The notes under the pieces: model-generated
The model's input: only the letters and a program-made list of their open reading frames with translations
The model's database searches: none
What the model was told of the DNA's origin: nothing
In this document: positions 1-64,000 of the stretch, piece after piece
Position numbering within the stretch: the first letter of the stretch is position 1
How the letters are laid out: the number at the start of each line of letters is the position of its first letter
DNA from: Bacteroidales bacterium
GTDB taxonomy: Bacteria; Bacteroidota; Bacteroidia; Bacteroidales; M50B96
Assembly (NCBI GenBank): GCA_021740905.1
Contig: JAIOYV010000018.1
Coordinates: 1 to 64,000 of the forward strand
DNA: 64,000 nt
Direction of reading: 5' to 3'
Made by a program: the position numbers and the translations under genes

Positions 1-86
1 GAAAACAATCAACGAGGCTTTGAAGGGCAACCAACCAAAAAAATCAATTACACAGTATATATGGCGTGCGGCGGTGGTGGGGTTTA

Positions 87-142
87 CTTCAACACAAAGC
101 ACATATTTGGCTTAGGCCAAATACGATGCTTAATTGTTATGC
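87..142 (-). other. attC-like imperfect hairpin downstream of the restriction-modification pair
   Basis: Read on the minus strand, this 56-bp stretch begins with GCATAAC about 10 nt after the nuclease stop and ends with GTTGAAG. Between them are nested complementary arms: AAGCA/TGCTT outside and ATTTGGC/GCCAAAT (plus positions 105-111 and 116-122) inside, with a 4-nt loop. Position, size and arm order resemble an integron attC site (R''-L''-stem-L'-R'). The AAC/GTT ends pair but the rest of the terminal 7-mers do not, so this is a candidate only. A decayed palindrome or a plain hairpin are the alternatives. Confidence 0.35.
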
Positions 143-151
143 TTTCGGGCT

Positions 152-904
152 TTATTTTTTCTTTTTTGATGCAATTGTCGCTGAATTAAACCGAACCAAT
201 TTTTCCCAATCAATCTCTCCATTTTCTTTACAAAATTCATTTGCAAATTCCATTGTAAATTTGTTTATCATTTGAGAATATGATTGAATAAAGTTGTCGT
301 TTTTCTCTTTGGCTTTGTGTCCAAGTGGTTCAATGATTTCAGTATATAAATTTTCATTTCCTGAAATAAATTTCCAAAAACTTTGACCACAATATTTGAA
401 ATAATCTCCTTTGTCAGGTTTGTTATCTCTGCCATAACAACAGCCGTTTATAGCAATAATATTTAGTTTAGAATTGCTGGTTCTTAAAGTCTTTTTTGCT
501 GTTTTAAAATCGGCAACCATTTTTGAAATTTGTGAACTATTTCCCCAATTTGGACCAGACTTTATGTTCACAATATATCGTCTATCATCTTTATCAAATT
601 CTAAATCTATTCCGATAATGCCAGATTTTTTCCCGCCGTAAACTTTTTCATTTATAAAAATCGCCAAACCTTCAAGCCAATCACCAAAGATTCCTTCTTC
701 GCTGGATGAGATATGAGCATCAACAATTCCCCGAATAATTTTCTCGGCAGTTAGAACATATTTAGCCTTAAATAGATATGGATTTTTACGTTTAAGAACT
801 TGAGATAATTTAAGACTGTCAAGACTTTGAATGCGTTTTTCGTGAAAACTGCCGATATTATTCTCAACGTACTGTGATACTTCTTTCAGGTTTAGATTTT
901 TCAT
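152..904 (-). CDS. PmeII-like type II restriction endonuclease
   Basis: A 250-residue protein that I recognise as a PmeII-family type II restriction endonuclease. It would cut unmethylated DNA at the site protected by the adjacent methyltransferase. Visible features are a conserved N-terminal patch (RKNPYLFKAK, residues 39-48), an acidic stretch SSEEGIFGDWLEGL (67-80), then GIDLEF (98-103) and IVNIKSGPNWGN (111-122). These fit a PD-(D/E)xK core, with D100 and K115 as likely catalytic residues. The gene starts inside the 3' end of the methyltransferase gene (41-bp overlap), as expected for a co-translated restriction-modification pair. The region is more AT-rich than the cytochrome operon, which suggests transfer. 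The recognition site cannot be read from sequence. Confidence 0.75.
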   Translation of the reverse strand: MKNLNLKEVSQYVENNIGSFHEKRIQSLDSLKLSQVLKRKNPYLFKAKYVLTAEKIIRGIVDAHISSSEEGIFGDWLEGLAIFINEKVYGGKKSGIIGIDLEFDKDDRRYIVNIKSGPNWGNSSQISKMVADFKTAKKTLRTSNSKLNIIAINGCCYGRDNKPDKGDYFKYCGQSFWKFISGNENLYTEIIEPLGHKAKEKNDNFIQSYSQMINKFTMEFANEFCKENGEIDWEKLVRFNSATIASKKKK

Positions 905-1742
905 ATTTTGGTTTTGGTTCTAAAATATACAGTTCAACAGGTTTAATATGTTTTTTTACCATTTCATAATATTCCGGAACAATGTCAATTCCGATTGAAT
1001 TACGTTTCATTCTACTTGCGACTTTCAATGTTGTACCTGAACCCATAAAAGGGTCAAGTACTGTGTCGTTTTGTTTCGTGAAAAGTTTTATAAACCATTC
1101 TGGTAGTTCTTCAGGAAATGCAGCACTATGATTTTTATTATTACATTCTGTTGCCAAATGAAGAACGTTTGTAGGAAATGCCTTATCTCTGGTTAACCAA
1201 TTTGAGATATTTTTCCCAAAACCACTTCCAACTTTTGAATTGTCTCGAATTTTATCAGTATCAGAAAGATTTTTCAATCTGTTTTTTGCCCAGTCTCCCA
1301 TTGGTACCATAACTTCTTCCTGGTACATATGAAATTTTTTATCTTTATTAAATTGAAGAAGTCTTTCCCAAGAATCACGAAAACGATTTGGCCATTTCCC
1401 AGGATATGAATTTTTCTTATGCCAAATAAATTCTTCTGTCCAGTACCAGCCCTGTTTGCGCATTGCCAAGATTAATTCCATTACATAAGTACTGCGTTCA
1501 CCTGCAACAACCTTTTCCTTTATGTTAAGAATAAAGGTGCCTGTTGGTTTTAAAACTCTAAGTAATTGTTCTGAAATTGGTAAAAACCATTCAACGTATT
1601 TATCTGGGTGAATGCCACCATAGGTGCTTTTTCTTTGGTCCGCATAAGGTGGTGAAGTTACAATCAAGTCAACAGAATTGTCAGGAAGTAATTGTAATTT
1701 TTCCTTACTATCACCCAAATATATGTCAGTAAATATCTCCAT
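864..1742 (-). CDS. Type II DNA methyltransferase, beta class, probably N4-cytosine
   Basis: A 292-residue SAM-dependent DNA methyltransferase. Motif IV is TSPPY (residues 29-33) near the N-terminus, and motif I is DPFMGSGTT (230-238) near the C-terminus, followed by GIDI. This IV-then-I order defines the beta class. The SPPY form of motif IV is typical of N4-methylcytosine enzymes, although some N6-adenine enzymes of the class share it. A family motif HSAAFPEELPEWF lies at about 205-217. It would methylate the target of the overlapping nuclease. It precedes the nuclease, so protection is made before cutting. The target DNA sequence is unknown. Confidence 0.85.
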   Translation of the reverse strand: MEIFTDIYLGDSKEKLQLLPDNSVDLIVTSPPYADQRKSTYGGIHPDKYVEWFLPISEQLLRVLKPTGTFILNIKEKVVAGERSTYVMELILAMRKQGWYWTEEFIWHKKNSYPGKWPNRFRDSWERLLQFNKDKKFHMYQEEVMVPMGDWAKNRLKNLSDTDKIRDNSKVGSGFGKNISNWLTRDKAFPTNVLHLATECNNKNHSAAFPEELPEWFIKLFTKQNDTVLDPFMGSGTTLKVASRMKRNSIGIDIVPEYYEMVKKHIKPVELYILEPKPKYEKSKPERSITVR

Positions 1743-1763
1743 TCTAATTTTTTCTTTATCCTA

Positions 1764-1771
1764 CAAATTTA
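1764..1771 (-). promoter_or_regulatory. -7 element candidate for the methyltransferase-nuclease pair
   Basis: The minus strand reads TAAATTTG, an exact match to the Bacteroidota -7 consensus TAnnTTTG, about 20 nt before the methyltransferase ATG. No TTG lies at the usual -33 spacing, so support is partial. Confidence 0.35.
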
Positions 1772-1844
1772 CCATTTTTTTTTGGTTCGGTTTTTTCCTG
1801 TTTATAAGTTGTCAATTGTATTGTTTTCTTTTTCTTAGCCTGAA

Positions 1845-1851
1845 GCATAAC
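1845..1851 (-). other. Cassette-junction-like 7-mer GTTATGC
   Basis: The minus strand reads GTTATGC in the gap between the recombinase stop and the methyltransferase start. It is the exact complement of the GCATAAC that opens the hairpin at 87-142, about 1.7 kb away. Flanking bases extend the complementarity imperfectly to about 15 bp. In an integron, the 5' boundary of a cassette carries exactly this kind of complement of its own attC R'' box. A terminal inverted repeat of another mobile unit is an alternative. Confidence 0.3.
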
Positions 1852-1862
1852 TTGTTTATAGA

Positions 1863-1919
1863 CCCACCTTTTGTGGGCTTTATTTCTCTATTTCGGCAGA
1901 TAATCCCACCTTTTGAGGG
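1863..1919. repeat. Two near-identical small hairpins after the recombinase gene
   Basis: CCCACCTTTTGTGGG (1863-1877) is a 5-bp stem. A second copy, CCCACCTTTTGAGGG (1905-1919), differs at one base. Both lie just after the recombinase stop on its strand. Neither is followed by a clean T-run, so they are poor intrinsic terminators. They could instead be recombinase binding repeats beside the junction at 1845. Confidence 0.4.
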
Positions 1920-1926
1920 TTTTATT

Positions 1927-3072
1927 TCAAAGGTCAAAATCATCGGTGGGGCTTTTTATGTTTTTCAAATTCTTCATGCTTACCCATGTGTAGCGCTCGG
2001 TTGTTTTGCTGCTCTTGTGCCCTAATAGCTCTTGGATATACCTAAGGTCGACACCCGCTTCCAATAGGTGTGTGGCATAAGAGTGCCGCAAACAATGGGG
2101 TGTGTAGTTATGCGTTGGAAGTATCTTCTGCATATACTTATCGAATATACTCTCGATACTGGTTGAGCTGTACGGGTGCCCCTTTTTTTGTCCTTCTATT
2201 AAGTAGGTTTCGGGTGTTTTACTCAGCATGTACTTTTGTATCATCTGGCTTTGCTTTTCGCTCATGGGCAACATTCGGTCTTTTTTACCTTTTGCATTAA
2301 AGATGGTGATTGCCCCCCTGTTAAAATCAATATCTGCCAACTTTAAATGTATAAGTTCGCTCCTTCTAAGGCCAAGCCCGTAAATCAGGGTCAATGCCAG
2401 TTTATGTTTTGGGTTGGCAATGGATGTAAGCATTTGCTGCAAATGCGGCTTTGCAATTACTTTGGGCAATGTCAACCCTTTTTTTGGCCTGTCGATCAGC
2501 TCAAGCTCGATCTTATTTTTGAATTGGTTTTTGTAAAAAAGCTTGATGCCGTTTATCACCAGGTTTTGGTACGAGGGTGAGTATCCGTAGCGTAAAACAT
2601 ACTCCGTATTGAAACGGATAATATCGTCGTTACAAAGTTCTTCGGCCTTTTTTCCTGCATGAAAAACAAAAAAAGCTTTTAACCCTCCCATGTAATTATT
2701 AATGGTGCTTTCTCCATACCTGTGTTGTTGCATCCAGGTTTTGAAATTATCCATCAATTTTTGGGTGGTACTGTCAATTTTTGATTGATCCACCTTGGGG
2801 CGTAATGGGGCTTCTTCTGTATTTGGCTTTTCGTTATCCGGTGGTGTCAATTTTTTGTAATCGACATAAGCAACCGTTTTCAAGCTCGAGTAAACTTTGT
2901 TTAAATTAAAGTTCTCTTTGGGTATATACCAGAATTTATGGTTCTGGCTCCATCGTGCCACTTTAAGTTTTTTTACCCGTTCAACAAGGGCTTGATTATA
3001 CTCGAAACGCAAAGCCACGGCTTCTTTGCCCTGCTTACATTCGTTCGTAAGTATTATGTGTGGCCTTTGCAT
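1927..3072 (-). CDS. Tyrosine recombinase / site-specific integrase
   Basis: A 381-residue tyrosine recombinase. Residues 1-75 form an extra N-terminal domain common in Bacteroidota integrases. A SAM-like core-binding domain covers about 103-185, and the catalytic domain about 205-381. Catalytic residues are visible: R236 in GLGLRRSEL, a hairpin lysine at K263/264, H326 and R329 in HCLRH, H352 in LLGH and the nucleophile Y361. The C-terminal tail KSPTDD resembles the RSPLD tail of integron integrases. However, the extra segment that IntI proteins carry before the HxxR box appears absent, so it is not a clear IntI. It sits beside a restriction-modification cassette and may mobilise it. Confidence 0.85.
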   Translation of the reverse strand: MQRPHIILTNECKQGKEAVALRFEYNQALVERVKKLKVARWSQNHKFWYIPKENFNLNKVYSSLKTVAYVDYKKLTPPDNEKPNTEEAPLRPKVDQSKIDSTTQKLMDNFKTWMQQHRYGESTINNYMGGLKAFFVFHAGKKAEELCNDDIIRFNTEYVLRYGYSPSYQNLVINGIKLFYKNQFKNKIELELIDRPKKGLTLPKVIAKPHLQQMLTSIANPKHKLALTLIYGLGLRRSELIHLKLADIDFNRGAITIFNAKGKKDRMLPMSEKQSQMIQKYMLSKTPETYLIEGQKKGHPYSSTSIESIFDKYMQKILPTHNYTPHCLRHSYATHLLEAGVDLRYIQELLGHKSSKTTERYTWVSMKNLKNIKSPTDDFDL

Positions 3073-3363
3073 TTTATAGAGTCGTTTCGCTTACAAATAT
3101 ATAAAAAAATCTTTGCAAAGTTTGATCGCCAATAAAATGGTTGTATTCGTCCTTCATCTTTGGTGATGAAGGTAGAAGGTAAGAAGACCTGTGCCTACTT
3201 CTCGCCTTTTCCGGGGATAGCCGGTTTAGTACCATCTCAAATCATTATTACCTTTTTTTATAGCTTCGCCCCGTCAGTTACAATAAACTAACTAGAAATA
3301 TGTCGAATAAAAATATGAGCCACAAGGTATTCATTTATTTTGGATATAAGACAAAGTTATAAA
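3073..3363. other. Non-coding gap with an 8-bp stem hairpin
   Basis: A 291-bp gap between the recombinase promoter side and the 3' end of the cytochrome operon. It holds the hairpin CCTTCATC/GATGAAGG (3151-3172, 6-nt loop), which could end transcripts of the operon, though no T-run follows on the minus strand. A small CCGG/CCGG palindrome lies near 3220. No gene is seen. Confidence 0.4.
3094..3101 (-). promoter_or_regulatory. -7 element candidate for the recombinase gene
   Basis: The minus strand reads TATATTTG, an exact TAnnTTTG match, 21 nt before the recombinase start. The nearest TTTG upstream is only 14 nt away, shorter than the usual 19-21, so the -33 half is uncertain. Confidence 0.35.
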
Positions 3364-4989
3364 TTAAAACCGCTGCCTCAACTGCACATAGAACCGATTA
3401 AACTGATCCTTTCCCTGACCCAGGAATTCGTAGTTGGCCGAGAACGACAGCTTTTTATAAATCCGCCAGTTGAAGTTAAGTTCTACCATGTCCTGAAGTA
3501 GGGTTTCTTCGCTTGAACGATAAAAATAATTTATGTTCTGATAGCTGACCCCGGCCTGCACTTTTCCTTTGAACAGGTCTTTGGATAGCCGGATGCCATA
3601 AAAATTACCGGTAAAATAGGACGATTCAATGTAAGTAGCCGACAAGGTTGTGGAAACATCTAAAGCGGTAAAATTCCGGATATTCACAAACGAATACAGG
3701 TTCTTCGATGCCGATGGATCATTTTTCTGGAAACGGTAGCCTGCGTTGGCACCCAAAGTCACGCGTTTCCAAGGCCGGTAGTTAATCCTGAACCGGTATC
3801 CCTGCCGGGTTTCCCGATCGATCAACTGATCGACAAAACTCTTATAACTTTCATAATAGATCACCTGTTTGCGGGCATCGTAGGATGCAGTCAGACTAAG
3901 TTTTTTAAAGGGTTTGTAGGTGGTTAGCAAATAAATACCCGTGAGGCTAAGTTTGTTCTCGGCTCCCTGATCGGTTTTCCGGTACAGATCCATTTCAAAA
4001 CTACCGAATAAATAAAGTTTTTTCAGCAACTGATTTTGGTGCTGATAGTAGATAAAACGCCTGTCGATATTGCCGTTGTTCCGTTGTTCTGCCACTGCAA
4101 GGGAATTTCTTACATATCCATTTTCGGTCTTCATTTCATGCGCTACATAAGCCCCAAACTGCATCAGGTTTTTGTTGAACGAATAATCCTGATAGTCTGG
4201 GCGTGTGCCGGCCAGAAGCCCCACTTTAAATTTCTTCATTTCAGATTGAAATTGAAGCCCGTCGACTGCCCCCATATTGGATATAAGCGGATTGATTTTT
4301 CTTCCTACTGAAAGGTTTAAGTGGTCTGTCATTTTGTATTGCACCGAAAGGGAATAAATCTTAAGAGCTGAGTTCAGGTCTTTCTTTACCTCGCTCCATT
4401 CCCCTTGCTTATGCCTGAAAGTAATATAGGTTTCGGCAGAAAATTTATCGGAAGGAAATTTATCCGCATTAAGGGAAAGGGTATATTTCATCCGTTGCGA
4501 ATTATCGGCTTCGGTATTCGTAAAGTCAGAATAGGATGCTGCTGCAATTTTTCCTGAAATTAATGCATGGCTGGCCTTCTTTTTTTGCTCGGCAGGTTTT
4601 GCCTCGGCAAGAGTATCAGGTTGTACCTCAGTTATTACATTCTTTGTCTCCCTTCCCGTGATCGTCTCCTTCACTCTGTTCTTCTTTTTAAGAGTAGGGA
4701 CAAAGTATATTTTATCCTTTACTTTTGCTGTAATATCCCCAATCGGGTCGCATACACAGGAAACCGAAGACTTGCTGGCAACCACTAGAGCCGGGACTAA
4801 TTTACCGGCTGATTGCAGAAAGAGCGTATCGCCTATCTGAATATCTTCAGTAGAAGGATATTTCACATAAAAGTGCTGTGAACTTTTAAAGGTAAGCTCA
4901 CCCTCGACCGGTTCGGATGTGTTTTGTGCCTGTAGCTGAGTAACAGACAGCAAGACCATAATCACAAAAAACAGGCTCTTTATTTTCAT
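3364..4989 (-). CDS. Outer-membrane beta-barrel protein at the end of the multiheme cytochrome operon
   Basis: The chosen start gives 541 residues with a clear signal peptide (MKIKSLFFVIMVLLSVTQ, then LQAQ). The frame is open further upstream into the cytochrome gene, with alternative starts at 5040 and 5115. An N-terminal region of about 120 residues and a Lys/Ala/Glu-rich linker precede a long C-terminal region. That region has alternating polar and aromatic residues and a C-terminal phenylalanine, typical of outer-membrane barrels. I do not recognise the family. As the last gene of an operon with 70 heme-binding motifs, it may be the porin through which a cytochrome passes electrons across the outer membrane, analogous to MtrB/OmbB. 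That role is inferred from context. Confidence 0.65.
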   Translation of the reverse strand: MKIKSLFFVIMVLLSVTQLQAQNTSEPVEGELTFKSSQHFYVKYPSTEDIQIGDTLFLQSAGKLVPALVVASKSSVSCVCDPIGDITAKVKDKIYFVPTLKKKNRVKETITGRETKNVITEVQPDTLAEAKPAEQKKKASHALISGKIAAASYSDFTNTEADNSQRMKYTLSLNADKFPSDKFSAETYITFRHKQGEWSEVKKDLNSALKIYSLSVQYKMTDHLNLSVGRKINPLISNMGAVDGLQFQSEMKKFKVGLLAGTRPDYQDYSFNKNLMQFGAYVAHEMKTENGYVRNSLAVAEQRNNGNIDRRFIYYQHQNQLLKKLYLFGSFEMDLYRKTDQGAENKLSLTGIYLLTTYKPFKKLSLTASYDARKQVIYYESYKSFVDQLIDRETRQGYRFRINYRPWKRVTLGANAGYRFQKNDPSASKNLYSFVNIRNFTALDVSTTLSATYIESSYFTGNFYGIRLSKDLFKGKVQAGVSYQNINYFYRSSEETLLQDMVELNFNWRIYKKLSFSANYEFLGQGKDQFNRFYVQLRQRF

Positions 4990-5053
4990 CCTGTTTTTTG
5001 TTGTTTGAATAACGAAATTTTCAGTTTTGCTTTTCTTCATAGTGATATATTTT

Positions 5054-7393
5054 TCATTTCTCCGATCCTGTGGGATGACAGGCATAACAGGCGTTGCTTT
5101 CCCACACATAGCCACTTACATTATCATGTTCGTCATCCATTTCAGCCTGAAAATGTTCGTGACAATTTACACAACTAAAGGCTTCGTAGTTTCCAGGTGT
5201 GGTATGACAATCGGTACATGAATTCCATTCGCCGTTGTGATGGCCACTGTAAATTGGAAAATATTGTTGGTGATTAAAAGTGGATGGATCCCAGACACTT
5301 GTTGTGTGGCAGGCTGCACAATCGGTTGAAAATTGCGAGCTGGCATGGGGGGGATCATTCGTTGCATTATAATCGCTTTGATGACAACCCACACAATCAG
5401 TCGGGGTATTGGGATAACCATTTTGATGGCAGGCCAGGCAATTGTTGGCAATCGGAACATGCGCCCCGGTCAAAGTCCAATACTGATTATGATTAAAAGA
5501 AGAAGGATCCCAGGCACTCGTAGTATGGCAGGTCTCACAATCGGTCGAAAATTGAGCATTCACATGAGATGGATCGTTGGTCGTATTGTAATCGTTTTGA
5601 TGACAACCTACACAGGCAGTTGGGGTATTCGGGTAGCCATTCTGATGGCAGGCCAGGCAATTATTGGCAATCGGAACATGCGCCCCGGTCAAAGTCCAAT
5701 ACTGATTATGGTCGAAGTTGGCAGGCTCCCAGGCACTTGTTGTATGGCAGGTTTCGCACTCGGTCGAGAATTGTGAACTGGCATGTGGCGGGTCGTTGGT
5801 GGAATTATAATCGCTTTGATGGCAACCAATACACGTAGTCGGAGTGTTGGGATAGCCATTTTGATGGCAGGCCAAACAATTATTGGCAATGGGAATATGC
5901 GCTCCTGTAAATACAAAATACTGATTATGGTCGAAGCTTGAGGGTTCCCAGGCACTTGTGTTATGGCAGCTCTCGCAATCGGTCGAAAGCTGTGAACTCA
6001 AATGTGGCGGGTCATTCGTCGAATTATAATCCGAAGTATGACATTCATAACAAGTAGTAGGCGTATTGGGATATCCATTTTGATGACAAGCCAAACAATT
6101 ATTGGCGATGGGAATATGTGCCCCGGTAAATACATAATATTGGTTATGATCGAAGCTGGAAGGCTCCCAGGCACTTGTCGAATGGCAGCTTTCGCAATCG
6201 GTAGGAAATTGCACACTGGCATGAGGTGGTTCGTTGGTGGTATTATAATCTTCGGTATGGCAAGCAAAACAGGTGTTGGGCGTATTGAGATAACCACTTT
6301 GATGACAGGCCAGGCAATTTTTGGCAATCGGGATATGCGCACCGGTAAATGCGTAAATTGGGCTATGATCATACGTGGAAGGAGTCCATGTGATTTCGGT
6401 GTGACAGGTTAAACATTCCGTATCAAAATCCGCATCTAAATGGTTTGGGTTGATCGGTTGAAGATAATCACTTTCGTGACAACCAATGCAGGTATTCGGT
6501 GTATTGCTAAAATCCGGGTTATGACAGGCAAAACAATCGGAAGCAATGAGGGTGTGTGCCCCATTGAATACATACGTTTCGTTATGGTTTGGAAAAAGTG
6601 CAGGACTCCAACCGGGGATAGTTGTATGACAAACTGAGCAATCCCTATCAATACCCAGTTGGACATGATTGGGCCCTTTGGAAGAATTATAATCCTCTTG
6701 ATGGCATGAAAAACATTCATCCGAAGTATTGGAATAATCTTTCGTGTTGTGACATTCGTTGCAATCATGCACATAATGTCCCTGGGTTAATGGAAAAAAA
6801 TTATGATTAAATCCTGAAGCCCCCCATTCGTAGGCATAGATGTTATGGCACTCCGAGCAATCCTGCGAATAATTGGCCAAAGAATGATCTGGGAAAGTGG
6901 TTGCCATATATTCCTTCTGGTGGCAATCGAAACATTCTACACCCATAGGTTCGAATACCAAAAAATTGTCTGAAGTATGACATTCCCGGCAATCGGCCAT
7001 GGCATGGGCACCAAACAGCGGAAAACGACTTGTCTGGTGGATTTCGCTAATATTGCCAACCAGCCAGGAAAATGGCGTGTGACACCGGTTACAATCTTCT
7101 CCCAGTGTGTTTTGATGAAGGTCGGCGTGGCAATCATTACATTGATTTCCCGCGTCCGAAAAAATAAGAGAGGGATGACATTCCCGGCAATTTACTACCG
7201 TATGTTCACCTACCAAAGGCAGGTTCGTTGTATTGTGATCGAATGAGTAAATCGCCGTATCCAGTTTCCAGCTCTCGGGGCTGTGACAAACACTGCAACT
7301 AATCTTGAAATTGCTGCCATGTGGCATATCAACGAATTGGTATCCAATAATGGCTCCTAACAACACTACGAAAACGACTAACAACCTTCTCAT
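5054..7393 (-). CDS. 31-heme c-type cytochrome with tandem three-heme modules
   Basis: About 779 residues with one N-terminal hydrophobic segment (signal or anchor). I count 31 CxxCH motifs. The chosen start aligns with the start of the 19-heme paralogue upstream; another ATG lies two codons earlier. Residues about 327-691 are five direct repeats of 73 residues. Each repeat has three CxxCH motifs plus three further histidines (in FDH, GAH and PPH contexts), enough for bis-His ligation of every heme. Before and after the repeats it aligns with the 19-heme protein end to end. A periplasmic or surface electron carrier is likely, possibly an extended heme wire. The individual axial ligand pairs are inferred. 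Confidence 0.9.
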   Translation of the reverse strand: MRRLLVVFVVLLGAIIGYQFVDMPHGSNFKISCSVCHSPESWKLDTAIYSFDHNTTNLPLVGEHTVVNCRECHPSLIFSDAGNQCNDCHADLHQNTLGEDCNRCHTPFSWLVGNISEIHQTSRFPLFGAHAMADCRECHTSDNFLVFEPMGVECFDCHQKEYMATTFPDHSLANYSQDCSECHNIYAYEWGASGFNHNFFPLTQGHYVHDCNECHNTKDYSNTSDECFSCHQEDYNSSKGPNHVQLGIDRDCSVCHTTIPGWSPALFPNHNETYVFNGAHTLIASDCFACHNPDFSNTPNTCIGCHESDYLQPINPNHLDADFDTECLTCHTEITWTPSTYDHSPIYAFTGAHIPIAKNCLACHQSGYLNTPNTCFACHTEDYNTTNEPPHASVQFPTDCESCHSTSAWEPSSFDHNQYYVFTGAHIPIANNCLACHQNGYPNTPTTCYECHTSDYNSTNDPPHLSSQLSTDCESCHNTSAWEPSSFDHNQYFVFTGAHIPIANNCLACHQNGYPNTPTTCIGCHQSDYNSTNDPPHASSQFSTECETCHTTSAWEPANFDHNQYWTLTGAHVPIANNCLACHQNGYPNTPTACVGCHQNDYNTTNDPSHVNAQFSTDCETCHTTSAWDPSSFNHNQYWTLTGAHVPIANNCLACHQNGYPNTPTDCVGCHQSDYNATNDPPHASSQFSTDCAACHTTSVWDPSTFNHQQYFPIYSGHHNGEWNSCTDCHTTPGNYEAFSCVNCHEHFQAEMDDEHDNVSGYVWESNACYACHPTGSEK
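5321..6415 (-). repeat. Five tandem 219-bp repeats encoding three-heme modules
   Basis: Five consecutive 219-bp units, with no gap or frame shift, encode 73 residues each. The units nearest the 3' end are almost identical over long stretches at DNA level, while the first unit is more divergent. This suggests recent stepwise duplication. The 19-heme paralogue has one unit at the corresponding place. Confidence 0.9.
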
Positions 7394-7458
7394 TTGCACT
7401 CCTTTTTTATTATTGATAAAGAATCAAATTATGCTGTTCTGTTAATTCTCATCCTATT

Positions 7459-8931
7459 TTATTTATCATCTTCAGTTCCGTCGGGATGACATTCAAAACA
7501 AGCCTGGCTTGTGTACACATAATTATTCACTTCGTTGTGTTCACTATTCATTTCAGCCTGATTATGTTCATGGCAATCAATGCAACTAAATACAGCGTAA
7601 TCCCCCGGAACAGTATGACAATCGGTACAAGTATTCCACTCCCCTTTGTGTTTTCCGCTATAAATAGGGAAATATTGTCCATCATGATCGAAGGTTGCAG
7701 GCTCCCAGGCACTGGTCGAATGGCAGGCCTCACAATCATGACCAAACTGGGCTTGAACATGATTGGGGTCGTTGGCTTGATTGTAATTGGTTTCGTGACA
7801 GGCAAAACAGGTATTGGGTGTGTTCGTGTAGCCATTTTCGTGACAAGCAATGCAATTATTGGCAATTACCTGGTGTGCGCCAGTCAGGGGGTAAAATTCA
7901 TCGTGGTTAACAGTGGCCGGTTCCCAGGAATTTTCAGAGTGGCAAACAGTACATTCGGTACTGAAATTATTGGCTACATGGTTTGGGTCGTCGGTTTGGT
8001 TGAAATCGCTTTGGTGGCAGCCAATGCAGGTTGTAGGCGTATTGGTGAATTCCTGATTATGGCACGCGAAACAGTCGGAAACCATTGCTGCATGGGCTCC
8101 ATTCAAAACATAATAATCATTGTGGTTTGGGAACAAAGCCGGGCTCCAACCAGGGGTAGTTGTATGACAAAAACCACAATCATGATCAATGTTCACCTGT
8201 GAATGATTAGGTTTAGTCGTGGAATTGTAATTTTGTTCATGGCAAGAAAAACATTCCGAAGAAGTAGAGGCAAAATCGGCTGTCTTATGACATTCGGAAC
8301 AATCGTTGATTTGATGCCCCAGTGTTAAAGGAAAATAATTATGATTGAAGCCCGAGCCACTCCATTCATACGAATAAATGTTGTGACATTCGGAACAGTC
8401 CTGCGAAAAATTGGCAAGAACATGATTCGGTGAAGTGGTAGCCAAATATTTACTCTGATGGCAATCGAAACACTCCACGCCCAATGGCTCAAAAGTGACA
8501 AAGTTGTTGGAGGTATGACATTCGATACAATCGGCCATGGCATGAGCACCCAGCAAAGGGAAACGGCTCATTTGGTGGATTTCGGTGATATTGCTGACCA
8601 GCCAGGAATAGGGCGTATGGCAACGTGCACAATCATTCCCCACTGTATTTTGGTGAATGTCGGTATGGCAATCGGAACATTGGTTACCGGCTTCCGAAAA
8701 AATAAGTGTGGGATGGCACTGACGACAATTTACCTGGGTATGTTCACCCACAAGAGGCATATCTGTGGCATTGTGGTCATACGAATAAATTGCTTTATCA
8801 AGTTTCCAACTTTCCGGGCTGTGACAAACATTGCAACTAACTTCAAAATCTTTTCCATGGGGATTATCCACAAATTGGTACCCGATAAATATCCCCAATA
8901 AAACAACGATTATTAATGACAATCTTCGCAT
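7459..8931 (-). CDS. 19-heme c-type cytochrome
   Basis: A 490-residue protein with an N-terminal hydrophobic segment (LIIVVLLGIFIGYQFV) and 19 CxxCH motifs. It has one copy of the three-heme module that is present five times in the downstream 31-heme paralogue. The difference between the two proteins is 12 hemes and about 291 residues, i.e. four modules. Its start codon lies inside the last codons of the 20-heme gene (19-bp overlap, different frame), so the two are probably translationally coupled. The role is inferred as a periplasmic electron carrier in the same chain. Non-motif histidines recur near each heme, as in multiheme cytochromes with bis-His hemes. Confidence 0.9.
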   Translation of the reverse strand: MRRLSLIIVVLLGIFIGYQFVDNPHGKDFEVSCNVCHSPESWKLDKAIYSYDHNATDMPLVGEHTQVNCRQCHPTLIFSEAGNQCSDCHTDIHQNTVGNDCARCHTPYSWLVSNITEIHQMSRFPLLGAHAMADCIECHTSNNFVTFEPLGVECFDCHQSKYLATTSPNHVLANFSQDCSECHNIYSYEWSGSGFNHNYFPLTLGHQINDCSECHKTADFASTSSECFSCHEQNYNSTTKPNHSQVNIDHDCGFCHTTTPGWSPALFPNHNDYYVLNGAHAAMVSDCFACHNQEFTNTPTTCIGCHQSDFNQTDDPNHVANNFSTECTVCHSENSWEPATVNHDEFYPLTGAHQVIANNCIACHENGYTNTPNTCFACHETNYNQANDPNHVQAQFGHDCEACHSTSAWEPATFDHDGQYFPIYSGKHKGEWNTCTDCHTVPGDYAVFSCIDCHEHNQAEMNSEHNEVNNYVYTSQACFECHPDGTEDDK

Positions 8932-10502
8932 TTGAATTCCTTTATTTTATATTCGGTATAAACGACTTGTCCTTCCTGTTTTGGTTTATGGCATTTCTCG
9001 CAGGCCACATCTTTGTGCTTCCCGTCAAGAGGGAATTTGGTGTTGTCGTGGTTGAACTTCGATGGTTTCCAATCCTGGTAAGCGTGGCAGCCCAAACAAT
9101 CGGTCTTCCCATCCACTTCAAATTGGTTGTAATGTTTATCTGTGTGACACTGCACACATTCTGAATTAAGCGATTTAAAACGCTGCACCGGTTTGCTCCC
9201 TTCCTTCTCCACAAAATGACAATCGCGGCAGGTTTTCTCCTTGTGCTTGCCTTCCAGTTCATATCCGGTTTTCAGATGATCAAATTCAACCATTTTCCAT
9301 AAATCGGTTTGATGACAGGAAGTGCACTTGTTCTCGGGATAATATTTTGCATCCATAAACGGATCGTGAATGTTATTGTGGCAATCGTTGCAGGCTTTGC
9401 CAATATTCCGGAACGTCCACCGGTTTTCTTTCTTATGACAGGCAAAACAAGGCGTGGCCAGATGCGATCCATCCAAGGGGAAGATTGTTTTCTGATGCTG
9501 GTCAAATTCAAAAGAAGAAACATCAAAACCATTTTCATCGTGGCAAACATTGCAGTCGGAGTATTTCTTTGGATCAAATTCGCCCTTGTGATAATCGGTG
9601 TGGCAATCGGAGCATCGGGTGTGAGGCAACTTGGTGGTGTAATTCTTTTTATGGCAGGACTTGCAGGTCACAAACTGGTGTTTTCCAACAAGGTCGAAAC
9701 CGGTAGAGCTGTGGTCGAAATCATCCATTTTTTTGATTACATGGAAAGATTGCTCGCTGTGGCATTTTGTGCAGTTCTGGCCAAATTTGTTTTTGTGTAC
9801 ATCTTCGTGGCAACTGGTACAATTTGCAAATTCAACTCCTTTGAATTTCTGGAATTTCTCCCCGGCCACGGTTTCAATCTTATGGCATTTTTCGCAATTT
9901 ACTTCACTGTGCTTTCCGCGTAATGGGAATTCAGTTTTATCATGCCTGAATTTAGGGGCCGGTTTAAAAGCCTTCTGATCGTGGCAATCCAAACAGGATT
10001 TCGACATGGTATTTTGATGATAGTCGGTATGGCAGGAAAGACATTCGGAGTTTAAACCGAGGTATGTGAATTTCTTTTCCTGAATCGATTTTTCCTGAAT
10101 ATTTTTGGATTGGTGGCAGTCGCTGCATTTCTTTTCCCGATGTGCTCCTTCTAATTCGTAACCGGTTTTAGTATGCTCAAATTCTTCTATTTTGAATCGA
10201 ACAATTTCAAATTCGCGCCCATGATGATCGTTGTGGCAGCTAAAACAGTCCTTATCCCGAACCTCGTCACTGACATGATACCCCTTGTTGTTTTTTATCC
10301 TGTCTGCAATTTCGGTATGACACGCAAGGCATTTCTGGTTGGTGACCTTTTTCCCCAGGTCGTGGCACTGCGTACAATTGGACAATCCTTCCAAATGTTC
10401 ATGGTATTTTGATAGTTCACCAGGAGATAGCTGAGCCAAAATCGGCCCTGACAAAAGTATTGCAAAACATACTACCAATAAATTAGAAAAACTCTTTCTC
10501 AT
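8913..10502 (-). CDS. 20-heme c-type cytochrome (cytochrome c3/c7-like repeats)
   Basis: 529 residues with a cleavable-looking signal peptide (LLVVCFAILLSGPILAQ). I count 20 CxxCH motifs, with recurring GKHxxxxCxxCH and EGAH patterns of the cytochrome c3/c7-like superfamily. It is rich in lysine, unlike the two acidic and Asn/Thr-rich cytochromes downstream, so charge complementarity between partners is possible. The last five residues are CEDCH followed directly by the stop codon, so the final heme sits at the very C-terminus. It starts 4 nt after the FAD/Fe-S gene. It is likely the first periplasmic acceptor from the membrane cytochrome b, judged by gene order only. Confidence 0.9.
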   Translation of the reverse strand: MRKSFSNLLVVCFAILLSGPILAQLSPGELSKYHEHLEGLSNCTQCHDLGKKVTNQKCLACHTEIADRIKNNKGYHVSDEVRDKDCFSCHNDHHGREFEIVRFKIEEFEHTKTGYELEGAHREKKCSDCHQSKNIQEKSIQEKKFTYLGLNSECLSCHTDYHQNTMSKSCLDCHDQKAFKPAPKFRHDKTEFPLRGKHSEVNCEKCHKIETVAGEKFQKFKGVEFANCTSCHEDVHKNKFGQNCTKCHSEQSFHVIKKMDDFDHSSTGFDLVGKHQFVTCKSCHKKNYTTKLPHTRCSDCHTDYHKGEFDPKKYSDCNVCHDENGFDVSSFEFDQHQKTIFPLDGSHLATPCFACHKKENRWTFRNIGKACNDCHNNIHDPFMDAKYYPENKCTSCHQTDLWKMVEFDHLKTGYELEGKHKEKTCRDCHFVEKEGSKPVQRFKSLNSECVQCHTDKHYNQFEVDGKTDCLGCHAYQDWKPSKFNHDNTKFPLDGKHKDVACEKCHKPKQEGQVVYTEYKIKEFKCEDCH

Positions 10503-10506
10503 TCGA

Positions 10507-11835
10507 TCAATTGTGTTTTAAAATGGCATCACCAAACTTTTTGGTAATCATAATTCCAATCTTCTCTAAAAATTGGGTGGGCAATTCACCCCCTGCAAAA
10601 ATGTACACCAGGTCGTTTTCATAAGCAAATTCTGTCTCACCTTCCGAAAGAATAAAATCTTTCTCCTGAATCGATTTCACGTGGCTATTAAGCCGGACAT
10701 CCAACATGGACAACTCAATTGCCTCTTTCAAACTTTCAGCATTTTTTGGCTTTATCCGCTTAAATGCCTCACCTCTATACGAGAGGATCACCTCGTTTTG
10801 TTTCATCAACAACAGGGCTGATTCCACTGCCGAATCGCCACCGCCAACCACAAGGATTTTTTTACCCGAAATATCTTCAGGCTCCAACAAGCGATAGGCA
10901 ACTTTCTCCAGGTTTTCGCCCGGAACTCCGAGTTTTCGTGGCGTGCCTCTCCTTCCTATAGATAAAAGTACTTTGTGTGCATGATAGGTTTCGCCATTTA
11001 ATGTGTGGATCCTGAAATTGTGGCCGTCTTCTTCAATGGTCTCCACCTTGGTGTTTTCCTGAATTTCGATCTGATGCTTTGAAAGCACTTCTTTCCAAAG
11101 GGACAATAATTGCGATTTGCTGGTTTCGAATAATTTCACCTTCCCATGCAGGGGCAAATCCATTGGGGCAGTCATCACAATTTTGGAACGGGGAAATGAA
11201 TATACCGTTCCGCCCAAGGTATCCTGATCGAGGGTCTTGAATTTCAGTTTGTGTTTTTTGGCAGTCAACGATGCAGCTATTCCTGCAGGCCCGGCTCCAA
11301 CAATCACCATATCATAGTCGGCACCATGATGTTTTTGCATCGACTTGATCATGTTTTCGGCGGCTTGCTTGCCTTGTTCCACGGAATTTTTGATGAGGCC
11401 CATTCCTCCCAACTCGCCGGCAATAAAAATCCCCGGCACATTGGTTTCAAAATTTTGTTGAATATGCGGAAGGTCTACTCCCCTTGATTCGGTGCCAATA
11501 CAGAGCATAATGGCCTGTGTTGGGCAAGCATGAAAACATGCACCGTGTCCGATACACTGCGACGCATTGATGGTGGTTGCCTTTCCGTTGCGGATGCCCA
11601 GAATATCCTTCTCCGGGCAGGCGCTGATGCAAGCCCCGGTTTTGATACAGCTATTCGGATTCACAACAGGATGCAGAGAAACCGGCTCGTACAAACCATC
11701 TAATTTGGCCTGTACTATTTTAGCATCGGTTTCCTTCGATTTCCGTATTTGCCCACGAATATAGAGCCAGACAAGGATTCCACAAAGCAATGCAGCACCT
11801 CCATAAATCGCAATTTGTTCTATTAGTGATTCCAT
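10507..11835 (-). CDS. Membrane-anchored NAD(P)H-linked FAD / Fe-S oxidoreductase
   Basis: 442 residues from the chosen start, which follows the cytochrome b stop by 1 nt; an ATG 24 nt earlier is possible. Order: one N-terminal membrane helix, a ferredoxin-like domain with two Cys motifs, a segment NVPGIFIAGELGGMG, then an FAD Rossmann motif VGAGPAG and an NAD(P)H motif VVGGGDSAVE. The last two match the thioredoxin reductase fold, but the CxxC redox pair is missing. Both Fe-S motifs read C-x5-C-x3-CP, with Thr or His where the second Cys of CxxCxxCxxxCP would be. The GIFIAGE segment, usually at the end of such folds, lies before the FAD motif. It probably feeds electrons from NAD(P)H into cytochrome b. 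Confidence 0.8.
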   Translation of the reverse strand: MESLIEQIAIYGGAALLCGILVWLYIRGQIRKSKETDAKIVQAKLDGLYEPVSLHPVVNPNSCIKTGACISACPEKDILGIRNGKATTINASQCIGHGACFHACPTQAIMLCIGTESRGVDLPHIQQNFETNVPGIFIAGELGGMGLIKNSVEQGKQAAENMIKSMQKHHGADYDMVIVGAGPAGIAASLTAKKHKLKFKTLDQDTLGGTVYSFPRSKIVMTAPMDLPLHGKVKLFETSKSQLLSLWKEVLSKHQIEIQENTKVETIEEDGHNFRIHTLNGETYHAHKVLLSIGRRGTPRKLGVPGENLEKVAYRLLEPEDISGKKILVVGGGDSAVESALLLMKQNEVILSYRGEAFKRIKPKNAESLKEAIELSMLDVRLNSHVKSIQEKDFILSEGETEFAYENDLVYIFAGGELPTQFLEKIGIMITKKFGDAILKHN

Positions 11836-11836
11836 C

Positions 11837-12805
11837 TTAAAAAATCCATCTGTACCCAAACAAGAGGGTCACAATTACATGAATAATAACAATTATCAAC
11901 ATCACAAAAGCAAAGGGCAAATGCGCCACATGCCAGTATTTAAAAAGGGTTTGCATAAAGAGGAGTCGTTTAATTCGATGATTTAGTATCAGTTCATCCT
12001 TCACCATGCGGAGCACACTTTTTTGTTGCGAATTACTTATCTGGTTGTTTTTGAGAGAACTTCGGACCCTTTTTAAAATTTGGTGATCGTTCATCCTTCT
12101 GTTCCAAACCCTCACAAAAAGATTTTTGGATTCCTCTGCGCCAATATTCTGGGTACTTTCTATAATTACCTGAACCGTTTCGTCTGATAATTGATATTCA
12201 GTGTGAAGGATTTCCCCCAGATCCTTTTTCATATTACTGACTTCATTGAGTGAAAGCTCGCGGCCCTCAATGCTTCTGGGGATACGGATATAGATAAACC
12301 GGCCAATCACACCGCTGGCAAACACTGCCACCATGCTCCAAAAACTGACGGCCACCAATCCGCCAAACTTAAACGAAGTATGAAAAAGGATGAGTACAGG
12401 CCCTAGTGTACAAAGAAAGATATGAAACTCAAGCCAGTTTTTCAGTGTGCCCCAGCGTGAGATTTTTCTCCACCGCTTGCGGACAATATAAGACACCACC
12501 CCAAAAAGAATAAGGAAGGTACCCAATATCCCCATACCATGGCCCCATACTCCACTGGGTTTTAGGTTTTGATAATCGGCATGAAAAACGCGCTCGCCAA
12601 TATCGTTCGTGTAATACGAATATCCCCTCCAGGAAAGATAAGCCACCGCTGCCATGACAATCAGGCTCAGCAATGTTATAAAAATAAAATGTGTTGTTCG
12701 TGACAATATGGACCTCCTGTTTGTTTGAAACCCAAAGATAATACTAATTAAACGGATAATTGATGAGCCAGTTATTATTTGTACCAGCTCTAAATAAGTA
12801 ATCAA
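11837..12805 (-). CDS. Membrane cytochrome b-like electron transfer protein
   Basis: 322 residues with about five membrane helices: 39-60, 89-110, 122-143, 148-172 and 290-316. Histidines fall in or at the edge of helices at 89, 128, 142, 292, 295 and 309, enough for two b-type hemes. A charged helical domain of about 110 residues (180-285) lies between helices 4 and 5. It is the first gene of the operon and is followed by the FAD/Fe-S gene after 1 nt, so both probably form one inner-membrane complex delivering electrons to the periplasmic cytochromes. Heme content is inferred from histidine placement. A quinone-interacting role is possible. Confidence 0.7.
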   Translation of the reverse strand: MITYLELVQIITGSSIIRLISIIFGFQTNRRSILSRTTHFIFITLLSLIVMAAVAYLSWRGYSYYTNDIGERVFHADYQNLKPSGVWGHGMGILGTFLILFGVVSYIVRKRWRKISRWGTLKNWLEFHIFLCTLGPVLILFHTSFKFGGLVAVSFWSMVAVFASGVIGRFIYIRIPRSIEGRELSLNEVSNMKKDLGEILHTEYQLSDETVQVIIESTQNIGAEESKNLFVRVWNRRMNDHQILKRVRSSLKNNQISNSQQKSVLRMVKDELILNHRIKRLLFMQTLFKYWHVAHLPFAFVMLIIVIIHVIVTLLFGYRWIF

Positions 12806-12914
12806 TTGCTTAAATAGCTATATTTTGAGAAACGCAGAAAAGACCTGGGAAAGTATTATTGGGGAAGAGGTGGGTTTGGGATTGAAAATAAATAAAGCAC
12901 TTCACATGTTAAGA

Positions 12915-14525
12915 TTAGTTCCCTCTGTTCAGACGTCTATAAGAAAGTTTCTTCCAAATGCCATGTGCTAAATCAACTTCCTTTTGTGTTAATCCATAAT
13001 GCAATTTTAAAATTATTTCATTTGTTATTTTCAGAACATCTTCAATGTCGGCTTTATTGCGAATAAGCTGATCTATTTGAGATAGTAGTTTACTGTTGTT
13101 TTTATGATAAGGCAATAAAATTCTTTCTGTTTCATTAGGCATTAATTCCAAAACTCCCCCACCATGGCTACGACCACAAACCTCAGCAAATGCCAAGGAG
13201 AGTGAATTGTAATAACTACAAGTAAAAGCTTTTATATCAGTTCCGTGATACAAGAAAACTCTATGCATTGTGTCAGTTGTATAAGCTTTTGCTTCATTAA
13301 TTATCAAGCGAGGATATAGATTATTCCTTCGAATAAATAACGCATCTGAAATTTTTAAGGATGGAACTACAAACCAATCATTTCGAATACTCGTTTTATA
13401 TCCTTTATGAATGTCTTTACTTTCACCGTATGCAATATATTTCTTCGCCCCGCTATTCAGATTTAGGTTTTCCTTTTCAGGAAATACAAGCAAGTGAGCT
13501 TTAGCTTTTGAAAATTTGTTTTTCTCCCAATCCTCCAGATTGAAAACTACACTGTTAACCTGTACGCTTCTTCCAACCATAGGTTTTGCGTAAATGTGTA
13601 AGTCAAATTCTTCGACAGTAGCAAGAGGTACAGTAAAAAAATCGTTTGAACCAGTAGTGATTCCAACTTCAATATTAGCATACTTACCCATATTAGGTAT
13701 TTTATACTTTGATGAAATCGTTTCTAAAAAATCAATTTCATCCTGCTCTAAAAAATAAAATGTCCATTTGTTCGATTTAAAATCAATGCGCTTTTTCGGA
13801 ATTCTTAATCTAGCCACATCAAGTGATTTTAGTTCACTAGCATCCCTTAATTCAATGTGTTCTATGTTGTGATCTTTCGTATTGTTCTTTTCGCAAAGAA
13901 GTAAAACAATTTCTTGCTGAATATTTGGAAAAACTAATTTCTCAAATGAAATAATATTAATCTTGTTATAAAAATGTGCGATGAAATTTCGTAATTGTTT
14001 CGCAAAAGAAACTTGCAAAATCTCTGCAGGAAGTACAAAGCCGATTTTTCCGCCTTCCTTTTTTAATAGTAAAGAAGAACCTACTACAAAAGAAACCCAG
14101 GCATTTGTAAGTTTAGAATATGTTAAACCTGCTTTAATGAAAATATCAGATGCCTCAATTTGTTGGGTTTTGTTAAAAAACTGATAGCGAATATAAGGTG
14201 GATTTCCTACAACTAAATTGTAGCGCTGTAATGTGTTATTACAGTAAGTGTGAAAGTCATCATTAATAACCTGTTTGTTTTTCAACGTAATTCTCTCCGC
14301 TTTTGCGGCTTCCTCTTCATCATACTCTATAGCTGTAATACTATTATATTGTAATTTATTCTTTTTCAATTGTTCTAAAAAAACTCCATCACCACAACTT
14401 GGTTCTAAAATGTCAAAATGGCTACTGCCATTAATTCCCCATCTCAAGATAAATTCCGCAATAGGTGCTGGAGTATAAAAACCACCTCTTAATTTTTCTG
14501 CTGTTGCATCTGAGATTAGCTTCAT
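12915..14525 (-). CDS. Type II N6-adenine DNA methyltransferase
   Basis: 536 residues. FYTP (16-19) is motif X, EPSCGDGVF (41-49) is the SAM-binding motif I, and NPPY (108-111) is the catalytic motif IV. This X-I-IV order with NPPY marks a gamma-class N6-adenine methyltransferase of the TaqI/Eco57I kind. The C-terminal half (about 270-520) is likely the target recognition domain. It starts 2 nt after the XRE regulator and is followed on the same strand by intergenic DNA before the cytochrome operon. With the PLD-type nuclease upstream it forms a second restriction-modification system. The specificity is unknown. Confidence 0.85.
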   Translation of the reverse strand: MKLISDATAEKLRGGFYTPAPIAEFILRWGINGSSHFDILEPSCGDGVFLEQLKKNKLQYNSITAIEYDEEEAAKAERITLKNKQVINDDFHTYCNNTLQRYNLVVGNPPYIRYQFFNKTQQIEASDIFIKAGLTYSKLTNAWVSFVVGSSLLLKKEGGKIGFVLPAEILQVSFAKQLRNFIAHFYNKINIISFEKLVFPNIQQEIVLLLCEKNNTKDHNIEHIELRDASELKSLDVARLRIPKKRIDFKSNKWTFYFLEQDEIDFLETISSKYKIPNMGKYANIEVGITTGSNDFFTVPLATVEEFDLHIYAKPMVGRSVQVNSVVFNLEDWEKNKFSKAKAHLLVFPEKENLNLNSGAKKYIAYGESKDIHKGYKTSIRNDWFVVPSLKISDALFIRRNNLYPRLIINEAKAYTTDTMHRVFLYHGTDIKAFTCSYYNSLSLAFAEVCGRSHGGGVLELMPNETERILLPYHKNNSKLLSQIDQLIRNKADIEDVLKITNEIILKLHYGLTQKEVDLAHGIWKKLSYRRLNRGN

Positions 14526-14527
14526 TT

Positions 14528-14845
14528 TTAAAATTCCTTTTTAGTAATTAAATACTGTACTTTCTGCTCTGCCACGACTAAAACTTCATTAGCAAAATCT
14601 TCTTTTTCCAAAACTTGGTTAGCAATAGTATCACTTAAAAATACAATGGTTAACTCTTTGTTGCTTACGTTAAAAAAATTGGAGATTTTCTCAATGAGAA
14701 CTTTGGTTGGTTTTCGGCTGTTCTTCTCGATTTTGCCAAGCATAGAAGTGTCAATTCCCAACGCTTCAGCAACTTCTCTCAAGGTTAGTTTTTTTTCCTT
14801 TCTAAGATTTTTAATTGTGTCACCAAATGTCCTGTCTAAATTCAT
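14528..14845 (-). CDS. XRE-family controller protein of the restriction-modification system
   Basis: A 105-residue protein with a helix-turn-helix of the Cro/CI (XRE) type over residues about 8-62 (TLREVAEALGIDTSMLGKIE). It also has a short C-terminal extension. Small XRE proteins placed just before a methyltransferase are classical controller (C) proteins that time nuclease expression. A 7-bp perfect inverted repeat lies 6 nt before its start and covers part of the promoter, consistent with autoregulation. The gene is 2 nt from the methyltransferase gene, so they are co-transcribed. Confidence 0.85.
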   Translation of the reverse strand: MNLDRTFGDTIKNLRKEKKLTLREVAEALGIDTSMLGKIEKNSRKPTKVLIEKISNFFNVSNKELTIVFLSDTIANQVLEKEDFANEVLVVAEQKVQYLITKKEF

Positions 14846-14850
14846 ATTTT

Positions 14851-14871
14851 TTTGGACTATATTTGTCCAAA
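14851..14871 (-). promoter_or_regulatory. Operator-like inverted repeat before the controller gene
   Basis: TTTGGAC-N7-GTCCAAA is a perfect 7-bp inverted repeat centred at 14861, six bases before the controller ATG. It overlaps the -7 promoter element. This is the layout expected of a C-box bound by the controller itself. Binding is inferred, not shown. Confidence 0.55.
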
Positions 14872-14898
14872 TATAGATACTTTAAATAAGATGACAAA
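14868..14898 (-). promoter_or_regulatory. Promoter of the controller-methyltransferase unit (TTTG-N19-TATATTTG)
   Basis: On the minus strand TTTG (14898-14895) is followed after 19 nt by TATATTTG (14875-14868). Both elements and the spacing match the Bacteroidota consensus exactly. Transcription would start about 15 nt before the ATG, leaving a very short leader. Confidence 0.6.
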
Positions 14899-14941
14899 AA
14901 AATAAACCAAATAGTTTTCAACAATAGATGAAATATCGGAA

Positions 14942-16123
14942 TTAACTAATAATAATTTGAAATGGTTTTCCTTTCCTTTTTGGCAAATAGAGATCAAGCT
15001 TTAAACCTGTAAGATTAGTCTTTTGAATAACTTCACTTAACATTCCCCATGAAATTGAAGTGGTATAATTATGTTGCCCTGCCTCTCCGCTTGGTTTATG
15101 TCTCACTTCAAGATCAAAGATGCCAATAAATTCTTCATTTATAGTAACTTCGAATGGAACAATAGCTGCTTCAACAAAAGGTTTTGACTTTACTTTATTC
15201 CATGTGTATTTTCCAAACAAATTATTTCTGAAATAGGTAGTTTGGTTTATCCGTTTTCCATCCAGCAAAAATTTGTCCTGAACTAAACGTAATCCTCCAG
15301 TAGGATTAGTTCCTGAACGACTTATCTGAACACTTGATGCGGGAAGTTTTCTCCTTGTCCAAACTAATTGGCCTTTCGAAGACTTACGAACACCGGGATC
15401 AACTTTTAATAACTTTGGGGAATTGGAATCTCTTTTTGTTACTATGAATCCAATCGGTATTTTTGCATTGGAGCGCTTTGGGAATATTTGGGAAATATCA
15501 TTTTCAATTTTCTCCTTCTCTTTTTTTTCTGCAACTTCTTGAACCGACTTTTTATCAGCTTCTGTCTGAACTAAATTTAATACCACAAGATCATTAATGA
15601 GTTTTTTGGTAAGTTTTTTCAGGTTTGGATCCTTATGTCTAAAAATACCACTAAAATACTCTTTAAGCTGCTCAATTATATGAAGGTCATCATCAACATT
15701 ATTATCAATACTTACTAGTAATGATGCTTCAATATTTGTGAAAAGACCTCGTGAAGTAAGGTTGGAAGAACCAATTATCAGTTCTGATCTTTCTTTTCCT
15801 TCAAAAAGATAAATTTTTGGGTGAAAAATTATTGAAGAAGGCTGGTAAAAAATATAGGAGTCTACTTTTAAGTCAAGTAAAGACTCCAAAGCTTCTTTTG
15901 AAGTTCCATTCATGTCAACCCCTAAAACAATTTTAATGTTTTTGAGTGTTTTCTTAGCTGTTTCTATATGTTTTGAAAGCCCTTTTACCCCCGATTGACT
16001 GGCAAAAGCTGAAATACCAATAAATGTATGGAATTCCTTATTAGCAAAAAAATTGAGTAATAGATTCCCGACTGAATTTTCGGATTTAGGTTCATATCCC
16101 TGCCCTAAAAATTTAATTTGCAT
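14942..16123 (-). CDS. PLD-type restriction endonuclease (NgoFVII-like)
   Basis: 393 residues. The N-terminal half carries one phospholipase D active-site motif: H101 and K103 in FHPKIYLFEG, then SSN (119-121) and E132. Single-HKD nucleases of this type (BfiI, NgoFVII) act as dimers and need no metal. The C-terminal part (about 240-393) fits the position of the B3-like DNA-binding domain of that family. A Lys/Glu-rich linker lies near 195-215. It is 96 bp upstream of the controller gene on the same strand and is the probable nuclease partner of the N6-adenine methyltransferase. Confidence 0.75.
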   Translation of the reverse strand: MQIKFLGQGYEPKSENSVGNLLLNFFANKEFHTFIGISAFASQSGVKGLSKHIETAKKTLKNIKIVLGVDMNGTSKEALESLLDLKVDSYIFYQPSSIIFHPKIYLFEGKERSELIIGSSNLTSRGLFTNIEASLLVSIDNNVDDDLHIIEQLKEYFSGIFRHKDPNLKKLTKKLINDLVVLNLVQTEADKKSVQEVAEKKEKEKIENDISQIFPKRSNAKIPIGFIVTKRDSNSPKLLKVDPGVRKSSKGQLVWTRRKLPASSVQISRSGTNPTGGLRLVQDKFLLDGKRINQTTYFRNNLFGKYTWNKVKSKPFVEAAIVPFEVTINEEFIGIFDLEVRHKPSGEAGQHNYTTSISWGMLSEVIQKTNLTGLKLDLYLPKRKGKPFQIIIS

Positions 16124-16174
16124 TTTATGTCCTTCTAATTGATAATGGTCTGATTTATTCCCCTTTCATAAATT

Positions 16175-16234
16175 CTAAGATATGGCTCTTCTATTCCGAA
16201 TTGCTTCATCAGTCCAGAAAAGTTTATAATCCAT
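16175..16234 (-). pseudogene. Truncated RelE/ParE-type toxin (19 codons left)
   Basis: Its ATG overlaps the end of the antitoxin gene, the usual toxin position. It encodes MDYKLFWTDEAIRN, which closely resembles the N-terminus of ParE/RelE toxins, and then stops after 19 codons. The remaining 80 or so residues are missing. The restriction-modification system begins 50 bp further on, so insertion or deletion at this junction probably destroyed the toxin. Confidence 0.55.
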
Positions 16235-16451
16235 ATTTCTCAATTACTTCTTTGTGTGGTGTAACTCGACCCATGTCAATATCCTGTAATCCTCTTTCAA
16301 TCCCCTGCTTTTGTTCTTCCGCAAGGTCGACCCACCAATCGTGTCCACTCGATTTTAAGCCTTTTACGACTTTTAAATATTCAATAGTCTCAACATCTTC
16401 CAGTTTTGTAAGCCATTCAATAAGCTCCAATTTAATTGCGTCGTATGCCAT
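16224..16451 (-). CDS. Addiction-module antitoxin of a ParE-type pair
   Basis: A 75-residue acidic protein of the small antitoxin family found in Bacteroidota. It has a helical N-terminus (LELIEWLTKLEDVETIEYL) and the family-typical WWVDLAEEQKQGIERGL...DIDMGRV patch at about 39-62. It would neutralise a ParE/RelE-type toxin. The toxin start overlaps its last codons, but the toxin is truncated, so this antitoxin appears orphaned. It may persist through anti-addiction, autoregulation or simple lack of decay. Confidence 0.7.
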   Translation of the reverse strand: MAYDAIKLELIEWLTKLEDVETIEYLKVVKGLKSSGHDWWVDLAEEQKQGIERGLQDIDMGRVTPHKEVIEKYGL

Positions 16452-16464
16452 TTTCTTTTTTTAA

Positions 16465-16472
16465 CAAATTTA
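16465..16472 (-). promoter_or_regulatory. -7 element candidate for the antitoxin gene
   Basis: The minus strand reads TAAATTTG, an exact TAnnTTTG match, 13 nt before the antitoxin ATG. No clear -33 TTG is seen at the right spacing. Confidence 0.3.
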
Positions 16473-16585
16473 CTATTTTTTCTGGATATGGTTTAGCTCT
16501 TATCTAATCTGAAACATTAAGGCATGAAAATACTCCCATCAAATTTTGAACATTCAAATTATTTTCAACCAAATTTCCCCACCAC

Positions 16586-16616
16586 TTGACTTTCTCCCAT
16601 AATCTGCATAAATTTA
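16586..16616 (+). promoter_or_regulatory. Possible promoter of the PrkA operon
   Basis: TTG (16586-16588) is followed after 20 nt by TAAATTTA (16609-16616), one base off TAnnTTTG. The leader that follows holds two small hairpins, AGGC/GCCT (16641-16654) and AAAGCA/TGCTTT (16662-16675). Confidence 0.35.
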
Positions 16617-16693
16617 GTTGCAAAAATTACGTTCTTTTTAAGGCACGAAAGCCTGATTCACAAAGCAAGTGCTTTTTGAAGAATTCTTAAACT

Positions 16694-16698
16694 GGAGG
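16694..16698 (+). promoter_or_regulatory. Shine-Dalgarno GGAGG of the PrkA gene
   Basis: GGAGG stands 5 nt before the ATG at 16704. Strong Shine-Dalgarno sites are uncommon in Bacteroidota and none of the neighbouring genes has one this clear. It supports the chosen start. Confidence 0.5.
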
Positions 16699-16703
16699 AT
16701 ATA

Positions 16704-18779
16704 ATGAAGGCAAAAGAGAATAGCTACCCCGTCGGGAGTCTGATGCATCACATTACGGAGGTGATTGCCCAGCGAAGAAAGTTCGAAAATGTGTACGAGT
16801 CCCTTACCCGGATGATCCTGGGCGATCCGAAACAGATAAAAAAAGTGAATGTGAATGGCCGCTACACTTTCGATTTTCAGGTGCTGCGTCAAAAAGGCCG
16901 CCATTTGGTGGGCATGTTCGACGAACTCAACTCCTTTGTGTCGTATGTAAAAGATGCAGCCGAAGGAGGTTCGTCACGTGAAATGGCTTTTGTGTTGATT
17001 GGCGAACCGGGCAATGGTAAGACCTTTTTTGTGGATTATGTGAGCAAATTGTATCGTGATTTCATTGCCCTGCCCGAAAATATGCGCTTTACTTTCACTT
17101 TCAACAACCTCGACAAACTGGGTGGTTATGGGCAAATTAAAACTATCGAATCGCAAACCTTCGAAGACCCGCTCATCCTGGCCATGAACCTTTTTGGGTC
17201 GAAAGAGAAAAGCACTGAGTTTCTGACCAAATTGGGGGCCGACAAAAAACAAATTGCAGGCTTCTATAAAAACTTCCGTCCGCTTGGGGCTTGCTCCGAT
17301 TATATCCTCGACCAGATAAAGGAGCATTATAACAACGACATAGATAAGGTGCTGGAGAATATAAGCATTGTGCCCATTCCCATTTCCGAATCGCGAGGAA
17401 CTTTGACCGGCAAGTATGCAGCGAAGGATAAGATTACCTCCTCGGCGGTTGATTTATTGGGCGAAGAATCCATTACCCGTTTGCTTCATATCAGCGATAC
17501 CAACAATCCCTATCGTTTCGATTTGCGAAGAGGTGCTCTGGCCCGTGTGGCAGGCGGAGGCATTCATTTTGCCGATGAGATTTTCAAAAACAAAAAAGAC
17601 CTTGTTCAAGTGTATCTCGGGGTAATCCAAAACCGCACCATCGATGTGGAAGGTTTCAAGTGGCCTCTCGACACCCTGATTATTGCCACCAGCAACAACG
17701 ACGAGTTTGCCCGTTTCATTGAAGAAAAGGAGGAAGCACCCATTGTTGACCGTTGCCGGATTTCTTACATGGCGCACAACACTAACTATTTGCTTCAGGA
17801 GCAATTAACCGATTATGCTTTGGGAAGTCTGGAAAAAACCACCTTCACCGGGGCCAAATTACACATCGACCCCAATCTGAACCAGGCCTTGTCGACCACC
17901 ACCATTTTAACCCGCATGCCCCCGTCTGATAAACTTAGCCCGTTGGAAATGATGAAACTTTCGGCAGGCGAAGTGGCAGGTGAAAAAAGTCTCAAAACCC
18001 TGTGTGAAGTGATCGACCAATTGAATACAGAACCCGATATCACTAAACGATTTGGGCAAAAAGGCATCGGTCACCGAAATTTGGGTCGTTGCATCCAGAT
18101 TTTGCTGGAAAGCTCCGAAACACAGGAGGGCAGGTGCATGTATGCCGGCGATGTGTTCAGGGCATTGGAAAAGGTAATCCTTGATTATGTGCATGAGCCT
18201 GACAACCGGATCAAGTATCTGAACGACCTGAAACTTGGCAAAACCCTCTACCGAAAAGATGTGATGACCACCATTTTCAATGCCTACATGGACGAGCCCG
18301 ATGCCATCGAAAAAGATGTGCTGAACTATGTGAACATGATTATCGGCCTGGATGCCAAAAATCTGGGGTCGGATAAAATCTGGACCTACCGCGATCCACA
18401 AACCCGCAAACTGGTCCCTCTAAAAATCGACGAATCCTTTATCGACAGTGTGGAATCGAGGATGGGACTGAAAACCAAGGAGCAAAAAATGAGCTACCGC
18501 ACTACCATCTCGAAAATATACGGTCAGAAAATGATGCAGGATACGCGATACAATTTCATGGACAACAACGACCTGGTAAAAGCCGTGACGGATGTGCGCC
18601 TGAAATCGGATGTGGCCGGGGCCGGCAGCTTGGTGGGTGCCTTGAGCAACCGCACCAACGAAGAAAATCAGAAACTGTTCAACAGGATGCTCGACACCAT
18701 GAAAAACAAACTGGGCTATTGCGAAACCTGCGCCCTAAAAACCATCGAGTATTTCTGCACACAGGATGATGTGTCGTAA
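16704..18779 (+). CDS. prkA: PrkA-family AAA+ serine protein kinase (YeaG)
   Basis: 691 residues. It has an AAA_PrkA domain with Walker A GEPGNGKT (100-107) and a Walker B-like stretch GGGIHFADE near 284-292, followed by the PrkA C-terminal region. In enterobacteria PrkA/YeaG acts with YeaH and SpoVR/YcgB in starvation and nitrogen stress responses; Bacillus PrkA affects sporulation. Here the same three genes follow in order on the same strand. The start is supported by GGAGG 5 nt upstream. Length and domain order are normal for the family. Its protein substrates cannot be told from sequence. Confidence 0.9.
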   Translation: MKAKENSYPVGSLMHHITEVIAQRRKFENVYESLTRMILGDPKQIKKVNVNGRYTFDFQVLRQKGRHLVGMFDELNSFVSYVKDAAEGGSSREMAFVLIGEPGNGKTFFVDYVSKLYRDFIALPENMRFTFTFNNLDKLGGYGQIKTIESQTFEDPLILAMNLFGSKEKSTEFLTKLGADKKQIAGFYKNFRPLGACSDYILDQIKEHYNNDIDKVLENISIVPIPISESRGTLTGKYAAKDKITSSAVDLLGEESITRLLHISDTNNPYRFDLRRGALARVAGGGIHFADEIFKNKKDLVQVYLGVIQNRTIDVEGFKWPLDTLIIATSNNDEFARFIEEKEEAPIVDRCRISYMAHNTNYLLQEQLTDYALGSLEKTTFTGAKLHIDPNLNQALSTTTILTRMPPSDKLSPLEMMKLSAGEVAGEKSLKTLCEVIDQLNTEPDITKRFGQKGIGHRNLGRCIQILLESSETQEGRCMYAGDVFRALEKVILDYVHEPDNRIKYLNDLKLGKTLYRKDVMTTIFNAYMDEPDAIEKDVLNYVNMIIGLDAKNLGSDKIWTYRDPQTRKLVPLKIDESFIDSVESRMGLKTKEQKMSYRTTISKIYGQKMMQDTRYNFMDNNDLVKAVTDVRLKSDVAGAGSLVGALSNRTNEENQKLFNRMLDTMKNKLGYCETCALKTIEYFCTQDDVS

Positions 18780-18836
18780 GAGTTCTGAGTTGGAGAGTTC
18801 TGAGTTCTGAGTTGAAAAGTTCTGAGTTGGAGAGTT
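18780..18836 (+). repeat. Degenerate GTTCTGAGTT repeat
   Basis: After the PrkA stop, the motif GTTCTGAGTT recurs four times with GGAGA or GAAAA between copies. Related runs lie at 20336-20364, 30821-30857 and 31486-31602, always between genes. Confidence 0.6.
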
Positions 18837-18852
18837 CAAAGTTATAAAACTT

Positions 18853-18918
18853 AATGACTATGGAATGACAATCGAATGACTACTTAATGACCATTGAATG
18901 ACAACTGAATGACTAATG
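18853..18918 (+). repeat. Six 11-bp repeats running into a start codon
   Basis: Six consecutive 11-bp units begin AATGAC (or AATGACT) and end in variable bases. The last unit ends in the ATG of the YeaH gene (18916-18918). A change in copy number would therefore alter the leader next to the start. Confidence 0.7.
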
Positions 18919-20277
18919 AAAAGCAACGAAAGAGAAATACTAAGAAAGTTGATCGACAAGGGACTACCCGCCGGGCAAAGGGAGCTGATCGAAAGAGAGC
19001 TGGAGATGAGCAAAAGTCGAACTATTCCGCGCCATGCCAGAATTCCGAAGTATGACAATTTTTTCTCGATGGATGATTTTTTTTCATTTTATGGCTACAA
19101 AAACGAAGCACAGGAGGCACGAGTCAATTTAAAAACCCTCGAAGAATTATTAGAACAAGACAAACAGCGCGATGCAGATGGTTTCCCGAAAAGGGTAAAA
19201 ATTGGCCGTTTGATTAAACCTGTGAAAGGGAAAAGTGGGAAAGTGATAATTGTGCCTACCACCACTGAACCTAAGTTTTACCACGACAACTCGATGGACG
19301 AATCGGAGGAAGGGCAAACGGGCGGTAGCGGCGAAGGGGCCGAGGGCGAAGTTATCGGTAAACAGCCCGCCCAACCCGAAGATGGCGAAGGAACCGGAGC
19401 AGGCCAGGGTGGAGGCGGCGATCACGACATTAGCTCAGAGGCATTCGACCTGGGGAAATTACTTACCGAAAAGTTCCAGTTGCCCAACATCAAAGACAAG
19501 GGCAAGAAAAAATCGATGACCAAAGTAAAATACGACCTCACCGATACCCACAAAGGATTTGGTCAGTTATTGGATAAAAAGGCGACACTGAGACAAATTG
19601 TCGAAACCAATATCCTGTTGGGAAGGATCAAAGCAAACGAGCCTTTTTCGAGCGAAAAATTGCTGGTCAGCCCACAGGACAATGTGTTTAGAATTCTATC
19701 CAAGGAAAAGGATTACGAAAACCAGGCCATGGTGTTTTTTATCCGCGATTACTCCGGGTCTATGTCGGGGAAACCTACTGAGTCGGTATGCATGCAACAC
19801 CTATTTATCTATAGCTGGTTGATGTACCAGTATCAGAATAATGTGGAAGCCAGGTTTATTTTGCACGACACCGAGGCCAAGGAGGTAAAGGATTTTGCCA
19901 CGTATTATCGATCACAAATTGCAGGGGGTACGCAGATCTATCCAGCCTTCGAGTTGGTTAACAAAATGGTGATCGAAAAACAACTGGCCATTGACTACAA
20001 CCTGTATGTGTATTATGGCACCGATGGCGACGATTGGGATCAGACGGGGACAAAAACACTGGCAGCCATCGAAGAGATGCTGAAATACATCAATCGCCTG
20101 GGGATAAGCATTGCCAGGAACAGCTGGTCGAACGAAAACAAAACAACCCTGGAGAATTACATCGAAGACTCCGGCATGTTAAAAAAGAAATCGGAGCTGT
20201 TTAAACTCGACAGTTTTAATGCTGATACGGTGTCGGAAGAACGATTGATTGAGGGGATTAAGAAGTTGAACGAGTGA
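18916..20277 (+). CDS. yeaH: YeaH/DUF444 family protein with vWA-like fold
   Basis: 453 residues. The N-terminal part (1-110) has the basic and aromatic DUF444 pattern. A linker rich in Gly and Glu follows (about 128-172), then a C-terminal von Willebrand A-like domain with MIDAS DYSGS (D278, S280, S282) and a GGTQ loop near 330. It is the normal partner of PrkA and SpoVR and may act as an adaptor or assembly factor. It lies between those two genes on the same strand. The start is preceded by an 11-bp repeat tract. Confidence 0.88.
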   Translation: MKSNEREILRKLIDKGLPAGQRELIERELEMSKSRTIPRHARIPKYDNFFSMDDFFSFYGYKNEAQEARVNLKTLEELLEQDKQRDADGFPKRVKIGRLIKPVKGKSGKVIIVPTTTEPKFYHDNSMDESEEGQTGGSGEGAEGEVIGKQPAQPEDGEGTGAGQGGGGDHDISSEAFDLGKLLTEKFQLPNIKDKGKKKSMTKVKYDLTDTHKGFGQLLDKKATLRQIVETNILLGRIKANEPFSSEKLLVSPQDNVFRILSKEKDYENQAMVFFIRDYSGSMSGKPTESVCMQHLFIYSWLMYQYQNNVEARFILHDTEAKEVKDFATYYRSQIAGGTQIYPAFELVNKMVIEKQLAIDYNLYVYYGTDGDDWDQTGTKTLAAIEEMLKYINRLGISIARNSWSNENKTTLENYIEDSGMLKKKSELFKLDSFNADTVSEERLIEGIKKLNE

Positions 20278-20335
20278 CATTTGTCTGTAACTTGAAATTG
20301 GAAATTAGAAATTTGGCAGGAAATATTTAACTGGT

Positions 20336-20364
20336 GAACTCAGAACTTTGAACTCAGAACTTGG
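20336..20364 (+). repeat. AACTCAGAAC repeat, two copies
   Basis: Two copies of GAACTCAGAACTT lie just before the SpoVR gene. They are the reverse complement of the GTTCTGAGTT family at 18780. Confidence 0.5.
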
Positions 20365-20376
20365 TAACTTATAATA

Positions 20377-21975
20377 ATGAAACTGATAGATCAAAATACT
20401 AAAAGAATAATGGAGGGCTGCAAAGAAAGGGCCTGGGATGCCGGTTTGAGGTTCGATAAGGAATCGCTGGAGTATATTGTCACCAACAAAGACATGATCA
20501 ACCTGTCGCCCAAAGTGATGATCCCCACCCTGTATGATTATTGGGTACAGGATATCGAAGTGTTGCAGGGCCATGGTCAGTACGAGGTGTATCCAAACAA
20601 CCCTTACGAAACAGTGATCAATTCCCGCCCGGCCATTTCCTTTTACAACGACAACAACCCCGACTGGATGAACATCATGATCTTCTACCACGTACTTGGG
20701 CATATCGACTTTTTTCAGAACAATAAACTTTTTCAGAATACTTGGAACGACGATTTCGTGGGTCAGGCACTAGCCGATAAACGACTGATCGCACAACTTA
20801 GAATTAAGCATGGCCGGTGGGTCGATTATGTGATCGAGTTTAGCCGGAGCATCGACAATATTGTTGGTTTTTATAGTGGGATTTCAAAAAAAGAATATCC
20901 GGTACAGTTAAACCCTTCGGCCATGATCGATTTCTATTTCTACCATTTTTTACAAGGGCAAAAAAAGCTTTCTCAACTTGACATTTACAAGGAAATTGAA
21001 CGGTATAACCAACTTATTTCATCCTCCGCCGATCAGGGCGAATCCATGTTCTTTGAAGAAGTAAAAAAGAAATGGCCTGAATTTTTGGAAGTCTACAAAG
21101 AATTTGATCCTCAGAAAAAAGTACAGGAAGAAGACCTGTTGGAATATATTTTGGAACATTCGCCCTTCTTGAAAAAAAGCTCGCATGTGTGGATGAAATC
21201 GGTGGTCAACATTGTTCGGCAAACGGCTTTGTACTTCGCCCCCCAGATGCGCTCAAAAACCATCAACGAAGGCTGGGCCAGTTATTGGCACGACGAGCTT
21301 TTCAGAAAAGACGACCGGATTGCCGGGCACGAAAGCGGGTATGCAAAACTCAATGCCTCGGTAACTTCCCTTAGCCGGATCGGGCTTAACCCCTATGCCA
21401 TTGGCCTGCGCTTGTTGCAGCACATCGAAGAACTGGCCAACAAAGGCAAACTAAACTATCAATTCCAGAAGAAAAGAGGCATTTCTGAACGCGAAGATTA
21501 TGATATGAAAACAGGTTTGGGCAAGGCCACACTTTTCAAAATTAGGGAAGAGTTTTCTGATTTCACTTTGTTCAACAGCTTTGTTTCGCAGGATTTTGTG
21601 GATGAATACGGGGTTTTTGTAACCGGCAAACGCTTCAACCCTGAAGAGGGCACTATTGAGTATTACATTAAAAGTCGCAAGGCCGAAGACTATAAGGAGA
21701 TGTTGGTCAATTCGCTCTACCATCCGCCCTATATAATCATCGACCATGAAAAAACAAACGATGAAAACCTTTACCTGGTACATCATTTTGAAGGCAAGAA
21801 CCTGTACATGGAATACATCCCCGATACTCTTTTAGGCATCGAATACCTCTGGGGAGGAAGTGTGCAACTCGAAACCACCGAAATCAGAAAAGACAAAAAA
21901 ACGGGCGAAATTAGCCAACAAGAGTTTGTTTACACGATGAAAGATCGAAAGATTGAGAAGATGAAGAAAACGTAG
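20377..21975 (+). CDS. spoVR: SpoVR family protein (YcgB)
   Basis: 532 residues, normal for SpoVR/YcgB. Recognisable family segments include NPDWMNIMIFYHVLGHIDFF (near 90-109), NEGWASYWHDELF (near 304-316) and the C-terminal Arg/Lys-rich end. The His/Glu-rich HxLGHxDFF and NEGWAxxWH patches resemble metal-binding motifs. It belongs to the PrkA-YeaH-SpoVR stress module, here complete and in the enterobacterial order. Its biochemical activity is not established. Confidence 0.92.
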   Translation: MKLIDQNTKRIMEGCKERAWDAGLRFDKESLEYIVTNKDMINLSPKVMIPTLYDYWVQDIEVLQGHGQYEVYPNNPYETVINSRPAISFYNDNNPDWMNIMIFYHVLGHIDFFQNNKLFQNTWNDDFVGQALADKRLIAQLRIKHGRWVDYVIEFSRSIDNIVGFYSGISKKEYPVQLNPSAMIDFYFYHFLQGQKKLSQLDIYKEIERYNQLISSSADQGESMFFEEVKKKWPEFLEVYKEFDPQKKVQEEDLLEYILEHSPFLKKSSHVWMKSVVNIVRQTALYFAPQMRSKTINEGWASYWHDELFRKDDRIAGHESGYAKLNASVTSLSRIGLNPYAIGLRLLQHIEELANKGKLNYQFQKKRGISEREDYDMKTGLGKATLFKIREEFSDFTLFNSFVSQDFVDEYGVFVTGKRFNPEEGTIEYYIKSRKAEDYKEMLVNSLYHPPYIIIDHEKTNDENLYLVHHFEGKNLYMEYIPDTLLGIEYLWGGSVQLETTEIRKDKKTGEISQQEFVYTMKDRKIEKMKKT

Positions 21976-21988
21976 TGGGAAGAAAAGC

Positions 21989-22007
21989 CACCCGATAAAT
22001 TCGGGTG
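21989..22007. repeat. REP-like palindrome, CACCCGA form
   Basis: CACCCGA-TAAAT-TCGGGTG follows the SpoVR stop by about 13 nt. It could end the SpoVR transcript, and it is related in design to the other palindromes around the transposase gene. Confidence 0.7.
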
Positions 22008-22041
22008 ATACCTCAACAAATTGGGTACACCGTTGAGACAA

Positions 22042-22179
22042 CACCACAATTTATTGTGGTGATATAGCGTGTAGAATAGAAATTAACTGAGTTGAGGCAA
22101 CACCACAATTTATTGTGGTGATCCAGCGAGTAGAATAGAAACATACTGAGTTGAGGCAACACCACAATTTATTGTGGTG
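22042..22179. repeat. Three REP-like palindromes with 59-bp period
   Basis: CACCACAATTTATTGTGGTG occurs at 22042, 22101 and 22160. The sequence between copies is also conserved, so the unit is a 59-bp tandem repeat. Each palindrome is preceded by GTTGAGACAAC or GTTGAGGCAAC, itself a small GTTG/CAAC hairpin. Confidence 0.9.
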
Positions 22180-22217
22180 ATTATGGTGAATAACAATACG
22201 AACTAAAACCAAAAACT

Positions 22218-22655
22218 ATGGCAATACATTCCTACGTACAAGTCTGGGTACACATGGTGTGGGGGACATACAAGCACATACCTGTTCTTCACAGAGACTT
22301 ACGCCTAAAACTCTTCGACCATCTGGTTGAAAGAGCAGACCAAATAGATGTTACCCTTGAAAAACTAAATGTGCAACCCGAACATGTCCACATGCTGTAT
22401 TCCTTGCCATCGGACAAAACACTTGGGCAAATAGCAAAATTATTCAAAGGAGAATCCTCAATATGGATTAGTAATGCCGGTTTGATAAAGCCCGAATTTC
22501 AATGGAGCAGAGGCTATGGGGCTTTTTCCGTGAGCGACTCAATAGTAGAAACTGTAAAACACTACATCAGAACACAGGACAAACATCATAACACACAAAA
22601 CTTTACAGACGAGTATATAGGTTGGGCAAAAAGGTACGGGGTGTATGATGATTAA
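22218..22655 (+). CDS. REP-associated Y1 tyrosine transposase (IS200/IS605-like)
   Basis: 145 residues. The HUH motif is EHVHML (H56, H58) and the catalytic tyrosine is Y116 in HYIRTQDKHH, both typical of Y1 single-strand transposases. The length matches the IS200 family. The gene has no insertion-sequence ends of its own but is surrounded on both sides by palindromic repeat arrays, as in REP-associated tyrosine transposases (RAYTs) that process REP hairpins. It interrupts the stress operon between SpoVR and the second PrkA-like gene. It appears intact. Confidence 0.88.
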   Translation: MAIHSYVQVWVHMVWGTYKHIPVLHRDLRLKLFDHLVERADQIDVTLEKLNVQPEHVHMLYSLPSDKTLGQIAKLFKGESSIWISNAGLIKPEFQWSRGYGAFSVSDSIVETVKHYIRTQDKHHNTQNFTDEYIGWAKRYGVYDD

Positions 22656-22729
22656 TGACAGACTTTTCACCCAAAAGAAAAACTTTAGAGGCGTGGTGTT
22701 TGGTAGTGAACACAACACCCGGAAAAACC

Positions 22730-22812
22730 CACCCGAATAAATTCGGGTGACAGCTTAACTTAAAGAGGTGTAGTTTCTGTTGAGAGAAAACCCACCCGAA
22801 TAAATTCGGGTG
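22730..22812. repeat. Two REP-like palindromes, CACCCGAA form
   Basis: CACCCGAATAAATTCGGGTG occurs at 22730 and 22793. The 8-bp stems are perfect with loop TAAA. The first is about 75 nt after the transposase stop. Confidence 0.85.
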
Positions 22813-22847
22813 ATACCTCAACCAAGTTGAGCACACAGTTGAGACAA

Positions 22848-23005
22848 CACCACAATTCATTGTGGTGTTATAAACGAACTGAGGTTGAGACAACACCACA
22901 ATTCATTGTGGTGTTATAAACGAACTGAGGTTGAGACAACACCACAATTCATTGTGGTGTTATAAACGAGCCGAAGTTGAGACAACACCACAATTTATTG
23001 TGGTG
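22848..23005. repeat. Four REP-like palindromes with 46-bp period
   Basis: CACCACAATTCATTGTGGTG at 22848, 22894 and 22940, and the TTTA-loop form at 22986. The whole 46-bp unit is repeated with few changes, again with GTTGAGACAAC just before each palindrome. Confidence 0.9.
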
Positions 23006-23055
23006 ATAGTAGTGGTGATAGTAGTGGCGGTATCAGTGAACTTAGAAAACGAACT

Positions 23056-25374
23056 ATGGCAAAACAAGAAGAACTACAAAAACTAAAAGAAGACCTGGTA
23101 AAGCAGGGCGAGCGGCTTGATGCACTAACCGAGCTGGGAACACGCATGGGTAATCGTGAACAACGCACTCACCTCACCTTTAACGAATTCCTGAACATTG
23201 CTTCAAGGAAACCCCACTTTATTTTCAGGGATATCTATCAACTGTTTCACGACATGGTTATGTATTTTATTCCTGGACCCATCGACGAATATGAAGGCGA
23301 TCCACTTTCTATCGGGTTGATGCACTACGATTGCGAAAACTTGTTTGAAAAAGATTGTGACGTGCCCTTTTTTGCCGACAATCTTTTCGCCAACCGGCTT
23401 ATCAGTATTGTGAAGGCCATAAAGCAAGGGACCAATACCAATCGGATACTGCTATTTGAAGGCCCCCCGGGCAGTGGGAAAAGCACTTTCCTTAACAACC
23501 TCCTTCAAAAGCTTGAAGAATACTCATACACAGAAGAAGGCAAACTCTACAAAACTCATTGGCGGCTCGACATCCAAAAACTGGGTGGTTTTAAAAGCTT
23601 CGAAAAGGAAATGGAAAAAATTGCCGGCCAAGCCGGCGATGCCGCAAAACAAGTATATTACGCAAACCAAGCAAAACAAACCCAATTCCCCGCTCGCAAC
23701 GAACTTTATTTTTCGTGTCCCAACCATGACCACCCAATCTTGCAAATCCCAAAAAGTTATCGAAAAGTGTTCCTGATGGAATTGATAAAAGACGATCATT
23801 TCAAACATCAACTGTTCAATAAAAAGGAATACGAATGGGTATTGAAGGAAAACCCTTGCAGTATTTGCACATCGCTTTATATCACTTTGCTGAATAGGTT
23901 GCGCGACCCCCTCAAGGTATTCGAAATGTTGTATGTGAAGCCTGCGAAATTTAGTCGGCAATTTGGTGTGGGGATCAGTATTTTTTATCCCGGGGATGAA
24001 CTGACTGATAAGCCTCTCAAAAAAGAAAACCTACAGCAAATGCTCAACGACTTGTTACGATCGGATAATGTAAAGTTAATCCAGTCGCATCTTGGCCTGA
24101 CCAATAATGGAGTGTTGGCTCTAATGGATATTAAAGGGCATAATATTGAACGCTTAAATAACCTGCACGGCATTATCAGCGACGGTGTACATAAGGTTGA
24201 ATTGATTGAAGAAAGGATTAAATCTTTGTTCGTGGGCCTGGTAAATCCCGACGATAAGAAACATTACGAAAAAATCCCATCGTTCAAAGACCGGGTGATC
24301 AGTGTGAAAATCCCTTATATTCTCGACAATAACACTGAAGTGGCCATTTACAAAAATAAATTTGGGGACGACATGGGATCGAAGTTCCTGCCCAGTGTGC
24401 TGGAATATTTTGCCAGGATAATTATCGCCACCCGCATCGACAAAAAATCCGAGGGAATCGACAAATGGCTGAAAGATAAGTCGAAGTACACAAATTTTCT
24501 CGACAGTCAATTCCTTCTTTTGAAGATGGATATTTACACCGGAAAAATACCCGCCTGGTTAACCGACACGGATTTAAAAGCCTTCAACAAGAACATTCGG
24601 AAAGAGATTATTGATGAATCGGAAGAGGAAGGTTTGAAGGGCATATCGGGAAGGGAATCGATTTTTGTATTCAACCAGTTCTTAAGCAAACACAAGCCAC
24701 CTGAAAAGCTGATTACTATCGAAGAAGTGACCAAATTCTTTAAAGACAGCAAAGATTTGATGACCGTTGTACCCGATGGATTTCTCGATTCATTGATTAA
24801 TATGTATGATTTTCAGGTGCTACAGGAAGTGAAGGAAGCTGCTTATCTATTCAATAAAAAACAGATTAGCACAGATATAATGAATTATATGTATGCCATA
24901 AATTTCGATCCCATCGAAACCGTCACAAGCACATACACCAAAGACAAACTTGAAATTACCGAGGATTATTTCAGCAATTTCGAGTCTATCTTCCTGGGGT
25001 CGGCAGCCAATCAAAAAGAAAAGAAAGAATTCCGAGACGAGCAGCTACAACAATACATATCAAAAACCCTTGCGCAGGAGATTAACCTAAAAGACACCCA
25101 TATAAGCAATACAGAGCAATTCAATAATTTATTCGAACGATATACTAAAAACCTGAAAGAACACGCCCTGGTACCCTTTGCCGATAACGAAAATTTCAAA
25201 CGGGCAATCCAGGATTATGGCTCTTTGGCTTTCGAGAAATACGACAGCCGCCTTCGAAACAGCGTGAGCCACCTCATTAAAAACCTGATGAAGAATTTTG
25301 GTTATTCCCTCGAAGGGGCAATCCTGATTTCAATATATGTAATTGACAAAAAATTGGTTGGCAAATTTGTATAA
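23056..25374 (+). CDS. Second PrkA-like AAA+ ATPase/kinase
   Basis: 772 residues, longer than the PrkA at 16704 and divergent from it. An N-terminal coiled-coil-like stretch is followed by Walker A GPPGSGKS (136-143). Between about 215 and 275 there is an insert with CPNHDH (C221, H224, H226) and CSIC (C268, C271), a possible zinc site absent from the first PrkA. The C-terminal half is helical and resembles the PrkA C-terminal region only loosely. It closes the PrkA-YeaH-SpoVR cluster on the same strand, separated by the transposase and its repeats. Its role is probably in the same stress module. Kinase activity is not shown by sequence. Confidence 0.75.
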   Translation: MAKQEELQKLKEDLVKQGERLDALTELGTRMGNREQRTHLTFNEFLNIASRKPHFIFRDIYQLFHDMVMYFIPGPIDEYEGDPLSIGLMHYDCENLFEKDCDVPFFADNLFANRLISIVKAIKQGTNTNRILLFEGPPGSGKSTFLNNLLQKLEEYSYTEEGKLYKTHWRLDIQKLGGFKSFEKEMEKIAGQAGDAAKQVYYANQAKQTQFPARNELYFSCPNHDHPILQIPKSYRKVFLMELIKDDHFKHQLFNKKEYEWVLKENPCSICTSLYITLLNRLRDPLKVFEMLYVKPAKFSRQFGVGISIFYPGDELTDKPLKKENLQQMLNDLLRSDNVKLIQSHLGLTNNGVLALMDIKGHNIERLNNLHGIISDGVHKVELIEERIKSLFVGLVNPDDKKHYEKIPSFKDRVISVKIPYILDNNTEVAIYKNKFGDDMGSKFLPSVLEYFARIIIATRIDKKSEGIDKWLKDKSKYTNFLDSQFLLLKMDIYTGKIPAWLTDTDLKAFNKNIRKEIIDESEEEGLKGISGRESIFVFNQFLSKHKPPEKLITIEEVTKFFKDSKDLMTVVPDGFLDSLINMYDFQVLQEVKEAAYLFNKKQISTDIMNYMYAINFDPIETVTSTYTKDKLEITEDYFSNFESIFLGSAANQKEKKEFRDEQLQQYISKTLAQEINLKDTHISNTEQFNNLFERYTKNLKEHALVPFADNENFKRAIQDYGSLAFEKYDSRLRNSVSHLIKNLMKNFGYSLEGAILISIYVIDKKLVGKFV

Positions 25375-25470
25375 ACAAGGGTGGTTTTCGGCGTCGCTTA
25401 ATTCATCCGCCAAGCTGAAGCAGGACAATTGGCTTCCTATTACAAGGGTAGGTTAATTTACGGGCTGGCC

Positions 25471-26964
25471 CTACTCCGCAACAATAAGTTTCTTCCTGTA
25501 GGTTTTGCCCTTATTGTCGCTTATTTGCAGAAAGTAGCAGCCAGGTCGAAGGTTTTTTCGTGAGAGTACATAGGAATCTGATCGTATTCCTTTTTCGTTC
25601 CGAATAAGTTGGCCATGTAAATTATACAGGTGAATGTCTTCGATGTAACTGCTTGGATTGTGAAGGACGATGTTTGTGTTTTCTACCACCGGGATCGGGA
25701 AAATAGAAAGGCCATTTTCTTTTTCATCCATGTCATTCATTGAAAGATAAAATAGATCGCCGTAAACGGTCCCGATGGTATCACCATCTTTCACCCAACC
25801 CAGTATTTTTCTCGAATAATCTTGATCGGGCAACACCCAGCTAAAGACCATTTCGCCCAGCCCTGATTTAAAGCGATATTCAAAATTATCATACGTGGCA
25901 GGCGTAAGCAAATCAGGGTGCAGGCTTGGGTCGTCAAATTGTGAAGAATAAAAAATCTGTTTGGGGTTGCTTGTTGGGGTGTTCGAAAATTCCATCCCTT
26001 TTACCCATAAGTCGTCGTAGTCGATAAAACAATTTACCTGGCCAAACATTATCGAATCAGGCTGTAAGGCAGGATCGATCAGGTTGAAGTTAGGAATTGC
26101 CTTTTGGTTGTAGGCATTGCAGATGTGTGTTGCCGAATCGACGTATACTATGGTGTCGATATAATCTTCAAGGGTAAAATCGACCTGGACAGATTTAAAA
26201 GCGTCTGTCCAACTTTTCGTTTGAACACGTGCCTGGTAGGTAAAAACACCTTGGGAATAGGTGCGTGCAAGGATGCTAACTTTTTTAAGCTCATGATCGA
26301 CAATAAAGTTGGCACCAAAGTGGCCTTCTACGGTTTCGTATTGGAAAATGTCGCCAACATTAAAATTAAAGAAGGCATAAAACGAAGGAACTACTGTGCC
26401 TACATTAGGGCCTTTTATCCCTTTCAAGGTAAAAATATCGTTGTTTGCCAACCCGGGAAATTGAATAATGCCAAATTTCTTACTTACCACAATATTGTCC
26501 CCGTTTGTCAGCGAGATAATCTTAAAAGAATCGGTTTCGTTAAAGGTCAGTGAAGTACCCACACCGGTAACGGTGGCCATATAGTTGAGGACTGTGTCGA
26601 ACTGCCATGTTTCATTCAATAAGGCGTGGGGCTTGATAACGAACTCCGATGGATCGGAAAAATGGTAAACCCCATCCGAGACCAAAACCTGTCGTAGCAG
26701 GAACTGGGGTTGGTTTTTCAGATAAAAATCAACACTTGGAGTGGTACAGGTATCACAGCCTGAGATTATTCGGTTCAGGAAAAAAGTGGTGTCGTTTCCG
26801 TTAACCTGAAAGGAATCGGCAAAAATGGTGCTTTGTATCTGGCCGATCACATCTAATTTATAATTGTATGTGTAATTTTTGTTGATGAGGCTCCAGTTTT
26901 GGGCAAAAAGAGCATTAGCCGAAATAACCGCCACGAGTAAGGAAAAGAGTCTAAAAACTTTCAT
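25471..26964 (-). CDS. Secreted protein with T9SS C-terminal sorting domain
   Basis: 497 residues from the chosen start, which gives a signal peptide (MKVFRLFSLLVAVISANALFAQ); the frame is open 15 codons further upstream. The C-terminal 75 or so residues (SIFPIPVVENTNIVLHNP...YRKKLIVAE) form a type A T9SS sorting domain, so the protein is exported and probably anchored at the surface. The central region is beta-rich with Cys pairs (GCDTCTT) and has no motif I recognise. It is convergent with the PrkA-like gene. Confidence 0.75.
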   Translation of the reverse strand: MKVFRLFSLLVAVISANALFAQNWSLINKNYTYNYKLDVIGQIQSTIFADSFQVNGNDTTFFLNRIISGCDTCTTPSVDFYLKNQPQFLLRQVLVSDGVYHFSDPSEFVIKPHALLNETWQFDTVLNYMATVTGVGTSLTFNETDSFKIISLTNGDNIVVSKKFGIIQFPGLANNDIFTLKGIKGPNVGTVVPSFYAFFNFNVGDIFQYETVEGHFGANFIVDHELKKVSILARTYSQGVFTYQARVQTKSWTDAFKSVQVDFTLEDYIDTIVYVDSATHICNAYNQKAIPNFNLIDPALQPDSIMFGQVNCFIDYDDLWVKGMEFSNTPTSNPKQIFYSSQFDDPSLHPDLLTPATYDNFEYRFKSGLGEMVFSWVLPDQDYSRKILGWVKDGDTIGTVYGDLFYLSMNDMDEKENGLSIFPIPVVENTNIVLHNPSSYIEDIHLYNLHGQLIRNEKGIRSDSYVLSRKNLRPGCYFLQISDNKGKTYRKKLIVAE

Positions 26965-26974
26965 TGTAATTTTT

Positions 26975-26999
26975 TCCGAAATATATTCATTTTTTCGGA
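26975..26999. repeat. Inverted repeat TCCGAAA-N11-TTTCGGA
   Basis: A perfect 7-bp inverted repeat 10 nt before the start of the T9SS protein gene at 26964. The place suggests an operator or leader hairpin. No other evidence is available. Confidence 0.35.
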
Positions 27000-27144
27000 C
27001 TAACACCATGTGACATAAAATAGTTCAGGGTGTGAAACAAAATCCCTTTTTGAAAAGTGAACTATCTTTTCAATCAAGCGCTATATTGTGCACCCACGAA
27101 TTTTATATTTTTGTTGCCTGAATAAAAATCATTGTTTAAAATTG

Positions 27145-27984
27145 ATGAGTATGAATTTTGTGAAACGAATAATAATTCCTGTCCTTCTTTTTTCTTCTCT
27201 TTTTATGTTTCCGTTCGAGAACATTGGGCAAAACAAACCTCCCGGCACAGTCCGATTCAAGGAGAATTTATATGTCGACAAATTGGAGATTTGCAATGTC
27301 TACTGGCGTGAATACATGTTTATGACACTTAAAAAATATGGTCCCGAATCGGAGGTGTACCTGGCTACATTGCCCGACACGCTGGTTTGGGACAGTGAGT
27401 TGAAAAGGCTTTACCTACGCCATCCAAACTATGCCTACCATCCGGTGGTGGGCATTAGCTACCAGCAGGCAGTGGCCTATTGCGAATGGCGGAGCAAGAT
27501 GGTCAACATAAATATTTACCTGAAGGAGACCAAACAGAAATTTAGTCTCGAAAATAATTATGATAGTATCCCGGAAGTATATAAATACAGGCTCCCTACT
27601 ATTGAAGAATGGGAAGATTTCTCGAAAAGTCCATACCGAAAATTAGTGGAGCGAAAAATAAGACGGAATAACCTGCCACGCGGAATGTTTTTGCCACCCG
27701 ACCGCATTGAAATGAGCAAGGTTAAAACACGTCCTGCCAATGCCGGTTTCACAAATAAATTAGGCCTATACAATGTATTTGGCAATGTGGCCGAAATGAC
27801 CGCCAAAAAGGGCGTGGCAAAAGGGGGAGGATGGCAGCACCTCGAAGAACAGTGCATTACAGAAGCCGGGTTTAGTTATTCCGAACCCGAAAATTGGCTG
27901 GGCTTTCGCTGTGTGTGCGAAAGGGTAATAGCCGAAAAGAAAGAAGAAGTGCCTGCCAAACCGGAGATAATGGAATTGGATTGA
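27145..27984 (+). CDS. Secreted SUMF1/FGE-like domain protein, probably non-catalytic
   Basis: 279 residues from the chosen start, with an N-terminal hydrophobic signal. The fold signature of formylglycine-generating-enzyme-like (SUMF1) domains is clear: VVGISYQQAVAYCEWRS (near 105-121), YRLPTIEEWEDF, NVFGNVAEM, KGGGWQ and GFRCVCE. The vicinal Cys pair used by catalytic FGEs after the GGGW strand is not present, so it is unlikely to oxidise sulfatase cysteine. Bacteroidota use such domains in GldJ/GldK-type gliding and T9SS proteins, but this one lacks an obvious lipobox. It is flanked by T9SS cargo genes. Confidence 0.7.
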   Translation: MSMNFVKRIIIPVLLFSSLFMFPFENIGQNKPPGTVRFKENLYVDKLEICNVYWREYMFMTLKKYGPESEVYLATLPDTLVWDSELKRLYLRHPNYAYHPVVGISYQQAVAYCEWRSKMVNINIYLKETKQKFSLENNYDSIPEVYKYRLPTIEEWEDFSKSPYRKLVERKIRRNNLPRGMFLPPDRIEMSKVKTRPANAGFTNKLGLYNVFGNVAEMTAKKGVAKGGGWQHLEEQCITEAGFSYSEPENWLGFRCVCERVIAEKKEEVPAKPEIMELD

Positions 27985-27997
27985 TCCGCACTTGGAG

Positions 27998-28119
27998 TGA
28001 TGGAGTATTGGAGTGATGCGGGATCATTTGCTAATGTTATCCAAAAAACTGTCTAACAAATGGTCAAGTTCAGGAGCAGCTTTGGCTATTCCTCATCCAT
28101 CACTCCAACACTCCATTCC
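27998..28119. repeat. Imperfect inverted repeat between two convergent genes
   Basis: TGATGGAGTATTGGAGTGATG (27998-28018) has a near-complement at 28098-28119. The two arms are about 80 nt apart in the gap between convergent genes and could form a shared terminator stem. The TGGAGTATTGGAGT unit also looks like a degenerate short tandem repeat. Confidence 0.45.
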
Positions 28120-28124
28120 CCATG

Positions 28125-30530
28125 CTATTGCACACTCAAACTAGCAGAATAAACCCCGTCCCCAGTTTCATATTGAATAAAATGCAAGCCTGGCCTCAGG
28201 TTCAAATCACGGGTGTTTAGGTTTATAGATTGTTGAAATTGAGCAACAATATCAGAAAAAACTATTTTACCTTCGATATTGATTATTTTGATTGTTGTTG
28301 ATGTTCCCAGTTCAGGAACCTGTATGGTAAAATCACCATTTGCCGGGTTTGGAAATACCTTAATTTTTTCGGTTGATGTTGAGATTTCATGAACCCCCAC
28401 CATGGGTGCGCGGCTGAAGCGCATTGCATCGAAAACCAATTGTTCGCCTGCAATCCCGGTGTTATCGCCAAGATAGACCGTGCATGAGTCTGTACTGCTC
28501 AGGTTATAATAACCCAGCAAAACCCATTTGTTTTGATAGGCCGATTGATCAATAATTACTTCGAAGGTAGTTGAGTCTGTTGTAACAAAATATTTTGCTT
28601 GTTGTGCGTTTGCATTAATTGCCGGGATGAAGGTTGAAATTTCATACAGGCCGCTATCGGCAATGGCGGGTTTCCAAGTCACATAGCAAACATCCTGGTT
28701 GGAGTTGATGGTGAGGGTCCACCACGAATGGTCATTGTAGCCTGATGTCTGGTCGCGGAAATATTGCATGTGTGAGGGTGGCTCGTTGAAAATATAAAAC
28801 CCATGCCCAAACGCCAGATCATCCACAATAGTATCGTTGTAAACCGGGTCGTCTTTGCGTGTAGTCACCGACCAGGCTATGCCGCCATGTGTGCCCGAAG
28901 GATCGAGGTTTTGGTAGCCATTGTTGTAGCCCGGCCAGTCATAAAACACATTTTGCCCATCGTAGCTGGGGTAACCAGGAGTGTTTTTGTCGCCATTGGG
29001 GTCGTGGAACAGCAAGGTAAATTGATTGTCAATGTATCCCTTCGCCAAAGTGATATGCCCGGCAGTGGTCATATAATGGCAAAGACTGTGGGGAAACCCG
29101 GCATCTATCTCGATTTTTGTATCCTCGAAACTACAATAAAGGGTCCAGCTTTGGGAAGCAACAAGTCCGTGAAGGAGGTAATAATCGCGCATGGTCGAAC
29201 TTGGCGAGCCAGAGGCCCACATATATGAATAGGCACCCCATGCATCCGATGAATAGGGATTGGTGTAGGTGCCAAAATAATTGCCGTTGAAATAGTATTT
29301 GTCGGCCACATACGAGCCATAGTCGTTTACGTGGGGATAAATCTTGTTGATGAGGGTAGGCCAGGGGGGCAGGATATTGAAAGAAGCCAAAGCCATTAAG
29401 GCTGTGGTGGGGCCACAACTTCCGCTGCCATCATGAAAGTCGGGGGTATCGTATACCTGGTTAACGTAGGGCATCTCTCCCAGATCGACCAGACTTTTTT
29501 GTTGGGCAAATTTCTTTATAGGGTAAAACCGGATGGGCAATGGAGCGGGATGTTCAAAGACTATTTGTACATTTTTCAACTCATCTTTTTTAAAGTCAAT
29601 TTCTGCTGAAAAGATTTTCCGTTCCTTAATGTTTGAAAAAATCAATCCTGAATTTTCATCCAACGAAGGCTGGCTTTCAAAAATATCAAGAGTGCGAGTG
29701 AGTTGTCTCACATTGCTCCCTTTGTAATCAGCAATAAAAAGATCGGAAGTGATGAGTTTGAAATCTTGGATTATGGCCCGTTCAAAAATTATTTCTTCCG
29801 AATCCTTTGTCCAGACAGGGTTTCCTCCCGTACCGATTTCGAAATACCTGTTTTCGTTCAAACTAAAAACATACAACTGCCCACCAATTGCATTGAAGAC
29901 AATCCTATTTCCATCGGGCGACCATTGTGGGTTAAGGCAGGAAATCCCGGCAGGCGAAATCAGTTGATCTTTCCCATTCTCTATTACATGTAAAAAAAGC
30001 TGTTGATTTTTGTCGTTCCAAATAAAAGCTGATCCATCCGACGAAACGGCAATTTGGTTGCAATAGTTGGGCAGGTCGATTTTGATTTCATTTTTATCAG
30101 AATAAATTAAAACGGTATTGCCTATTGAATAGGCCAGGCCACTTGTGCCCCAAAACATGGGTTGCCCACAAAGTGTGACGGGTGCGTACAAAAGATCAAC
30201 TTTCTGATTGATCAAATCAAAAATAGCCGGTGCCTGCTTGCCTGTTGAATCGATATATTTAAAAGCCACTTTCGATCCATCGGGCGAAAGATGAAAACCA
30301 CGGCCACAATTTGGGCTTTTTAAAACCTGCTCTGCTTTCCCATTATAAATAAGATATAGGGAGGATGCGTAATTATCGGTAAACAGAATCCCAGCAGAGC
30401 TTCGATGAGGATGGACAATTTGCCCCTCTTCTTCCAGCTTGTATGGGTTTGCATCCTGCGCCGGCAGGTAAAAGTTGCCGATCAATAAAAATAGAAAGGA
30501 CAGGAATATGTGGTTTATCGAAAGTTTCAT
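28125..30530 (-). CDS. Secreted beta-propeller / C39-like peptidase with T9SS sorting domain
   Basis: About 801 residues from a start that gives the signal peptide MKLSINHIFLSFLFLLIG. Residues about 30-310 show PD40/TolB-like propeller repeats (SPDGSKVAFK, SPDGNRIVFN). A C39-like papain-fold peptidase follows, with Cys in GSGSCGPTTALMAL (near 371), His in AGHITLAKGY (near 488) and Asp in FHDPNGD (near 508). A beta-rich domain resembling golvesin C-terminal domains lies near 600-715. The last 80 residues are a type A T9SS sorting domain (VFPNPANGDFTI). It is likely a cell-surface cysteine peptidase or amidase whose substrate is unknown. Confidence 0.75.
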   Translation of the reverse strand: MKLSINHIFLSFLFLLIGNFYLPAQDANPYKLEEEGQIVHPHRSSAGILFTDNYASSLYLIYNGKAEQVLKSPNCGRGFHLSPDGSKVAFKYIDSTGKQAPAIFDLINQKVDLLYAPVTLCGQPMFWGTSGLAYSIGNTVLIYSDKNEIKIDLPNYCNQIAVSSDGSAFIWNDKNQQLFLHVIENGKDQLISPAGISCLNPQWSPDGNRIVFNAIGGQLYVFSLNENRYFEIGTGGNPVWTKDSEEIIFERAIIQDFKLITSDLFIADYKGSNVRQLTRTLDIFESQPSLDENSGLIFSNIKERKIFSAEIDFKKDELKNVQIVFEHPAPLPIRFYPIKKFAQQKSLVDLGEMPYVNQVYDTPDFHDGSGSCGPTTALMALASFNILPPWPTLINKIYPHVNDYGSYVADKYYFNGNYFGTYTNPYSSDAWGAYSYMWASGSPSSTMRDYYLLHGLVASQSWTLYCSFEDTKIEIDAGFPHSLCHYMTTAGHITLAKGYIDNQFTLLFHDPNGDKNTPGYPSYDGQNVFYDWPGYNNGYQNLDPSGTHGGIAWSVTTRKDDPVYNDTIVDDLAFGHGFYIFNEPPSHMQYFRDQTSGYNDHSWWTLTINSNQDVCYVTWKPAIADSGLYEISTFIPAINANAQQAKYFVTTDSTTFEVIIDQSAYQNKWVLLGYYNLSSTDSCTVYLGDNTGIAGEQLVFDAMRFSRAPMVGVHEISTSTEKIKVFPNPANGDFTIQVPELGTSTTIKIINIEGKIVFSDIVAQFQQSINLNTRDLNLRPGLHFIQYETGDGVYSASLSVQ

Positions 30531-30865
30531 ATTAATCGTTTTACACACAACAAAGTTAATAGGAAAATGATTGTGTGGGGGAGAGATTTTTGGGTTAGCA
30601 TTATGTGGTTAATATCAGTTACTCAAGTTTTGCAGTAGATATTGGAATTTGAATAGTCTGTTTATGAGAAAGATAAAAATCTATTATTTTCTCTATGTAA
30701 CACTGATTACATCCTGGTGCCTGATAAGCACCAGAAAATGATCCATATCCCTTACATCAGAGAATCGTTTAAAAGAAGAGGTAATGCTGCTATGGCTTAG
30801 CATTTTGGGAGTTAACTTCCCAACTCAGAACTTTCTAACTCAGAACTCCCCAACTCATTCAAACC
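30531..30865. other. Non-coding gap with hairpin and short signal-peptide-like ORF
   Basis: About 335 bp without a convincing gene. It holds the hairpin TGGTGC/GCACCA (30715-30733) and an AACTCAGAAC repeat (30821-30857). A 25-codon plus-strand ORF at 30664-30741 looks like a signal peptide without a body. Confidence 0.5.
30821..30857. repeat. AACTCAGAAC repeat
   Basis: Two full copies of AACTCAGAACT plus partial copies, the reverse complement of the GTTCTGAGTT family seen after the PrkA gene. Confidence 0.5.
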
Positions 30866-30892
30866 AAAAAGGCCACCTCGTCAGAAGTAGCC
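30866..30892 (-). terminator. Intrinsic terminator of the flavodoxin gene
   Basis: On the minus strand GGCTACTTC pairs with GAGGTGGCC (nine pairs, two of them G-U) around a TGAC loop, followed at once by TTTTT. It lies about 25 nt after the flavodoxin stop. Confidence 0.6.
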
Positions 30893-30917
30893 CTCGTGTT
30901 CATTGCAAAATATTTTT

Positions 30918-31439
30918 TTAGATAAACTGAGGCATGATTTCGGCCACCCAGTTTTTAACACGTTCGTTGGTCATGTCGTCTTCAAAATCTTCGTCGATGG
31001 GCAACCCAATAAATTGGCCATTGATCAAGGCTTGCGATTCGTCGAAGGTGTAGCCTTCGGGTGATACCTGCCCAATGATTTGAGCATTTTTCTCCATGAG
31101 CTTTTCTCCTAATGTGCTAAGCGCATCGACAAAGTATTGGGCATATTGAACACTATCGCCTAAGCCAAACATAGCCACTTTCTTTTTGCTGAAATCAACT
31201 TCATCGAGGTTTGGAAAGAAAACATCCCATGCGGCGGCAGCCTGATCTGAATGCCAGGTTTCTTTACCAATGGTGGAAAGCCCAAAAATGATATTGTCGA
31301 AGCGGTTAAGATCGCCTACTGAAGCATCTTTAACCGGGACCAATTCAATATTTTGTTCGCCTAACTCTTTGGCAACTTTCATTGCGACTCTTTCGGTCGA
31401 ACCTCCTACAGGGCCATAAAATATTCCTATTTTGTTCAT
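30918..31439 (-). CDS. fldA: Long-chain flavodoxin
   Basis: 173 residues, the normal size for long-chain flavodoxin, with the fold of the FldA family. The phosphate-binding loop near the start is GPVGGSTERVA in place of the common TGxTGNTE. The FMN-shielding loop segments STIGKETWHSDQ (near 55-66) and GLGDSVQYAQYFVDAL (near 92-107) are well kept. It carries one or two electrons between low-potential partners in the cytoplasm and replaces ferredoxin under iron limitation. The gene stands alone with its own terminator. Confidence 0.92.
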   Translation of the reverse strand: MNKIGIFYGPVGGSTERVAMKVAKELGEQNIELVPVKDASVGDLNRFDNIIFGLSTIGKETWHSDQAAAAWDVFFPNLDEVDFSKKKVAMFGLGDSVQYAQYFVDALSTLGEKLMEKNAQIIGQVSPEGYTFDESQALINGQFIGLPIDEDFEDDMTNERVKNWVAEIMPQFI

Positions 31440-31485
31440 AATGTTTGCTTTGTTAGTCTTTTAAATTTTTGCGTAAAGATATAGG

Positions 31486-31602
31486 AAAAGTTGAAAAGTT
31501 GACGGGTTTTGGGTTGAAAAGTTGAGGGGTTGAAGAGTTCTGCCCTCCTGTGCTAAAGTTACAGAGGATAATAGTTGAGGAGTTGAAAAGTCCTGAGTTA
31601 CC
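31486..31602 (+). repeat. Degenerate GTTGAAAAGTTGA repeat tract
   Basis: A run of GTTGAAAAGTTGA, GTTGAGGGGTTGAAGAGTT and similar copies in the 276-bp gap upstream of the flavodoxin gene. Same family feel as the GTTCTGAGTT repeats. Confidence 0.5.
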
Positions 31603-31715
31603 AGTCGTAAGTCTTGGGCGGAATTGCAGTGCTTGAATTGCAGCCAACTCCAGCCTTAAAAAATAGGCGTTGACTATTTGCTCTGCACTAAACCAGCAAA
31701 CCAGTAACCAGTTTC

Positions 31716-33848
31716 CTATTTCGATTTCAGATATTCATCCTTTAGTTCAATGGCCTTTTCCTCGTCTATTGAACCATCCACCACTTCCATTAAATATATG
31801 GCTTCATTCAATACCCTGAAATCAAAAGGCACACCTTCGGCAAGAGATTGCTCATATACTTTTTGAACCCAATCATCGGCAATGGCTATGCGATGTACAG
31901 CTTGTACTATTTCACTGTCGTTAAGATTTTGCTGGATCAATTCCAATTGCTTCATCAGAACAAGTCTTCGACTCTTAAGGTATTTTGGGTTCTCATTCAT
32001 CGGATCGACATGGTTTAAAGCCTCCAGGGCTTGATCCCAATCGCCTTGTGAGTAATAAACCGCCACTAAGTTCAACCATGCATCCTTAAAGGAAGAGGAT
32101 ACTTTCAGGGCCCTGTTATAAAGTTCGATGGCATTTTTATGATCGCCTTTAAGCTCGTAGCATGTTGCCAGGTTGTTCAGCACATGCATATTGTTGGGAT
32201 TGTATTGGTAGGCACGCAAATATTCTTCAAAAGAAGTATCGATTTGGCCAAGTTGAAAATGGGCAGAACCTTTATACCAGGCCAGGGGCATGCTAGTATT
32301 GTCGATTTGGTAGAAAAAGTTTTCAGCTTTGTCTATTTCATTTATAACTTCGGCATGAAGGTTCTCGCTTCTATAATCCAGGGCAATTTTTGTATGATAC
32401 TCCGAAATAGTTTTCGATAATCCTACTATCAATGGCAAAACGAGAATGGCAGGAATAGCAGCTTTGGCAATGGGATTGAGATTTCCAATGGCTCTTTCAC
32501 GGAGAGCGAAATGTTTACGGTATAAGCTGATGATACAGATGGCATATATCCCAAGAAAGATATTGTGTTCGACCCTTTCTTTCGGAAAACTCAACAGGGC
32601 AATTATCATGTAGCCAAACAAACCCGAAAACAAAGCAAGGAGCAAACCTTTTTCTTTTTTGTCAATTTCGCTTTTCATCAAACGGTACAGATATATTATC
32701 AGGGAAACAAAAAAACCGATGTAAAGCAAAAATGCAAAAATCCCATTCTCAGTCAGTACCCACAGATAGTCGTTATGTGGGCGAACAAAATTTACGGTCC
32801 CTTCACTCGACCGTAAGCCATCGGTGCCATACGCCGGCAAAACTATTTTCCAATTGCCCGTACCAACACCAGTGATGGGATTATCCCGGTACATCTCGAC
32901 CGACTTTTCCCACAGGTCTACCCTTTCGAGTGCCGAGCCAAAACGGTAGTTGCGTATCCAGTCGGTTTGTTTACGGATGGTTTCCCATGAGTCGAGGCTG
33001 GCATAAATGACCACAAAAACAGAAATAATCCCTATAAACAAACCAAAAGCCAGCATTATTTTTCGTAATGCCCTTTTGCCAAACTTGAAATACGAATAGT
33101 AATTCATTACGGTCAATGGGGTAACAGCCAGAGTGACCGCAATAGCCATCCAAACTGATTTGGCGAGCAACACAGTGACCAGGCCCAGGCCAAGTACCGA
33201 AGATATAACCGAAAGCCATTGCCATTTCCCCTTAAATAAATATACCCCATAAAGACTGAAAGGAATGCTTAGGAACAATATCTGGGAATATAAATTACGA
33301 TGGGCCGATAAACCTGTCACATAGTACGAAAGCTCATGGCTTAGGCCCACTTTAAAAGTAAGGTTGATAAATTGGGCTAGGCCAATTATGGAATGAAGAA
33401 TGCCAAAACTCACAACAAATTTTGTGATAACCGGGATAGGTTCTTCCTGCCGGGAAAATAAAAAGCTTCCTAGCATGATAAATAAAATGAATGGGATCAT
33501 CAATAACCATTCGGAAATTGCCACAGCTGGATTGATCGCAAAAAAATTGCTCAATCCGGAAACAACCCAATACCCGATCAACAGCAATACAGGCATGTTG
33601 AATAAAATACGTATGTCGACCTTTTGTGGCCTCTTCTTTTGCAGATAAAAAACAAATATAAAAAACAGGGCAATGGCGGCAGTGAAAGTGCTCAACCGTG
33701 GCATCAATGCGGCATCCATTACCGAAGGGATGTAAACCAGTGGGACAACAATCAGAAAAATCAACCCGAACAATTTCAGGTCGGATAGTACAATACGTTT
33801 TTTGTCGGCTTTCTTCATTATTTTCAATAAAAGCCCAAAGATATTCAA
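31716..33848 (-). CDS. O-antigen ligase family membrane protein with C-terminal TPR repeats
   Basis: 710 residues (a start 10 codons later is possible). The N-terminal two thirds hold about 12 membrane helices. The Wzy_C/O-antigen ligase core includes GVGTGNWKIVLPAYG (near 335-350) and RPHNDYLWVLTENG (near 366-379), with an essential-type histidine. The last third carries TPR-like repeats (YNPNNMHVLNNLATCYELKGDHKNAIELYNRAL). It would join or polymerise O-antigen or other surface polysaccharide at the periplasmic face. A glycosyltransferase is encoded divergently next to it. Confidence 0.8.
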   Translation of the reverse strand: MNIFGLLLKIMKKADKKRIVLSDLKLFGLIFLIVVPLVYIPSVMDAALMPRLSTFTAAIALFFIFVFYLQKKRPQKVDIRILFNMPVLLLIGYWVVSGLSNFFAINPAVAISEWLLMIPFILFIMLGSFLFSRQEEPIPVITKFVVSFGILHSIIGLAQFINLTFKVGLSHELSYYVTGLSAHRNLYSQILFLSIPFSLYGVYLFKGKWQWLSVISSVLGLGLVTVLLAKSVWMAIAVTLAVTPLTVMNYYSYFKFGKRALRKIMLAFGLFIGIISVFVVIYASLDSWETIRKQTDWIRNYRFGSALERVDLWEKSVEMYRDNPITGVGTGNWKIVLPAYGTDGLRSSEGTVNFVRPHNDYLWVLTENGIFAFLLYIGFFVSLIIYLYRLMKSEIDKKEKGLLLALFSGLFGYMIIALLSFPKERVEHNIFLGIYAICIISLYRKHFALRERAIGNLNPIAKAAIPAILVLPLIVGLSKTISEYHTKIALDYRSENLHAEVINEIDKAENFFYQIDNTSMPLAWYKGSAHFQLGQIDTSFEEYLRAYQYNPNNMHVLNNLATCYELKGDHKNAIELYNRALKVSSSFKDAWLNLVAVYYSQGDWDQALEALNHVDPMNENPKYLKSRRLVLMKQLELIQQNLNDSEIVQAVHRIAIADDWVQKVYEQSLAEGVPFDFRVLNEAIYLMEVVDGSIDEEKAIELKDEYLKSK

Positions 33849-34001
33849 CTTTATTTTCTTATCTCAAATATCCTTAAAACATTTCCATTATCTTTCTACT
33901 TTTGCTTGCTATATAATTAGGGTAGGTGTCGGCATGACTAAGTGTCTGCGTGTCTTAAAGTCACACCGACACTCACAACCAACATACAGAGCTTTTTGAA
34001 C

Positions 34002-35024
34002 ATGGACAAAACAGCAATCGTAATACTAAACTGGAACGGACGTAAATTTCTCGAAGAGTTCCTTCCATCGGTAATAGGGCACAGTAAACTGCCCGGTATC
34101 AGAATCTGGGTGGCCGATAATGGTTCCACAGATAATTCGGTTGGATTTCTGAAAGAAACCTACCCAGACATTGGCCTTGTTTGCCTTGACGAGAACCATG
34201 GCTTTACCGGAGGGTATAATCTTGCCCTCGCCAAAATTGAGGCTGAGTATTTTGTTTTGTTGAATTCCGATGTGGAAGTTACCACTGGCTGGCTCGATCC
34301 TTTGGTCAAGTTGATGGATTCGGAAAAGGATATTGCTGCCTGTATGCCGAAAATCCTTGCCTTTGGTGCAAAATCGCAATTTGAGTATGCTGGTGCATCT
34401 GGTGGCTTTATCGATAAATATGGTTTTCCCTTTTGCCGGGGCCGCATATTCGACAACCTTGAAAAAGACAATGGGCAATACAATTCGCAGCGGGATATAT
34501 TCTGGGCAACAGGTGCATGTATGTTTGTCCGGGCACAGGTGTTCCATCGGCTTGGAGGGTTCGACAACGATTTTTTTGCACACATGGAAGAAATCGATCT
34601 GTGCTGGCGGATGAAAAATGCCGGACACAGGATTGTTATTGAACCGGCTTCCGTTGTTTACCATGTTGGTGGTGGCACACTGCCCAACGAAAGCCCTCAC
34701 AAGCTTTACCTTAATTTCAGGAACAATCTTTACCTGCTTTATAAAAACCTGCCCGACAAGAAATTCAGGACTACCCTTTTTATCCGCCAGGTGTTGGATG
34801 GCGTTGCTGCTTTGAAATATCTGGCCGGGTTTAATTTTTCATCTTTTGCTGCTGTATTGAAAGCCCACCTTTCATTTTATGCCAATAGAAAGGCATTGAG
34901 GGCAAAACGGATCGAAATTCAAAAGAATAGAAAGCAATCTCAATTTAAGGAGATATATCCAAGGAGCATTGTAGTTGGGTATTTTCTGAAGAAGAAGAAA
35001 AAGTTTGGGGAGCTGGAGTGGTAG
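34002..35024 (+). CDS. Family 2 glycosyltransferase (rhamnosyltransferase-like)
   Basis: 340 residues from MDKTAIVILNWNG, the normal start of the family; the open frame extends 20 codons upstream without family similarity. GT-A motifs are present: ADNGSTDNS, NHGFTGGYN, the DXD-like LLNSDVEV, HMEEIDLCWRM and HVGGGT. It transfers a sugar from a nucleotide-sugar to a growing polysaccharide. The C-terminal 40 residues are Lys/Arg-rich. It is divergent from the O-antigen ligase gene, so both probably serve the same surface glycan. The sugar is not predictable from sequence. Confidence 0.88.
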   Translation: MDKTAIVILNWNGRKFLEEFLPSVIGHSKLPGIRIWVADNGSTDNSVGFLKETYPDIGLVCLDENHGFTGGYNLALAKIEAEYFVLLNSDVEVTTGWLDPLVKLMDSEKDIAACMPKILAFGAKSQFEYAGASGGFIDKYGFPFCRGRIFDNLEKDNGQYNSQRDIFWATGACMFVRAQVFHRLGGFDNDFFAHMEEIDLCWRMKNAGHRIVIEPASVVYHVGGGTLPNESPHKLYLNFRNNLYLLYKNLPDKKFRTTLFIRQVLDGVAALKYLAGFNFSSFAAVLKAHLSFYANRKALRAKRIEIQKNRKQSQFKEIYPRSIVVGYFLKKKKKFGELEW

Positions 35025-35044
35025 CAATCAAAGGCGAAGTTTTA

Positions 35045-35272
35045 TTAATCCGCTTCGGGTTTCTCCTTTTCGGGATTCTTTTTGTAAAACAACAATGCCC
35101 CAAACAATACCCCATACAAAGTACTGTTCACAGGATTTGATGTGATGGCACAGGTCCCCGAAGCACAGCCCACAAAGTAATAATAGGCATACCCGGCTAC
35201 AGCTCCAACAACCACCCCAATCAGCAATCGCAGGTTTAAAAAGGATTTTATATTTTGAATCAGCTTTTCCAT
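35045..35272 (-). CDS. Small membrane protein, DUF6132 family
   Basis: 75 residues from MEKLIQNIKS (a start six codons earlier is possible). Two membrane helices surround the conserved motif VGCASGTCAITSNPVNST, a CxxxxC pattern typical of DUF6132. The C-terminus is charged. The function is not known to me; such proteins often lie near thiol or sulfur genes, but here the neighbour is a glycosyltransferase, convergent with a 20-bp gap. Confidence 0.75.
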   Translation of the reverse strand: MEKLIQNIKSFLNLRLLIGVVVGAVAGYAYYYFVGCASGTCAITSNPVNSTLYGVLFGALLFYKKNPEKEKPEAD

Positions 35273-35524
35273 ATCCAAATATCTAAACATCTATATATGT
35301 TGCAAAGAAAGGTATTTTTGCCATGATCTTAAAATTTGGTTGAAAAACAATATCCGCCGAGTGAGAAATAAATGAGTCTGTTTCGTTTCAAAAGGATATG
35401 ATTAATTGCCGAACAAGAACAGTAAATTTAGGAAGGGTGCATTGCCACAAACCAATAATTGCAGAAATCTCACCTACAATAAATTTAAACGGCTATCTTT
35501 ACCTGGTAAATCAAGTATAGCCAA

Positions 35525-36649
35525 ATGAGATTTCAGCAAATCATCTGTCGATCTACCTATTTGAAAACCCTTAGTCTTTCAATAATCTTACTAGCAAAAT
35601 GCAATCTGGGATATTCTCAGCTCGAAAAGCATGATAGCCTGCCTAACAACTTCGTCATCTTACCTGTGCCTACATTGGGGTCGTCGCCCGAAACCAGATT
35701 TTATTTCGGAGCGGCTGTGCTGTTTAGTTTTCGTTCGTCCAATGCACAGCACTCTACTTTGTCATCCGCAAAGGTGGAAGTTACCTACACCTTTAATAAA
35801 CAGATTATCTTCGATTTAGGCCACTATGTTTTTTCCAACTCGAAGAATTATTTGTTTCAGGGCAATAATACCATCCGCTACTACCCTGAGAAATTTTACG
35901 GTATTGGAAGAAACACACCTGAATTGAATGAACTATTGTACGACTATAAACTTGTAGACCTGGACAATTCGGTTTTTTATAATGTGCGAAGGGAGCTGTA
36001 TGTAGGAATAAACTACCGGTATAATAATATCTTTGACATACATTTTTCCAACGAATTGCCTTTTTCAACAGAGAATATCATTGGTCTGGATGGAGGGATT
36101 TCATCCGGTTTTGGGTATTCCCTTTTGCTTGACAGAAGGGATAATTTACTAAATCCATCCGCAGGCAGCTTTTACTTCCAAATTAAACAGACCTATTTCA
36201 ATAAAAATTTTGGCAGTTCTAATGAATTCAGTAAATTTGTTTTTGAAGCGAAAGGGTATTTTACATCATTTATAAGGCAACACATAATAGCGGTACAAAC
36301 CTATTGTGTTTCAACCGAGGGCAATGTCCCTTTCAACATGCTTGCGCTTCTTGGAAGTGACAGTCATACGAGAGGATATTTGAAAGGACGATACCGGGAC
36401 AAGAACTATTTTTCGGCTCAGGCAGAATACAGGATGCCTGTGTGGAAATGGCTTGGACTAGTCGGGTTTTATGGAATAGGCGATGTAGCCCGGAGCTTTT
36501 CCGATATCAGCATGGAGGAGTTAAAATATTCATTCGGGGGTGGGATCCGTATTCGGGTGAGCAAAGCCGATAATATAAACCTCCGGTTGGATTATGCTAT
36601 CGGGGAAGGAAGCAGTGGTTTTTATATCTCGTTTGGCGAAGCTTTTTGA
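35525..36649 (+). CDS. BamA/TamA-like outer-membrane barrel protein
   Basis: 374 residues with a signal peptide (LSLSIILLAKCNLGYSQ). The rest is a C-terminal 16-strand-type barrel of the surface antigen D15 superfamily: GFGYSLLLDRRDNLLNPSAGSFY, LGSDSHTRGYLKGRYRDKNYFSAQAEYR and a final FGEAF with aromatic C-terminus. The R-G-Y motif in TRGYLKGRYRDK fits the conserved VRGF/Y loop of the Omp85 family. No POTRA domains are visible, so it is a short member. Its partner or cargo is unknown. Confidence 0.8.
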   Translation: MRFQQIICRSTYLKTLSLSIILLAKCNLGYSQLEKHDSLPNNFVILPVPTLGSSPETRFYFGAAVLFSFRSSNAQHSTLSSAKVEVTYTFNKQIIFDLGHYVFSNSKNYLFQGNNTIRYYPEKFYGIGRNTPELNELLYDYKLVDLDNSVFYNVRRELYVGINYRYNNIFDIHFSNELPFSTENIIGLDGGISSGFGYSLLLDRRDNLLNPSAGSFYFQIKQTYFNKNFGSSNEFSKFVFEAKGYFTSFIRQHIIAVQTYCVSTEGNVPFNMLALLGSDSHTRGYLKGRYRDKNYFSAQAEYRMPVWKWLGLVGFYGIGDVARSFSDISMEELKYSFGGGIRIRVSKADNINLRLDYAIGEGSSGFYISFGEAF

Positions 36650-36690
36650 TTATTTTTTTGATTTCATAATTTGACCCTAAAGTCGAAAGG

Positions 36691-37380
36691 ATGAAAAGGA
36701 AATATCAACTTATATCAACTTCATGGCGAGGCAGGCTTTGCACGCTTCTTCTGATATTTGCCATATATCCATTCTATTCTCTCAGCCAGGAAAACCAGGA
36801 AATTGTTCAGCAGAAAAACGATTCCATCTATTTGATCAACAAAATTGAAATCAACATCAATTCAGGAAGTATAAAAATACCTGCTATGTTGAATATGGCG
36901 GACGGTTTAATTGAAGTGGTACTGTGTAATAGCATTGGAAAAATGCACGAAAGCCTGCTTGTTACCGGATCAAGCCCGGTTGAACTGCAGACATCCCTTT
37001 TGCTGTTAGGATACACTCCTAAAAACCAACCTCATTTTTCAGTGGAAAAGGACATTAAAAATATTCCGGATAGTTTCAGGATTTATGTTGAATATGAACT
37101 TGATGGAAAAAAGATTTCAGAACCTGCTGTACATTTCATCTATGATAAGCAAAGGAATGAAAGATTAATTAATTGTTACTGGCAATTCAACGGCATAATG
37201 GAAACTGAAAACAAGCAGATTATTGCCGGCGATGAGGTTTCAATGGCGGTTACGTATTTCGATCAGTTTGCCATTCTTACCATGAACCTTCCCTCGAAAT
37301 TTAATGATGAAATTTATTTTGCCGATGCAAAAAAACTAGAGATCGCACAAAATCTTTTTTTAGTTATCAGGAGACAATAA
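36691..37380 (+). CDS. YdjY domain lipo- or secreted protein
   Basis: 229 residues with an N-terminal hydrophobic signal. The YdjY domain (about 50-200) is recognisable by GSIKIPAMLNMADGLIEVVL, GKMHESLLVT and LQTSLLLLGYTP. YdjY proteins are periplasmic and of unknown function, often found with iron-sulfur or heme-redox genes. It lies 18 nt before the toroid-repeat gene on the same strand, probably in one transcript. Confidence 0.82.
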   Translation: MKRKYQLISTSWRGRLCTLLLIFAIYPFYSLSQENQEIVQQKNDSIYLINKIEININSGSIKIPAMLNMADGLIEVVLCNSIGKMHESLLVTGSSPVELQTSLLLLGYTPKNQPHFSVEKDIKNIPDSFRIYVEYELDGKKISEPAVHFIYDKQRNERLINCYWQFNGIMETENKQIIAGDEVSMAVTYFDQFAILTMNLPSKFNDEIYFADAKKLEIAQNLFLVIRRQ

Positions 37381-37397
37381 CCAAAAACAATCTATCC

Positions 37398-38522
37398 ATG
37401 AAAGCAAATTTTAGGATCATCATCGTGTTTGTACTGATTGCAGGGCTTCAAGTCAGCAATAATTGTGTTTTTTCCCAGGATCAAAGCCCACTTGACCTTT
37501 CACTCAGGAAAGAAGCCGATCATTCCATCCAAATGGGATTAAAATGGCTGATCGAAAATCAGGAAGAAAACGGGTCATGGCAATTCCATCCGGGTATGAC
37601 CGGATTAGTTTTGTCGGCTTTCCTGCGTTCCGGGTTCGATTTTCAATTGAAAGACTCAGCCATTTCAAGGGGCTTCGATTTTCTTTTGACTTGTGTACAA
37701 CCCGATGGTAGCATCTTTCAGGAATCGATGCCCAATTACAACACGGCAGTATGCCTCATGGCTTTTAAAGATGCCAAAAACGAAAAGTTCAAAGACATCA
37801 TCCACAATGCCGAAAACTACCTGATGAAACTCCAGATTGATGAAAGTGAGGATTTCTCGATCGACAGTTTGTACTATGGTGGCGTGGGCTATGGTGGCGA
37901 CGAAAGGCCCGATTTATCGAACCTGCAATGGGCCATTGAGGCCATGGCTGAAAACGAAAACCCGGAAATAGAAAAGAACTATTCCGAAGAAGAAAAGAGC
38001 CGGTTGCGCGAAAAGAAAATATTTTACGACAAGGCATTGGTGTTTCTGTCACGCTGCCAAAACCTGAAAAATGTGAATCCCGAGATTTATGCCGGCAACG
38101 ATGGGGGTTTTATGTATGAACCCGGAAAGAGCAAGGCCGGGGCAACCAATTCTTATGGAAGTATGACTTATGCAGGCTTGAAAAGTATGATCTATGCCAA
38201 TGTGGCCAAAGATGATAGGCGGGTGGTGGCAGCCTACAGGTGGCTCACCGAAAACTACTCGATAGAAACCACACCTCAAATGGGCGACCAGGGCTTGTTT
38301 TATTATTATCAAACAATGGCAAAGGCATTAACTGCTTATGGCGAAGATTTTATCCCGGTAGAAGGAACAAACCATAATTGGAGGAACGAACTTGCTAGAC
38401 ATATCATCAGCATCCAGAATGAAGAAGGCTGGTGGCAAAACGAAAACAACCGGTGGTGGGAGAACAACAAAGTATTGGTGACGGCTTATTGTTTATTAAG
38501 CTTGGAGGAGATGCTGAAGTAG
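37398..38522 (+). CDS. Secreted prenyltransferase/squalene-cyclase-like toroid repeat protein
   Basis: 374 residues with signal peptide (MKANFRIIIVFVLIAGLQVS, then FSQ). Repeats with QxxxGSW-like turns (NQEENGSWQF, CVQPDGSIFQ, IQNEEGWWQN) mark an alpha/alpha toroid as in terpene cyclases and prenyltransferases. The acidic catalytic motif of cyclases (DxDD) is not seen, so it is likely a binding or scaffold protein. It follows the YdjY gene and leads to the giant gene, whose N-terminal region has a similar toroid domain. Confidence 0.75.
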   Translation: MKANFRIIIVFVLIAGLQVSNNCVFSQDQSPLDLSLRKEADHSIQMGLKWLIENQEENGSWQFHPGMTGLVLSAFLRSGFDFQLKDSAISRGFDFLLTCVQPDGSIFQESMPNYNTAVCLMAFKDAKNEKFKDIIHNAENYLMKLQIDESEDFSIDSLYYGGVGYGGDERPDLSNLQWAIEAMAENENPEIEKNYSEEEKSRLREKKIFYDKALVFLSRCQNLKNVNPEIYAGNDGGFMYEPGKSKAGATNSYGSMTYAGLKSMIYANVAKDDRRVVAAYRWLTENYSIETTPQMGDQGLFYYYQTMAKALTAYGEDFIPVEGTNHNWRNELARHIISIQNEEGWWQNENNRWWENNKVLVTAYCLLSLEEMLK

Positions 38523-38639
38523 AATTAGAATATTGATGAAAAAAGAATTTGATTAGACTTTTAATAAATACATCAAAACCATGGTATTGGAAGGAAAAGC
38601 TGGGTTTCATTTTTATGATAAGTTGCTACGGAGCACTGT

Positions 38640-38722
38640 CTCCCCCTTGGGGGAGAATAAGAGGGGGGAGTTCCAATTTGTAATTCCACCCCCTAGCCCC
38701 CGCAGTCCCGACTGCATCGGGA
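38640..38722. repeat. GC-rich palindromic element
   Basis: CTCCCCCTTGGGGGAG (38640-38655) is a 7-bp stem with TT loop. TCCCGA-CTGCA-TCGGGA (38706-38722) is a second hairpin. G- and C-runs lie between them. This composition differs sharply from the AT-rich surroundings, and similar GC-rich intergenic elements are common in Bacteroidota genomes. Confidence 0.5.
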
Positions 38723-38810
38723 TAGACTGGGGGACATCCTCCGAAATAGCATTTATCCTTACCAATGAAATCATCCAATCAAAGTATTTACTAATTGACT
38801 AATAAAGTTG

Positions 38811-38835
38811 AGGTTGTCGCAAATTGCGATAACCT
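38811..38835. repeat. 25-bp imperfect palindrome upstream of the giant gene
   Basis: AGGTT-G-TCGCAA-A-TTGCGA-T-AACCT. Eleven of twelve arm positions are complementary, with one G-T mismatch. It lies 130 bp upstream of the giant gene's -33 element and could be an operator or a hairpin. Confidence 0.45.
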
Positions 38836-38964
38836 GGAATGTAAAATTGAAAAAGAATAAGGCACAGTCGAAAATGTAATTTAAACAAACACAACATTTT
38901 TCAGAAAGAAGACAAGAGACACACGACAGATTCAAGGCTGTGGAAGATGGCAAAATGCCATTAG

Positions 38965-38994
38965 TTGAAAGAAATTAAACTAATTATAAATTTT
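38965..38994 (+). promoter_or_regulatory. Promoter of the giant gene (TTG-N19-TAAATTTT)
   Basis: TTG (38965-38967) and TAAATTTT (38987-38994) are 19 nt apart, matching the Bacteroidota -33/-7 pattern except the last base of -7. The start would be a few nt before the ATG at 39008. Confidence 0.5.
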
Positions 38995-39007
38995 AATTTA
39001 TTCAGCC

Positions 39008-42000
39008 ATGAAGAAGAATTTTATTTGCTGCGTACTGACTTTGGCAGCCTTATGTTTCCTTAGTCTAAACCCTGTCCTTTCCCAGTCAACCAAACAAACG
39101 CAAAATAGCGTTTTGAGCACAGCTCAAAACCTTTTGCAAGAGTATAATTATACACCACCTACTCAGGGCATGTTAGGTACCGCTACCCAAACCCCGGAAG
39201 AAAGCTGGGAAGAATATTATTCCCAATTGAATTCTACGAAGTCGACAACAACCACTTATCCCATGACAGTGAAGGTAATGCCTACCTATTATGTGTGGCC
39301 AAACCAGTCGTTTATTCTTTGGGGAAATGTAAAGTGGGACGGAGGTTTTTCCGGATCAGGAACCTACTATTGGGATTTTGGTGATGGGACACAATCTACC
39401 CCAGCTACCATATCCAATGTCAAATACATGAGTGCTTCCCATAGCTATGCAAATTATGCAACTTATACAGCCACACTTCATGTAACCGACAATCAGGGCT
39501 TGACCGAGAGCCAGAGTGTCAGTATTCGTGTGGTTTTGAACGAGAGGGAGACTCGCAGAAAGAGAGCCATAGAGGATGGTCTGCGCTATCTTTACTTACA
39601 ACAATATGCCGATGGGCATTGGTACGGAAATTACAGTTATGCCCCTGCCCCGGAAGTGGCAGCTACCGGCCTGGCTTTGTTATCCTTCGAAGAAAATGGA
39701 CATCAGCCCTGGAATTCGCCCGACCACGACATTTACAAAGAAGTGGTCCAGAAAGGATTTCAATATTTGTGGGGCGAAATAGAAAGAAATACCATTTCGA
39801 ACCAGACTTACGGAAACCCTGATGGGGACGGCAATGGCTATGGTTACCATTTTTCCGGTTCACGGTCTTCGTATGCAGACCCAACCGCATTAGCCGCTAT
39901 AGTCACATCCAATTCACCTAACCAGGTGATTACAAACGGCCCTTCGTGGGTGCAAGGGCAAACCTATCTTCAGGTAGTCCAAAACCTGGTCGATGAAATA
40001 GCCTGGAGCCAGTCGGAAACAGGAAATGGACGGGGTGGCTGGCGTTACGATATTACCGGCGCAAACGCTGGCGATGCTGATATGTCAACTACGCAATGGC
40101 CGGTTTTAGGTTTGCTTTTTGCAGAATCCTGGGGCATTACAGCACCATCCTTTGTTCGAAATGAGCTGGCGAATTTTAGTTCTTATGCCCAAAATGCTGA
40201 TGGGCATTATGGATATACGGGACCTGGTGATGGTTTCTATATGTCACGCCAGGGATCGGGTGCAATTTGTCTGTATTATAGAGGATTAGGCCCGGGAAAT
40301 TCACAATACGACAATATGATTAATTATTATATAAATCACTACACAGTCGACGATGGCTATTCAGGAAAGTATGGTTTGTATGCCCTCTACAAGGGGCTTT
40401 GGTTCTATGGCCTGTTGAATCAAAACATTGGCTCCCACACCTGGTGGAACGATTATGTCGATTTGTTAACTTCCACACAGGGTACATCAGGCGACTGGCC
40501 CGGTTCGTGGGGGAGCAATGCACTGAATACCGGTTTCAGTATCCTTGTGCTCACGCCAAAAATAATTGTCCCCAACGACATTTTAAATGTGGATATCACG
40601 GTCATCAATAAAGATAAATTTCCAAAGATTGCTGTAACAGCTGATATAACATCGTATGGTTTACCGCTACCAAGCCTCACAGCACAGTCGTTCACTCTTA
40701 CTGAAAACGGAAATCTTCAATCTGTACATGTGGAATATGTAGACAATCAATATATATTGAGTTATACCACCGACGAACCAAACTTATTTGTAGGAAACCG
40801 GAATGTTTTTGTAGAAGTCACAACAGAATTGTATGATGAGGTGCAGCAACAAAATGTTACGGTTTCCAACTATGGGACATCATTTTATGTACTTTCCACA
40901 CCCCCTGTAATCAACCGGACAGCTGCCACCATTGCCTTGAGTAATCAGATCAATGCCCCAGGTGTTGATTTTATAATTGAAGCTTACATTGAAGATTATT
41001 ACGAACCTTACCTCCAATCGGCATCTATATTTTATCGCCCCTCGAATTCTGGGACAGGTTTTGTTGAAGTTCCTATGTATCAGCAAAGCGGATCTTTGTG
41101 GCGCGGATATATTCCGGGAAATGCATCCCAAACTCCAGGGATCGATTATTATATATCGGCTACCGATGGATCAAACACGAGTTATAAGCCTACTTCAAGT
41201 GCTGATGTTTTTCCGTACCAAATCCCGGTAGAGAATCTCCTTCCTGTAATTACACACACCCCTGTATTGTTTGGGGTTCAGGGCTTGGATGTTTCAATCA
41301 CCGCTACTGCAACCGATAATACGACGAATTTAACTGCGGTGAATCTGCATTATCGTGGTATGGGTCAACAGTATTGGGAATTTACCACAATGAGCCTTGT
41401 ATCGGGAAGCACCTACCAGGGAACAATCCCGGGGGCGTACTTTCTTATCGAGGGTTGCGAATATTATATTTCGGCCACCGATAACTTTAACCTTATTGGA
41501 TATTCTGGGTTTATTGACTGTCCATTTCAGATTGTCCCGAATAATTTAGGAAACTTGAAAGGCACAATCACAAATGCACAAACCGGTACACCCATACCAA
41601 ATGTTACAGTATCCCTGCAAACCGGTGGAACATTGGTTCAAACGGTTACTTCGGGCGAAGATGGCAGTTATACTTTCTATGGTGTACAGCCTGGTACTTA
41701 TACAGCGAAAGCACAAAAGCTTGGTTATATAACTTCCACAAGTGGCAATTTAGCAGTTGCTTCCTCGCAGGAAACAACTTATAATTTTGCCCTCAACCTT
41801 AACAATACAGTAGATGTTGCTTTAGCGAATATTGCAAAAACCACTACACTCGATCCGCTTGATCCATTGTTGTTGAATATTAACCTTATCAATTTGGGTG
41901 CACAGGATGCTCAAAATGTAAAAGTAGCAGTCTATTCCGAAGATATTACACTAGCTCATCCACCAATGGTTCAATTAGGTACAATAATTATTCCTTCACT

Positions 42001-45000
42001 GGAGGCATTGCAATCACATACTGCCCAATCGAGCTGGTTGCCGGCCTCAGATTATGTTAGGATTACAGCAGAAATCGATCCTGATGATATATACTCGGAA
42101 TTGGATGAATTGAACAACATAAAATCGGTTGAATTTGCTTTCACACCACCCACTATTACAGATGTTGTAGCTTTAATCGATGAAAACCCATCACCTTCTA
42201 TTATCGGGAAGTTCATGTCGGGTATCGAAAACAATATGAATACGTTTACCGCTACAGTTACCGACCCCGAAGGTATTGCCACAATCAAGAAAGTAATATT
42301 TCAATTTGGCAACACGATAACCCTTGAAGATACTGACGGTAGCGATGGTTGGTCGGTTGAAGTGGACATGGGGATATTCCCATCAAACGACATACAACTT
42401 AAAGTTTTGGCCTACGACATAACAAACCTCGCATCTGCAAAAATGATAAAAACCATCGATATGTACGCACCGCCTCCGTGGCTATCAAAATTCCAGCAAA
42501 CTGGCCCCTATTACTTCGAGGACGGCATGTTCAAAAACACCCTCAAGCTGAAAAACCTGCAAACAGGAAATAGCGATATGTTCAACTTTAGCCATACACT
42601 TTACCAGGGTATGAAGCTTATAGGATCGTTGCAAAACGAATTTGATGGAGGTATTGAAGTGGAAGTTGGTTTTCCGGTTGACGATTCGCATGCTCCTTAT
42701 ATGAAAGGTGGGTTTAAACTTGCCCAGGAAGTCCTTGGCCGCGAAGTAGGTTCAGCCGATGCCGACATCACCTTTGTCCTGGCTTCTGATTACACACTTC
42801 AAAATATTTCGTATACCTTTAGCGAGGATGTAATATTGTTCAGAGACCAGTACACCAGTTATGTAGAGACCGGAATACCTGGATTGCAAGTTATCTTGGG
42901 AATTGGTTTCGAGATTTTTGCAGGACTAACTTTCGAGGCATCGAGTGCAACAAATTTAACAAATTACACTGTAACCTTTAGTCCTTACATAGGAGGCGCA
43001 ATACACGGAACTGTAGGCCTGCAGATTCTATATGGACTTGCCAGGGGAGAAGCAACAGTTTCCCCAACGCTTCAAATAAACTTCGATTTGGTGTATAATT
43101 CCAACAATGGATTTGGAAGCGATCTCAATGGCGAATTCGAAGTGAGATATAATCTTATGATTAGCTTTTTCTGGGGTTTGTGGAAGGACGATATAATTTC
43201 AGGTACATGGGGCCCGTGGAGTTTAGGCAATAATAAGATGAATGTTGTAATGGTTTTGGATACCACACTGGCTATACCGCAGGTACTTCCCTATCCCCAG
43301 GTCCGTACCGATTCGTATGGTAATCTGGCAGTTATCTGGGTAACCGACAAGGATACGCTAAAATCCGAGATTGATCCTGAACTGGCTTTTAGTTATAAGA
43401 CTGTAACTGGGAACTGGTCTACACCAGTAGACATAGAATCGAACGATTATTTCGAATCCTGTCCCGACATTTCATTTATGCACAACGACAGTGTGGTGGC
43501 TGTTTGGGTAAGGAATAGCATTTCAAAAACCCAGGCAACGGGGATGTCAAACATTACCATGTACGACATCCTGAATGCCCAGGATATATATTATGCCATT
43601 TACGATACGGTAAACGGCTGGGGCACATCGGCTCCTGTGATTTCCGATGCTGCCGGTTCCTATTATTCCGACGGGGTTCCTTCTGTCGATTTCAACAGTG
43701 CTTCACAAGGGTTGGTTTTGTGGACACGTTCGTCGAACAATACAAATCCCTTCCAGGCTGGGGCAATGGATATTTACTATTCCGTCTGGAGTGGTTCTTC
43801 CTGGTCGACACCGGCTATATTGGTGAACAATGCCAACAGTAACTTTGAGCCTATTGTCCGTTTCAACCATGCCGGGACATCGGCTTTGGCAGTTTGGAAA
43901 ACTGATGTGGATGGCTTACCACAAACTCCCACTGACAATGAATTGGCTTATAGCATGTGGAACGGCACAAGCTGGTCGGCTGCACAAAGCTTTACCAGCA
44001 ATGCTTTGAACGAATATGACCCGGTGATTGCTGCTCTGTCAAATGGCGATTTTGTTTGCTCATGGATAGAAGAAGAGATGGATAACACCAGTCAGCACCG
44101 ACAATGCAGGGTAATGGCCAATCTTTATTCAGCAATGGGCAGCCAATGGGGAACACCAGAATTGGTGTATACTGATTCGTTCACCCTCGAAAAACCCGTA
44201 TTAAATATAGATACCCGAAACATTGCAGGGTTGCTTTGGAAAGGCACAAATGGGACACAGACCGATTTGTTCTTCTCGGCAAAAGATTATGCGAATGGCT
44301 CACTTTGGACAACTCCCGGGATAATGACGGATGATGCAGTATCCGATTGGATGAGCACGGCTACCATCGATGCCTTCAATAATATGCACTATATCGATTT
44401 TAAATTTGATCTGGATGAAAATGGAAGTCAAACAGTTGCCGGGCCGAATATTATGAACCTGATGTCGGCAAGTAACAATAACCCGGTCACCGGCACGCTC
44501 GATACCGGCTTAACTTACCTGACATACATGCTTAATCCTGATTTGGAGATTACTGATGAAGATATTTACCTGATGCCTGTTACCTCAATTGAAGAAGGCG
44601 ACTCGCTGCAACTGGTTGTAAATTACCACAACATCAGTGCAGTTCCTATCAATGGATTCACCGTTGATTTATACCAGAATGGCGCACTGGTTTTAAGTTT
44701 GACAGACTCGTTGCTGGGGACTACCTCCGATTCATTGGTCTGGGATTTTATTGTCAGTGCTGGGCTTCATCATTTTGAGGTCTTTCTCGACTCGGCCAAT
44801 GTTGTGGCTGAAGTGGATGATACCAACAATGATGCTGCCTTTACTCTACTTGTAGCTTCCGATTTAATGGCGGAGAATCTAAATACAAGCAATCCAACAC
44901 CAGTTCAGGGCGAAGTAATTCAACTATCTGCCAACATCAGAAACCTTCAGGGAGCCGATGCCAATAACATTATTGCCCGTTTCTTTGATGGGTCAACTCA

Positions 45001-48000
45001 AATAGGATCTGATATTGTAATTGATTCCCTGTTGATTGGCGATACCGTATCGATCTCGGCTAATTACACAGTTGCAGCCGGATTGCGCGATCTATCGGCA
45101 GTAGTCAATCCCGATTCACTCATTACCGAAGTCAGCCTGGAAAATAATGCGGCAAATCTACAACTCGATGTGCGGCCAGACCTCGCGGTTTATCAATCGG
45201 ATATTAGTTTCAACGATGTGGACAGTTTCGTGATAACCACTTTCACGGTTTACAATATTGGTGGGAGCTATGCAGCAAATGTCCCGGTTCAGCTCTGGAA
45301 CGGCGACCCGATTGCCCCCACCAGTTTAATGATCACCCAATTGATGGTGGACACCATTTTTGAACAAGACAATGCTGTGCTCACCTATAATTGGATGGCT
45401 CCTTTTGGAATGACCGAATTGTTTGTGGTGGTCGATCCGGCCAATACAATAGAAGAAAAGAGCTGGCAAAACAACCAGTTCTCCATTCAGTATGTGCGTG
45501 TTGAAAAGCCTGATCTGAGCATCAGTCAGATTCAGCTCAACCCTGCTGAAGTTCAGCAATATCATCCCCTCGAAATGGCCGTCAGTGTATCCAACACAGG
45601 AAATGCCAATGCCGTTTCAGTACAAGTCCGTTGCTATGATGGTAACCCCTTGCTGACCGGTGTGGAAATTGCCAATTCATCAATTGCTTATATTAACGGA
45701 GGATCATCGGTAACTAAAACCCTAAGTTGGGATGTGGATGATGCAACGCTCGGATTGCATGATATTTATGTATATGTCGATCCGAACGATATTATCATTG
45801 AGTTGGATGAAACCAATAACCTCTCGAACTCTCCAATAACAGTTGTTGCAGACACCACATCACCAGTCTTAGCAAGCGTTCCGGTGGATTATTATGTTTC
45901 GGTCGAAAGTGGCTCAACCTTGAACCAGTCGCTCACATTGTACAACAATGGGAATTCAACCCTGAATTATTCCATTGCAACCGAGCTGTTGCCCGACAGT
46001 ATCCTAACCATGAACAACCCGGGCAATGGAGCCGGAAAATCGGCCTGGTTCGATGGCAGTGGCGATTATGTGACCACTGCCGATATCGATTTGGCCAAAT
46101 TCACCCTTGAGGCTTGGATTTATCTTACACCCGGATTCGCGACCACCGAAAATTGCATCCTCTCGAAATGGTATTATTACAACGACAACGTAAGGGAATT
46201 CCTGTTCGCTTTGCGAAGTGGCAACTACATGCGACTGAATTATTCAAGTACGGGCGGAAATGAGTTTTATCTTGATTCGCCAACCGGTTTATTTGAAGAA
46301 TATCAGTGGTATCATGTGGCAGCCACAATCGATAGTCAAATGGTACGGTTGTATGTAAATGATCAGATCGTTGCAGAAACAGTGTGGGAGAATGTGATCA
46401 CTTCCAACGGGACAGGCAATGTAGTGATTGGCCGGTACAACACAAGTTGGGATTTCCATGGGCAAATTGATGAAGTCAGGATTTGGGATTATGCCCGAAA
46501 CCAGGCTGAAATTGCCTCGACCATGAATTCTGAATTGAGCGGCAACGAACCCGGACTGGTTGCCTACTGGACTATGGATAATCATTTTCTTGATTTGACC
46601 GGCAATGGGGCTAATGGCACCCCTTACGGCAATGTCTATTTCAAAGAGTCGGAAGCCCCCATTGGCTCGGCCAACTATGAGTATACTGCCTCCGGCCTGC
46701 CCAAAACAATTGGCCCCAACGCCAATGCTGTCACAGAATCTTCTATCTTGGTAAGCGATAATTATCCTGTTGGCGACCTTAACCTGATGCTGGATATTAC
46801 CCATGGTTCTTTGCTCGATATGAGCATTGAATTAATTTCACCGACTGGAACTGTCCTTTCTTTGATTTCGACCGGAAGCATTAGCGGAACAGAATTAGAC
46901 AGCACAATCTTAAATGATGAAGCGCTGAATTATATTTCCACTGGTTCTTCTCCTTTTGCTTCTACTTATAAATTGAACAGCAACCTCTTAAGTATATTTG
47001 ATAACGAACCGGTTGAAGGTACCTGGACACTCCGTATTACCGACCATATAAACGGAGACGGTGGTTCGCTCAACTTCTGGAAGATGATGATCCGGAAAGC
47101 CGGGCCTGCCTGGTTGCAGGTTTCTCCATTGGAAGGAAGCATTGCTGCCGGGGCTAATGAAGTCCTGAATGTCGATTTCATTTCAGGGAATTTGACCCCC
47201 GGTGAGTATTTCGCCAATATTATGGTAAACAGCAACGACCCGGTTACACCAGAATACATCATTCCTACAAGCACAACAATTTCCGGAAATCCTGAGCTGA
47301 TGTTGGCTATGGATACCCTCGATTTCGATACGGCCTTTGTTGGTTTCAGCAATACCATCAGCCTCGGCATAGCCAATGTAGGAAACGGACTGGCCAATAT
47401 CACCAATGTGCAATTTGCAACCTTGAATTTCTCTGCAAATCCCACTTCATTCAACATCCCGGTAGGCGAAACCTATTATCTCGATGTGCTCTTCCATCCC
47501 GATGGAACCGGTTTCGATGAAGATGTAATGACTATTGTAAGCAATGACCAGCCACGTACAGCCGTAGTTCAGGGAATTGGTTTACAGCCACCGGCAATGA
47601 CTGTGGCACCGATGGCATACAGCGATTCGCTTTCGACTGGCGAGACTTCAACACACAACATGCTGATCAGTAATTCCGGTGAATATCGGTTGGATTACCA
47701 TACCCAAGCCCGGGTAGTTGCTAATTCCAGTTACAATCATATCATATATGTGGCCAACCGCAACAGCAACTCAGTTTCAGCTATCGATGTACTGGCCGAT
47801 AGTATTATCGGTACGATCACTGTACCTTATGCCCCGGTCCGGTTGACCTTGAATCCCGATGCTTCCATCCTGTGGATGAGCTATGATAATTCTGCTGTCG
47901 TCAGCTTTATTCAGGTTTCCGAATTTTACAATCCATTGGCTGCCGTTCAGGATATTGGTGTTGCAGGAACACAAACTTCCGGGGTGGCTATCTCCATCAA

Positions 48001-51000
48001 CAACGATGGAATTTCGCATGGATATGCGTATGTGGGCAACCCGGCTATGAACACCTTAGACCGGATCAATCTCACAAACGCCCAGGTGGAAACTTTCTCT
48101 GCCACCAATGTCGATCCGGTGGATGTACTGATGGCACCCAATGGCATCGATCTCTTTGTTCTAAGTAGTTCATATCTGCATGTCTTTAATACCTACACCG
48201 AGGAATTCACCCAGATTGCCACCGGTTATAATACAGGCTACGGCCTGGCCATCAGCCCGGACGGAAAGTGGCTTTATACAACCGACCGGTATTATGTAAG
48301 AAGGTATAATGCAGAGACCTATCAGTATATAAACAATATAAACCTCCTGAATTATGGTCGCGAGATTTCTCTTTCGCCTGATGGAGAATTATTAGCCGTT
48401 GCTGACCTCAACAACAGCTACGTCCGTTTCCTCGATAATGAATTGAATCTGCTTGCGACAGTGACAAATATCAACCATCCAACCGGATTGGAAATTTCCG
48501 AGGACAATATGTATTGTTATGTCTCTGAGCGCGACGACGATGAGGTAAATCGAATTCTTCTGAATACTTTCGAGATAGATACGACATGGAATATTCCAGT
48601 TGGAGACTATCCGCTCGGAGTGGCATTGCCTCGCAGTATTGTTGCACCTTGGGCTTATGCTGAACCGGATACAAATTCAGTGGATTCTTTGCAGTCGTTC
48701 AATGGCGATATGATTTTTGATGCATCAGGTTTGCGGAATGGAAATTATGAAGCTGAACTCTGGATTTCCAGCAATGATCCCTATCAACCAAAAATTATTG
48801 CTGATCTTAATCTTGAAGTAACGGAGGCCCCCTATATCCATGTCGATCCGGAAGCACTGATCTTCCCCGACACAATACTTACCGGATTGACAGATACTCT
48901 AACTTTCATGGTTTATAATGAGGGCTACGATACGTTGATAGTTACTGATATTCAGAATACCAACTCAGTCTTTAGCCTTGATATGAGTGCGTTTACTCTT
49001 GCCCCAACCGATTCGCATAAGGTAACTGTAGTCTTTACACCTGACACCACAGCCTTTGAACAGGATGTGATTACCATTCTGAATAACGACGATACAAGGC
49101 AGATTCCGGTTGAGGCCCATGGCCTGTTGGCACCCATCCTGACATTGTCGGCGACTACCATCGACCAGACCTTGCAGGTTGGAGGCAGCGCTACGCAAAC
49201 ATTCAATATTAGCAATATGGGCTATAGTAATCTGGAGTTTGCAGTTCAGATGACAGATTATAGTAATAATCCCAATAAATCTGCACTCTTTGATGGAAGT
49301 GGGGATTATATTACCATTCCCGATAATGATAGTCTTGATGTGGTTGGGCATGAGATTACTGTTGAGGCCTGGGTAAAATGCACCAGCTTTAGTGGGGACC
49401 TTCGCTGCGTATTAGGGAAAATTGACTGGAGTGTCACAACCAATTGGAGCTATAATATGCATATAACCGATGTAGGGGCGCTTCATTTTAATTTTGCCAA
49501 TACAAGTGGAACCCAATTCCCTCAATACAGCACTCAACATTTAAGCACAAATACATGGTATCATGTGGCGGCTACTTACGATGGTAGTTTTATCAGACTT
49601 TATATTGATGGTACTGAGGTGCTGTCATCGGCTGCCTCCGGCGATTTCAGGCAAAATACTTATCCTGTACGAATAGGTAGCTGGTATACCAGTGACCCGA
49701 ATTATTTCAACGGTAGGATTGACGAAGTCAGGATTTGGCATACAGTCAGGTCGCAGGCAGAAATTCAGGGAACTGCACAAACCCGTTTAATTGGCAACGA
49801 ACCGGGATTGGTCGGATACTGGAATTTCGACGGGACAAATCCCTGGACTGATGGTGCCGGGTTTGCAGCAAATGGTACAACTTCCGGAAATGCAACCACA
49901 ACATTGGTCGATTTGGAATTATTACCCACTTGGCTTGCCTGGTCAGGAAAGGATGCCGCAGGTTTACTGCCTGGCGAAATGGATACAATCATTTTCGATT
50001 TCAATGCCAACAACCTGATTGGGGGTGTTTACCCGGCAAATATGAGGATAAATAGTAACGACCCCCAAAATCAAATGGTTGATGTGCCAATTACCCTTAC
50101 AGTTCATGGGCAAGCTATCGTAAGTCTGTCAACTGACAGCCTCAATTTTGGGACTGTCTATGTGGGTAAATCTTCTGTTTTGGAATTCGATATTACCAAT
50201 ACAGGAGATGATACCCTGCATGTCTATAATATCTTAGGATTGCCAGTCTATACCATGACACCTTCCAATTTTTATGTTTTGGTTGGCCAGACACAAACCG
50301 TTTCGGTACAATTTACACCTCAGGCAGCTATGAATTACAATACTGTTCTGTCGATTGTCAGCGATGATCCCAATGCGCCTTCAGTAAATGTCTTTGCCGA
50401 TGGACTAATGCCACCGATTATTGCCGTTGCACCGACTACTTTATCCGATACTTTATCGATGGGTGACCAGGGAAATCATACTTTGTTGATTTCAAATACC
50501 GGTGGAAGCGATCTTAATTTTAGTTTCAACAGTAACCAATTTGGAACAGGAGTAGATGGTCCTCTGACAGTCGGAACAGGTCAGACCTACTATACGGATA
50601 ATGTTAAATCGAAAGTAGCTTGGAACAATCCATCAGGTCAAAACACAATATGGGTAAGTAATGTAAGTGGATTTGGTGCAGGTGATGAGGTCTTGATAAT
50701 CACGATGCAAGATAACGACACCAACCTGACCCAAAACCTGGCAGGCCAATTTGAAACCCGTTTTGTGGATGCTATCGATGGCAATTTGTTGATACTTGAT
50801 AATGACCTGCAAAATACGTATAACCAAAGCGACACGGTAAAACACCAAATTATTAAAATTCCTCAATTTACAGATGTTACTGTGGATGGAACCATGACAT
50901 GTGCTGATTGGAATGGACAGACTGGAGGAGTTCTCTTTTTCCGGGCAAATGGTACACTCACTGTTAATGCTAGTGGAGCAATCTCTGTTGTGGCAAAAGG

Positions 51001-54000
51001 CTACCGGGGTGGAGCGGCTGTGCCAAGAGGGTTTGGTGTTGCGTACCAGGGTGAATCAATATTAGGTCAAGGAACAAATACTTCGGGTGCCAATTTAAGT
51101 GGAGGCGGCCCAGGATCTCCCGGATATGGTGGTGGCTATGGAATTTCCGGTGAAGGAAGTAGTGGCGGAGTCTGCTATGGAACAAATACACTTGAAAGAC
51201 TCTATCTTGGTTCAGGTGGAGGTTCTGGTAATGCCGGCACCAATGACAATTGTGGTTCCGGTGGCGGTTTCGGCGGAGATGGCGGTGGAATTCTGGTCGT
51301 CAAAGCTGCAAATGTTGTTGTTGATGGTATTATTACTGCCTCTGGCGGCGATGGCACAAATCCGCCATACACATCCTGCACCTGCGACGATGATAATGGC
51401 GGAGGTGGCGGCGGAAGCGGTGGCAGCCTCATGTTGTCTGCCAATTCTCTTGTTAACAATAATCTGGTTCGTTTTAGTGGTGGAATTGGCAAAGAGGCAT
51501 ATTCCGAAAATGGGGCTTATGGATGTGGATACCAGGGTACTAAATACGATGGTGGGTTAGGCCGTGCTGTGATTTGTTCACCAGTATATTACAATAATGG
51601 AACAGTAGATTCAACAGCTCTTGAAGGTATCCTGGCCTCACAACTGCCTTATTTTATCAACTTTAGTCCTGCACAGGCAACTGTTCCTCTGGGTAGCAGC
51701 CAGCTTGTAGATGTAACCATCGATGCTTCATATCTTGATGCCGGCTTATACAATTCGGATATTGAGATCATGAGCAACGACATTATAAACCCAATTTACA
51801 CTATTCCCCTTTCTCTATTGGTAGATAGTGCAATAGCTCTTGTAGTTGACCCGAGCCTGAACTTTGACGATACGTATGTTGGATCGACAAGCTCACTGCC
51901 GTTCATCCTGAAAAACACAGGAACAGATACACTGGAAATCACTGATATCAATAGTTCTGAGGTAGCGATTTTCCAGGTAAGCGACACCGCTCTTGTAATT
52001 CCGCAAAACGGGGAAGATACCGTTTGGGTAACCTTTAGTCCCGATACGGTTCTGTTCTATACTGAAACCATGAGTATACTGTCGAATGATCCCACTGATC
52101 CGCAAAAGGATGTAATGTTGACAGGACAGGGGATTACCGATCCGGATATATATTATTCGTATATGTCAAGTGGTAGTTTTACAAAACCACAGAATGATTC
52201 GGCAACTTTCCAGTTAATTGTGAAGAATACCGGTGGTAGCGATATGACTTACTCATTAAGCAGTGTGGATAAGTTGAGCAGCAAACCCGGGATGGCCGCT
52301 AAGTTTGATGGAAACGGGGATTACGTTGAAATCCTGGATAATCCAAGTCTCGATTTAGAAGGAAATAGTATGTCGGTGGAAGCCTGGGTAAATGTTTACT
52401 CCTTAACTTCGACATCGCAGTGTGTGATTGGTAAAATTGATTGGTCCACAACTACCGATTGGAGTTATAACATGCATATTACCAGTACAGGAGCTTTGCA
52501 TTTTAATGTGGCGAATACCAATAATGAGACCTTCCCAACATATAGTGGGGATATCATTCAGCCTAACACCTGGTACCATGTAGTTGGTACTTACGATGGT
52601 GCTTTTGTAAGGCTTTATGTGGATGGAGTGGAAGTTGGTGTTCGTTATGCTTACGGAAATATAAGACAAAATTCCTATCCTCTCCATATTGGTGCCTGGC
52701 ATTCCGGAGGTCCAAATTATTTCAAGGGCGAAATTGATGAGCTCCGAATTTGGGACTATGCTTTAACATCTGAAGAAATCCAGACCAGGGCGAATACATC
52801 CCTGGGAGGAATTGATCCGGGATTGGCCGCTTACTGGAATTTTAACTACGATGCTTGGGAAGATTTAACCGGAAACAGTTTAGTCGGAACTCCAAATGGA
52901 AATGCGCAGGTCATTGCATCCAATGCCCCATTATCAATCTTCGATGTTGTAAGCTTTAGCAGCAATGGTGGTATATTAGCCCCAAATCAGCAGGATAATT
53001 TACAGGTCACATTCAGGACAGGAAACCTTGCATTTGGCAATTACCCGGCAGATTTTATAATTGAAAGCAATGATCCGGTTGACAGTGTGGTAACATTTAC
53101 CAATAACTTCACAGTGACACCTTCCGACATTTATCTTGCCCAAACATCAGTCAATGTTGATGTGGCATTAGCCGATTCCATTTCACAAACATTCAATATT
53201 GCCAACACCGGTTTAAGTCCTTTGACTGGTCATATATATTTGAATATCGCTGATTCCCTGGCGAATATCATCAATAAAGATTTCGACAACGGTGTATGGA
53301 ACGATTTATTTACGGATGGAGGTACGGGTGGAACAATTGGTACTTCTACCTCTTATTATCATTCATCACTACGCAGTATGAGGATTTATGCCGCTGATGC
53401 TGACAGGTATATTACCACAAGCAATTTGATTGTACATGACAGGTTGATTTTAGATTCCTGGTATCGTATTATTACTTCTGAAGGTGGTTGTGACTATCGG
53501 ATTTACTGGCAAGTGAACGGGGGTGGTTTTAATTTACTGTTTGATACGCCGGATAACACCACAATGGGTTGGACGAATTACTACATCGATCTTAGCAGCT
53601 ATGTTTCAGAAGGCGATGTGGTTCAGTTCAGGTTTTTTTCAAATATATATAGCACTTCGACTTCCAACGACCAGTTTGATGTGTATATCGATGATATTAA
53701 AATAGAACTATCGTCGGTTGACGAGTGTTTTGCTATCAATCAATCTACCTTCACGATTCCGCCTTTATCGAACCAGGATTTTACCCTGTCGTTCAACAGT
53801 CTCGATCTTCCGGTGAATACCTATAGTTTGGGAATGACCATTATTTCCAACGATCCTGATGAGGACACTTTGCTTGTACCTGTTTCCATGTTTGTGCCTT
53901 CACCCGAGATTTATGTAAATCCAGACGAATTCTACATTACCATGTACAGTGGCGATACCACCAGTCGTGGTTTCAATCTGGGGAATACCGGCTATTTAAG

Positions 54001-57000
54001 TGAATTGCATGGAGAAATAGTTCCCGTAATACCGGCTGATATAAGTGGCATTATTGATAATTTTGACGATGGTGTCTGGAATGATTTCTGGACAGCAAGC
54101 GGTTCGGGTGGTTCGGTAGGAACAACTACAAGCCAGTACCATTCATCACCCAGAAGTTTACGAATTTATGCCGCCGATAACGATAAATATGTTACATCCG
54201 ACCCGATAACCATTTCGCACCGTTTGAAGATTTCCTTCTGGTATAGGATTACCACATCGGAAGGTGGTTGCGATTTCAAGTTGTACTGGCAGAAAAATGG
54301 TGGCGGTTACGTCGAATTGTTCAATACTGCCGATAATACAACGTATGGCTGGACCTATTATGAAAATGATCTATCAAGCGAGGTAGCTGAGGATGATGTG
54401 GTTGAGTTTAGGATGTTTTCAAATATCTACTCAACCGGATCGAGTAACGATCAGCAGGATACATACATCGATGATGTGCGGATTGCATTGGGGAATGTAT
54501 TGGTATTGGATGAAAGGTACTTCCATATACCGGCAGGAGTAACCGATACAAATACGGTGTTTGTCAACGCCAAAGACTTTGCTCCCGGAGCCTATACCTT
54601 CAACATACACTTCAACTCGAACGATGTGGTCACTCCCGATTTCATTATGCCTATCTATCTCACCATTAATGATGCGGCAGCTATTTGGGTTTCGGATGAT
54701 ACCTTATGGTTTGGGCAGCAATTTGTGGGTGGACAAGTTCCACTTACCCTTACTGTTTATAATAATGGTTCTGATACTTTGGAGATAAATAATGTCCAGA
54801 TAAATGGTACGTTCAGTTATACCGGGACTTATTCCGGTGTTGTATTGCCCGGCAACAGTCTCGAATATCAGGTACTTTTCGAACCTAATGCCATCCAGGC
54901 AGAGCAGGGTGTGATTTCATTTACCTCGAACGACCCCACGAATTATGTAAAGTATGTAGTCCTTATAGGTGAAGGTATTTCTGCGCCGGATATTATTGTT
55001 AGCCCTGATCCGCTTGAGTTTTCAGCCCAAACACAGGACAATATCATCCAATCTGTGACAGTGAGCAATTTAGGTGGAAATAATCTGGAGTACGAATTTT
55101 ATTCCCGAATGAAAACCGATTCGGCAATGTGGCATTATGCTTATTTGGTGAACCATATTGCCGGAACAATGTCGATTGTTGATCTGAACGCCATGTCGTC
55201 ATCTACTTTAACAGGATATAATACAAATCCTTATGTAATTGATATGACCCGGGATGGAAAATATTGCTGGATAACAAACACCGCTCACAGTAAAATCAGT
55301 ATTTATAATCTTGAAACTGGCATCTTGAAAACCATTACTGGTGTCGGAACCGACAGACGCGGGGTAGCTTTCTCGCCCAACGATTCCATTGCTTATGTAG
55401 CCGACATGGCCAACAACCGCATTGAGGTGTACAATACCAATTCGCTGGCATTGATTGCCACTTTCTCGACCAATATTGCCGATCCACAGTGGGTAGATAT
55501 CACACCAGACGGACACTTCCTCTATATTTCAGATACAGGAACCGACAAGGTAATTGTGATGAACACCGAGGATTACACCGAATATGCTACCATAAGTGGC
55601 CTTGTTGATCCCTGGGGTATTGAACTTAGCCCCGATGGAAATTGGTTTGCCGTGCGCGATGGCGATTATGTCCAGGTAGGATCGACTGCAACCAACAGCT
55701 TTGTCGGTTCGTTCTTTGTCGATAATCCACGCACACCAAAATGGTCGCCAAATAGTAGACTGATTTATGTAGGAAGCAATGATGATTATAAAGTCCATAT
55801 TTTTGAGACTGATTCATTTACCATGGTCAAAGAATTTGATTTGGCATATAAGCCCTGGTCAGTTGAAATTACCGAAGATGAGAAGTATCTGGTGGCAACT
55901 TGCTATGATAACGACCGCCTGGCTGTGATCAATCTTGAAACGGATGCAATTAATTATCTGGTGGTTGGCGATGGTCCTACTACAGTCACCACGTTCCGCA
56001 CCAAGCAGCCCATTTGGATTGAGGATATTTCTCTCATGCAGGATACCCTCATACCACTTGCAACCGACAATGTGGATATTACTTTCAATACGACTGAAAT
56101 TTCAGGAGGCGATTATTATGCTGAACTGGTTTTCGAAACAAACGATCCAGCCAGCGCTAAGTTCAACCACGATATCATAATGCACCACAATTCGGGAGTT
56201 CCTTTCCTGTATGCTGAAAATACCATTGATTTTGAAGAAGTCTATATTGGCTATCCTGAAACTTATCAGTTGGTAATTAAGAATACCGGAACCCTGAATT
56301 TAAGCATTACCTCGGCAGTTGCATCTCCATTGGAATTCACAACACCGGCATTGAACCTTGTGCTTGAGCCTGATTCCTCGGCTATCGTTCCCGTGATCTG
56401 CAATCCGGGACTTGTCGGGGCTTTAAATGGCACCTTGACTTTCACAACAAATGCCGGAAATACAGGGATCACTTTATTAGCCGATGCAATGGATGCACCG
56501 GAGGTTTCGCTTAATCCAACATCAGTTTTGAAGAACATGGTTTCCGATGAAACTTCTTCCAGTACGGTGGTATTTGAAAATTCGGGTGGCAGCAACCTGG
56601 AATACTCTACCAGGGCTGGAATGCACCGGGATAAATACGTAATCGGGAACGATGCTAAAGACAAGATACTGATCTGGAATTCCGCTACAAATACCCTTGA
56701 TTCTGTCAGTTTGCCTTATTCAGGGCCATGGAGAATGAAGTACTCTCCCGATGGAAACCAACTTTGGATTACCTTCGAAGATGCTGGACGAGTAATTGTC
56801 CTTGATGCATATTCATACTCCCAGTTGGCAAATATTTATGTTCAAGGTACACGGACATCTGGTGTGGCCTTTAATCCTGCAGGCAGTATTGCTTATGTGG
56901 GTAACTGGTCGCAAAGCCGGATCGAAATTATTGATGCCCACAGTTTTGTCTGGGATGGAAGCATTACGGGTTCAGTGTCTTATCCAAAAGAATTGGTTAG

Positions 57001-60000
57001 TAATCCCGATGGTTCAAAACTCTTTGTGAGCAATCAAAACAACGATGACCTTGTGGTGATCGACTTGATGACAAACACGGTCCTCTCTGCGATTGATGGT
57101 TATAGCACCGGTTACGATCTTGCAATATCCCCCGATGGGAATTATGTGTATTGGGTCGATTTGTATTATGTGAATAAGTTCGATGTCGATTCAAACGCCA
57201 TTGTTCAAACCAGTGCCAATTTGGGTGAATTGCGTGGCATAACCATTTCAGAAGATGGAGCAACCGTCTATGTATGTGCCTACACAAACGATAAAGTTGT
57301 GGGTCTCGAAACTACAGGATTGACTCAGGTTTCGCAATACACAGGAATCCTGAATCCCTGGGATGTGGCTTTATCCTTCGATGAATCACAATTGCTGGTT
57401 ACTGCGTCGAGCCTGAACAGGGTAGCTGTTTTTGATGTAGCTACGGCAGCAAGGCAATATTGCGACCTGGGCGCAAGCGATTTCGATTTCAGGGATATCG
57501 TTGTTCCTGAACGGATTTCATGGCTCGATTACAGTTTGTTTGATGCGACACTGGCTGCCGGTGGAGTAAATAATCTGCAATTTGATTTCAACACCCTTGA
57601 TATGCCCGTGGGTGTCTATTTTGCCGAATATGGAATTTACTCCAACGATCCGGTCAACCCTGAAGTGTACCTGCCAATTACCTTGAACGTAACTGGTCTT
57701 GCATCTCCTTATATTTCAGTTTCACCAGGAAGTCTGACTATTCCATACTTTGGCGATACCATTGAATTTGTGGTTTCCAATTCAGGAACCGGGATCCTTA
57801 ACTGGGCAGCTTCTGTCAATAGTCAGTGGATGCAAATCCTGGGTGATCATACCGGAGGAGAAGGGGATACTCTAACCCTTGCTTGTGCCTTGAACCCCGG
57901 CATCAACCGGTCAGGCTTGCTAGTATTTACCTCTGCCGATGCGGGCAATAGTCCGCAGATTATTACCATAAATCAGGAGGCTTATCTCGAACCGATCTTT
58001 ACTGCCGGTTCAACCGAAATCTGTTTCGATGGACAGGTTGTATTTAGCGAGGCATCAACGGGGATAATTTCCGGGTACTTGTGGAATTTTGGAACCGATG
58101 CTGTTCCTGCCACAGCTACTACAGCCGGGCCTCATACGGTAGGATATACTTCCACCGGTTTCAAAACAATCAGCCTAACTGTTTTCCACGCAACGGGGGC
58201 CAGCGAAATTCTAACCATGACCGATTATGTGGAAGTGAACCCCTTGCCGGTTATGACCCTGGGTAACGATCTGGAAATTTGTGACGATGAAACCACAACT
58301 CTCTATCCGGGTTATTACTATCAATATTTGTGGTCGGATAACTCGGCCAACCAGAGCCTGGTGGTTTCGGAAACGGGAACCTACTCTCTTACTGTTACTG
58401 AAATGAATGGCTGTTCCAGCACGGATGATGTGTATGTGCTGGTTCACAATTTACCCATGCCTAATCTGGGAAGTGATATCGAAATCTGCGATGGTCAAAC
58501 AAGCCTTTTATTTGCCGGTTTATTCGATAGCTATATATGGTCGAACGGGAGTACAAACCAGACAATTTTAGCCGGTGTTCAGGATACCTATTCGGTTACC
58601 GTAACGGATCAAAATGGATGTGATAACAACGACGATGTATTCGTGACAGTTCACACTTTGCCGATTGCGAATACCGGTGCAGATCAGACTATTTGCGAAG
58701 GGACTTGTGCAACGTTGACAGGAACAGGTGGGATCAACTATTCCTGGAGCAATGGCGGCACGGGTCAGACCAATGTGGTTTGTCCGGTTGTAAGTACACA
58801 ATATACCCTTACAGTGGAAGATGGTAACTCCTGCACCAATACAGATCAGGTGATGATTTCCGTTAATCCAATGCCTTATGTCTATTTGGGTCCTGACACA
58901 ATGATAAATCCCGGTGCATCCTTGTTATTGAATGCAGGTGCCGGATACATGCTGTATTTGTGGAATACCGGCGCAACAACTCAAACCATCATGGCCAGCA
59001 CTTCGGGTACTTACCTCGTGAATGTGCTTGATACAAATTCGTGTAACAATAGTGATGATATCAACATTATTGTCAGCAACGATACTACTTTGCCCATTCT
59101 TTCGGTTAGTCCGCTTATGGCAAATATTTCAGCCGCCGGTGGTTATTTTAATTTCAATATTGCCAATACCGGCTCCGGGCAACTTAATTGGCAGGCAATT
59201 GCTGCTGAACCCTGGATTCATATTAATAATCCGTCAGGTACCGGCTATAGCTACTTAATAGCAACAATTGACCAGAACCTGGGAGTTGCCAGAGTTGGAA
59301 CCATAACAATATACGCACCGCTGGCATTCAATTCACCACAAACTATCGTGATTACTCAAATAGCGGGTAATTATCCACCCTGGACAGTTGTGAACACAGG
59401 CATTAATCACAGCCTATTTATTCCTTCGTCTGTGGTTCCACAAATTAACAATAGCCCTGTTGCTATCGGCGATTTCGTTGGGATATTTTTTACCGATTCA
59501 CTTGGAGGGATTCATTGTGGTGGCTATGAAGCGTACACCGGTCAAAATATTCTTGTGACTGCCTGGTGCGATGATGATCAAACTTCCATTAAAGATGGAT
59601 TCTCCACAGGAGAAGCATTTTCCTGGAAAATCTGGCATGCTTCAAATGGACAGGAATACAATGCAGTGGCAACCTATATGGCTCCGCCGTTGATGCCAAA
59701 TGAAGGCTATTTTTATCCAAACGGAATGAGCGGTTTGCTTTCACTGGAATCCGTCAACGAGCAATTCCAGGTAATAAACCTTCCTGAGGGTTGGTCCTTC
59801 TTCTCAACCTACATTGATATGTTCGAGCCAAACATCGATAGCATGATGCAACCCATTGTTCAGGAAGTATTAATAGCAAAAGACGGGAATGGCATGGTTT
59901 ACTGGCCACTGTTTAGTTTGAATATGTTAGGAGATATAGATATTGGGGAGGGGTACCAGATTAAGATGAACTCAACACAAACCGTCACCGCTGTGGGGAT

Positions 60001-60916
60001 GATCGTTGTTCCCGAAATTACCGGGATAATTGTTCCTGCAGGTTGGAGCATGATAGGCTATCTGCGTACAACACCCGGTCCATTAGAAAGCATGCTAAGT
60101 TCGATCCAGTCCAATATTATCATCATGAAGGACGAAAATGGCTTGGTTTATTGGCCGATATGGGGCCTGAATTTAATTGGTACCATGCAACCTGGCGAAG
60201 GCTATCAAATAAAACTTGATGCCCAGTCTACCCTTTTATATCCGCCAAATACTATCCCTGTTTCTAAGATTGAGGTTCAACATGAGCTTCCGGTCTATTA
60301 CAACCAAACCTGCAATACCGGTAATAATATGACCCTCGGGATTCCTTTATTCGTATGGGCAAACCCACCTATTTATGGCGATGAAGTGGCTGTTTTTACT
60401 CATTCGGGATTGATGGTTGGTTCTGCCAAATTCAGGGGAGGCCACCTGGCCATTCCAATTTGGGGCGATGATGAACTCACTGCAACAATCGATGGAATAA
60501 GCGAAGGAGCTGATTTTACATTGCGGCACTGGAGTAATTTGTCGGGACAAGAATCGCAGATAGTTGTGGAATCCTGGATTGAAGGAGGTAATTCGTATGA
60601 ACGGAATAAAATATCAGTAGTAGGAAAACTGCAAATTCAGGAAGACCCAAATACGTATGCCTTATTTCAAAACATACCTAATCCTTTTAAAGAGGAAACC
60701 GAATTTGGGTTTTATCTACCTGTCGAAACAGAGGTGGAGCTTGCCATTTACAATTTGTTGGGCAAAAAGGTTGAGGTGGTTTTCACTGGAAATCTAAACA
60801 AGGGGAATCATAGAATTCTGTATAAACCTGATTTATTACGATCAGGTACATATTATTATTCATTGCAAACCTGTGAGTTCTTCGATACTAAGAAGATGGT
60901 GATTATTAGGAAGTAG
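39008..60916 (+). CDS. Giant (7302-residue) T9SS-secreted multidomain surface protein
   Basis: One open frame of 21.9 kb. Signal peptide 1-26, PKD domain about 83-178, toroid repeat domain about 182-518, carboxypeptidase-regulatory-like domain about 850-918, CARDB domain about 935-1048, an unidentified beta-rich part about 1155-1411, a propeller-like part about 1412-1830, and four more CARDB domains about 1841-2281. Next are three LamG-like domains (about 2343-2545, 3425-3631 and 4425-4638), a proprotein convertase P-like domain (about 2561-2698), a Gly-rich region (about 3958-4184), two copies of a 147-residue module (4754-4901, 5015-5161) and three YncE-like propellers (2908-3211, 5374-5661, 5876-6161). 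ASH-like (choice-of-anchor) spacers lie between. BACON (6232-6328, 6695-6788), PKD and four SprB-like repeats (about 6415-6695) follow, and the type A T9SS signal covers 7212-7302. No enzyme motif was recognised. An adhesin or surface scaffold is likely. Confidence 0.9.
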   Translation: MKKNFICCVLTLAALCFLSLNPVLSQSTKQTQNSVLSTAQNLLQEYNYTPPTQGMLGTATQTPEESWEEYYSQLNSTKSTTTTYPMTVKVMPTYYVWPNQSFILWGNVKWDGGFSGSGTYYWDFGDGTQSTPATISNVKYMSASHSYANYATYTATLHVTDNQGLTESQSVSIRVVLNERETRRKRAIEDGLRYLYLQQYADGHWYGNYSYAPAPEVAATGLALLSFEENGHQPWNSPDHDIYKEVVQKGFQYLWGEIERNTISNQTYGNPDGDGNGYGYHFSGSRSSYADPTALAAIVTSNSPNQVITNGPSWVQGQTYLQVVQNLVDEIAWSQSETGNGRGGWRYDITGANAGDADMSTTQWPVLGLLFAESWGITAPSFVRNELANFSSYAQNADGHYGYTGPGDGFYMSRQGSGAICLYYRGLGPGNSQYDNMINYYINHYTVDDGYSGKYGLYALYKGLWFYGLLNQNIGSHTWWNDYVDLLTSTQGTSGDWPGSWGSNALNTGFSILVLTPKIIVPNDILNVDITVINKDKFPKIAVTADITSYGLPLPSLTAQSFTLTENGNLQSVHVEYVDNQYILSYTTDEPNLFVGNRNVFVEVTTELYDEVQQQNVTVSNYGTSFYVLSTPPVINRTAATIALSNQINAPGVDFIIEAYIEDYYEPYLQSASIFYRPSNSGTGFVEVPMYQQSGSLWRGYIPGNASQTPGIDYYISATDGSNTSYKPTSSADVFPYQIPVENLLPVITHTPVLFGVQGLDVSITATATDNTTNLTAVNLHYRGMGQQYWEFTTMSLVSGSTYQGTIPGAYFLIEGCEYYISATDNFNLIGYSGFIDCPFQIVPNNLGNLKGTITNAQTGTPIPNVTVSLQTGGTLVQTVTSGEDGSYTFYGVQPGTYTAKAQKLGYITSTSGNLAVASSQETTYNFALNLNNTVDVALANIAKTTTLDPLDPLLLNINLINLGAQDAQNVKVAVYSEDITLAHPPMVQLGTIIIPSLEALQSHTAQSSWLPASDYVRITAEIDPDDIYSELDELNNIKSVEFAFTPPTITDVVALIDENPSPSIIGKFMSGIENNMNTFTATVTDPEGIATIKKVIFQFGNTITLEDTDGSDGWSVEVDMGIFPSNDIQLKVLAYDITNLASAKMIKTIDMYAPPPWLSKFQQTGPYYFEDGMFKNTLKLKNLQTGNSDMFNFSHTLYQGMKLIGSLQNEFDGGIEVEVGFPVDDSHAPYMKGGFKLAQEVLGREVGSADADITFVLASDYTLQNISYTFSEDVILFRDQYTSYVETGIPGLQVILGIGFEIFAGLTFEASSATNLTNYTVTFSPYIGGAIHGTVGLQILYGLARGEATVSPTLQINFDLVYNSNNGFGSDLNGEFEVRYNLMISFFWGLWKDDIISGTWGPWSLGNNKMNVVMVLDTTLAIPQVLPYPQVRTDSYGNLAVIWVTDKDTLKSEIDPELAFSYKTVTGNWSTPVDIESNDYFESCPDISFMHNDSVVAVWVRNSISKTQATGMSNITMYDILNAQDIYYAIYDTVNGWGTSAPVISDAAGSYYSDGVPSVDFNSASQGLVLWTRSSNNTNPFQAGAMDIYYSVWSGSSWSTPAILVNNANSNFEPIVRFNHAGTSALAVWKTDVDGLPQTPTDNELAYSMWNGTSWSAAQSFTSNALNEYDPVIAALSNGDFVCSWIEEEMDNTSQHRQCRVMANLYSAMGSQWGTPELVYTDSFTLEKPVLNIDTRNIAGLLWKGTNGTQTDLFFSAKDYANGSLWTTPGIMTDDAVSDWMSTATIDAFNNMHYIDFKFDLDENGSQTVAGPNIMNLMSASNNNPVTGTLDTGLTYLTYMLNPDLEITDEDIYLMPVTSIEEGDSLQLVVNYHNISAVPINGFTVDLYQNGALVLSLTDSLLGTTSDSLVWDFIVSAGLHHFEVFLDSANVVAEVDDTNNDAAFTLLVASDLMAENLNTSNPTPVQGEVIQLSANIRNLQGADANNIIARFFDGSTQIGSDIVIDSLLIGDTVSISANYTVAAGLRDLSAVVNPDSLITEVSLENNAANLQLDVRPDLAVYQSDISFNDVDSFVITTFTVYNIGGSYAANVPVQLWNGDPIAPTSLMITQLMVDTIFEQDNAVLTYNWMAPFGMTELFVVVDPANTIEEKSWQNNQFSIQYVRVEKPDLSISQIQLNPAEVQQYHPLEMAVSVSNTGNANAVSVQVRCYDGNPLLTGVEIANSSIAYINGGSSVTKTLSWDVDDATLGLHDIYVYVDPNDIIIELDETNNLSNSPITVVADTTSPVLASVPVDYYVSVESGSTLNQSLTLYNNGNSTLNYSIATELLPDSILTMNNPGNGAGKSAWFDGSGDYVTTADIDLAKFTLEAWIYLTPGFATTENCILSKWYYYNDNVREFLFALRSGNYMRLNYSSTGGNEFYLDSPTGLFEEYQWYHVAATIDSQMVRLYVNDQIVAETVWENVITSNGTGNVVIGRYNTSWDFHGQIDEVRIWDYARNQAEIASTMNSELSGNEPGLVAYWTMDNHFLDLTGNGANGTPYGNVYFKESEAPIGSANYEYTASGLPKTIGPNANAVTESSILVSDNYPVGDLNLMLDITHGSLLDMSIELISPTGTVLSLISTGSISGTELDSTILNDEALNYISTGSSPFASTYKLNSNLLSIFDNEPVEGTWTLRITDHINGDGGSLNFWKMMIRKAGPAWLQVSPLEGSIAAGANEVLNVDFISGNLTPGEYFANIMVNSNDPVTPEYIIPTSTTISGNPELMLAMDTLDFDTAFVGFSNTISLGIANVGNGLANITNVQFATLNFSANPTSFNIPVGETYYLDVLFHPDGTGFDEDVMTIVSNDQPRTAVVQGIGLQPPAMTVAPMAYSDSLSTGETSTHNMLISNSGEYRLDYHTQARVVANSSYNHIIYVANRNSNSVSAIDVLADSIIGTITVPYAPVRLTLNPDASILWMSYDNSAVVSFIQVSEFYNPLAAVQDIGVAGTQTSGVAISINNDGISHGYAYVGNPAMNTLDRINLTNAQVETFSATNVDPVDVLMAPNGIDLFVLSSSYLHVFNTYTEEFTQIATGYNTGYGLAISPDGKWLYTTDRYYVRRYNAETYQYINNINLLNYGREISLSPDGELLAVADLNNSYVRFLDNELNLLATVTNINHPTGLEISEDNMYCYVSERDDDEVNRILLNTFEIDTTWNIPVGDYPLGVALPRSIVAPWAYAEPDTNSVDSLQSFNGDMIFDASGLRNGNYEAELWISSNDPYQPKIIADLNLEVTEAPYIHVDPEALIFPDTILTGLTDTLTFMVYNEGYDTLIVTDIQNTNSVFSLDMSAFTLAPTDSHKVTVVFTPDTTAFEQDVITILNNDDTRQIPVEAHGLLAPILTLSATTIDQTLQVGGSATQTFNISNMGYSNLEFAVQMTDYSNNPNKSALFDGSGDYITIPDNDSLDVVGHEITVEAWVKCTSFSGDLRCVLGKIDWSVTTNWSYNMHITDVGALHFNFANTSGTQFPQYSTQHLSTNTWYHVAATYDGSFIRLYIDGTEVLSSAASGDFRQNTYPVRIGSWYTSDPNYFNGRIDEVRIWHTVRSQAEIQGTAQTRLIGNEPGLVGYWNFDGTNPWTDGAGFAANGTTSGNATTTLVDLELLPTWLAWSGKDAAGLLPGEMDTIIFDFNANNLIGGVYPANMRINSNDPQNQMVDVPITLTVHGQAIVSLSTDSLNFGTVYVGKSSVLEFDITNTGDDTLHVYNILGLPVYTMTPSNFYVLVGQTQTVSVQFTPQAAMNYNTVLSIVSDDPNAPSVNVFADGLMPPIIAVAPTTLSDTLSMGDQGNHTLLISNTGGSDLNFSFNSNQFGTGVDGPLTVGTGQTYYTDNVKSKVAWNNPSGQNTIWVSNVSGFGAGDEVLIITMQDNDTNLTQNLAGQFETRFVDAIDGNLLILDNDLQNTYNQSDTVKHQIIKIPQFTDVTVDGTMTCADWNGQTGGVLFFRANGTLTVNASGAISVVAKGYRGGAAVPRGFGVAYQGESILGQGTNTSGANLSGGGPGSPGYGGGYGISGEGSSGGVCYGTNTLERLYLGSGGGSGNAGTNDNCGSGGGFGGDGGGILVVKAANVVVDGIITASGGDGTNPPYTSCTCDDDNGGGGGGSGGSLMLSANSLVNNNLVRFSGGIGKEAYSENGAYGCGYQGTKYDGGLGRAVICSPVYYNNGTVDSTALEGILASQLPYFINFSPAQATVPLGSSQLVDVTIDASYLDAGLYNSDIEIMSNDIINPIYTIPLSLLVDSAIALVVDPSLNFDDTYVGSTSSLPFILKNTGTDTLEITDINSSEVAIFQVSDTALVIPQNGEDTVWVTFSPDTVLFYTETMSILSNDPTDPQKDVMLTGQGITDPDIYYSYMSSGSFTKPQNDSATFQLIVKNTGGSDMTYSLSSVDKLSSKPGMAAKFDGNGDYVEILDNPSLDLEGNSMSVEAWVNVYSLTSTSQCVIGKIDWSTTTDWSYNMHITSTGALHFNVANTNNETFPTYSGDIIQPNTWYHVVGTYDGAFVRLYVDGVEVGVRYAYGNIRQNSYPLHIGAWHSGGPNYFKGEIDELRIWDYALTSEEIQTRANTSLGGIDPGLAAYWNFNYDAWEDLTGNSLVGTPNGNAQVIASNAPLSIFDVVSFSSNGGILAPNQQDNLQVTFRTGNLAFGNYPADFIIESNDPVDSVVTFTNNFTVTPSDIYLAQTSVNVDVALADSISQTFNIANTGLSPLTGHIYLNIADSLANIINKDFDNGVWNDLFTDGGTGGTIGTSTSYYHSSLRSMRIYAADADRYITTSNLIVHDRLILDSWYRIITSEGGCDYRIYWQVNGGGFNLLFDTPDNTTMGWTNYYIDLSSYVSEGDVVQFRFFSNIYSTSTSNDQFDVYIDDIKIELSSVDECFAINQSTFTIPPLSNQDFTLSFNSLDLPVNTYSLGMTIISNDPDEDTLLVPVSMFVPSPEIYVNPDEFYITMYSGDTTSRGFNLGNTGYLSELHGEIVPVIPADISGIIDNFDDGVWNDFWTASGSGGSVGTTTSQYHSSPRSLRIYAADNDKYVTSDPITISHRLKISFWYRITTSEGGCDFKLYWQKNGGGYVELFNTADNTTYGWTYYENDLSSEVAEDDVVEFRMFSNIYSTGSSNDQQDTYIDDVRIALGNVLVLDERYFHIPAGVTDTNTVFVNAKDFAPGAYTFNIHFNSNDVVTPDFIMPIYLTINDAAAIWVSDDTLWFGQQFVGGQVPLTLTVYNNGSDTLEINNVQINGTFSYTGTYSGVVLPGNSLEYQVLFEPNAIQAEQGVISFTSNDPTNYVKYVVLIGEGISAPDIIVSPDPLEFSAQTQDNIIQSVTVSNLGGNNLEYEFYSRMKTDSAMWHYAYLVNHIAGTMSIVDLNAMSSSTLTGYNTNPYVIDMTRDGKYCWITNTAHSKISIYNLETGILKTITGVGTDRRGVAFSPNDSIAYVADMANNRIEVYNTNSLALIATFSTNIADPQWVDITPDGHFLYISDTGTDKVIVMNTEDYTEYATISGLVDPWGIELSPDGNWFAVRDGDYVQVGSTATNSFVGSFFVDNPRTPKWSPNSRLIYVGSNDDYKVHIFETDSFTMVKEFDLAYKPWSVEITEDEKYLVATCYDNDRLAVINLETDAINYLVVGDGPTTVTTFRTKQPIWIEDISLMQDTLIPLATDNVDITFNTTEISGGDYYAELVFETNDPASAKFNHDIIMHHNSGVPFLYAENTIDFEEVYIGYPETYQLVIKNTGTLNLSITSAVASPLEFTTPALNLVLEPDSSAIVPVICNPGLVGALNGTLTFTTNAGNTGITLLADAMDAPEVSLNPTSVLKNMVSDETSSSTVVFENSGGSNLEYSTRAGMHRDKYVIGNDAKDKILIWNSATNTLDSVSLPYSGPWRMKYSPDGNQLWITFEDAGRVIVLDAYSYSQLANIYVQGTRTSGVAFNPAGSIAYVGNWSQSRIEIIDAHSFVWDGSITGSVSYPKELVSNPDGSKLFVSNQNNDDLVVIDLMTNTVLSAIDGYSTGYDLAISPDGNYVYWVDLYYVNKFDVDSNAIVQTSANLGELRGITISEDGATVYVCAYTNDKVVGLETTGLTQVSQYTGILNPWDVALSFDESQLLVTASSLNRVAVFDVATAARQYCDLGASDFDFRDIVVPERISWLDYSLFDATLAAGGVNNLQFDFNTLDMPVGVYFAEYGIYSNDPVNPEVYLPITLNVTGLASPYISVSPGSLTIPYFGDTIEFVVSNSGTGILNWAASVNSQWMQILGDHTGGEGDTLTLACALNPGINRSGLLVFTSADAGNSPQIITINQEAYLEPIFTAGSTEICFDGQVVFSEASTGIISGYLWNFGTDAVPATATTAGPHTVGYTSTGFKTISLTVFHATGASEILTMTDYVEVNPLPVMTLGNDLEICDDETTTLYPGYYYQYLWSDNSANQSLVVSETGTYSLTVTEMNGCSSTDDVYVLVHNLPMPNLGSDIEICDGQTSLLFAGLFDSYIWSNGSTNQTILAGVQDTYSVTVTDQNGCDNNDDVFVTVHTLPIANTGADQTICEGTCATLTGTGGINYSWSNGGTGQTNVVCPVVSTQYTLTVEDGNSCTNTDQVMISVNPMPYVYLGPDTMINPGASLLLNAGAGYMLYLWNTGATTQTIMASTSGTYLVNVLDTNSCNNSDDINIIVSNDTTLPILSVSPLMANISAAGGYFNFNIANTGSGQLNWQAIAAEPWIHINNPSGTGYSYLIATIDQNLGVARVGTITIYAPLAFNSPQTIVITQIAGNYPPWTVVNTGINHSLFIPSSVVPQINNSPVAIGDFVGIFFTDSLGGIHCGGYEAYTGQNILVTAWCDDDQTSIKDGFSTGEAFSWKIWHASNGQEYNAVATYMAPPLMPNEGYFYPNGMSGLLSLESVNEQFQVINLPEGWSFFSTYIDMFEPNIDSMMQPIVQEVLIAKDGNGMVYWPLFSLNMLGDIDIGEGYQIKMNSTQTVTAVGMIVVPEITGIIVPAGWSMIGYLRTTPGPLESMLSSIQSNIIIMKDENGLVYWPIWGLNLIGTMQPGEGYQIKLDAQSTLLYPPNTIPVSKIEVQHELPVYYNQTCNTGNNMTLGIPLFVWANPPIYGDEVAVFTHSGLMVGSAKFRGGHLAIPIWGDDELTATIDGISEGADFTLRHWSNLSGQESQIVVESWIEGGNSYERNKISVVGKLQIQEDPNTYALFQNIPNPFKEETEFGFYLPVETEVELAIYNLLGKKVEVVFTGNLNKGNHRILYKPDLLRSGTYYYSLQTCEFFDTKKMVIIRK
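53267..54490 (+). repeat. Duplicated 147-residue module inside the giant gene
   Basis: Copies at about 53267-53710 and 54050-54490, offset 783 bp (261 residues). Both read FDxGVWNDxxT, RIYAADxD, SEGGCDxxxYWQ and FSNIYSTxxSNDQxDxYIDD. They resemble MAM/jelly-roll carbohydrate-binding modules. Each copy is followed by an ASH-like spacer. Confidence 0.8.
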
Positions 60917-60935
60917 TTCCCAGTTGGCGGTCTTC

Positions 60936-60985
60936 AGTCCGCAGTCCGCAAGTTCCATATTGGCGGCTGTGGACTGCCGACAGCC
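60936..60985 (+). repeat. 7-bp tandem AGTCCGC plus hairpin after the giant gene
   Basis: AGTCCGC occurs twice in tandem (60936-60949). GGCTGT/ACAGCC (60965-60985) forms a 6-bp stem. The hairpin is followed by TACTTGTTCTTT, so it may act as a weak terminator for the giant gene. Confidence 0.35.
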
Positions 60986-61010
60986 TACTTGTTCTTTAAA
61001 ATGTCAAGTT

Positions 61011-63356
61011 ATGAGATTATTGAGAGCGATATTTTTTCTGATCACCTCAATGCTGCTTCCTGTGATTTCTTTTGAAGCAGAGATTGAAGGCTGGGTGTAT
61101 AGCTCAACCACGCGTGAACCGGTCGCTTCAGCCAATGTGGTAATTGAAGGGATTGAAGTCGGAACCATTACCGATTCAAACGGTTTTTTTATGCTGAGGA
61201 CCGAAACCGTTGGCAGGCAAAAAATTTCTTTCAGACATATTGCGTATCGCATTGAATCCTACCAAATAGTACTGGATGAAAAGGATATAAGGAAATTGTA
61301 TGTCTATCTTGAACCGGTCTCGGTGAATATTGATGAAGTTACTGTGACTTCCACCCGCACTGAAAAAATACCCTTTAATAGTGCAGCGACCATCTATACC
61401 GTCTCATCTGCGAAAATCCGAAACGGGAATCTAACAAGAACAACTCCCGAATCGCTGAATGAGGTTCCGGGGGTGATGGTGCAAAAAACCTCTAACGGGC
61501 AAGGTTCGCCCTATATCAGAGGGTTTACGGGCTACCGTACCCTGTGCATGGTCGATGGCATTAGGCTGAATAACTCTGTCTTTCGTGACGGGCCAAACCA
61601 ATATTGGAATACCATCGACAATCTGTCAATCGGTAAAATGGAAATGATTAAAGGCCCAAACTCAGTTTTGTATGGCAGCGATGCCATTGGTGGGGCATTA
61701 AATGTGTTTACTGAAAATCCTGCCTGGTATGGAGATGGGTTTCAATGGAAGCGAAAAGTATATTACCGCTTTAGCAGCGCTGAGAATGCCCATGTTGCCA
61801 GAGGTGTGATTAACGGTAGTTTGAATGACCGTTTTGCATTCATTTTTGGATATTCCTACAAAAACTTTGGGGACGTGGTTGCAGGAGGAGCAACCGGAAC
61901 ACAGCCCAAAACTGGTTATGACGAGTGGGATGCTGATCTGAAAATGGAATACAAAATCAATGAGACCTGCAGACTAATAGGAGTTCATCAGAATGTGAGC
62001 CAGGATGATGTGTGGCGCACTCATAAAACGAATTATGGCATTAGTTGGGAAGGCACAACCATCGGAAATGAAAAAAAACGGGCACTTGACCAAGGACGGC
62101 AACTGAGCTATCTTCAATTTCAAAAAAGCGATCTTGGAGTTGTTGCTGACAAGCTAATAATAACCCTTTCGTATCAGGTACAATCTGAAGAACAGGATCG
62201 AATTAAGAAAGATGACAAGAGCGATATTTCCGGTTTTGATGTCAATACGCTCGGATCACTTATCCAAATGGATAAAAAAACCAAGTTGGGAAAATGGACC
62301 TGGGGATTGGAATATTATCGCGACCGCGTAAACTCGTATCTCCGAAAATACAAGGCTGATGGCTCCCTCGATAAAATTATGGCACAAGGTCCAATAGCCG
62401 ATGATTCGTTCTATTGTCTGACCGGATTATTTGCCCAAAACGATTTTAAAGTAACCGATCTTTTCGATGTGGTGATAGGAGCGAGGTACAATTACATTAA
62501 TCTTCATGCCGGAAAGCTTATCTATCCTTCATCAGAAGAAATTATCTCCTTGAATAAATACTGGCAGGCTTTTGTTGGGAGTGCAAGGTTGATGTATTTC
62601 TTTGGCCATCATAACAAACATCGCTTATATGGTGGAGTTTCACAGGGATTCCGGGCACCTAATTTATCCGACCTGTCCCGGTTTGATTCGGCCCGGAGCG
62701 ATGAATTTGAAATTGCAGCTCCCGATTTAAAACCGGAGAAATTTCTGTCCTACGAATTGGGCTATAAATCGCAGATTGAAAAATTAAACCTGTTGGTTTC
62801 CGGCTATTATACCGATATCGATGACATGATTGTCCGGACACCTACAGGCAATATGAACGAAGACGAAGAAAAAGAGATTACCAAGATGAATGCAAGCAAT
62901 GGCTTTGTATATGGTTTTGAAGCTGCCTTTGATTGGAGTTTTTCAGACTTCAAAGCCTGGGGAAATTTAGGATGGATGGATGGAGAAATTGAATCCTATA
63001 TTACTTCGGAACCTGTCAAAGAAATAGAGCCTTTGTCGCGTATGATGCCACTATGCACCCAGTATGGTTTGCGTTATCAGCCCAAATCAAAAAATTTCTG
63101 GGTAGAAGGTTTTGTTGTTTCTGCTGCCAAGCAAAACAAATTGGCTTATTCAGATACCCAGGATACACAACGCATACCACCTGGAGGAACACCCAGATAT
63201 ACCGTATGCAATTTACGTGCAGGCCTGACATTTATTCAAGTCTTAAACCTAAGCATATCATTCGAAAACATTGCGAATAAAAATTACAGAATACACGGTT
63301 CAGGTCTAAATAATCCCGGAAGGAATTTAGTCGTTGGGGTATGTTTGGAATTTTAG
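61011..63356 (+). CDS. TonB-dependent outer-membrane receptor
   Basis: 781 residues from MRLLRAIFFLITSMLLP, which gives a signal peptide; the frame is open 29 codons further upstream across a repeat, without family similarity. A CarboxypepD_reg-like domain (about 25-110) precedes the TonB plug (PESLNEVPGVMVQ, YIRGFTGYRTLCMVDGIRLN, KGPNSVLYGSDAIGGALNVFT), then a 22-strand-type barrel ending LVVGVCLEF. It would import an iron chelate, heme or cobalamin, but the ligand is not evident. The gene is alone. The heme-rich operon 50 kb away makes heme or iron uptake conceivable, but nothing in this sequence shows it. Confidence 0.88.
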   Translation: MRLLRAIFFLITSMLLPVISFEAEIEGWVYSSTTREPVASANVVIEGIEVGTITDSNGFFMLRTETVGRQKISFRHIAYRIESYQIVLDEKDIRKLYVYLEPVSVNIDEVTVTSTRTEKIPFNSAATIYTVSSAKIRNGNLTRTTPESLNEVPGVMVQKTSNGQGSPYIRGFTGYRTLCMVDGIRLNNSVFRDGPNQYWNTIDNLSIGKMEMIKGPNSVLYGSDAIGGALNVFTENPAWYGDGFQWKRKVYYRFSSAENAHVARGVINGSLNDRFAFIFGYSYKNFGDVVAGGATGTQPKTGYDEWDADLKMEYKINETCRLIGVHQNVSQDDVWRTHKTNYGISWEGTTIGNEKKRALDQGRQLSYLQFQKSDLGVVADKLIITLSYQVQSEEQDRIKKDDKSDISGFDVNTLGSLIQMDKKTKLGKWTWGLEYYRDRVNSYLRKYKADGSLDKIMAQGPIADDSFYCLTGLFAQNDFKVTDLFDVVIGARYNYINLHAGKLIYPSSEEIISLNKYWQAFVGSARLMYFFGHHNKHRLYGGVSQGFRAPNLSDLSRFDSARSDEFEIAAPDLKPEKFLSYELGYKSQIEKLNLLVSGYYTDIDDMIVRTPTGNMNEDEEKEITKMNASNGFVYGFEAAFDWSFSDFKAWGNLGWMDGEIESYITSEPVKEIEPLSRMMPLCTQYGLRYQPKSKNFWVEGFVVSAAKQNKLAYSDTQDTQRIPPGGTPRYTVCNLRAGLTFIQVLNLSISFENIANKNYRIHGSGLNNPGRNLVVGVCLEF

Positions 63357-63419
63357 TCAATAGTACTTTAATATAATTAATCATTGTCCTGGTATCATTC
63401 AAACAATTTCGATCTCCTC

Positions 63420-64000
63420 CTAAAATCTCTTTGTATGGGCATGGCAATAAGGTTCATGCCCGTTTTCTTTGTAATAATCCTGGTGATACGCTTCGGCTTT
63501 CCAGAATTCCGTGGCCGGCGAAACCTGAGTAACTACCTTGTAGCCTTTGCCTTTTAAAATGTCAATGAGTTCAAGTGTAACATTCTTTTGCTCCTCATTC
63601 GTATAGAAAATCTCCGAGCGGTATTGGTCGCCCCTGTCCGGCCCCTGCCGATTGAGCTGTGTTGGGTCGTGGATTTCGAAAAACAACATGGCCAATTTTC
63701 GAAAGGATATTTTTTGAGGATCGAAAACCACTCGCACTACTTCGGCATGTCCTGTGGTATGGTTGCAAACATCACGGTACGAAGGATTTTGGACTTTCCC
63801 TCCCATGTATCCCGCATCGGTTGAGATTACTCCGGCTTCTTGTTGCAGATAATATTCCACACCCCAGAAACACCCTCCGGCAAAATAAGCGGTGTCGGTT
63901 TTGGCTTCCACTTTTGTTCCTGCCGGGATAAATTCCAGCGAAATAGAGTTTACACAATGACGGGTGTTTTTCTCGGTAAAACCTTCGCCCGTAAACACAT
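63420..64000 (-). CDS. MsrB-MsrA fusion methionine sulfoxide reductase, 5' part missing
   Basis: The frame continues past the window edge, so the N-terminus is absent. Visible residues begin with FTGEGFTEKNTRHCVNSISLEFIP, the catalytic end of MsrB with its Cys in RHCVNS. A complete MsrA follows, with GCFWGVEYY (catalytic Cys) and CNHTTGHAEVV. MsrB reduces the R and MsrA the S form of methionine sulfoxide. The B-then-A order occurs in some bacteria. Bacteroidota versions are often secreted and lipid-anchored, but the start is not visible here. It is convergent with the TonB receptor. Confidence 0.85.
   Translation of the reverse strand, partial: VFTGEGFTEKNTRHCVNSISLEFIPAGTKVEAKTDTAYFAGGCFWGVEYYLQQEAGVISTDAGYMGGKVQNPSYRDVCNHTTGHAEVVRVVFDPQKISFRKLAMLFFEIHDPTQLNRQGPDRGDQYRSEIFYTNEEQKNVTLELIDILKGKGYKVVTQVSPATEFWKAEAYHQDYYKENGHEPYCHAHTKRF

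What the first reader, a model, noticed from the sequence alone, without database searches (positions are those of the whole stretch)
3364..12805. Six-gene operon with 70 CxxCH motifs: a probable cytoplasm-to-surface electron conduit
Gene order is cytochrome b, FAD/Fe-S oxidoreductase, 20-heme, 19-heme, 31-heme cytochromes, outer-membrane barrel, on one strand with gaps of 65 bp or less and one overlap. Seen directly: heme motifs, membrane helices, signal peptides, barrel features. Inferred: electrons pass from NAD(P)H through cytochrome b and three periplasmic cytochromes to the barrel. The known porin-cytochrome systems (MtrCAB, OmbB-OmaB-OmcB, PioAB) do not, as far as I know, combine these six parts.
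Basis: partly seen in the sequence, partly recalled or inferred. Interest (0 to 1): 0.85.

Follow-up and report, generated by a model that had tools for sequence, protein, structure and literature searches.

The report
Bacteroidota multiheme electron conduit operon
A conserved set of genes in many Bacteroidota bacteria looks like a wire that carries electrons from the cell's internal fuel NAD(P)H, through both membranes, to the outside, built unlike the known bacterial wires and including a cytochrome whose length varies in steps of three hemes.

Summary
Observation confirmed: six minus-strand genes, 70 CxxCH motifs (shuffled proteins give 0-3). They form a conserved cassette: diheme-type cytochrome b, membrane-anchored ferredoxin/FAD/NAD(P)H protein, a cytochrome of 20 (sometimes 23) hemes, one to three expandable cytochromes, and an outer-membrane barrel. 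The barrel lies in the same gene run in 86 of 113 loci read (most others are cut by contig ends); FAD, cytochrome b and barrel occur in the same 7 of 99 relatives. A complete copy lies on plasmid pEMTOL02 of cultured Emticicia oligotrophica DSM 17448. New here: the 20-heme protein has exactly 20 further invariant histidines, so its hemes are probably all bis-His and none catalytic; the other cytochrome has a 10-heme head plus triheme repeats (13-88 hemes); the flavoprotein appears circularly permuted relative to YpdA, with an invariant His at a cluster-ligand position; the barrel model has 22 strands. MtrB-family membership was tested and not met. The open-access library held only an uncharacterised Bacteroidetes cluster of this general kind. 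Best reading: a porin-cytochrome-type conduit fed by NAD(P)H rather than quinol. Electron flow, direction and the barrel-cytochrome complex are inferred.

The parts
11837..12706 (-). Cytochrome b, about 289 aa, 5 predicted membrane helices; H128-x13-H142 and H295-x13-H309 (numbered from the TTG at 12805) invariant: two stacked hemes b across the inner membrane (inferred)
   Evidence: H39, H128, H142, H292, H295, H309 invariant in 34 sequences; weak DUF4405 match in 25 of 34; GGAGG before the TTG
10507..11835 (-). Membrane-anchored flavoprotein: N-terminal helix, two-cluster ferredoxin domain, permuted FAD-binding segment, then FAD/NAD(P)H Rossmann domains (YpdA/thioredoxin-reductase-like)
11506..11670 (-). 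Ferredoxin domain: C71-x5-C77-x3-C81P and C102-x2-H105-x2-C108-x3-C112P; H105 invariant in 24 of 24
11365..11469 (-). FAD-binding C-terminal segment of a YpdA-type reductase (ETNVPGIFIAGELGG...) placed before the GxGPAG motif: apparent circular permutation
   Evidence: profile 173-435 aligns to 7a7b residues 3-268, profile 126-143 to 7a7b residues 277-294 (this second piece 4.1 bits only)
8913..10502 (-). 20-heme cytochrome c, 529 aa with signal peptide; 20 CxxCH plus exactly 20 further invariant His
7459..8931 (-). 19-heme member of the expandable cytochrome family
5054..7393 (-). 31-heme member of the expandable cytochrome family: 10-heme head, triheme repeats, C-terminal cap
5219..6535 (-). 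Tandem 73-aa triheme units of the 31-heme cytochrome (219-bp DNA repeat found at 5281-6349)
3364..4989 (-). Outer-membrane barrel protein, 541 aa with signal peptide and about 75-aa N-terminal beta domain
3367..4563 (-). Predicted 22-strand barrel (residues 143-541)
   Evidence: AlphaFold2 model, mean pLDDT 74.5, pTM 0.60; VIA Z 19.4, rmsd 4.3, 328 aligned to 5fp2_B

Best explanation
The operon encodes a trans-envelope electron conduit. Proposed path: NAD(P)H in the cytoplasm reduces the FAD of the membrane-anchored flavoprotein; electrons pass through its two iron-sulfur clusters to the inner and then the outer heme of the diheme cytochrome b; from there to the 20-heme cytochrome, a fixed-length wire of bis-His hemes in the periplasm; and through a cytochrome sheathed by the 22-strand barrel to the cell surface. 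The expandable cytochrome (13 to 88 hemes) continues the wire, probably outward, with its reach set by the number of triheme units. It works like a porin-cytochrome complex but has its own NAD(P)H-linked inner-membrane input module in place of a quinol dehydrogenase. The likely role is disposal of electrons to an external acceptor (metal oxides, humics or a partner cell). Shown: gene content, synteny, co-occurrence, motifs. Predicted by model: the barrel. Inferred: cofactor loading, electron route, direction, localisation, acceptor.
For: Synteny and co-inheritance; pairwise-distance correlations of the four core proteins 0.82-0.85 over 68 loci, 0 of 999 permutations as high. 20 invariant CxxCH His plus 20 other invariant His in the 20-heme protein over 43 sequences. 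Topology: a positively charged stretch follows the flavoprotein anchor helix and lies in the TM2-TM3 loop of cytochrome b, placing the flavoprotein domain and the inner heme on the cytoplasmic side by the positive-inside rule (sequences). The flavoprotein has GxGPAG and GGGDSAxE nucleotide-binding motifs and YpdA/TrxR homology (1.8e-49); its only invariant Cys are six presumed cluster ligands. Barrel model. A ResB/CcsA cytochrome c assembly protein lies beside the operon in several relatives and on pEMTOL02, and elsewhere in this genome. No MtrB_PioB gene in this genome.
Against: No biochemical or expression data. Emticicia oligotrophica is, from my knowledge, an aerobe, so dissimilatory metal respiration cannot be the only use. 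NAD(P)H-to-outside electron flow without protons would dissipate the membrane potential, so as a main respiratory route it would conserve little energy. No lipoprotein or surface-export signal was seen on the expandable cytochromes. AlphaFold2 of the 20-heme protein has pTM 0.41 and no PDB fold match, so its rod shape is assumed. Which cytochrome enters the barrel is unknown. One locus (L041) has cytochrome b and FAD without the cytochromes next to them.
Confidence: 0.62

Rival explanations
1. The same wire runs inward: electrons from an external donor (Fe(II), a partner cell, a cathode) pass through barrel and cytochromes to cytochrome b and reduce NAD(P)+, driven by the membrane potential.
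For: Multiheme wires are reversible in principle; inward electron flow to a low-potential acceptor fits an electrogenic cytochrome b. Nothing fixes direction.
Against: Most carriers are Bacteroidales MAGs, an order I know mainly as heterotrophs, for which disposal is the commoner need; carbon fixation was not checked.
Confidence: 0.13
2. The input is the quinol pool: cytochrome b oxidises menaquinol and the flavoprotein is a side entry or a regulatory electron sink, so the system is functionally like CbcL/CbcBA-fed Geobacter conduits.
For: Extra invariant His (H39, H292) in cytochrome b leave room for a quinone site; weak similarity is to DUF4405 and Ni_hydr_CYTB, groups that I recall as quinone-linked cytochromes b.
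Against: The FAD gene directly follows cytochrome b in the main gene order; the H-x13-H pairs on two helices resemble NOX/ferric-reductase transfer domains, which take electrons from a cytoplasmic flavin domain (recalled pattern, not a database hit). Loci were found through the FAD gene, so cassettes lacking it would have been missed, except, where none were seen among 99 genomes.
Confidence: 0.12
3. The cytochromes are a periplasmic electron store or feed a soluble-substrate reductase encoded elsewhere, and the barrel is an ordinary porin or substrate channel.
For: No surface lipoprotein in the operon; heme count far above what a transfer chain needs; the genome has other multiheme proteins.
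Against: A substrate porin need not be locked to the cytochromes, yet barrel and cytochromes travel together across classes; 20 of 20 hemes in the conserved cytochrome appear bis-His.
Confidence: 0.11

Closest known systems
MtrCAB / MtoAB / PioAB porin-cytochrome complexes
   Same: Periplasmic multiheme cytochrome plus large outer-membrane barrel in one operon; the 20-heme protein has weak homology to the MtrA/DmsE family (44.8 bits) and to MtrA in 6r2q (1.1e-4)
   Different: Barrel is not MtrB_PioB (PF11854), its model has 22 strands against 26 in MtrB (recalled), plus an N-terminal beta domain; heme counts 20 and 13-88 against 10 and 10; own NAD(P)H module
Geobacter Pcc complex OmbB-OmaB-OmcB and the Ignavibacterium album pcc cluster IALB_1837-1840 (PMC4245776)
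   Same: Porin plus periplasmic plus further cytochrome; reported in the same phylum
   Different: 8- and 12-heme proteins in Geobacter, 14-heme periplasmic protein in I. album; no cytochrome b/FAD pair was seen in the passages read
Uncharacterised seven-gene cluster in an anode-enriched Bacteroidetes MAG (PMC8258643)
   Same: Multiheme cytochromes plus one barrel; best hits only in Bacteroidetes and Ignavibacteriae
   Different: Described as six multiheme cytochromes and one barrel; no FAD/Fe-S protein is mentioned. Whether it is the same family could not be checked here
Ignavibacteria with very large multiheme cytochromes, 33 and 40 hemes (PMC7399161)
   Same: Heme counts in the range of the expandable family; that paper calls heme-count variability in homologous cytochromes little studied
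   Different: No operon with a cytochrome b/FAD input reported in the passages read; the porins there were called OmbB- or MtrB-like
YpdA / bacillithiol disulfide reductase and thioredoxin reductase
   Same: FAD and NAD(P)H Rossmann domains (7a7b, 1.8e-49)
   Different: Apparently circularly permuted, fused to a two-cluster ferredoxin and a membrane anchor, no conserved disulfide
NOX / ferric reductase transmembrane domain (FRD)
   Same: Two helices each with two His 14 residues apart, fed by a cytoplasmic flavin protein
   Different: No PF01794 or PDB sequence match; flavin on a separate ferredoxin-bearing protein

Membership tests
MtrCAB/PioAB/MtoAB | MtrB_PioB barrel (PF11854) | tested here: not met
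   No PF11854 match for any of 33 barrels at E<=1; none in the genome
MtrCAB/PioAB/MtoAB | MtrA/DmsE-family decaheme partner (TIGR03508) | tested here: not met
   c20 scores 44.8 bits, cut-off 192.2; 20 hemes, not 10
MtrCAB/PioAB/MtoAB | Surface OmcA/MtrC-type cytochrome (TIGR03507; PF22113) | tested here: inconclusive
   TIGR03507 far below cut-off for c20 and not listed for c19/c31; PF22113 passes its cut-off in c31 (61.9 vs 30) and c19 (39.5), but these proteins score higher with general heme families such as Cytochrome_C7
Geobacter Pcc (OmbB-OmaB-OmcB) | 8-heme periplasmic and 12-heme outer cytochromes | tested here: not met
   20 or 23, and mostly 13-88, hemes in relatives
Geobacter Pcc (OmbB-OmaB-OmcB) | OmbB-type barrel | not testable with these tools
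   No OmbB model or sequence was compared
Porin-cytochrome type conduit (as a kind) | Conserved operon of outer-membrane barrel and exported multiheme cytochromes | tested here: met
Porin-cytochrome type conduit (as a kind) | Cytochrome inserted in barrel; trans-membrane electron transfer | not testable with these tools
   Needs complex structure or proteoliposomes
EET quinol dehydrogenases CymA/ImcH (NapC/NirT) | NapC/NirT-type cytochrome in the inner-membrane module | tested here: not met
   No such Pfam match for any of the six proteins
YpdA (TIGR04018) | Full-length equivalog score | tested here: not met
   160.5 bits, cut-off 339.9; last ~50 positions missing, their counterpart found upstream
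FRD/NOX transmembrane domain | PF01794 profile match | tested here: inconclusive
   Not among matches; His spacing pattern fits; no structure model made
Two-cluster bacterial ferredoxin | Two CxxCxxCxxxCP motifs | tested here: not met
   PF13237 matches over cut-off (38.8 vs 25.5) but the second Cys of motif 1 is replaced (T/S in the window's group; C or A in parts of the second group) and that of motif 2 is H in all 24

The most novel reading that the evidence does not exclude
A quinone-independent route that wires NAD(P)H directly to the cell exterior through both membranes, using a permuted flavoprotein with a His-ligated iron-sulfur cluster, a diheme cytochrome b, a fixed 20-heme periplasmic wire, a new barrel family and a covalently extensible heme wire whose length evolves by adding 3-heme units. 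It would be a general outer-surface electron system of the phylum Bacteroidota.
Probability: 0.35. Interest if true: 0.87.

Novelty: new variant of a known kind. Interest (0 to 1): 0.74.

Why it matters
Bacteroidota and Ignavibacteria turn up on anodes and in metal-reducing communities, and a 2024 study states that the EET mechanism of Ignavibacteriaceae is not known (PMC10874420). This cassette is a concrete candidate for the phylum: its FAD gene is present in about 10% of sampled genomes of the window's order and 24% of a sampled sister class, with a full copy on a plasmid of the cultured strain Emticicia oligotrophica DSM 17448 and full gene runs in cultured Labilibaculum, so it can be tested. 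It would give a way to drain NAD(P)H to the outside without quinones, and a natural length series of heme wires (13 to 88 hemes) for measuring how conduction depends on length.

Tried and rejected
A cytochrome b-FAD fusion was suspected from 731-739 aa open frames; reading the loci showed two genes in one frame a few bases apart, not a fusion. GSU1996-like tandem c7 domains: matches are weak and the heme-spacing cycle (15, 25, 33) runs in the opposite order to what I recall for c7 (24, 14), so not filed there. Sequence-profile searches of PDB for cytochrome b and barrel gave only chance matches. Fold search of the 20-heme model found nothing above chance. Relatives in viral contigs: none. Barrel without the other genes in G071: it is a 3.4-kb contig with a partial expandable cytochrome and a broken barrel frame, so no clear exception. 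Promoter and terminator scan: no signal over shuffles. Other phyla could not be sampled: the single whole-collection scan returns only the best 80 of 502 loci, whose titles name Bacteroidetes groups or only 'uncultured bacterium'.

Full report
OBSERVATION. The six ORFs exist as described. CxxCH counts are 20, 19 and 31; shuffled proteins give 0.2-0.4 on average and at most 3. Better starts are TTG 12706 for cytochrome b (GGAGG upstream), ATG 11835 for the FAD protein, ATG 7393 for the 31-heme protein and ATG 4989 for the barrel. The FAD protein has only weak partial relatives elsewhere in this genome and the barrel none; the genome is 6.5 Mb, 160 contigs, 97% complete.

CONSERVATION. In 99 relatives, mostly one per family of the order, the FAD gene, the barrel and cytochrome b occur in the same seven genomes; an eighth has a broken barrel on a 3.4-kb contig. 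All six other relatives show cytb-FAD-20-heme-expandable cytochrome(s)-barrel, one cut by a contig end. One scan of the genome collection found 502 encoded relatives of the FAD protein; the best 80 were read and nearly all not cut by contig ends show the same order. Named carriers include Labilibaculum euxinus A4, Labilibaculum sp. K2S, and MAGs called Draconibacterium, Prolixibacteraceae and Lentimicrobium. Among sampled genomes, 38 of 393 in the order, 39 of 395 in the phylum with a long match (44 counting a partial paralogue) and 58 of 245 in the class of G333 have the FAD protein. In other classes there are two arrangements: the same order, some with a TPR gene inserted, and cytb-20-heme-expandable-barrel-FAD. 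Over 113 loci read (a few are one genome twice), 86 include the barrel in the run; L041 has cytochrome b and FAD without neighbouring cytochromes and L137 has FAD alone. Pairwise distances of the four core proteins correlate at 0.82-0.85 over 68 loci, with 0 of 999 permutations as high. A complete copy with adjacent ccsA lies on plasmid pEMTOL02 of Emticicia oligotrophica DSM 17448, where the record calls the genes hypothetical protein, NAD(P)-binding domain-containing protein and cytochrome c3 family protein.

PARTS. Cytochrome b: five hydrophobic helices; H39, H128, H142, H292, H295 and H309 are invariant in 34 sequences. H128/H142 and H295/H309 are each 14 residues apart on two helices, the pattern of two stacked hemes b; the charge pattern (RKRWRK after helix 2) puts H128 and H295 on the cytoplasmic side (inference, positive-inside rule). 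Pfam gives only weak DUF4405 and b561 matches.

Flavoprotein: anchor helix, ferredoxin domain, FAD/NAD(P)H domains. In 24 sequences the six Cys C71, C77, C81, C102, C108 and C112 are invariant, and so is H105 where the second Cys of motif 2 is expected; at that place motif 1 has T/S in the window's group and mostly C in the second group. A His ligand to one cluster is therefore likely (inference). The profile aligns 173-435 to residues 3-268 of YpdA-type Bdr 7a7b, and 126-143 to residues 277-294: the C-terminal FAD-binding segment has apparently moved in front, a circular permutation. The second piece scores only 4.1 bits on its own; the motif ETNVPGIFIAGELGG makes the reading convincing to me, but a structure would settle it.

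20-heme cytochrome: of 76 uncut ORFs in this class, 61 have 20 hemes and 8 have 23; the other seven (2-19) look like fragments or split genes. Spacing is near-constant across classes. Over 43 sequences there are exactly 20 invariant CxxCH His and exactly 20 other invariant His, so each heme can have two His ligands and no open site for a substrate. The AlphaFold2 model has pLDDT 78.5 but pTM 0.41 and no PDB match. Sequence profiles reach GSU1996 (3ov0, 4e-10; the name is recalled) and, more weakly, MtrA (6r2q_A, 1.1e-4).

Expandable cytochrome: most copies begin with heme spacings close to 36,16,16,34,19,25,32,16,25 (10 hemes), followed by units of about 31-37,15,25-28. Counts run 13, 16, 19, 22 and so on up to 88; 43 of 64 uncut copies are 3n+1, and many of the rest show one lost motif in a unit (spacing 42 for 15+28). 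In the window the later units are 71-80% identical in DNA, so expansion is by tandem duplication.

Barrel: 541 aa, about 75-aa N-terminal beta domain, linker, then 22 strands (residues 143-541; pLDDT 74.5, pTM 0.60). VIA Z is 15.6-19.4 against known outer-membrane barrels. This supports a large barrel; the strand count is a model result.

MECHANISM. The likely route is NAD(P)H, FAD, Fe-S, heme b in, heme b out, 20-heme wire, barrel-sheathed cytochrome, outside. A near-fixed heme number in one cytochrome and a freely changing one in the other suggest that the first must span a fixed gap (periplasm or barrel) and the second reaches into a variable space, probably outside. That is an inference. 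Outward flow is preferred because it is downhill and the carriers appear to be heterotrophs, but it would cost membrane potential, so redox balancing or transfer to partners may be more likely than energy-yielding respiration.

COMPARISON. It is not an Mtr/Pio/Mto member: MtrB-type barrel tested and absent, MtrA/DmsE score far below cut-off. It differs from the Geobacter Pcc in heme numbers. The inner-membrane modules of known Gram-negative conduits are quinol oxidases/dehydrogenases (CymA, ImcH, CbcL; PMC6295460); here the partner is a flavoprotein. [quoted passage not shown] Large Ignavibacteria cytochromes (33, 40 hemes) were noted on a bioanode (PMC7399161), Bacteroidota expressing multiheme cytochromes were proposed to do DIET (PMC7382037), and the Ignavibacteriaceae mechanism was stated as not known in 2024 (PMC10874420). 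A large scan for outer-membrane multiheme clusters lists 76 new cytochrome families (PMC11475568), which could include these; its tables were not available. The paper library lacks most subscription journals and preprints, so priority is not proven. The class of G333 is unnamed by the tools; Ignavibacteria is my guess.

VERDICT. Real, conserved and under-described; works like a porin-cytochrome conduit, not a member of the tested families; function untested.

Noticed in passing
window 152-3072 and 12915-16123: The operon sits between an EcoO109I-type restriction-modification pair with a tyrosine recombinase and an Eco57I-like methyltransferase with a PLD-nuclease gene; the flanks are about 33-36% GC against about 43% for the operon, which suggests an island.
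   Followed up: partly
L181 5073-9121 (pEMTOL02): Just upstream of the Emticicia cassette, on the other strand, lies a run of c-type cytochrome-domain, YceI, DUF5777 barrel and Rieske genes near a sigma-70 factor gene, possibly a companion redox system.
   Followed up: no
window 39008-60916: A single 7302-aa ORF with a signal-like start, a giant repetitive probable surface protein.
   Followed up: no
L155 8662-11148; L146 5528-8008: About 830-aa paralogues of the flavoprotein in other genomes of the phylum; in L155 the ferredoxin part lies at the C-terminus (residues 745-796) instead of before the flavin domain.
   Followed up: no
L131 2603-3202; L133 15236-15829: TPR proteins (one weakly like the CcmH/CycH TPR domain) inserted between cytochrome b and FAD genes in another class; possibly a heme-loading helper.
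   Followed up: partly
L172 10163-12961 (own genome, contig C22): A separate 932-aa protein with 19 CxxCH motifs, next to a 4-heme protein on the opposite strand.
   Followed up: no
L175 and L176 (own genome): Gene runs that read like alternative complex III and NrfHA with a cytochrome c assembly gene, suggesting a host that respires; read by eye from heme counts and order only.
   Followed up: no
window 16704-25374: A run of two large AAA-type proteins, a von Willebrand-like protein and a SpoVR-like protein (PrkA-YeaH-SpoVR type), by eye only.
   Followed up: no

Follow-up and report, generated by a model that had tools for sequence, protein, structure and literature searches.

The window, a 64,000-nucleotide stretch of DNA, contains a Y1 transposase gene, tnpA, flanked by ten short hairpins whose relatives are dispersed through the same genome. 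This locus is very likely a REPtron, in which a TnpA of subclass 1.2 would recognize its cognate REP-like hairpins and mobilize them as single-stranded DNA. The association between enzyme and hairpins is real and well supported, and it constitutes a REP/REPtron variant in a TnpA subclass tabulated as lacking REPs (PMC6006769).

Results

The transposase belongs to TnpA subclass 1.2

The tnpA product is a 145-residue HUH transposase that matches the Pfam family Y1_Tnp (1.5e-20) and scores 60.2 bits against the NCBIfam IS200/IS605 model NF033573 (cutoff 55). Its H56-V-H58 motif is followed by Y116-I-R-T-Q120-D-K-H123-H124, in which Y116 is the predicted catalytic tyrosine, and H56, H58, Y116, Q120, H123, and H124 are invariant in aligned relatives. 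The resulting Y---Q--HH signature assigns the enzyme to TnpA subclass 1.2, whose members are low-copy, found mostly in Cyanobacteria and Bacteroidetes, and generally without typical IS200 ends (PMC6006769). The other properties of the subclass agree: the length is close to the typical value (145 versus ~148 residues), the genome holds one close full-length copy of tnpA with all further matches partial or distant, and a T9SS type A sorting domain encoded in the window indicates, indirectly, a host that fits Bacteroidota. The gene is single-copy and, judged from its sequence, apparently intact.

The 2018 classification of Quentin et al. tabulates no REPs for subclass 1.2; that study recognized REPs by a GT[AG]G tag and added manual inspection in certain classes (PMC6006769). 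Here hairpins are present, and because it is the enzyme motif that defines the subclass, their presence is a new finding and not a reason for exclusion. A literature search, with coverage lying mostly outside subscription journals, found no paper on REPs of subclass 1.2, and a search of GTDB contigs for named relatives returned only two distant matches, in Woesearchaeota and a Patescibacteria MAG. The sequence-only reading had described tnpA as a RAYT-like gene with REP-like palindromes. The REP-like nature of the hairpins and their tie to a Y1 transposase hold, but the enzyme is not a strict RAYT: it carries Y---Q instead of Y---NP, it scores 21.6 bits against the NCBIfam RAYT model NF047646 (below the cutoff of 80), and its hairpins lack a GTAG tag.

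Ten directional elements surround tnpA

All ten palindromes reported around the gene are present in the window sequence, the first of them in imperfect form, and the spacings of the tandem units (59 bp, three copies; 46 bp, four copies) are exact (Table 1). At no more than two mismatches, the window holds 15 matches to the palindrome, versus 3.7 ± 2.0 in shuffled sequence. Each element spans 30 bases and consists of GTTGAG, four nucleotides, and an 8-bp stem closed by a TTYA loop. The AC/GT elements on the plus strand read GTTGAG-RCAA-CACCACAA-TTYA-TTGTGGTG, and the CG/CG elements on the minus strand read GTTGAG-GTAT-CACCCGAA-TTTA-TTCGGGTG, one of them with GTTAAG-CTGT, such that the CG/CG elements, too, carry the tag on their own 5′ side. 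Because the loop (TTTA or TTCA) is asymmetric, the elements have a direction. Thus the AC/GT and CG/CG forms, taken in the sequence-only reading for two versions of one palindrome, are instead oppositely oriented partners of inverted dimers; in the window they stand as head-to-head inverted neighbors, followed by the 59- and 46-bp direct arrays. Both forms are real in the window, but more than two stem forms exist genome-wide.

A GTTG/CAAC mini-hairpin had also been proposed in front of each unit. Only elements with an NCAA spacer allow it, the CG/CG elements lack it, and it does not appear in the minimum-energy DNA fold; it was therefore rejected as a defining part, the conserved feature being the GTTGAG tag. 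A search of Rfam brought no known RNA family near its gathering threshold.

Table 1. Features of the tnpA locus (window positions; the palindrome of each element is given in parentheses)
Feature	Position	Strand	Detail
SpoVR/YcgB-like gene	20377..21975	+	Left neighbor of insert; Pfam SpoVR 5e-59
REPtron block (hairpin arrays and tnpA)	21976..23055	.	1,080-bp insert between SpoVR gene and second PrkA-like gene
REP-like element	21989..22017 (21989-22007)	-	CG/CG stem; GTTGAG-GTAT tag; imperfect (7-bp stem, 5-nt loop)
REP-like element	22032..22061 (22042-22061)	+	GTTGAG-ACAA-CACCACAA-TTTA-TTGTGGTG; first of 59-bp array
REP-like element	22091..22120 (22101-22120)	+	AC/GT stem; 59-bp array
REP-like element	22150..22179 (22160-22179)	+	AC/GT stem; 59-bp array
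tnpA	22218..22655	+	145-aa Y1 (HUH) transposase, TnpA subclass 1.2; H56-V-H58, Y116 (predicted catalytic), Q120, H123-H124
REP-like element	22730..22759 (22730-22749)	-	CG/CG stem; degenerate tag GTTAAG
REP-like element	22793..22822 (22793-22812)	-	CG/CG stem; GTTGAG-GTAT; inverted partner of 22838-22867
REP-like element	22838..22867 (22848-22867)	+	AC/GT stem; TTCA loop; first of 46-bp array
REP-like element	22884..22913 (22894-22913)	+	AC/GT stem; TTCA loop; 46-bp array
REP-like element	22930..22959 (22940-22959)	+	AC/GT stem; TTCA loop; 46-bp array
REP-like element	22976..23005 (22986-23005)	+	AC/GT stem; TTTA loop; last of 46-bp array
PrkA-like AAA kinase gene	23056..25374	+	Right neighbor of insert; Pfam PrkA 7e-37

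The block containing tnpA and all ten hairpins separates the SpoVR gene from the PrkA-like gene that follows it. In three other genomes of the order the gap between these two genes is only 1-13 bp, and the block thus appears, on this sequence comparison, to be an insert in an operon; the three genomes are distant (~60% protein identity) and the exact insert boundaries are not readable from them. The surrounding gene row (16704-25374) encodes PrkA, DUF444 (YeaH-like), SpoVR (YcgB-like), and a second PrkA-like AAA kinase with no NCBIfam match, and the SpoVR-PrkA2 pair is kept in three other genomes. The starts of tnpA (22200-22228) and of the PrkA-like gene (23038-23066) share 29 nucleotides at 76% identity, both ending in AACTATGGCAA, which is perhaps a trace of insertion or a shared translation start.

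Copies are dispersed between genes of the same genome

In the host genome (6.54 Mb, 160 contigs) the palindrome pattern occurs at 45 sites, versus 4 for a reversed control pattern, and the tagged pattern GTTGAG-N4-hairpin gives 26 exact and ~40 near matches versus 9 for its reversed control, both strands together. In all, the genome holds ~60 copies, ~50 of them away from the tnpA locus, and the palindromes are thus not confined to the locus, as the sequence-only reading had required of its proposal. Nearly all copies examined are intergenic; a few overlap only small doubtful open reading frames, and in one case a pair overlaps a longer predicted one. The elements are therefore short, intergenic, dispersed, and numerous, as REPs are, with fewer copies than the >100 often quoted for REPs (PMC2817692).

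Across 63 aligned copies (those of the window included) the GTTGAG tag, the outer stem CACC/GGTG, and the TTYA loop are nearly invariant, while stem pairs 5 to 8 vary with compensation (AC/GT, CG/CG, AG/CT, AT/AT, and TG/CA), pairs 7-8 also changing in compensated fashion from A-T to T-A, C-G, or G-C. The earlier observation that both stem arms change together thus extends from the window to the copies elsewhere in the genome. The tag was part of the search pattern behind the 63-copy list, but copies found by the palindrome alone are mostly tagged too. A T-rich 3′ tail follows 9 of the 11 elements with an NTAT spacer and 11 of the 38 others.

Some copies stand alone and others form direct arrays or inverted pairs, the partners of an inverted pair usually having different stems. 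The tightest array seen (L024, contig C17 102149-102303) comprises five direct tandem elements at 31-32 bp spacing, and a similar 32-bp spacing occurs at L037. The same genome carries a second tnpA fragment at a contig end (L039, contig C141, ~35386-35763), which has its own distinct family of TTYA hairpins, CCCCGGCA-TTTA-TGCCGGGG and close variants.

Hairpin geometry follows the transposase lineage

Within 600 bp on either side of 31 tnpA loci of the order, including that of the window, there are 72 perfect hairpins with an 8-bp stem and a 4-nt loop, versus 1.2 expected from shuffled sequence; 67 of the 72 have TTYA loops, and other loop lengths are rare. This rule was then tested on 30 further loci drawn phylum-wide, which yielded 68 such hairpins (0.9 expected), 65 of them with TTYA. 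Pooled, the 61 loci of this lineage (lineage A) carry TTYA in 132 of 140 perfect 8-bp/4-nt hairpins, where ~2 hairpins are expected by chance. Loci without perfect hairpins number 5 of 31 in the first set and 6 of 30 in the validation set, and most lineage-A tnpA genes have matching hairpins on at least one side. The linkage to transposase genes in relatives on which the sequence-only reading had staked its proposal is accordingly seen, with the same geometry, at most related tnpA loci.

The stems themselves differ between genomes at related loci. Complete pairing in the perfect-hairpin count follows from its selection and is not evidence of covariation, for which variation between genomes and the own-genome list were used instead. 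Families share a T-W-R triplet immediately 5′ of the stem, the 3′ side having no comparable signal. Protein distance and stem distance co-diverge only weakly (Mantel r 0.16, p 0.035).

The best control comes from a sister lineage of subclass 1.2: of 42 hairpins at its 30 loci a single one has a TTYA loop, and 3-nt loops predominate; because its hairpins differ, hairpin type follows the enzyme lineage and not the phylum. The sister-lineage loci (L118-L147) show 3-nt loops such as ATC or AAC, as well as long flanking direct or inverted repeats, and their hairpins are possibly another REP type.

A hairpin covariance model was also searched in 247 genomes of the order, with 32 candidates scored per genome, so that its counts are lower bounds. 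At least five hairpin copies occur in 32 of the 39 genomes with a strong tnpA match versus 37 of the 208 others, an odds ratio of 21, the p-values for this association being optimistic because the genomes are related by descent and were treated as independent. The palindrome families of the window recur in the two genomes with the nearest tnpA genes (G078 and G097; 53% and 51% identical), which have the CACC stems of the window genome (CACCACAA, CACCATAA, and CACCCGAA/T) at 16-17 places each. Fourteen hairpin-rich genomes had no tnpA in the first search, and eight of these hold distant matches or tnpA remnants. In G066, G129, G170, G072, G073, and G188 the tnpA search gave no match alongside several to many TTYA hairpins; such genomes perhaps retain relic families, or have a tnpA too distant for the search. 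Three genomes (G102, G100, and G157) combine a strong tnpA match with few hairpins.

Inverted neighbors differ in their inner stems

Among neighboring hairpins within 130 bp of each other in the relatives, stems differ in 39 of 42 inverted pairs versus 20 of 39 direct pairs (p 3e-5). The genome of the window shows differing stems in 4 of 6 inverted and 3 of 21 direct neighbors, the window pair being among the inverted ones. In 21 hand-picked heterodimers, 41 differences fall in the inner four pairs and 8 in the outer four. This rule explains the compensated AC/GT and CG/CG forms of the window, which have like foot and loop, a different inner stem, and opposite strands. A preference for heterodimers has been reported for GTAG and CGTC repeats, and the rule may therefore be general (PMC3733652).

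Discussion

Collectively, these data are consistent with a model in which the element folds when DNA becomes single stranded, as on the lagging strand. TnpA would then recognize the 5′ tag together with the outer stem and loop, cut beside the hairpin through Y116, and join or copy elements into further sites between genes; the inner stem would be free to vary as long as it remains paired. Inverted neighbors might differ in stem because identical inverted copies would pair mutually or be unstable. IS608, ISDra2, and Escherichia coli TnpA_REP bind folded single-stranded DNA hairpins strand-specifically and make an adjacent cut directed by 5′ sequence (PMC6006769, PMC8266576). The anatomy described here, with its directional tag, invariant loop and foot, and free inner stem, fits such hairpin-cutting enzymes.

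A more conventional reading is that tnpA belongs to an ordinary IS200-type insertion sequence whose left and right ends are the hairpins beside the gene, and that the copies elsewhere are solo ends of old insertions. In its favor, tnpA scores above the IS200/IS605 cutoff, the block is inserted in an operon, and left and right ends might be represented by the two spacer subtypes, NTAT, in which a T-rich 3′ tail is usual, and NCAA/NCAG, in which most elements lack one. However, such elements are recognized by several near-identical complete copies, whereas this genome has only one close full-length copy; each side has several hairpins in both orientations, where such an element would have a single left or right end; ~50 copies, often arrayed, lack tnpA; and subclass 1.2 is low-copy and generally devoid of typical IS200 ends (PMC6006769). 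We consider this reading unlikely.

We give very little credence to the idea that an older palindrome family, mobilized by something else, became a preferred target for tnpA insertion. Insertion sequences that target REPs are known (PMC1525189, PMC8450116), and some genomes have many hairpins with no tnpA found, but several of those genomes hold a distant or partial tnpA, and target choice fits poorly with hairpins that lie beside most lineage-A genes with genome-specific stems while the sister lineage has another type. An RNA-level role, as terminators or mRNA-stabilizing hairpins with a merely secondary nearness to tnpA, deserves next to none. Almost all copies are intergenic, as such a role predicts, and the minus-strand CG/CG elements resemble terminators, with the T-rich tail common among NTAT-spacer elements. 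A terminator, however, needs neither a strand-specific GTTGAG tag nor a TTYA loop, most copies lack the T-tail, in the window the strand that resembles a terminator runs antisense to the genes, and the hairpin type tracks the transposase lineage. Each of these alternatives explains less of the lineage-specific hairpin geometry than does a REPtron.

The definition of REPs and RAYTs rests mainly on Proteobacteria and on the GTAG tag. Like the E. coli REPtron, BIMEs, and REPINs, the present system pairs a single-copy HUH/Y1 gene with short, strand-specific palindromes on either side of it; these palindromes are also scattered through intergenic DNA, bear an asymmetric unpaired tag on one side of the hairpin, and form inverted pairs of related subtypes, although direct arrays are commoner in this genome. 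It differs in having a class 1 enzyme with Y---Q instead of Y---NP, a fixed 8-bp stem with a TTYA loop, and, at the foot of the stem, GTTGAG-N4 in the window family and T-W-R in others in place of GT[AG]G. The group 3 REPtron of Stenotrophomonas maltophilia shares a perfect 8-bp stem and a short loop with a sequence that influences TnpA activity, but it has a 3-nt loop, a GTAG tag, and a class 2 enzyme (PMC8266576). CGTC-tagged REPs are likewise short tagged palindromes found in several phyla, including Bacteroidetes, yet they carry a different tag and have no dedicated transposase known (PMC3733652). The closest enzyme class is IS200/IS605 (IS608, ISDra2), in which hairpins are recognized with a guide sequence on their 5′ side, but the present genome does not contain several complete copies, each bounded by a left and a right end. 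The published members of subclass 1.2 agree in their Y---Q--HH signature, length of ~145 residues, low copy number, and occurrence in Bacteroidetes; they differ in that no REPs are tabulated for them (PMC6006769), whereas lineage-A members have both cognate and dispersed hairpins.

Taken more broadly, the subclass 1.2 TnpAs of Bacteroidota probably form phylum-wide REPtrons with a hairpin code of their own: lineage A would read an 8-bp stem with a TTYA loop and the sister lineage another loop type, with inverted partners within a genome keeping foot and loop while their inner stems differ. Such REPtrons would have escaped notice because the searches for REPs demanded a GT[AG]G tag. A class 1 enzyme, nearer to true IS200 transposases, that has dispersed cognate hairpins fills a gap in the published classification and suggests more than one origin of REP-type systems among the branches of Y1 transposases. 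The many natural pairs of enzyme and hairpin, with their simple common geometry, offer a test of how HUH enzymes choose single-stranded DNA hairpins, and the stem-heterodimer rule is a testable clue to the upkeep of REP pairs. These findings point to very small repeated elements, served by an enzyme of their own, as a class that has been overlooked across the phylum.

Follow-up and report, generated by a model that had tools for sequence, protein, structure and literature searches.

Genomic analysis of the window (the whole stretch of 64,000 nucleotides that was analysed) has revealed one ATG frame of 21.9 kb without internal stop, encoding a giant protein of 7,302 residues, as an earlier note on this DNA had described. 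Directly upstream of it lies a gene for a second, stand-alone toroid protein, preceded by a YdjY gene and, before that, by an Omp85-like barrel, while the frame of a TonB-dependent receptor begins 7 bases past the stop of the giant (read from a TTG, although the real start codon may lie further downstream). The positions of these genes and of the modules of the giant are given in Table 1. T9SS sorting domains number at least 150 in the source genome (6.54 Mb, 160 contigs; 150 of 572 candidates scored), and the host is therefore of Bacteroidota type, its T9SS secretome being very rich. One such domain (G000:C61:45968-46201) is located within a 6,119-aa open frame, so that this genome encodes at least one further giant surface protein.

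Table 1. Genes and protein modules of the locus (positions in the window; aa, residues of the giant)
Feature	Position	Strand	Evidence or remark
Omp85-family-like outer-membrane barrel, 374 aa	35525..36649	+	NF047779 E 6e-27, below its cut-off
YdjY-domain protein, 229 aa	36691..37380	+	NF040466 58.1 bits, cut-off 50
Stand-alone alpha/alpha toroid protein, 374 aa	37398..38522	+	PF13243 E 1.7e-7, PF09492 E 2.3e-5
Giant T9SS surface protein	39008..60916	+	7,302 aa, single frame
PKD domain (aa 118-174)	39359..39529	+	PF18911 E 6.8e-9
Predicted alpha/alpha toroid head (aa 171-521)	39518..40570	+	AF2 model and fold match to SHC 2sqc
D-x-S-x-x-Q-W motif of toroid (aa 358-364, DMSTTQW)	40079..40099	+	
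Carboxypeptidase-regulatory-like domain (aa 850-929)	41555..41794	+	PF13620 E 1.3e-16
CARDB 1 (aa 943-1040)	41834..42127	+	E 4.3e-9
Orphan beta-rich stretch (aa 1155-1411)	42470..43240	+	without family or credible relative
CARDB 2-5 (aa about 1820-2275)	44465..45832	+	four stretches within aa 1800-2310, E 1.2e-38
LamG 1	46052..46516	+	LamG_3 E 6.1e-26
Proprotein convertase P-domain (aa 2591-2693)	46778..47086	+	Pfam E 1.3e-10
ASH/HYDIN-type Ig domain	47291..47560	+	Pfam
Beta-propeller 1	47744..48424	+	Lactonase 31.3 bits
ASH/HYDIN-type Ig domain	48884..49105	+	Pfam
LamG 2	49292..49768	+	LamG_3 E 2.7e-31
ASH/HYDIN-type Ig domain	50114..50386	+	Pfam
ASH/HYDIN-type Ig domain	51854..52120	+	Pfam
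LamG 3	52307..52783	+	LamG_3 E 8.7e-34
ASH/HYDIN-type Ig domain	54689..54934	+	Pfam
Beta-propeller 2	55211..55747	+	Lactonase 47.2 bits
ASH-type Ig domain	56216..56458	+	Pfam
Beta-propeller 3	56657..57448	+	Lactonase 32 bits, YNCE 28.1 bits
BACON domain 1 (BACON_2)	57713..57979	+	E 1.3e-7
BACON-type domain 2 (BACON_2)	59123..59359	+	24.2 bits, just below cut-off 25
T9SS type A sorting domain	60677..60904	+	TIGR04183 25.2 bits, cut-off 23
TonB-dependent receptor, 810 aa	60924..63356	+	PF00593 E 7.9e-36, Plug 2.9e-21

The giant has been scanned with Pfam as overlapping pieces, at thresholds of E<=1 and E<=0.1 in two scans. Counting from the N-terminus, its modules follow the order: PKD, toroid, carboxypeptidase-regulatory domain, CARDB, an orphan beta-rich stretch and a propeller-like stretch; then four CARDB domains, LamG, P-domain and alternating ASH/HYDIN, propeller, LamG and glycine-rich segments; finally two BACON-type domains and the T9SS sorting domain. 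Most modules named in the earlier note have been recovered, including three lactonase/YNCE-type propellers, three LamG_3 domains, five CARDB spacers, at least seven HYDIN/ASH-type Ig stretches and the C-terminal sorting domain, the last one above the TIGR04183 cut-off but scoring 19.1 and 25.3 bits with Pfam PF18962, below its 27-bit cut-off. Both BACON domains were matched by BACON_2, although the second falls just short of the family threshold. The PKD, carboxypeptidase-regulatory and P-domains are additions to that list. The proposed SprB-like repeats, however, were not recovered, as no SprB family (PF13573) appeared in either Pfam scan of the giant, and a SprB homologue has been rejected on this ground.

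The N-terminus of the giant is hydrophobic and signal-peptide-like by eye; inspection by eye also points to a glycine-rich stretch (aa about 4000-4180) and a possible fourth propeller-like stretch (aa about 1430-1800) that matches no Pfam family. A weak MAM-like match (Pfam, E 0.0012) lies under the cut-off. No tandem repeats were found in the giant, a motif scan revealed no HExxH, RGD or thioester motif in it, and its self-BLAST, which returned the trivial self-match alone, was uninformative. An assembly artefact has been rejected, as the 21.9-kb frame is unbroken and relatives of the head show the same plan. The orphan beta-rich stretch, pointed out previously as the main unknown of the protein, is real: it has no Pfam family at E<=0.1, nothing credible in the PDB (best E 0.044) and no match beyond the source genome among 60 genomes. 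Among 395 phylum genomes, one marginal outside match (E 7e-4) falls in a permease-like ORF (product assigned by eye) and looks like a chance hit.

The most informative module of the giant, absent from the earlier note, is the toroid at residues 171-521, which is predicted to be an alpha/alpha toroid of the squalene-hopene cyclase (SHC)/prenyltransferase type, an enzyme fold. Its AlphaFold model, based on a 19-row alignment, consists of 12 helices (pLDDT 85.7, pTM 0.88). The predicted model matches the SHC fold in Foldseek (best E 2.9e-6) and aligns with SHC 2sqc (VIA-align) at Z 24.9 and 3.4 A, with 288 aligned residues at 17% identity. Pfam and PDB sequence searches with the embedded toroid were negative: Pfam gave nothing better than E 0.09 and no lyase or hydrolase match, a PDB search with the toroid alone gave nothing at E<=1, and one with a five-row profile nothing credible. 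Many polar and aromatic residues are invariant in the alignment of this family; a simple test for conservation concentrated at the N-termini of alternate helices, as expected for a lining of the cavity, was negative (2.74 vs 2.66 bits). Alignment A3 comprises the window and 18 of the 22 loci described below (L027, L030, L031 and L032 were excluded as partial or distant); the L014 row of alignment A2, a FapA protein, was removed for A4, and A5 was built without L007.

The stand-alone toroid passes the Pfam cut-offs of SQHop_cyclase_C and Pec_lyase, the latter at 24.3 bits, 2.3 bits above the cut-off of 22; no Pec_lyase match has been obtained for the embedded toroid. Its AF2 model (pLDDT 83.5) aligns with SHC 2sqc at Z 25.8 and 3.0 A over 279 residues, and its profile finds the same structure in a PDB search at E 5.7e-15. 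A signal peptide is recognizable by eye, and no T9SS sorting domain was found in this protein. The stand-alone and embedded toroid families are homologous (hhalign probability 99.1% over 297 columns) and have in common the motif D-x-S-x-x-(Q)W. At the DXDD site of class II terpene cyclases the embedded toroid reads D-A-D-M-S, with D-x-S invariant, and the PDLSN of the stand-alone protein aligns with PDVxDTA of SHC, Ser and Asn replacing the following Asp residues (the aligned SHC chain has C at one position of this site, presumably an engineered mutant). Both toroids carry D-x-S at the DXDD site, therefore the cyclase acid is absent. The earlier statement that the giant has no catalytic motif holds for the motifs scanned, but an enzyme fold is predicted in it nonetheless.

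Compared to SHC and other class II terpene cyclases (PF13243, PF00432), both window toroids are predicted to share the alpha/alpha toroid fold; they differ in a signal-peptide-like start, in D-x-S at the DXDD site and in having one toroid domain instead of two. The fold is also shared by pectate lyase family PL10 (PF09492), and the stand-alone toroid is nearer to SHC in both sequence and fold. Two functional candidates have been rejected: (i) an active terpene cyclase, DXDD not being retained in the toroids; (ii) a thioester (TED) trap of the complement/A2M type, as the C-G/A-E-Q motif occurs nowhere in the giant. SprB and others are giant T9SS surface adhesins, and the protein described here resembles them as a very large surface protein with a T9SS export signal. 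In contrast to SprB, it has no SprB family match, bears a toroid head, and is followed by a TonB-dependent receptor gene.

Outside the source genome, the embedded toroid was found among 296 phylum genomes in four copies, of about 40% identity, all in one genome (G314), and it is rare within the order (2 of 149 genomes, the source genome counted). A scan of GTDB representatives with the alignment of the G314 copies revealed 22 loci, whose record titles include Bacteroidetes, Ignavibacteriae, Zixibacteriota, Krumholzibacteriia, Verrucomicrobia and Planctomycetota. The five relatives analysed at full length (L013, L026, L012, L014 and L007) measure 1,033-2,173 aa. Each begins with a signal-peptide-like sequence and has a segment bearing two invariant prolines, PKD, the toroid, further PKD or Ig domains and CARDB; four of the five possess a T9SS-like tail, judged by eye. 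The N-terminal plan (proline-containing segment, PKD, toroid) and the two prolines are common to all seven surface proteins compared. In the giant the same head is retained and followed by several thousand additional residues, which consist of modules of lectin-like, propeller and Ig type; because its relatives share the head at so much smaller a size, it is most readily understood as an enlarged representative of a conserved family of toroid-bearing surface proteins.

A clear stand-alone toroid, defined as a match at E<=1e-80, has been identified in 14 genomes, of which 11 belong to the 17 that contain the 22 loci and three to the 296 phylum genomes (the source genome G000, G183 and G314). 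The stand-alone protein of the window is 45-51% identical to seven others. In 10 of the 14 genomes the next ORF (at least 200 aa, same strand) encodes a T9SS toroid surface protein, namely in the window, G314, L012, L013, L021, L023, L026, L027, L064 (G393) and L077 (G183), which span Bacteroidetes, Ignavibacteria and Krumholzibacteriia by record title; the tails of two of these ORFs fall outside the T9SS check (L021 runs off its locus, L027 is short at 469 aa). Directly downstream of the stand-alone gene, no surface toroid gene was found in G396, G405, G408 and G409. The two genes lie about 1-70 bp apart or overlap in nine of the ten adjacent cases, and 485 bp apart in the window. Since 11 of the 14 genomes had been picked for carrying the embedded toroid, only the adjacency and the stand-alone gene count as evidence in them, and the occurrence of the embedded toroid does not.

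The YdjY gene is present in all 14 genomes with a clear stand-alone toroid, compared to 7 of the 296 phylum genomes, and in ten of the 14 (G000, G183, G314, G393, G394, G395, G396, G398, G404 and G409) it precedes the stand-alone gene by up to about 5 kb on the same contig and strand. With the window excluded, 6 of 295 phylum genomes have YdjY, and both remaining ones with a stand-alone toroid belong to these six (hypergeometric 15/43365, about 3e-4, ignoring kinship). Between the window and G314, the YdjY proteins share 29% identity. We know of no function for this family (NF040466); a PDB search of the window protein gave nothing credible, and the term 'ydjy' is absent from the titles and abstracts of the literature searched. 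TonB-dependent receptors adjoin in seven of ten loci examined (the window, G314, L021, L023, L026, G183 and G393) and were not found directly beside the stand-alone gene in L012, L013 and L027; this count leaves out G396, G405, G408 and G409. Over nearly the entire protein, the window receptor shares 31% identity with the receptors of G314/L007 and L026, and its likeness to the divergently placed receptor of G393 lies mainly in the plug region.

The downstream surface proteins of G393 and G183 represent a second N-terminal subfamily with the toroid-like pattern GDMSxNQW (by eye); they are 39% identical over 678 columns and carry a T9SS sorting domain. In G393, the nearest relative, a surface toroid with 71% identity is encoded on a different contig from the stand-alone gene. 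The locus is not obligate, because three Zixibacteria (G400, G402, G403) have the surface toroid with neither YdjY nor a clear stand-alone toroid; G397 has YdjY without a stand-alone match. Directly upstream of the surface gene, no stand-alone gene was found in nine loci (L011, L014, L016, L018, L019, L022, L025, L028 and L032). This inspection of gene order leaves out L024, L029, L030 and L031, and L015, L017 and L020 have too little upstream sequence. Other genes at these loci include one for a 1,150-aa protein with ankyrin repeats, which lies upstream of the two toroid genes in an Ignavibacteriae MAG (L013, 3291-6743) and one for a further toroid-plus-CARDB T9SS protein in Krumholzibacteriia (L012, 644-4207). 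Giant T9SS mosaics and toroid folds are each already known; their combination and the recurring locus are not described in the titles and abstract openings searched.

The recurrence of this toroid locus may point to a system for capture or uptake that has not yet been described. As a tentative reading, which we consider quite possible, the locus would serve ligand capture at the surface and uptake, with the giant as a long fibre and the toroid as its binding head. The unit would comprise a YdjY-domain protein, one or two TonB-dependent receptors, the stand-alone toroid and the T9SS toroid surface protein. Exported by the T9SS, the giant would form a surface fibre with the squalene-cyclase-like toroid as its N-terminal functional head; this head, its cyclase acid lost, probably acts as a binding pocket. 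The surface toroid may capture a small ligand, probably hydrophobic or glycan-like, which the TonB-dependent receptor would import, and the stand-alone toroid, putatively periplasmic, would receive or process the same ligand. The LamG, propeller, CARDB and ASH modules, roughly 6,000 residues in all, would be an adhesive stalk that this lineage has added. In favour of the model are the predicted fold of both toroids and their homology, the recurring gene order with YdjY and TonB-dependent receptors, the kinship of the window receptor with two others of the locus, the identity among the stand-alone toroids and the shared N-terminal plan. Against it count the three Zixibacteria, the four genomes without a surface toroid gene next to the stand-alone one, the separate contigs in G393, the three loci without an adjoining receptor, the negative conservation test, the Rfam searches without a riboswitch and the way in which most of the 14 genomes were selected. 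A more elaborate form of the model, in which catalytically altered toroids derived from a cyclase would stand on both sides of the TonB receptor, the surface fibre fishing, the periplasmic one receiving and YdjY doing the handling, with a fishing line grown to 7,302 residues in this organism, is rather doubtful.

The earlier interpretation as an adhesive or scaffold fibre fits most of the protein. As a plain adhesin, the giant would stick cells to surfaces, glycans or other cells through LamG, propeller and P-domain modules on an Ig-type stalk, with the toroid as a further borrowed module and with gene neighbours that are incidental; adhesion or spacer modules indeed make up most of the 7,302 residues, and the source genome abounds in T9SS sorting domains and has other giants, such as the 6,119-aa frame. 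Nevertheless, this reading is incomplete because the toroid, with its predicted enzyme fold, spans several groups and its gene surroundings are conserved. What is conserved between the relatives, which at full length reach only 1,033-2,173 aa, is the toroid and not the stalk, and the arrangement with a second toroid gene is found again in several phylum-level groups; we regard a plain adhesin as not very likely. Alternatively, both toroids could have enzymatic activity, perhaps that of a polysaccharide lyase or hydrolase with this fold; the embedded one would process a glycan at the surface and the stand-alone one in the periplasm, feeding the TonB receptor. The Pec_lyase match of the stand-alone toroid, the pectate lyases found with its profile at E 0.11-0.13, the closeness of GH76 mannanases and cellobiose epimerases to the toroid models in fold (Z 18-23) and the many invariant polar and aromatic residues are consistent with it. 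However, SHC-type cyclases score best in both fold and sequence, and for the embedded toroid no sequence match to a lyase or hydrolase was obtained; we consider an enzymatic role unlikely.

It is also conceivable that the stand-alone toroid is a maturation factor or chaperone, binding the N-terminal segment or the toroid of the surface protein in the periplasm before export. The short or overlapping gene gaps and the two prolines invariant in the N-terminal segment of all seven surface proteins would agree with such a role, but surface toroids occur without a stand-alone partner in G400, G402 and G403, and the YdjY and TonB-dependent receptor genes would be left unexplained; we consider it improbable. 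For the preferred capture model, a precedent is provided by the BtuB/BtuG and SusC/SusD-type systems, in which, according to PMC10404256, a surface binder is encoded beside a TonB-dependent receptor. Compared to the systems as described there, the window locus likewise has a TonB-dependent receptor next to a surface protein, whereas the putative binder would be a T9SS-exported toroid and not a surface lipoprotein. Most giant T9SS surface proteins carry an annotation as adhesin with no known target. The conserved head of enzyme fold, together with its homologous stand-alone partner and a TonB receptor at the same locus, would give this class, usually left as 'hypothetical', a concrete, testable role in ligand capture and import, and the locus gives the YdjY domain a recurring genomic partner.

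Cobalamin binders of animals are also built on a toroid, and riboswitches were sought for this reason. No Rfam family reached the threshold in the window, L007, L077 and L064, six further toroid loci gave one tRNA and nothing else at threshold, and no cobalamin riboswitch appeared in the Rfam searches of the window and toroid loci. In the 485-base gap between the stand-alone gene and the giant (window 38523-39007), Rfam whalefall-1 scored E 0.038, below threshold, and a repeat finder reported nothing; searches for promoters, terminators and repeats upstream of the giant were without result. The gap contains a GC-rich block, partly palindromic by eye. Elsewhere in the window, (i) an EcoO109I-type restriction endonuclease (E 8.8e-95), a DNA methylase and a phage-type integrase lie in a row at 152-3072, possibly a mobile restriction-modification island at the edge of the window; (ii) a 781-aa multiheme cytochrome c-type protein is encoded at 5054-7399; and (iii) PrkA kinase, DUF444, SpoVR and a second PrkA-like gene form a cluster at 16704-25374, which is a known gene order.
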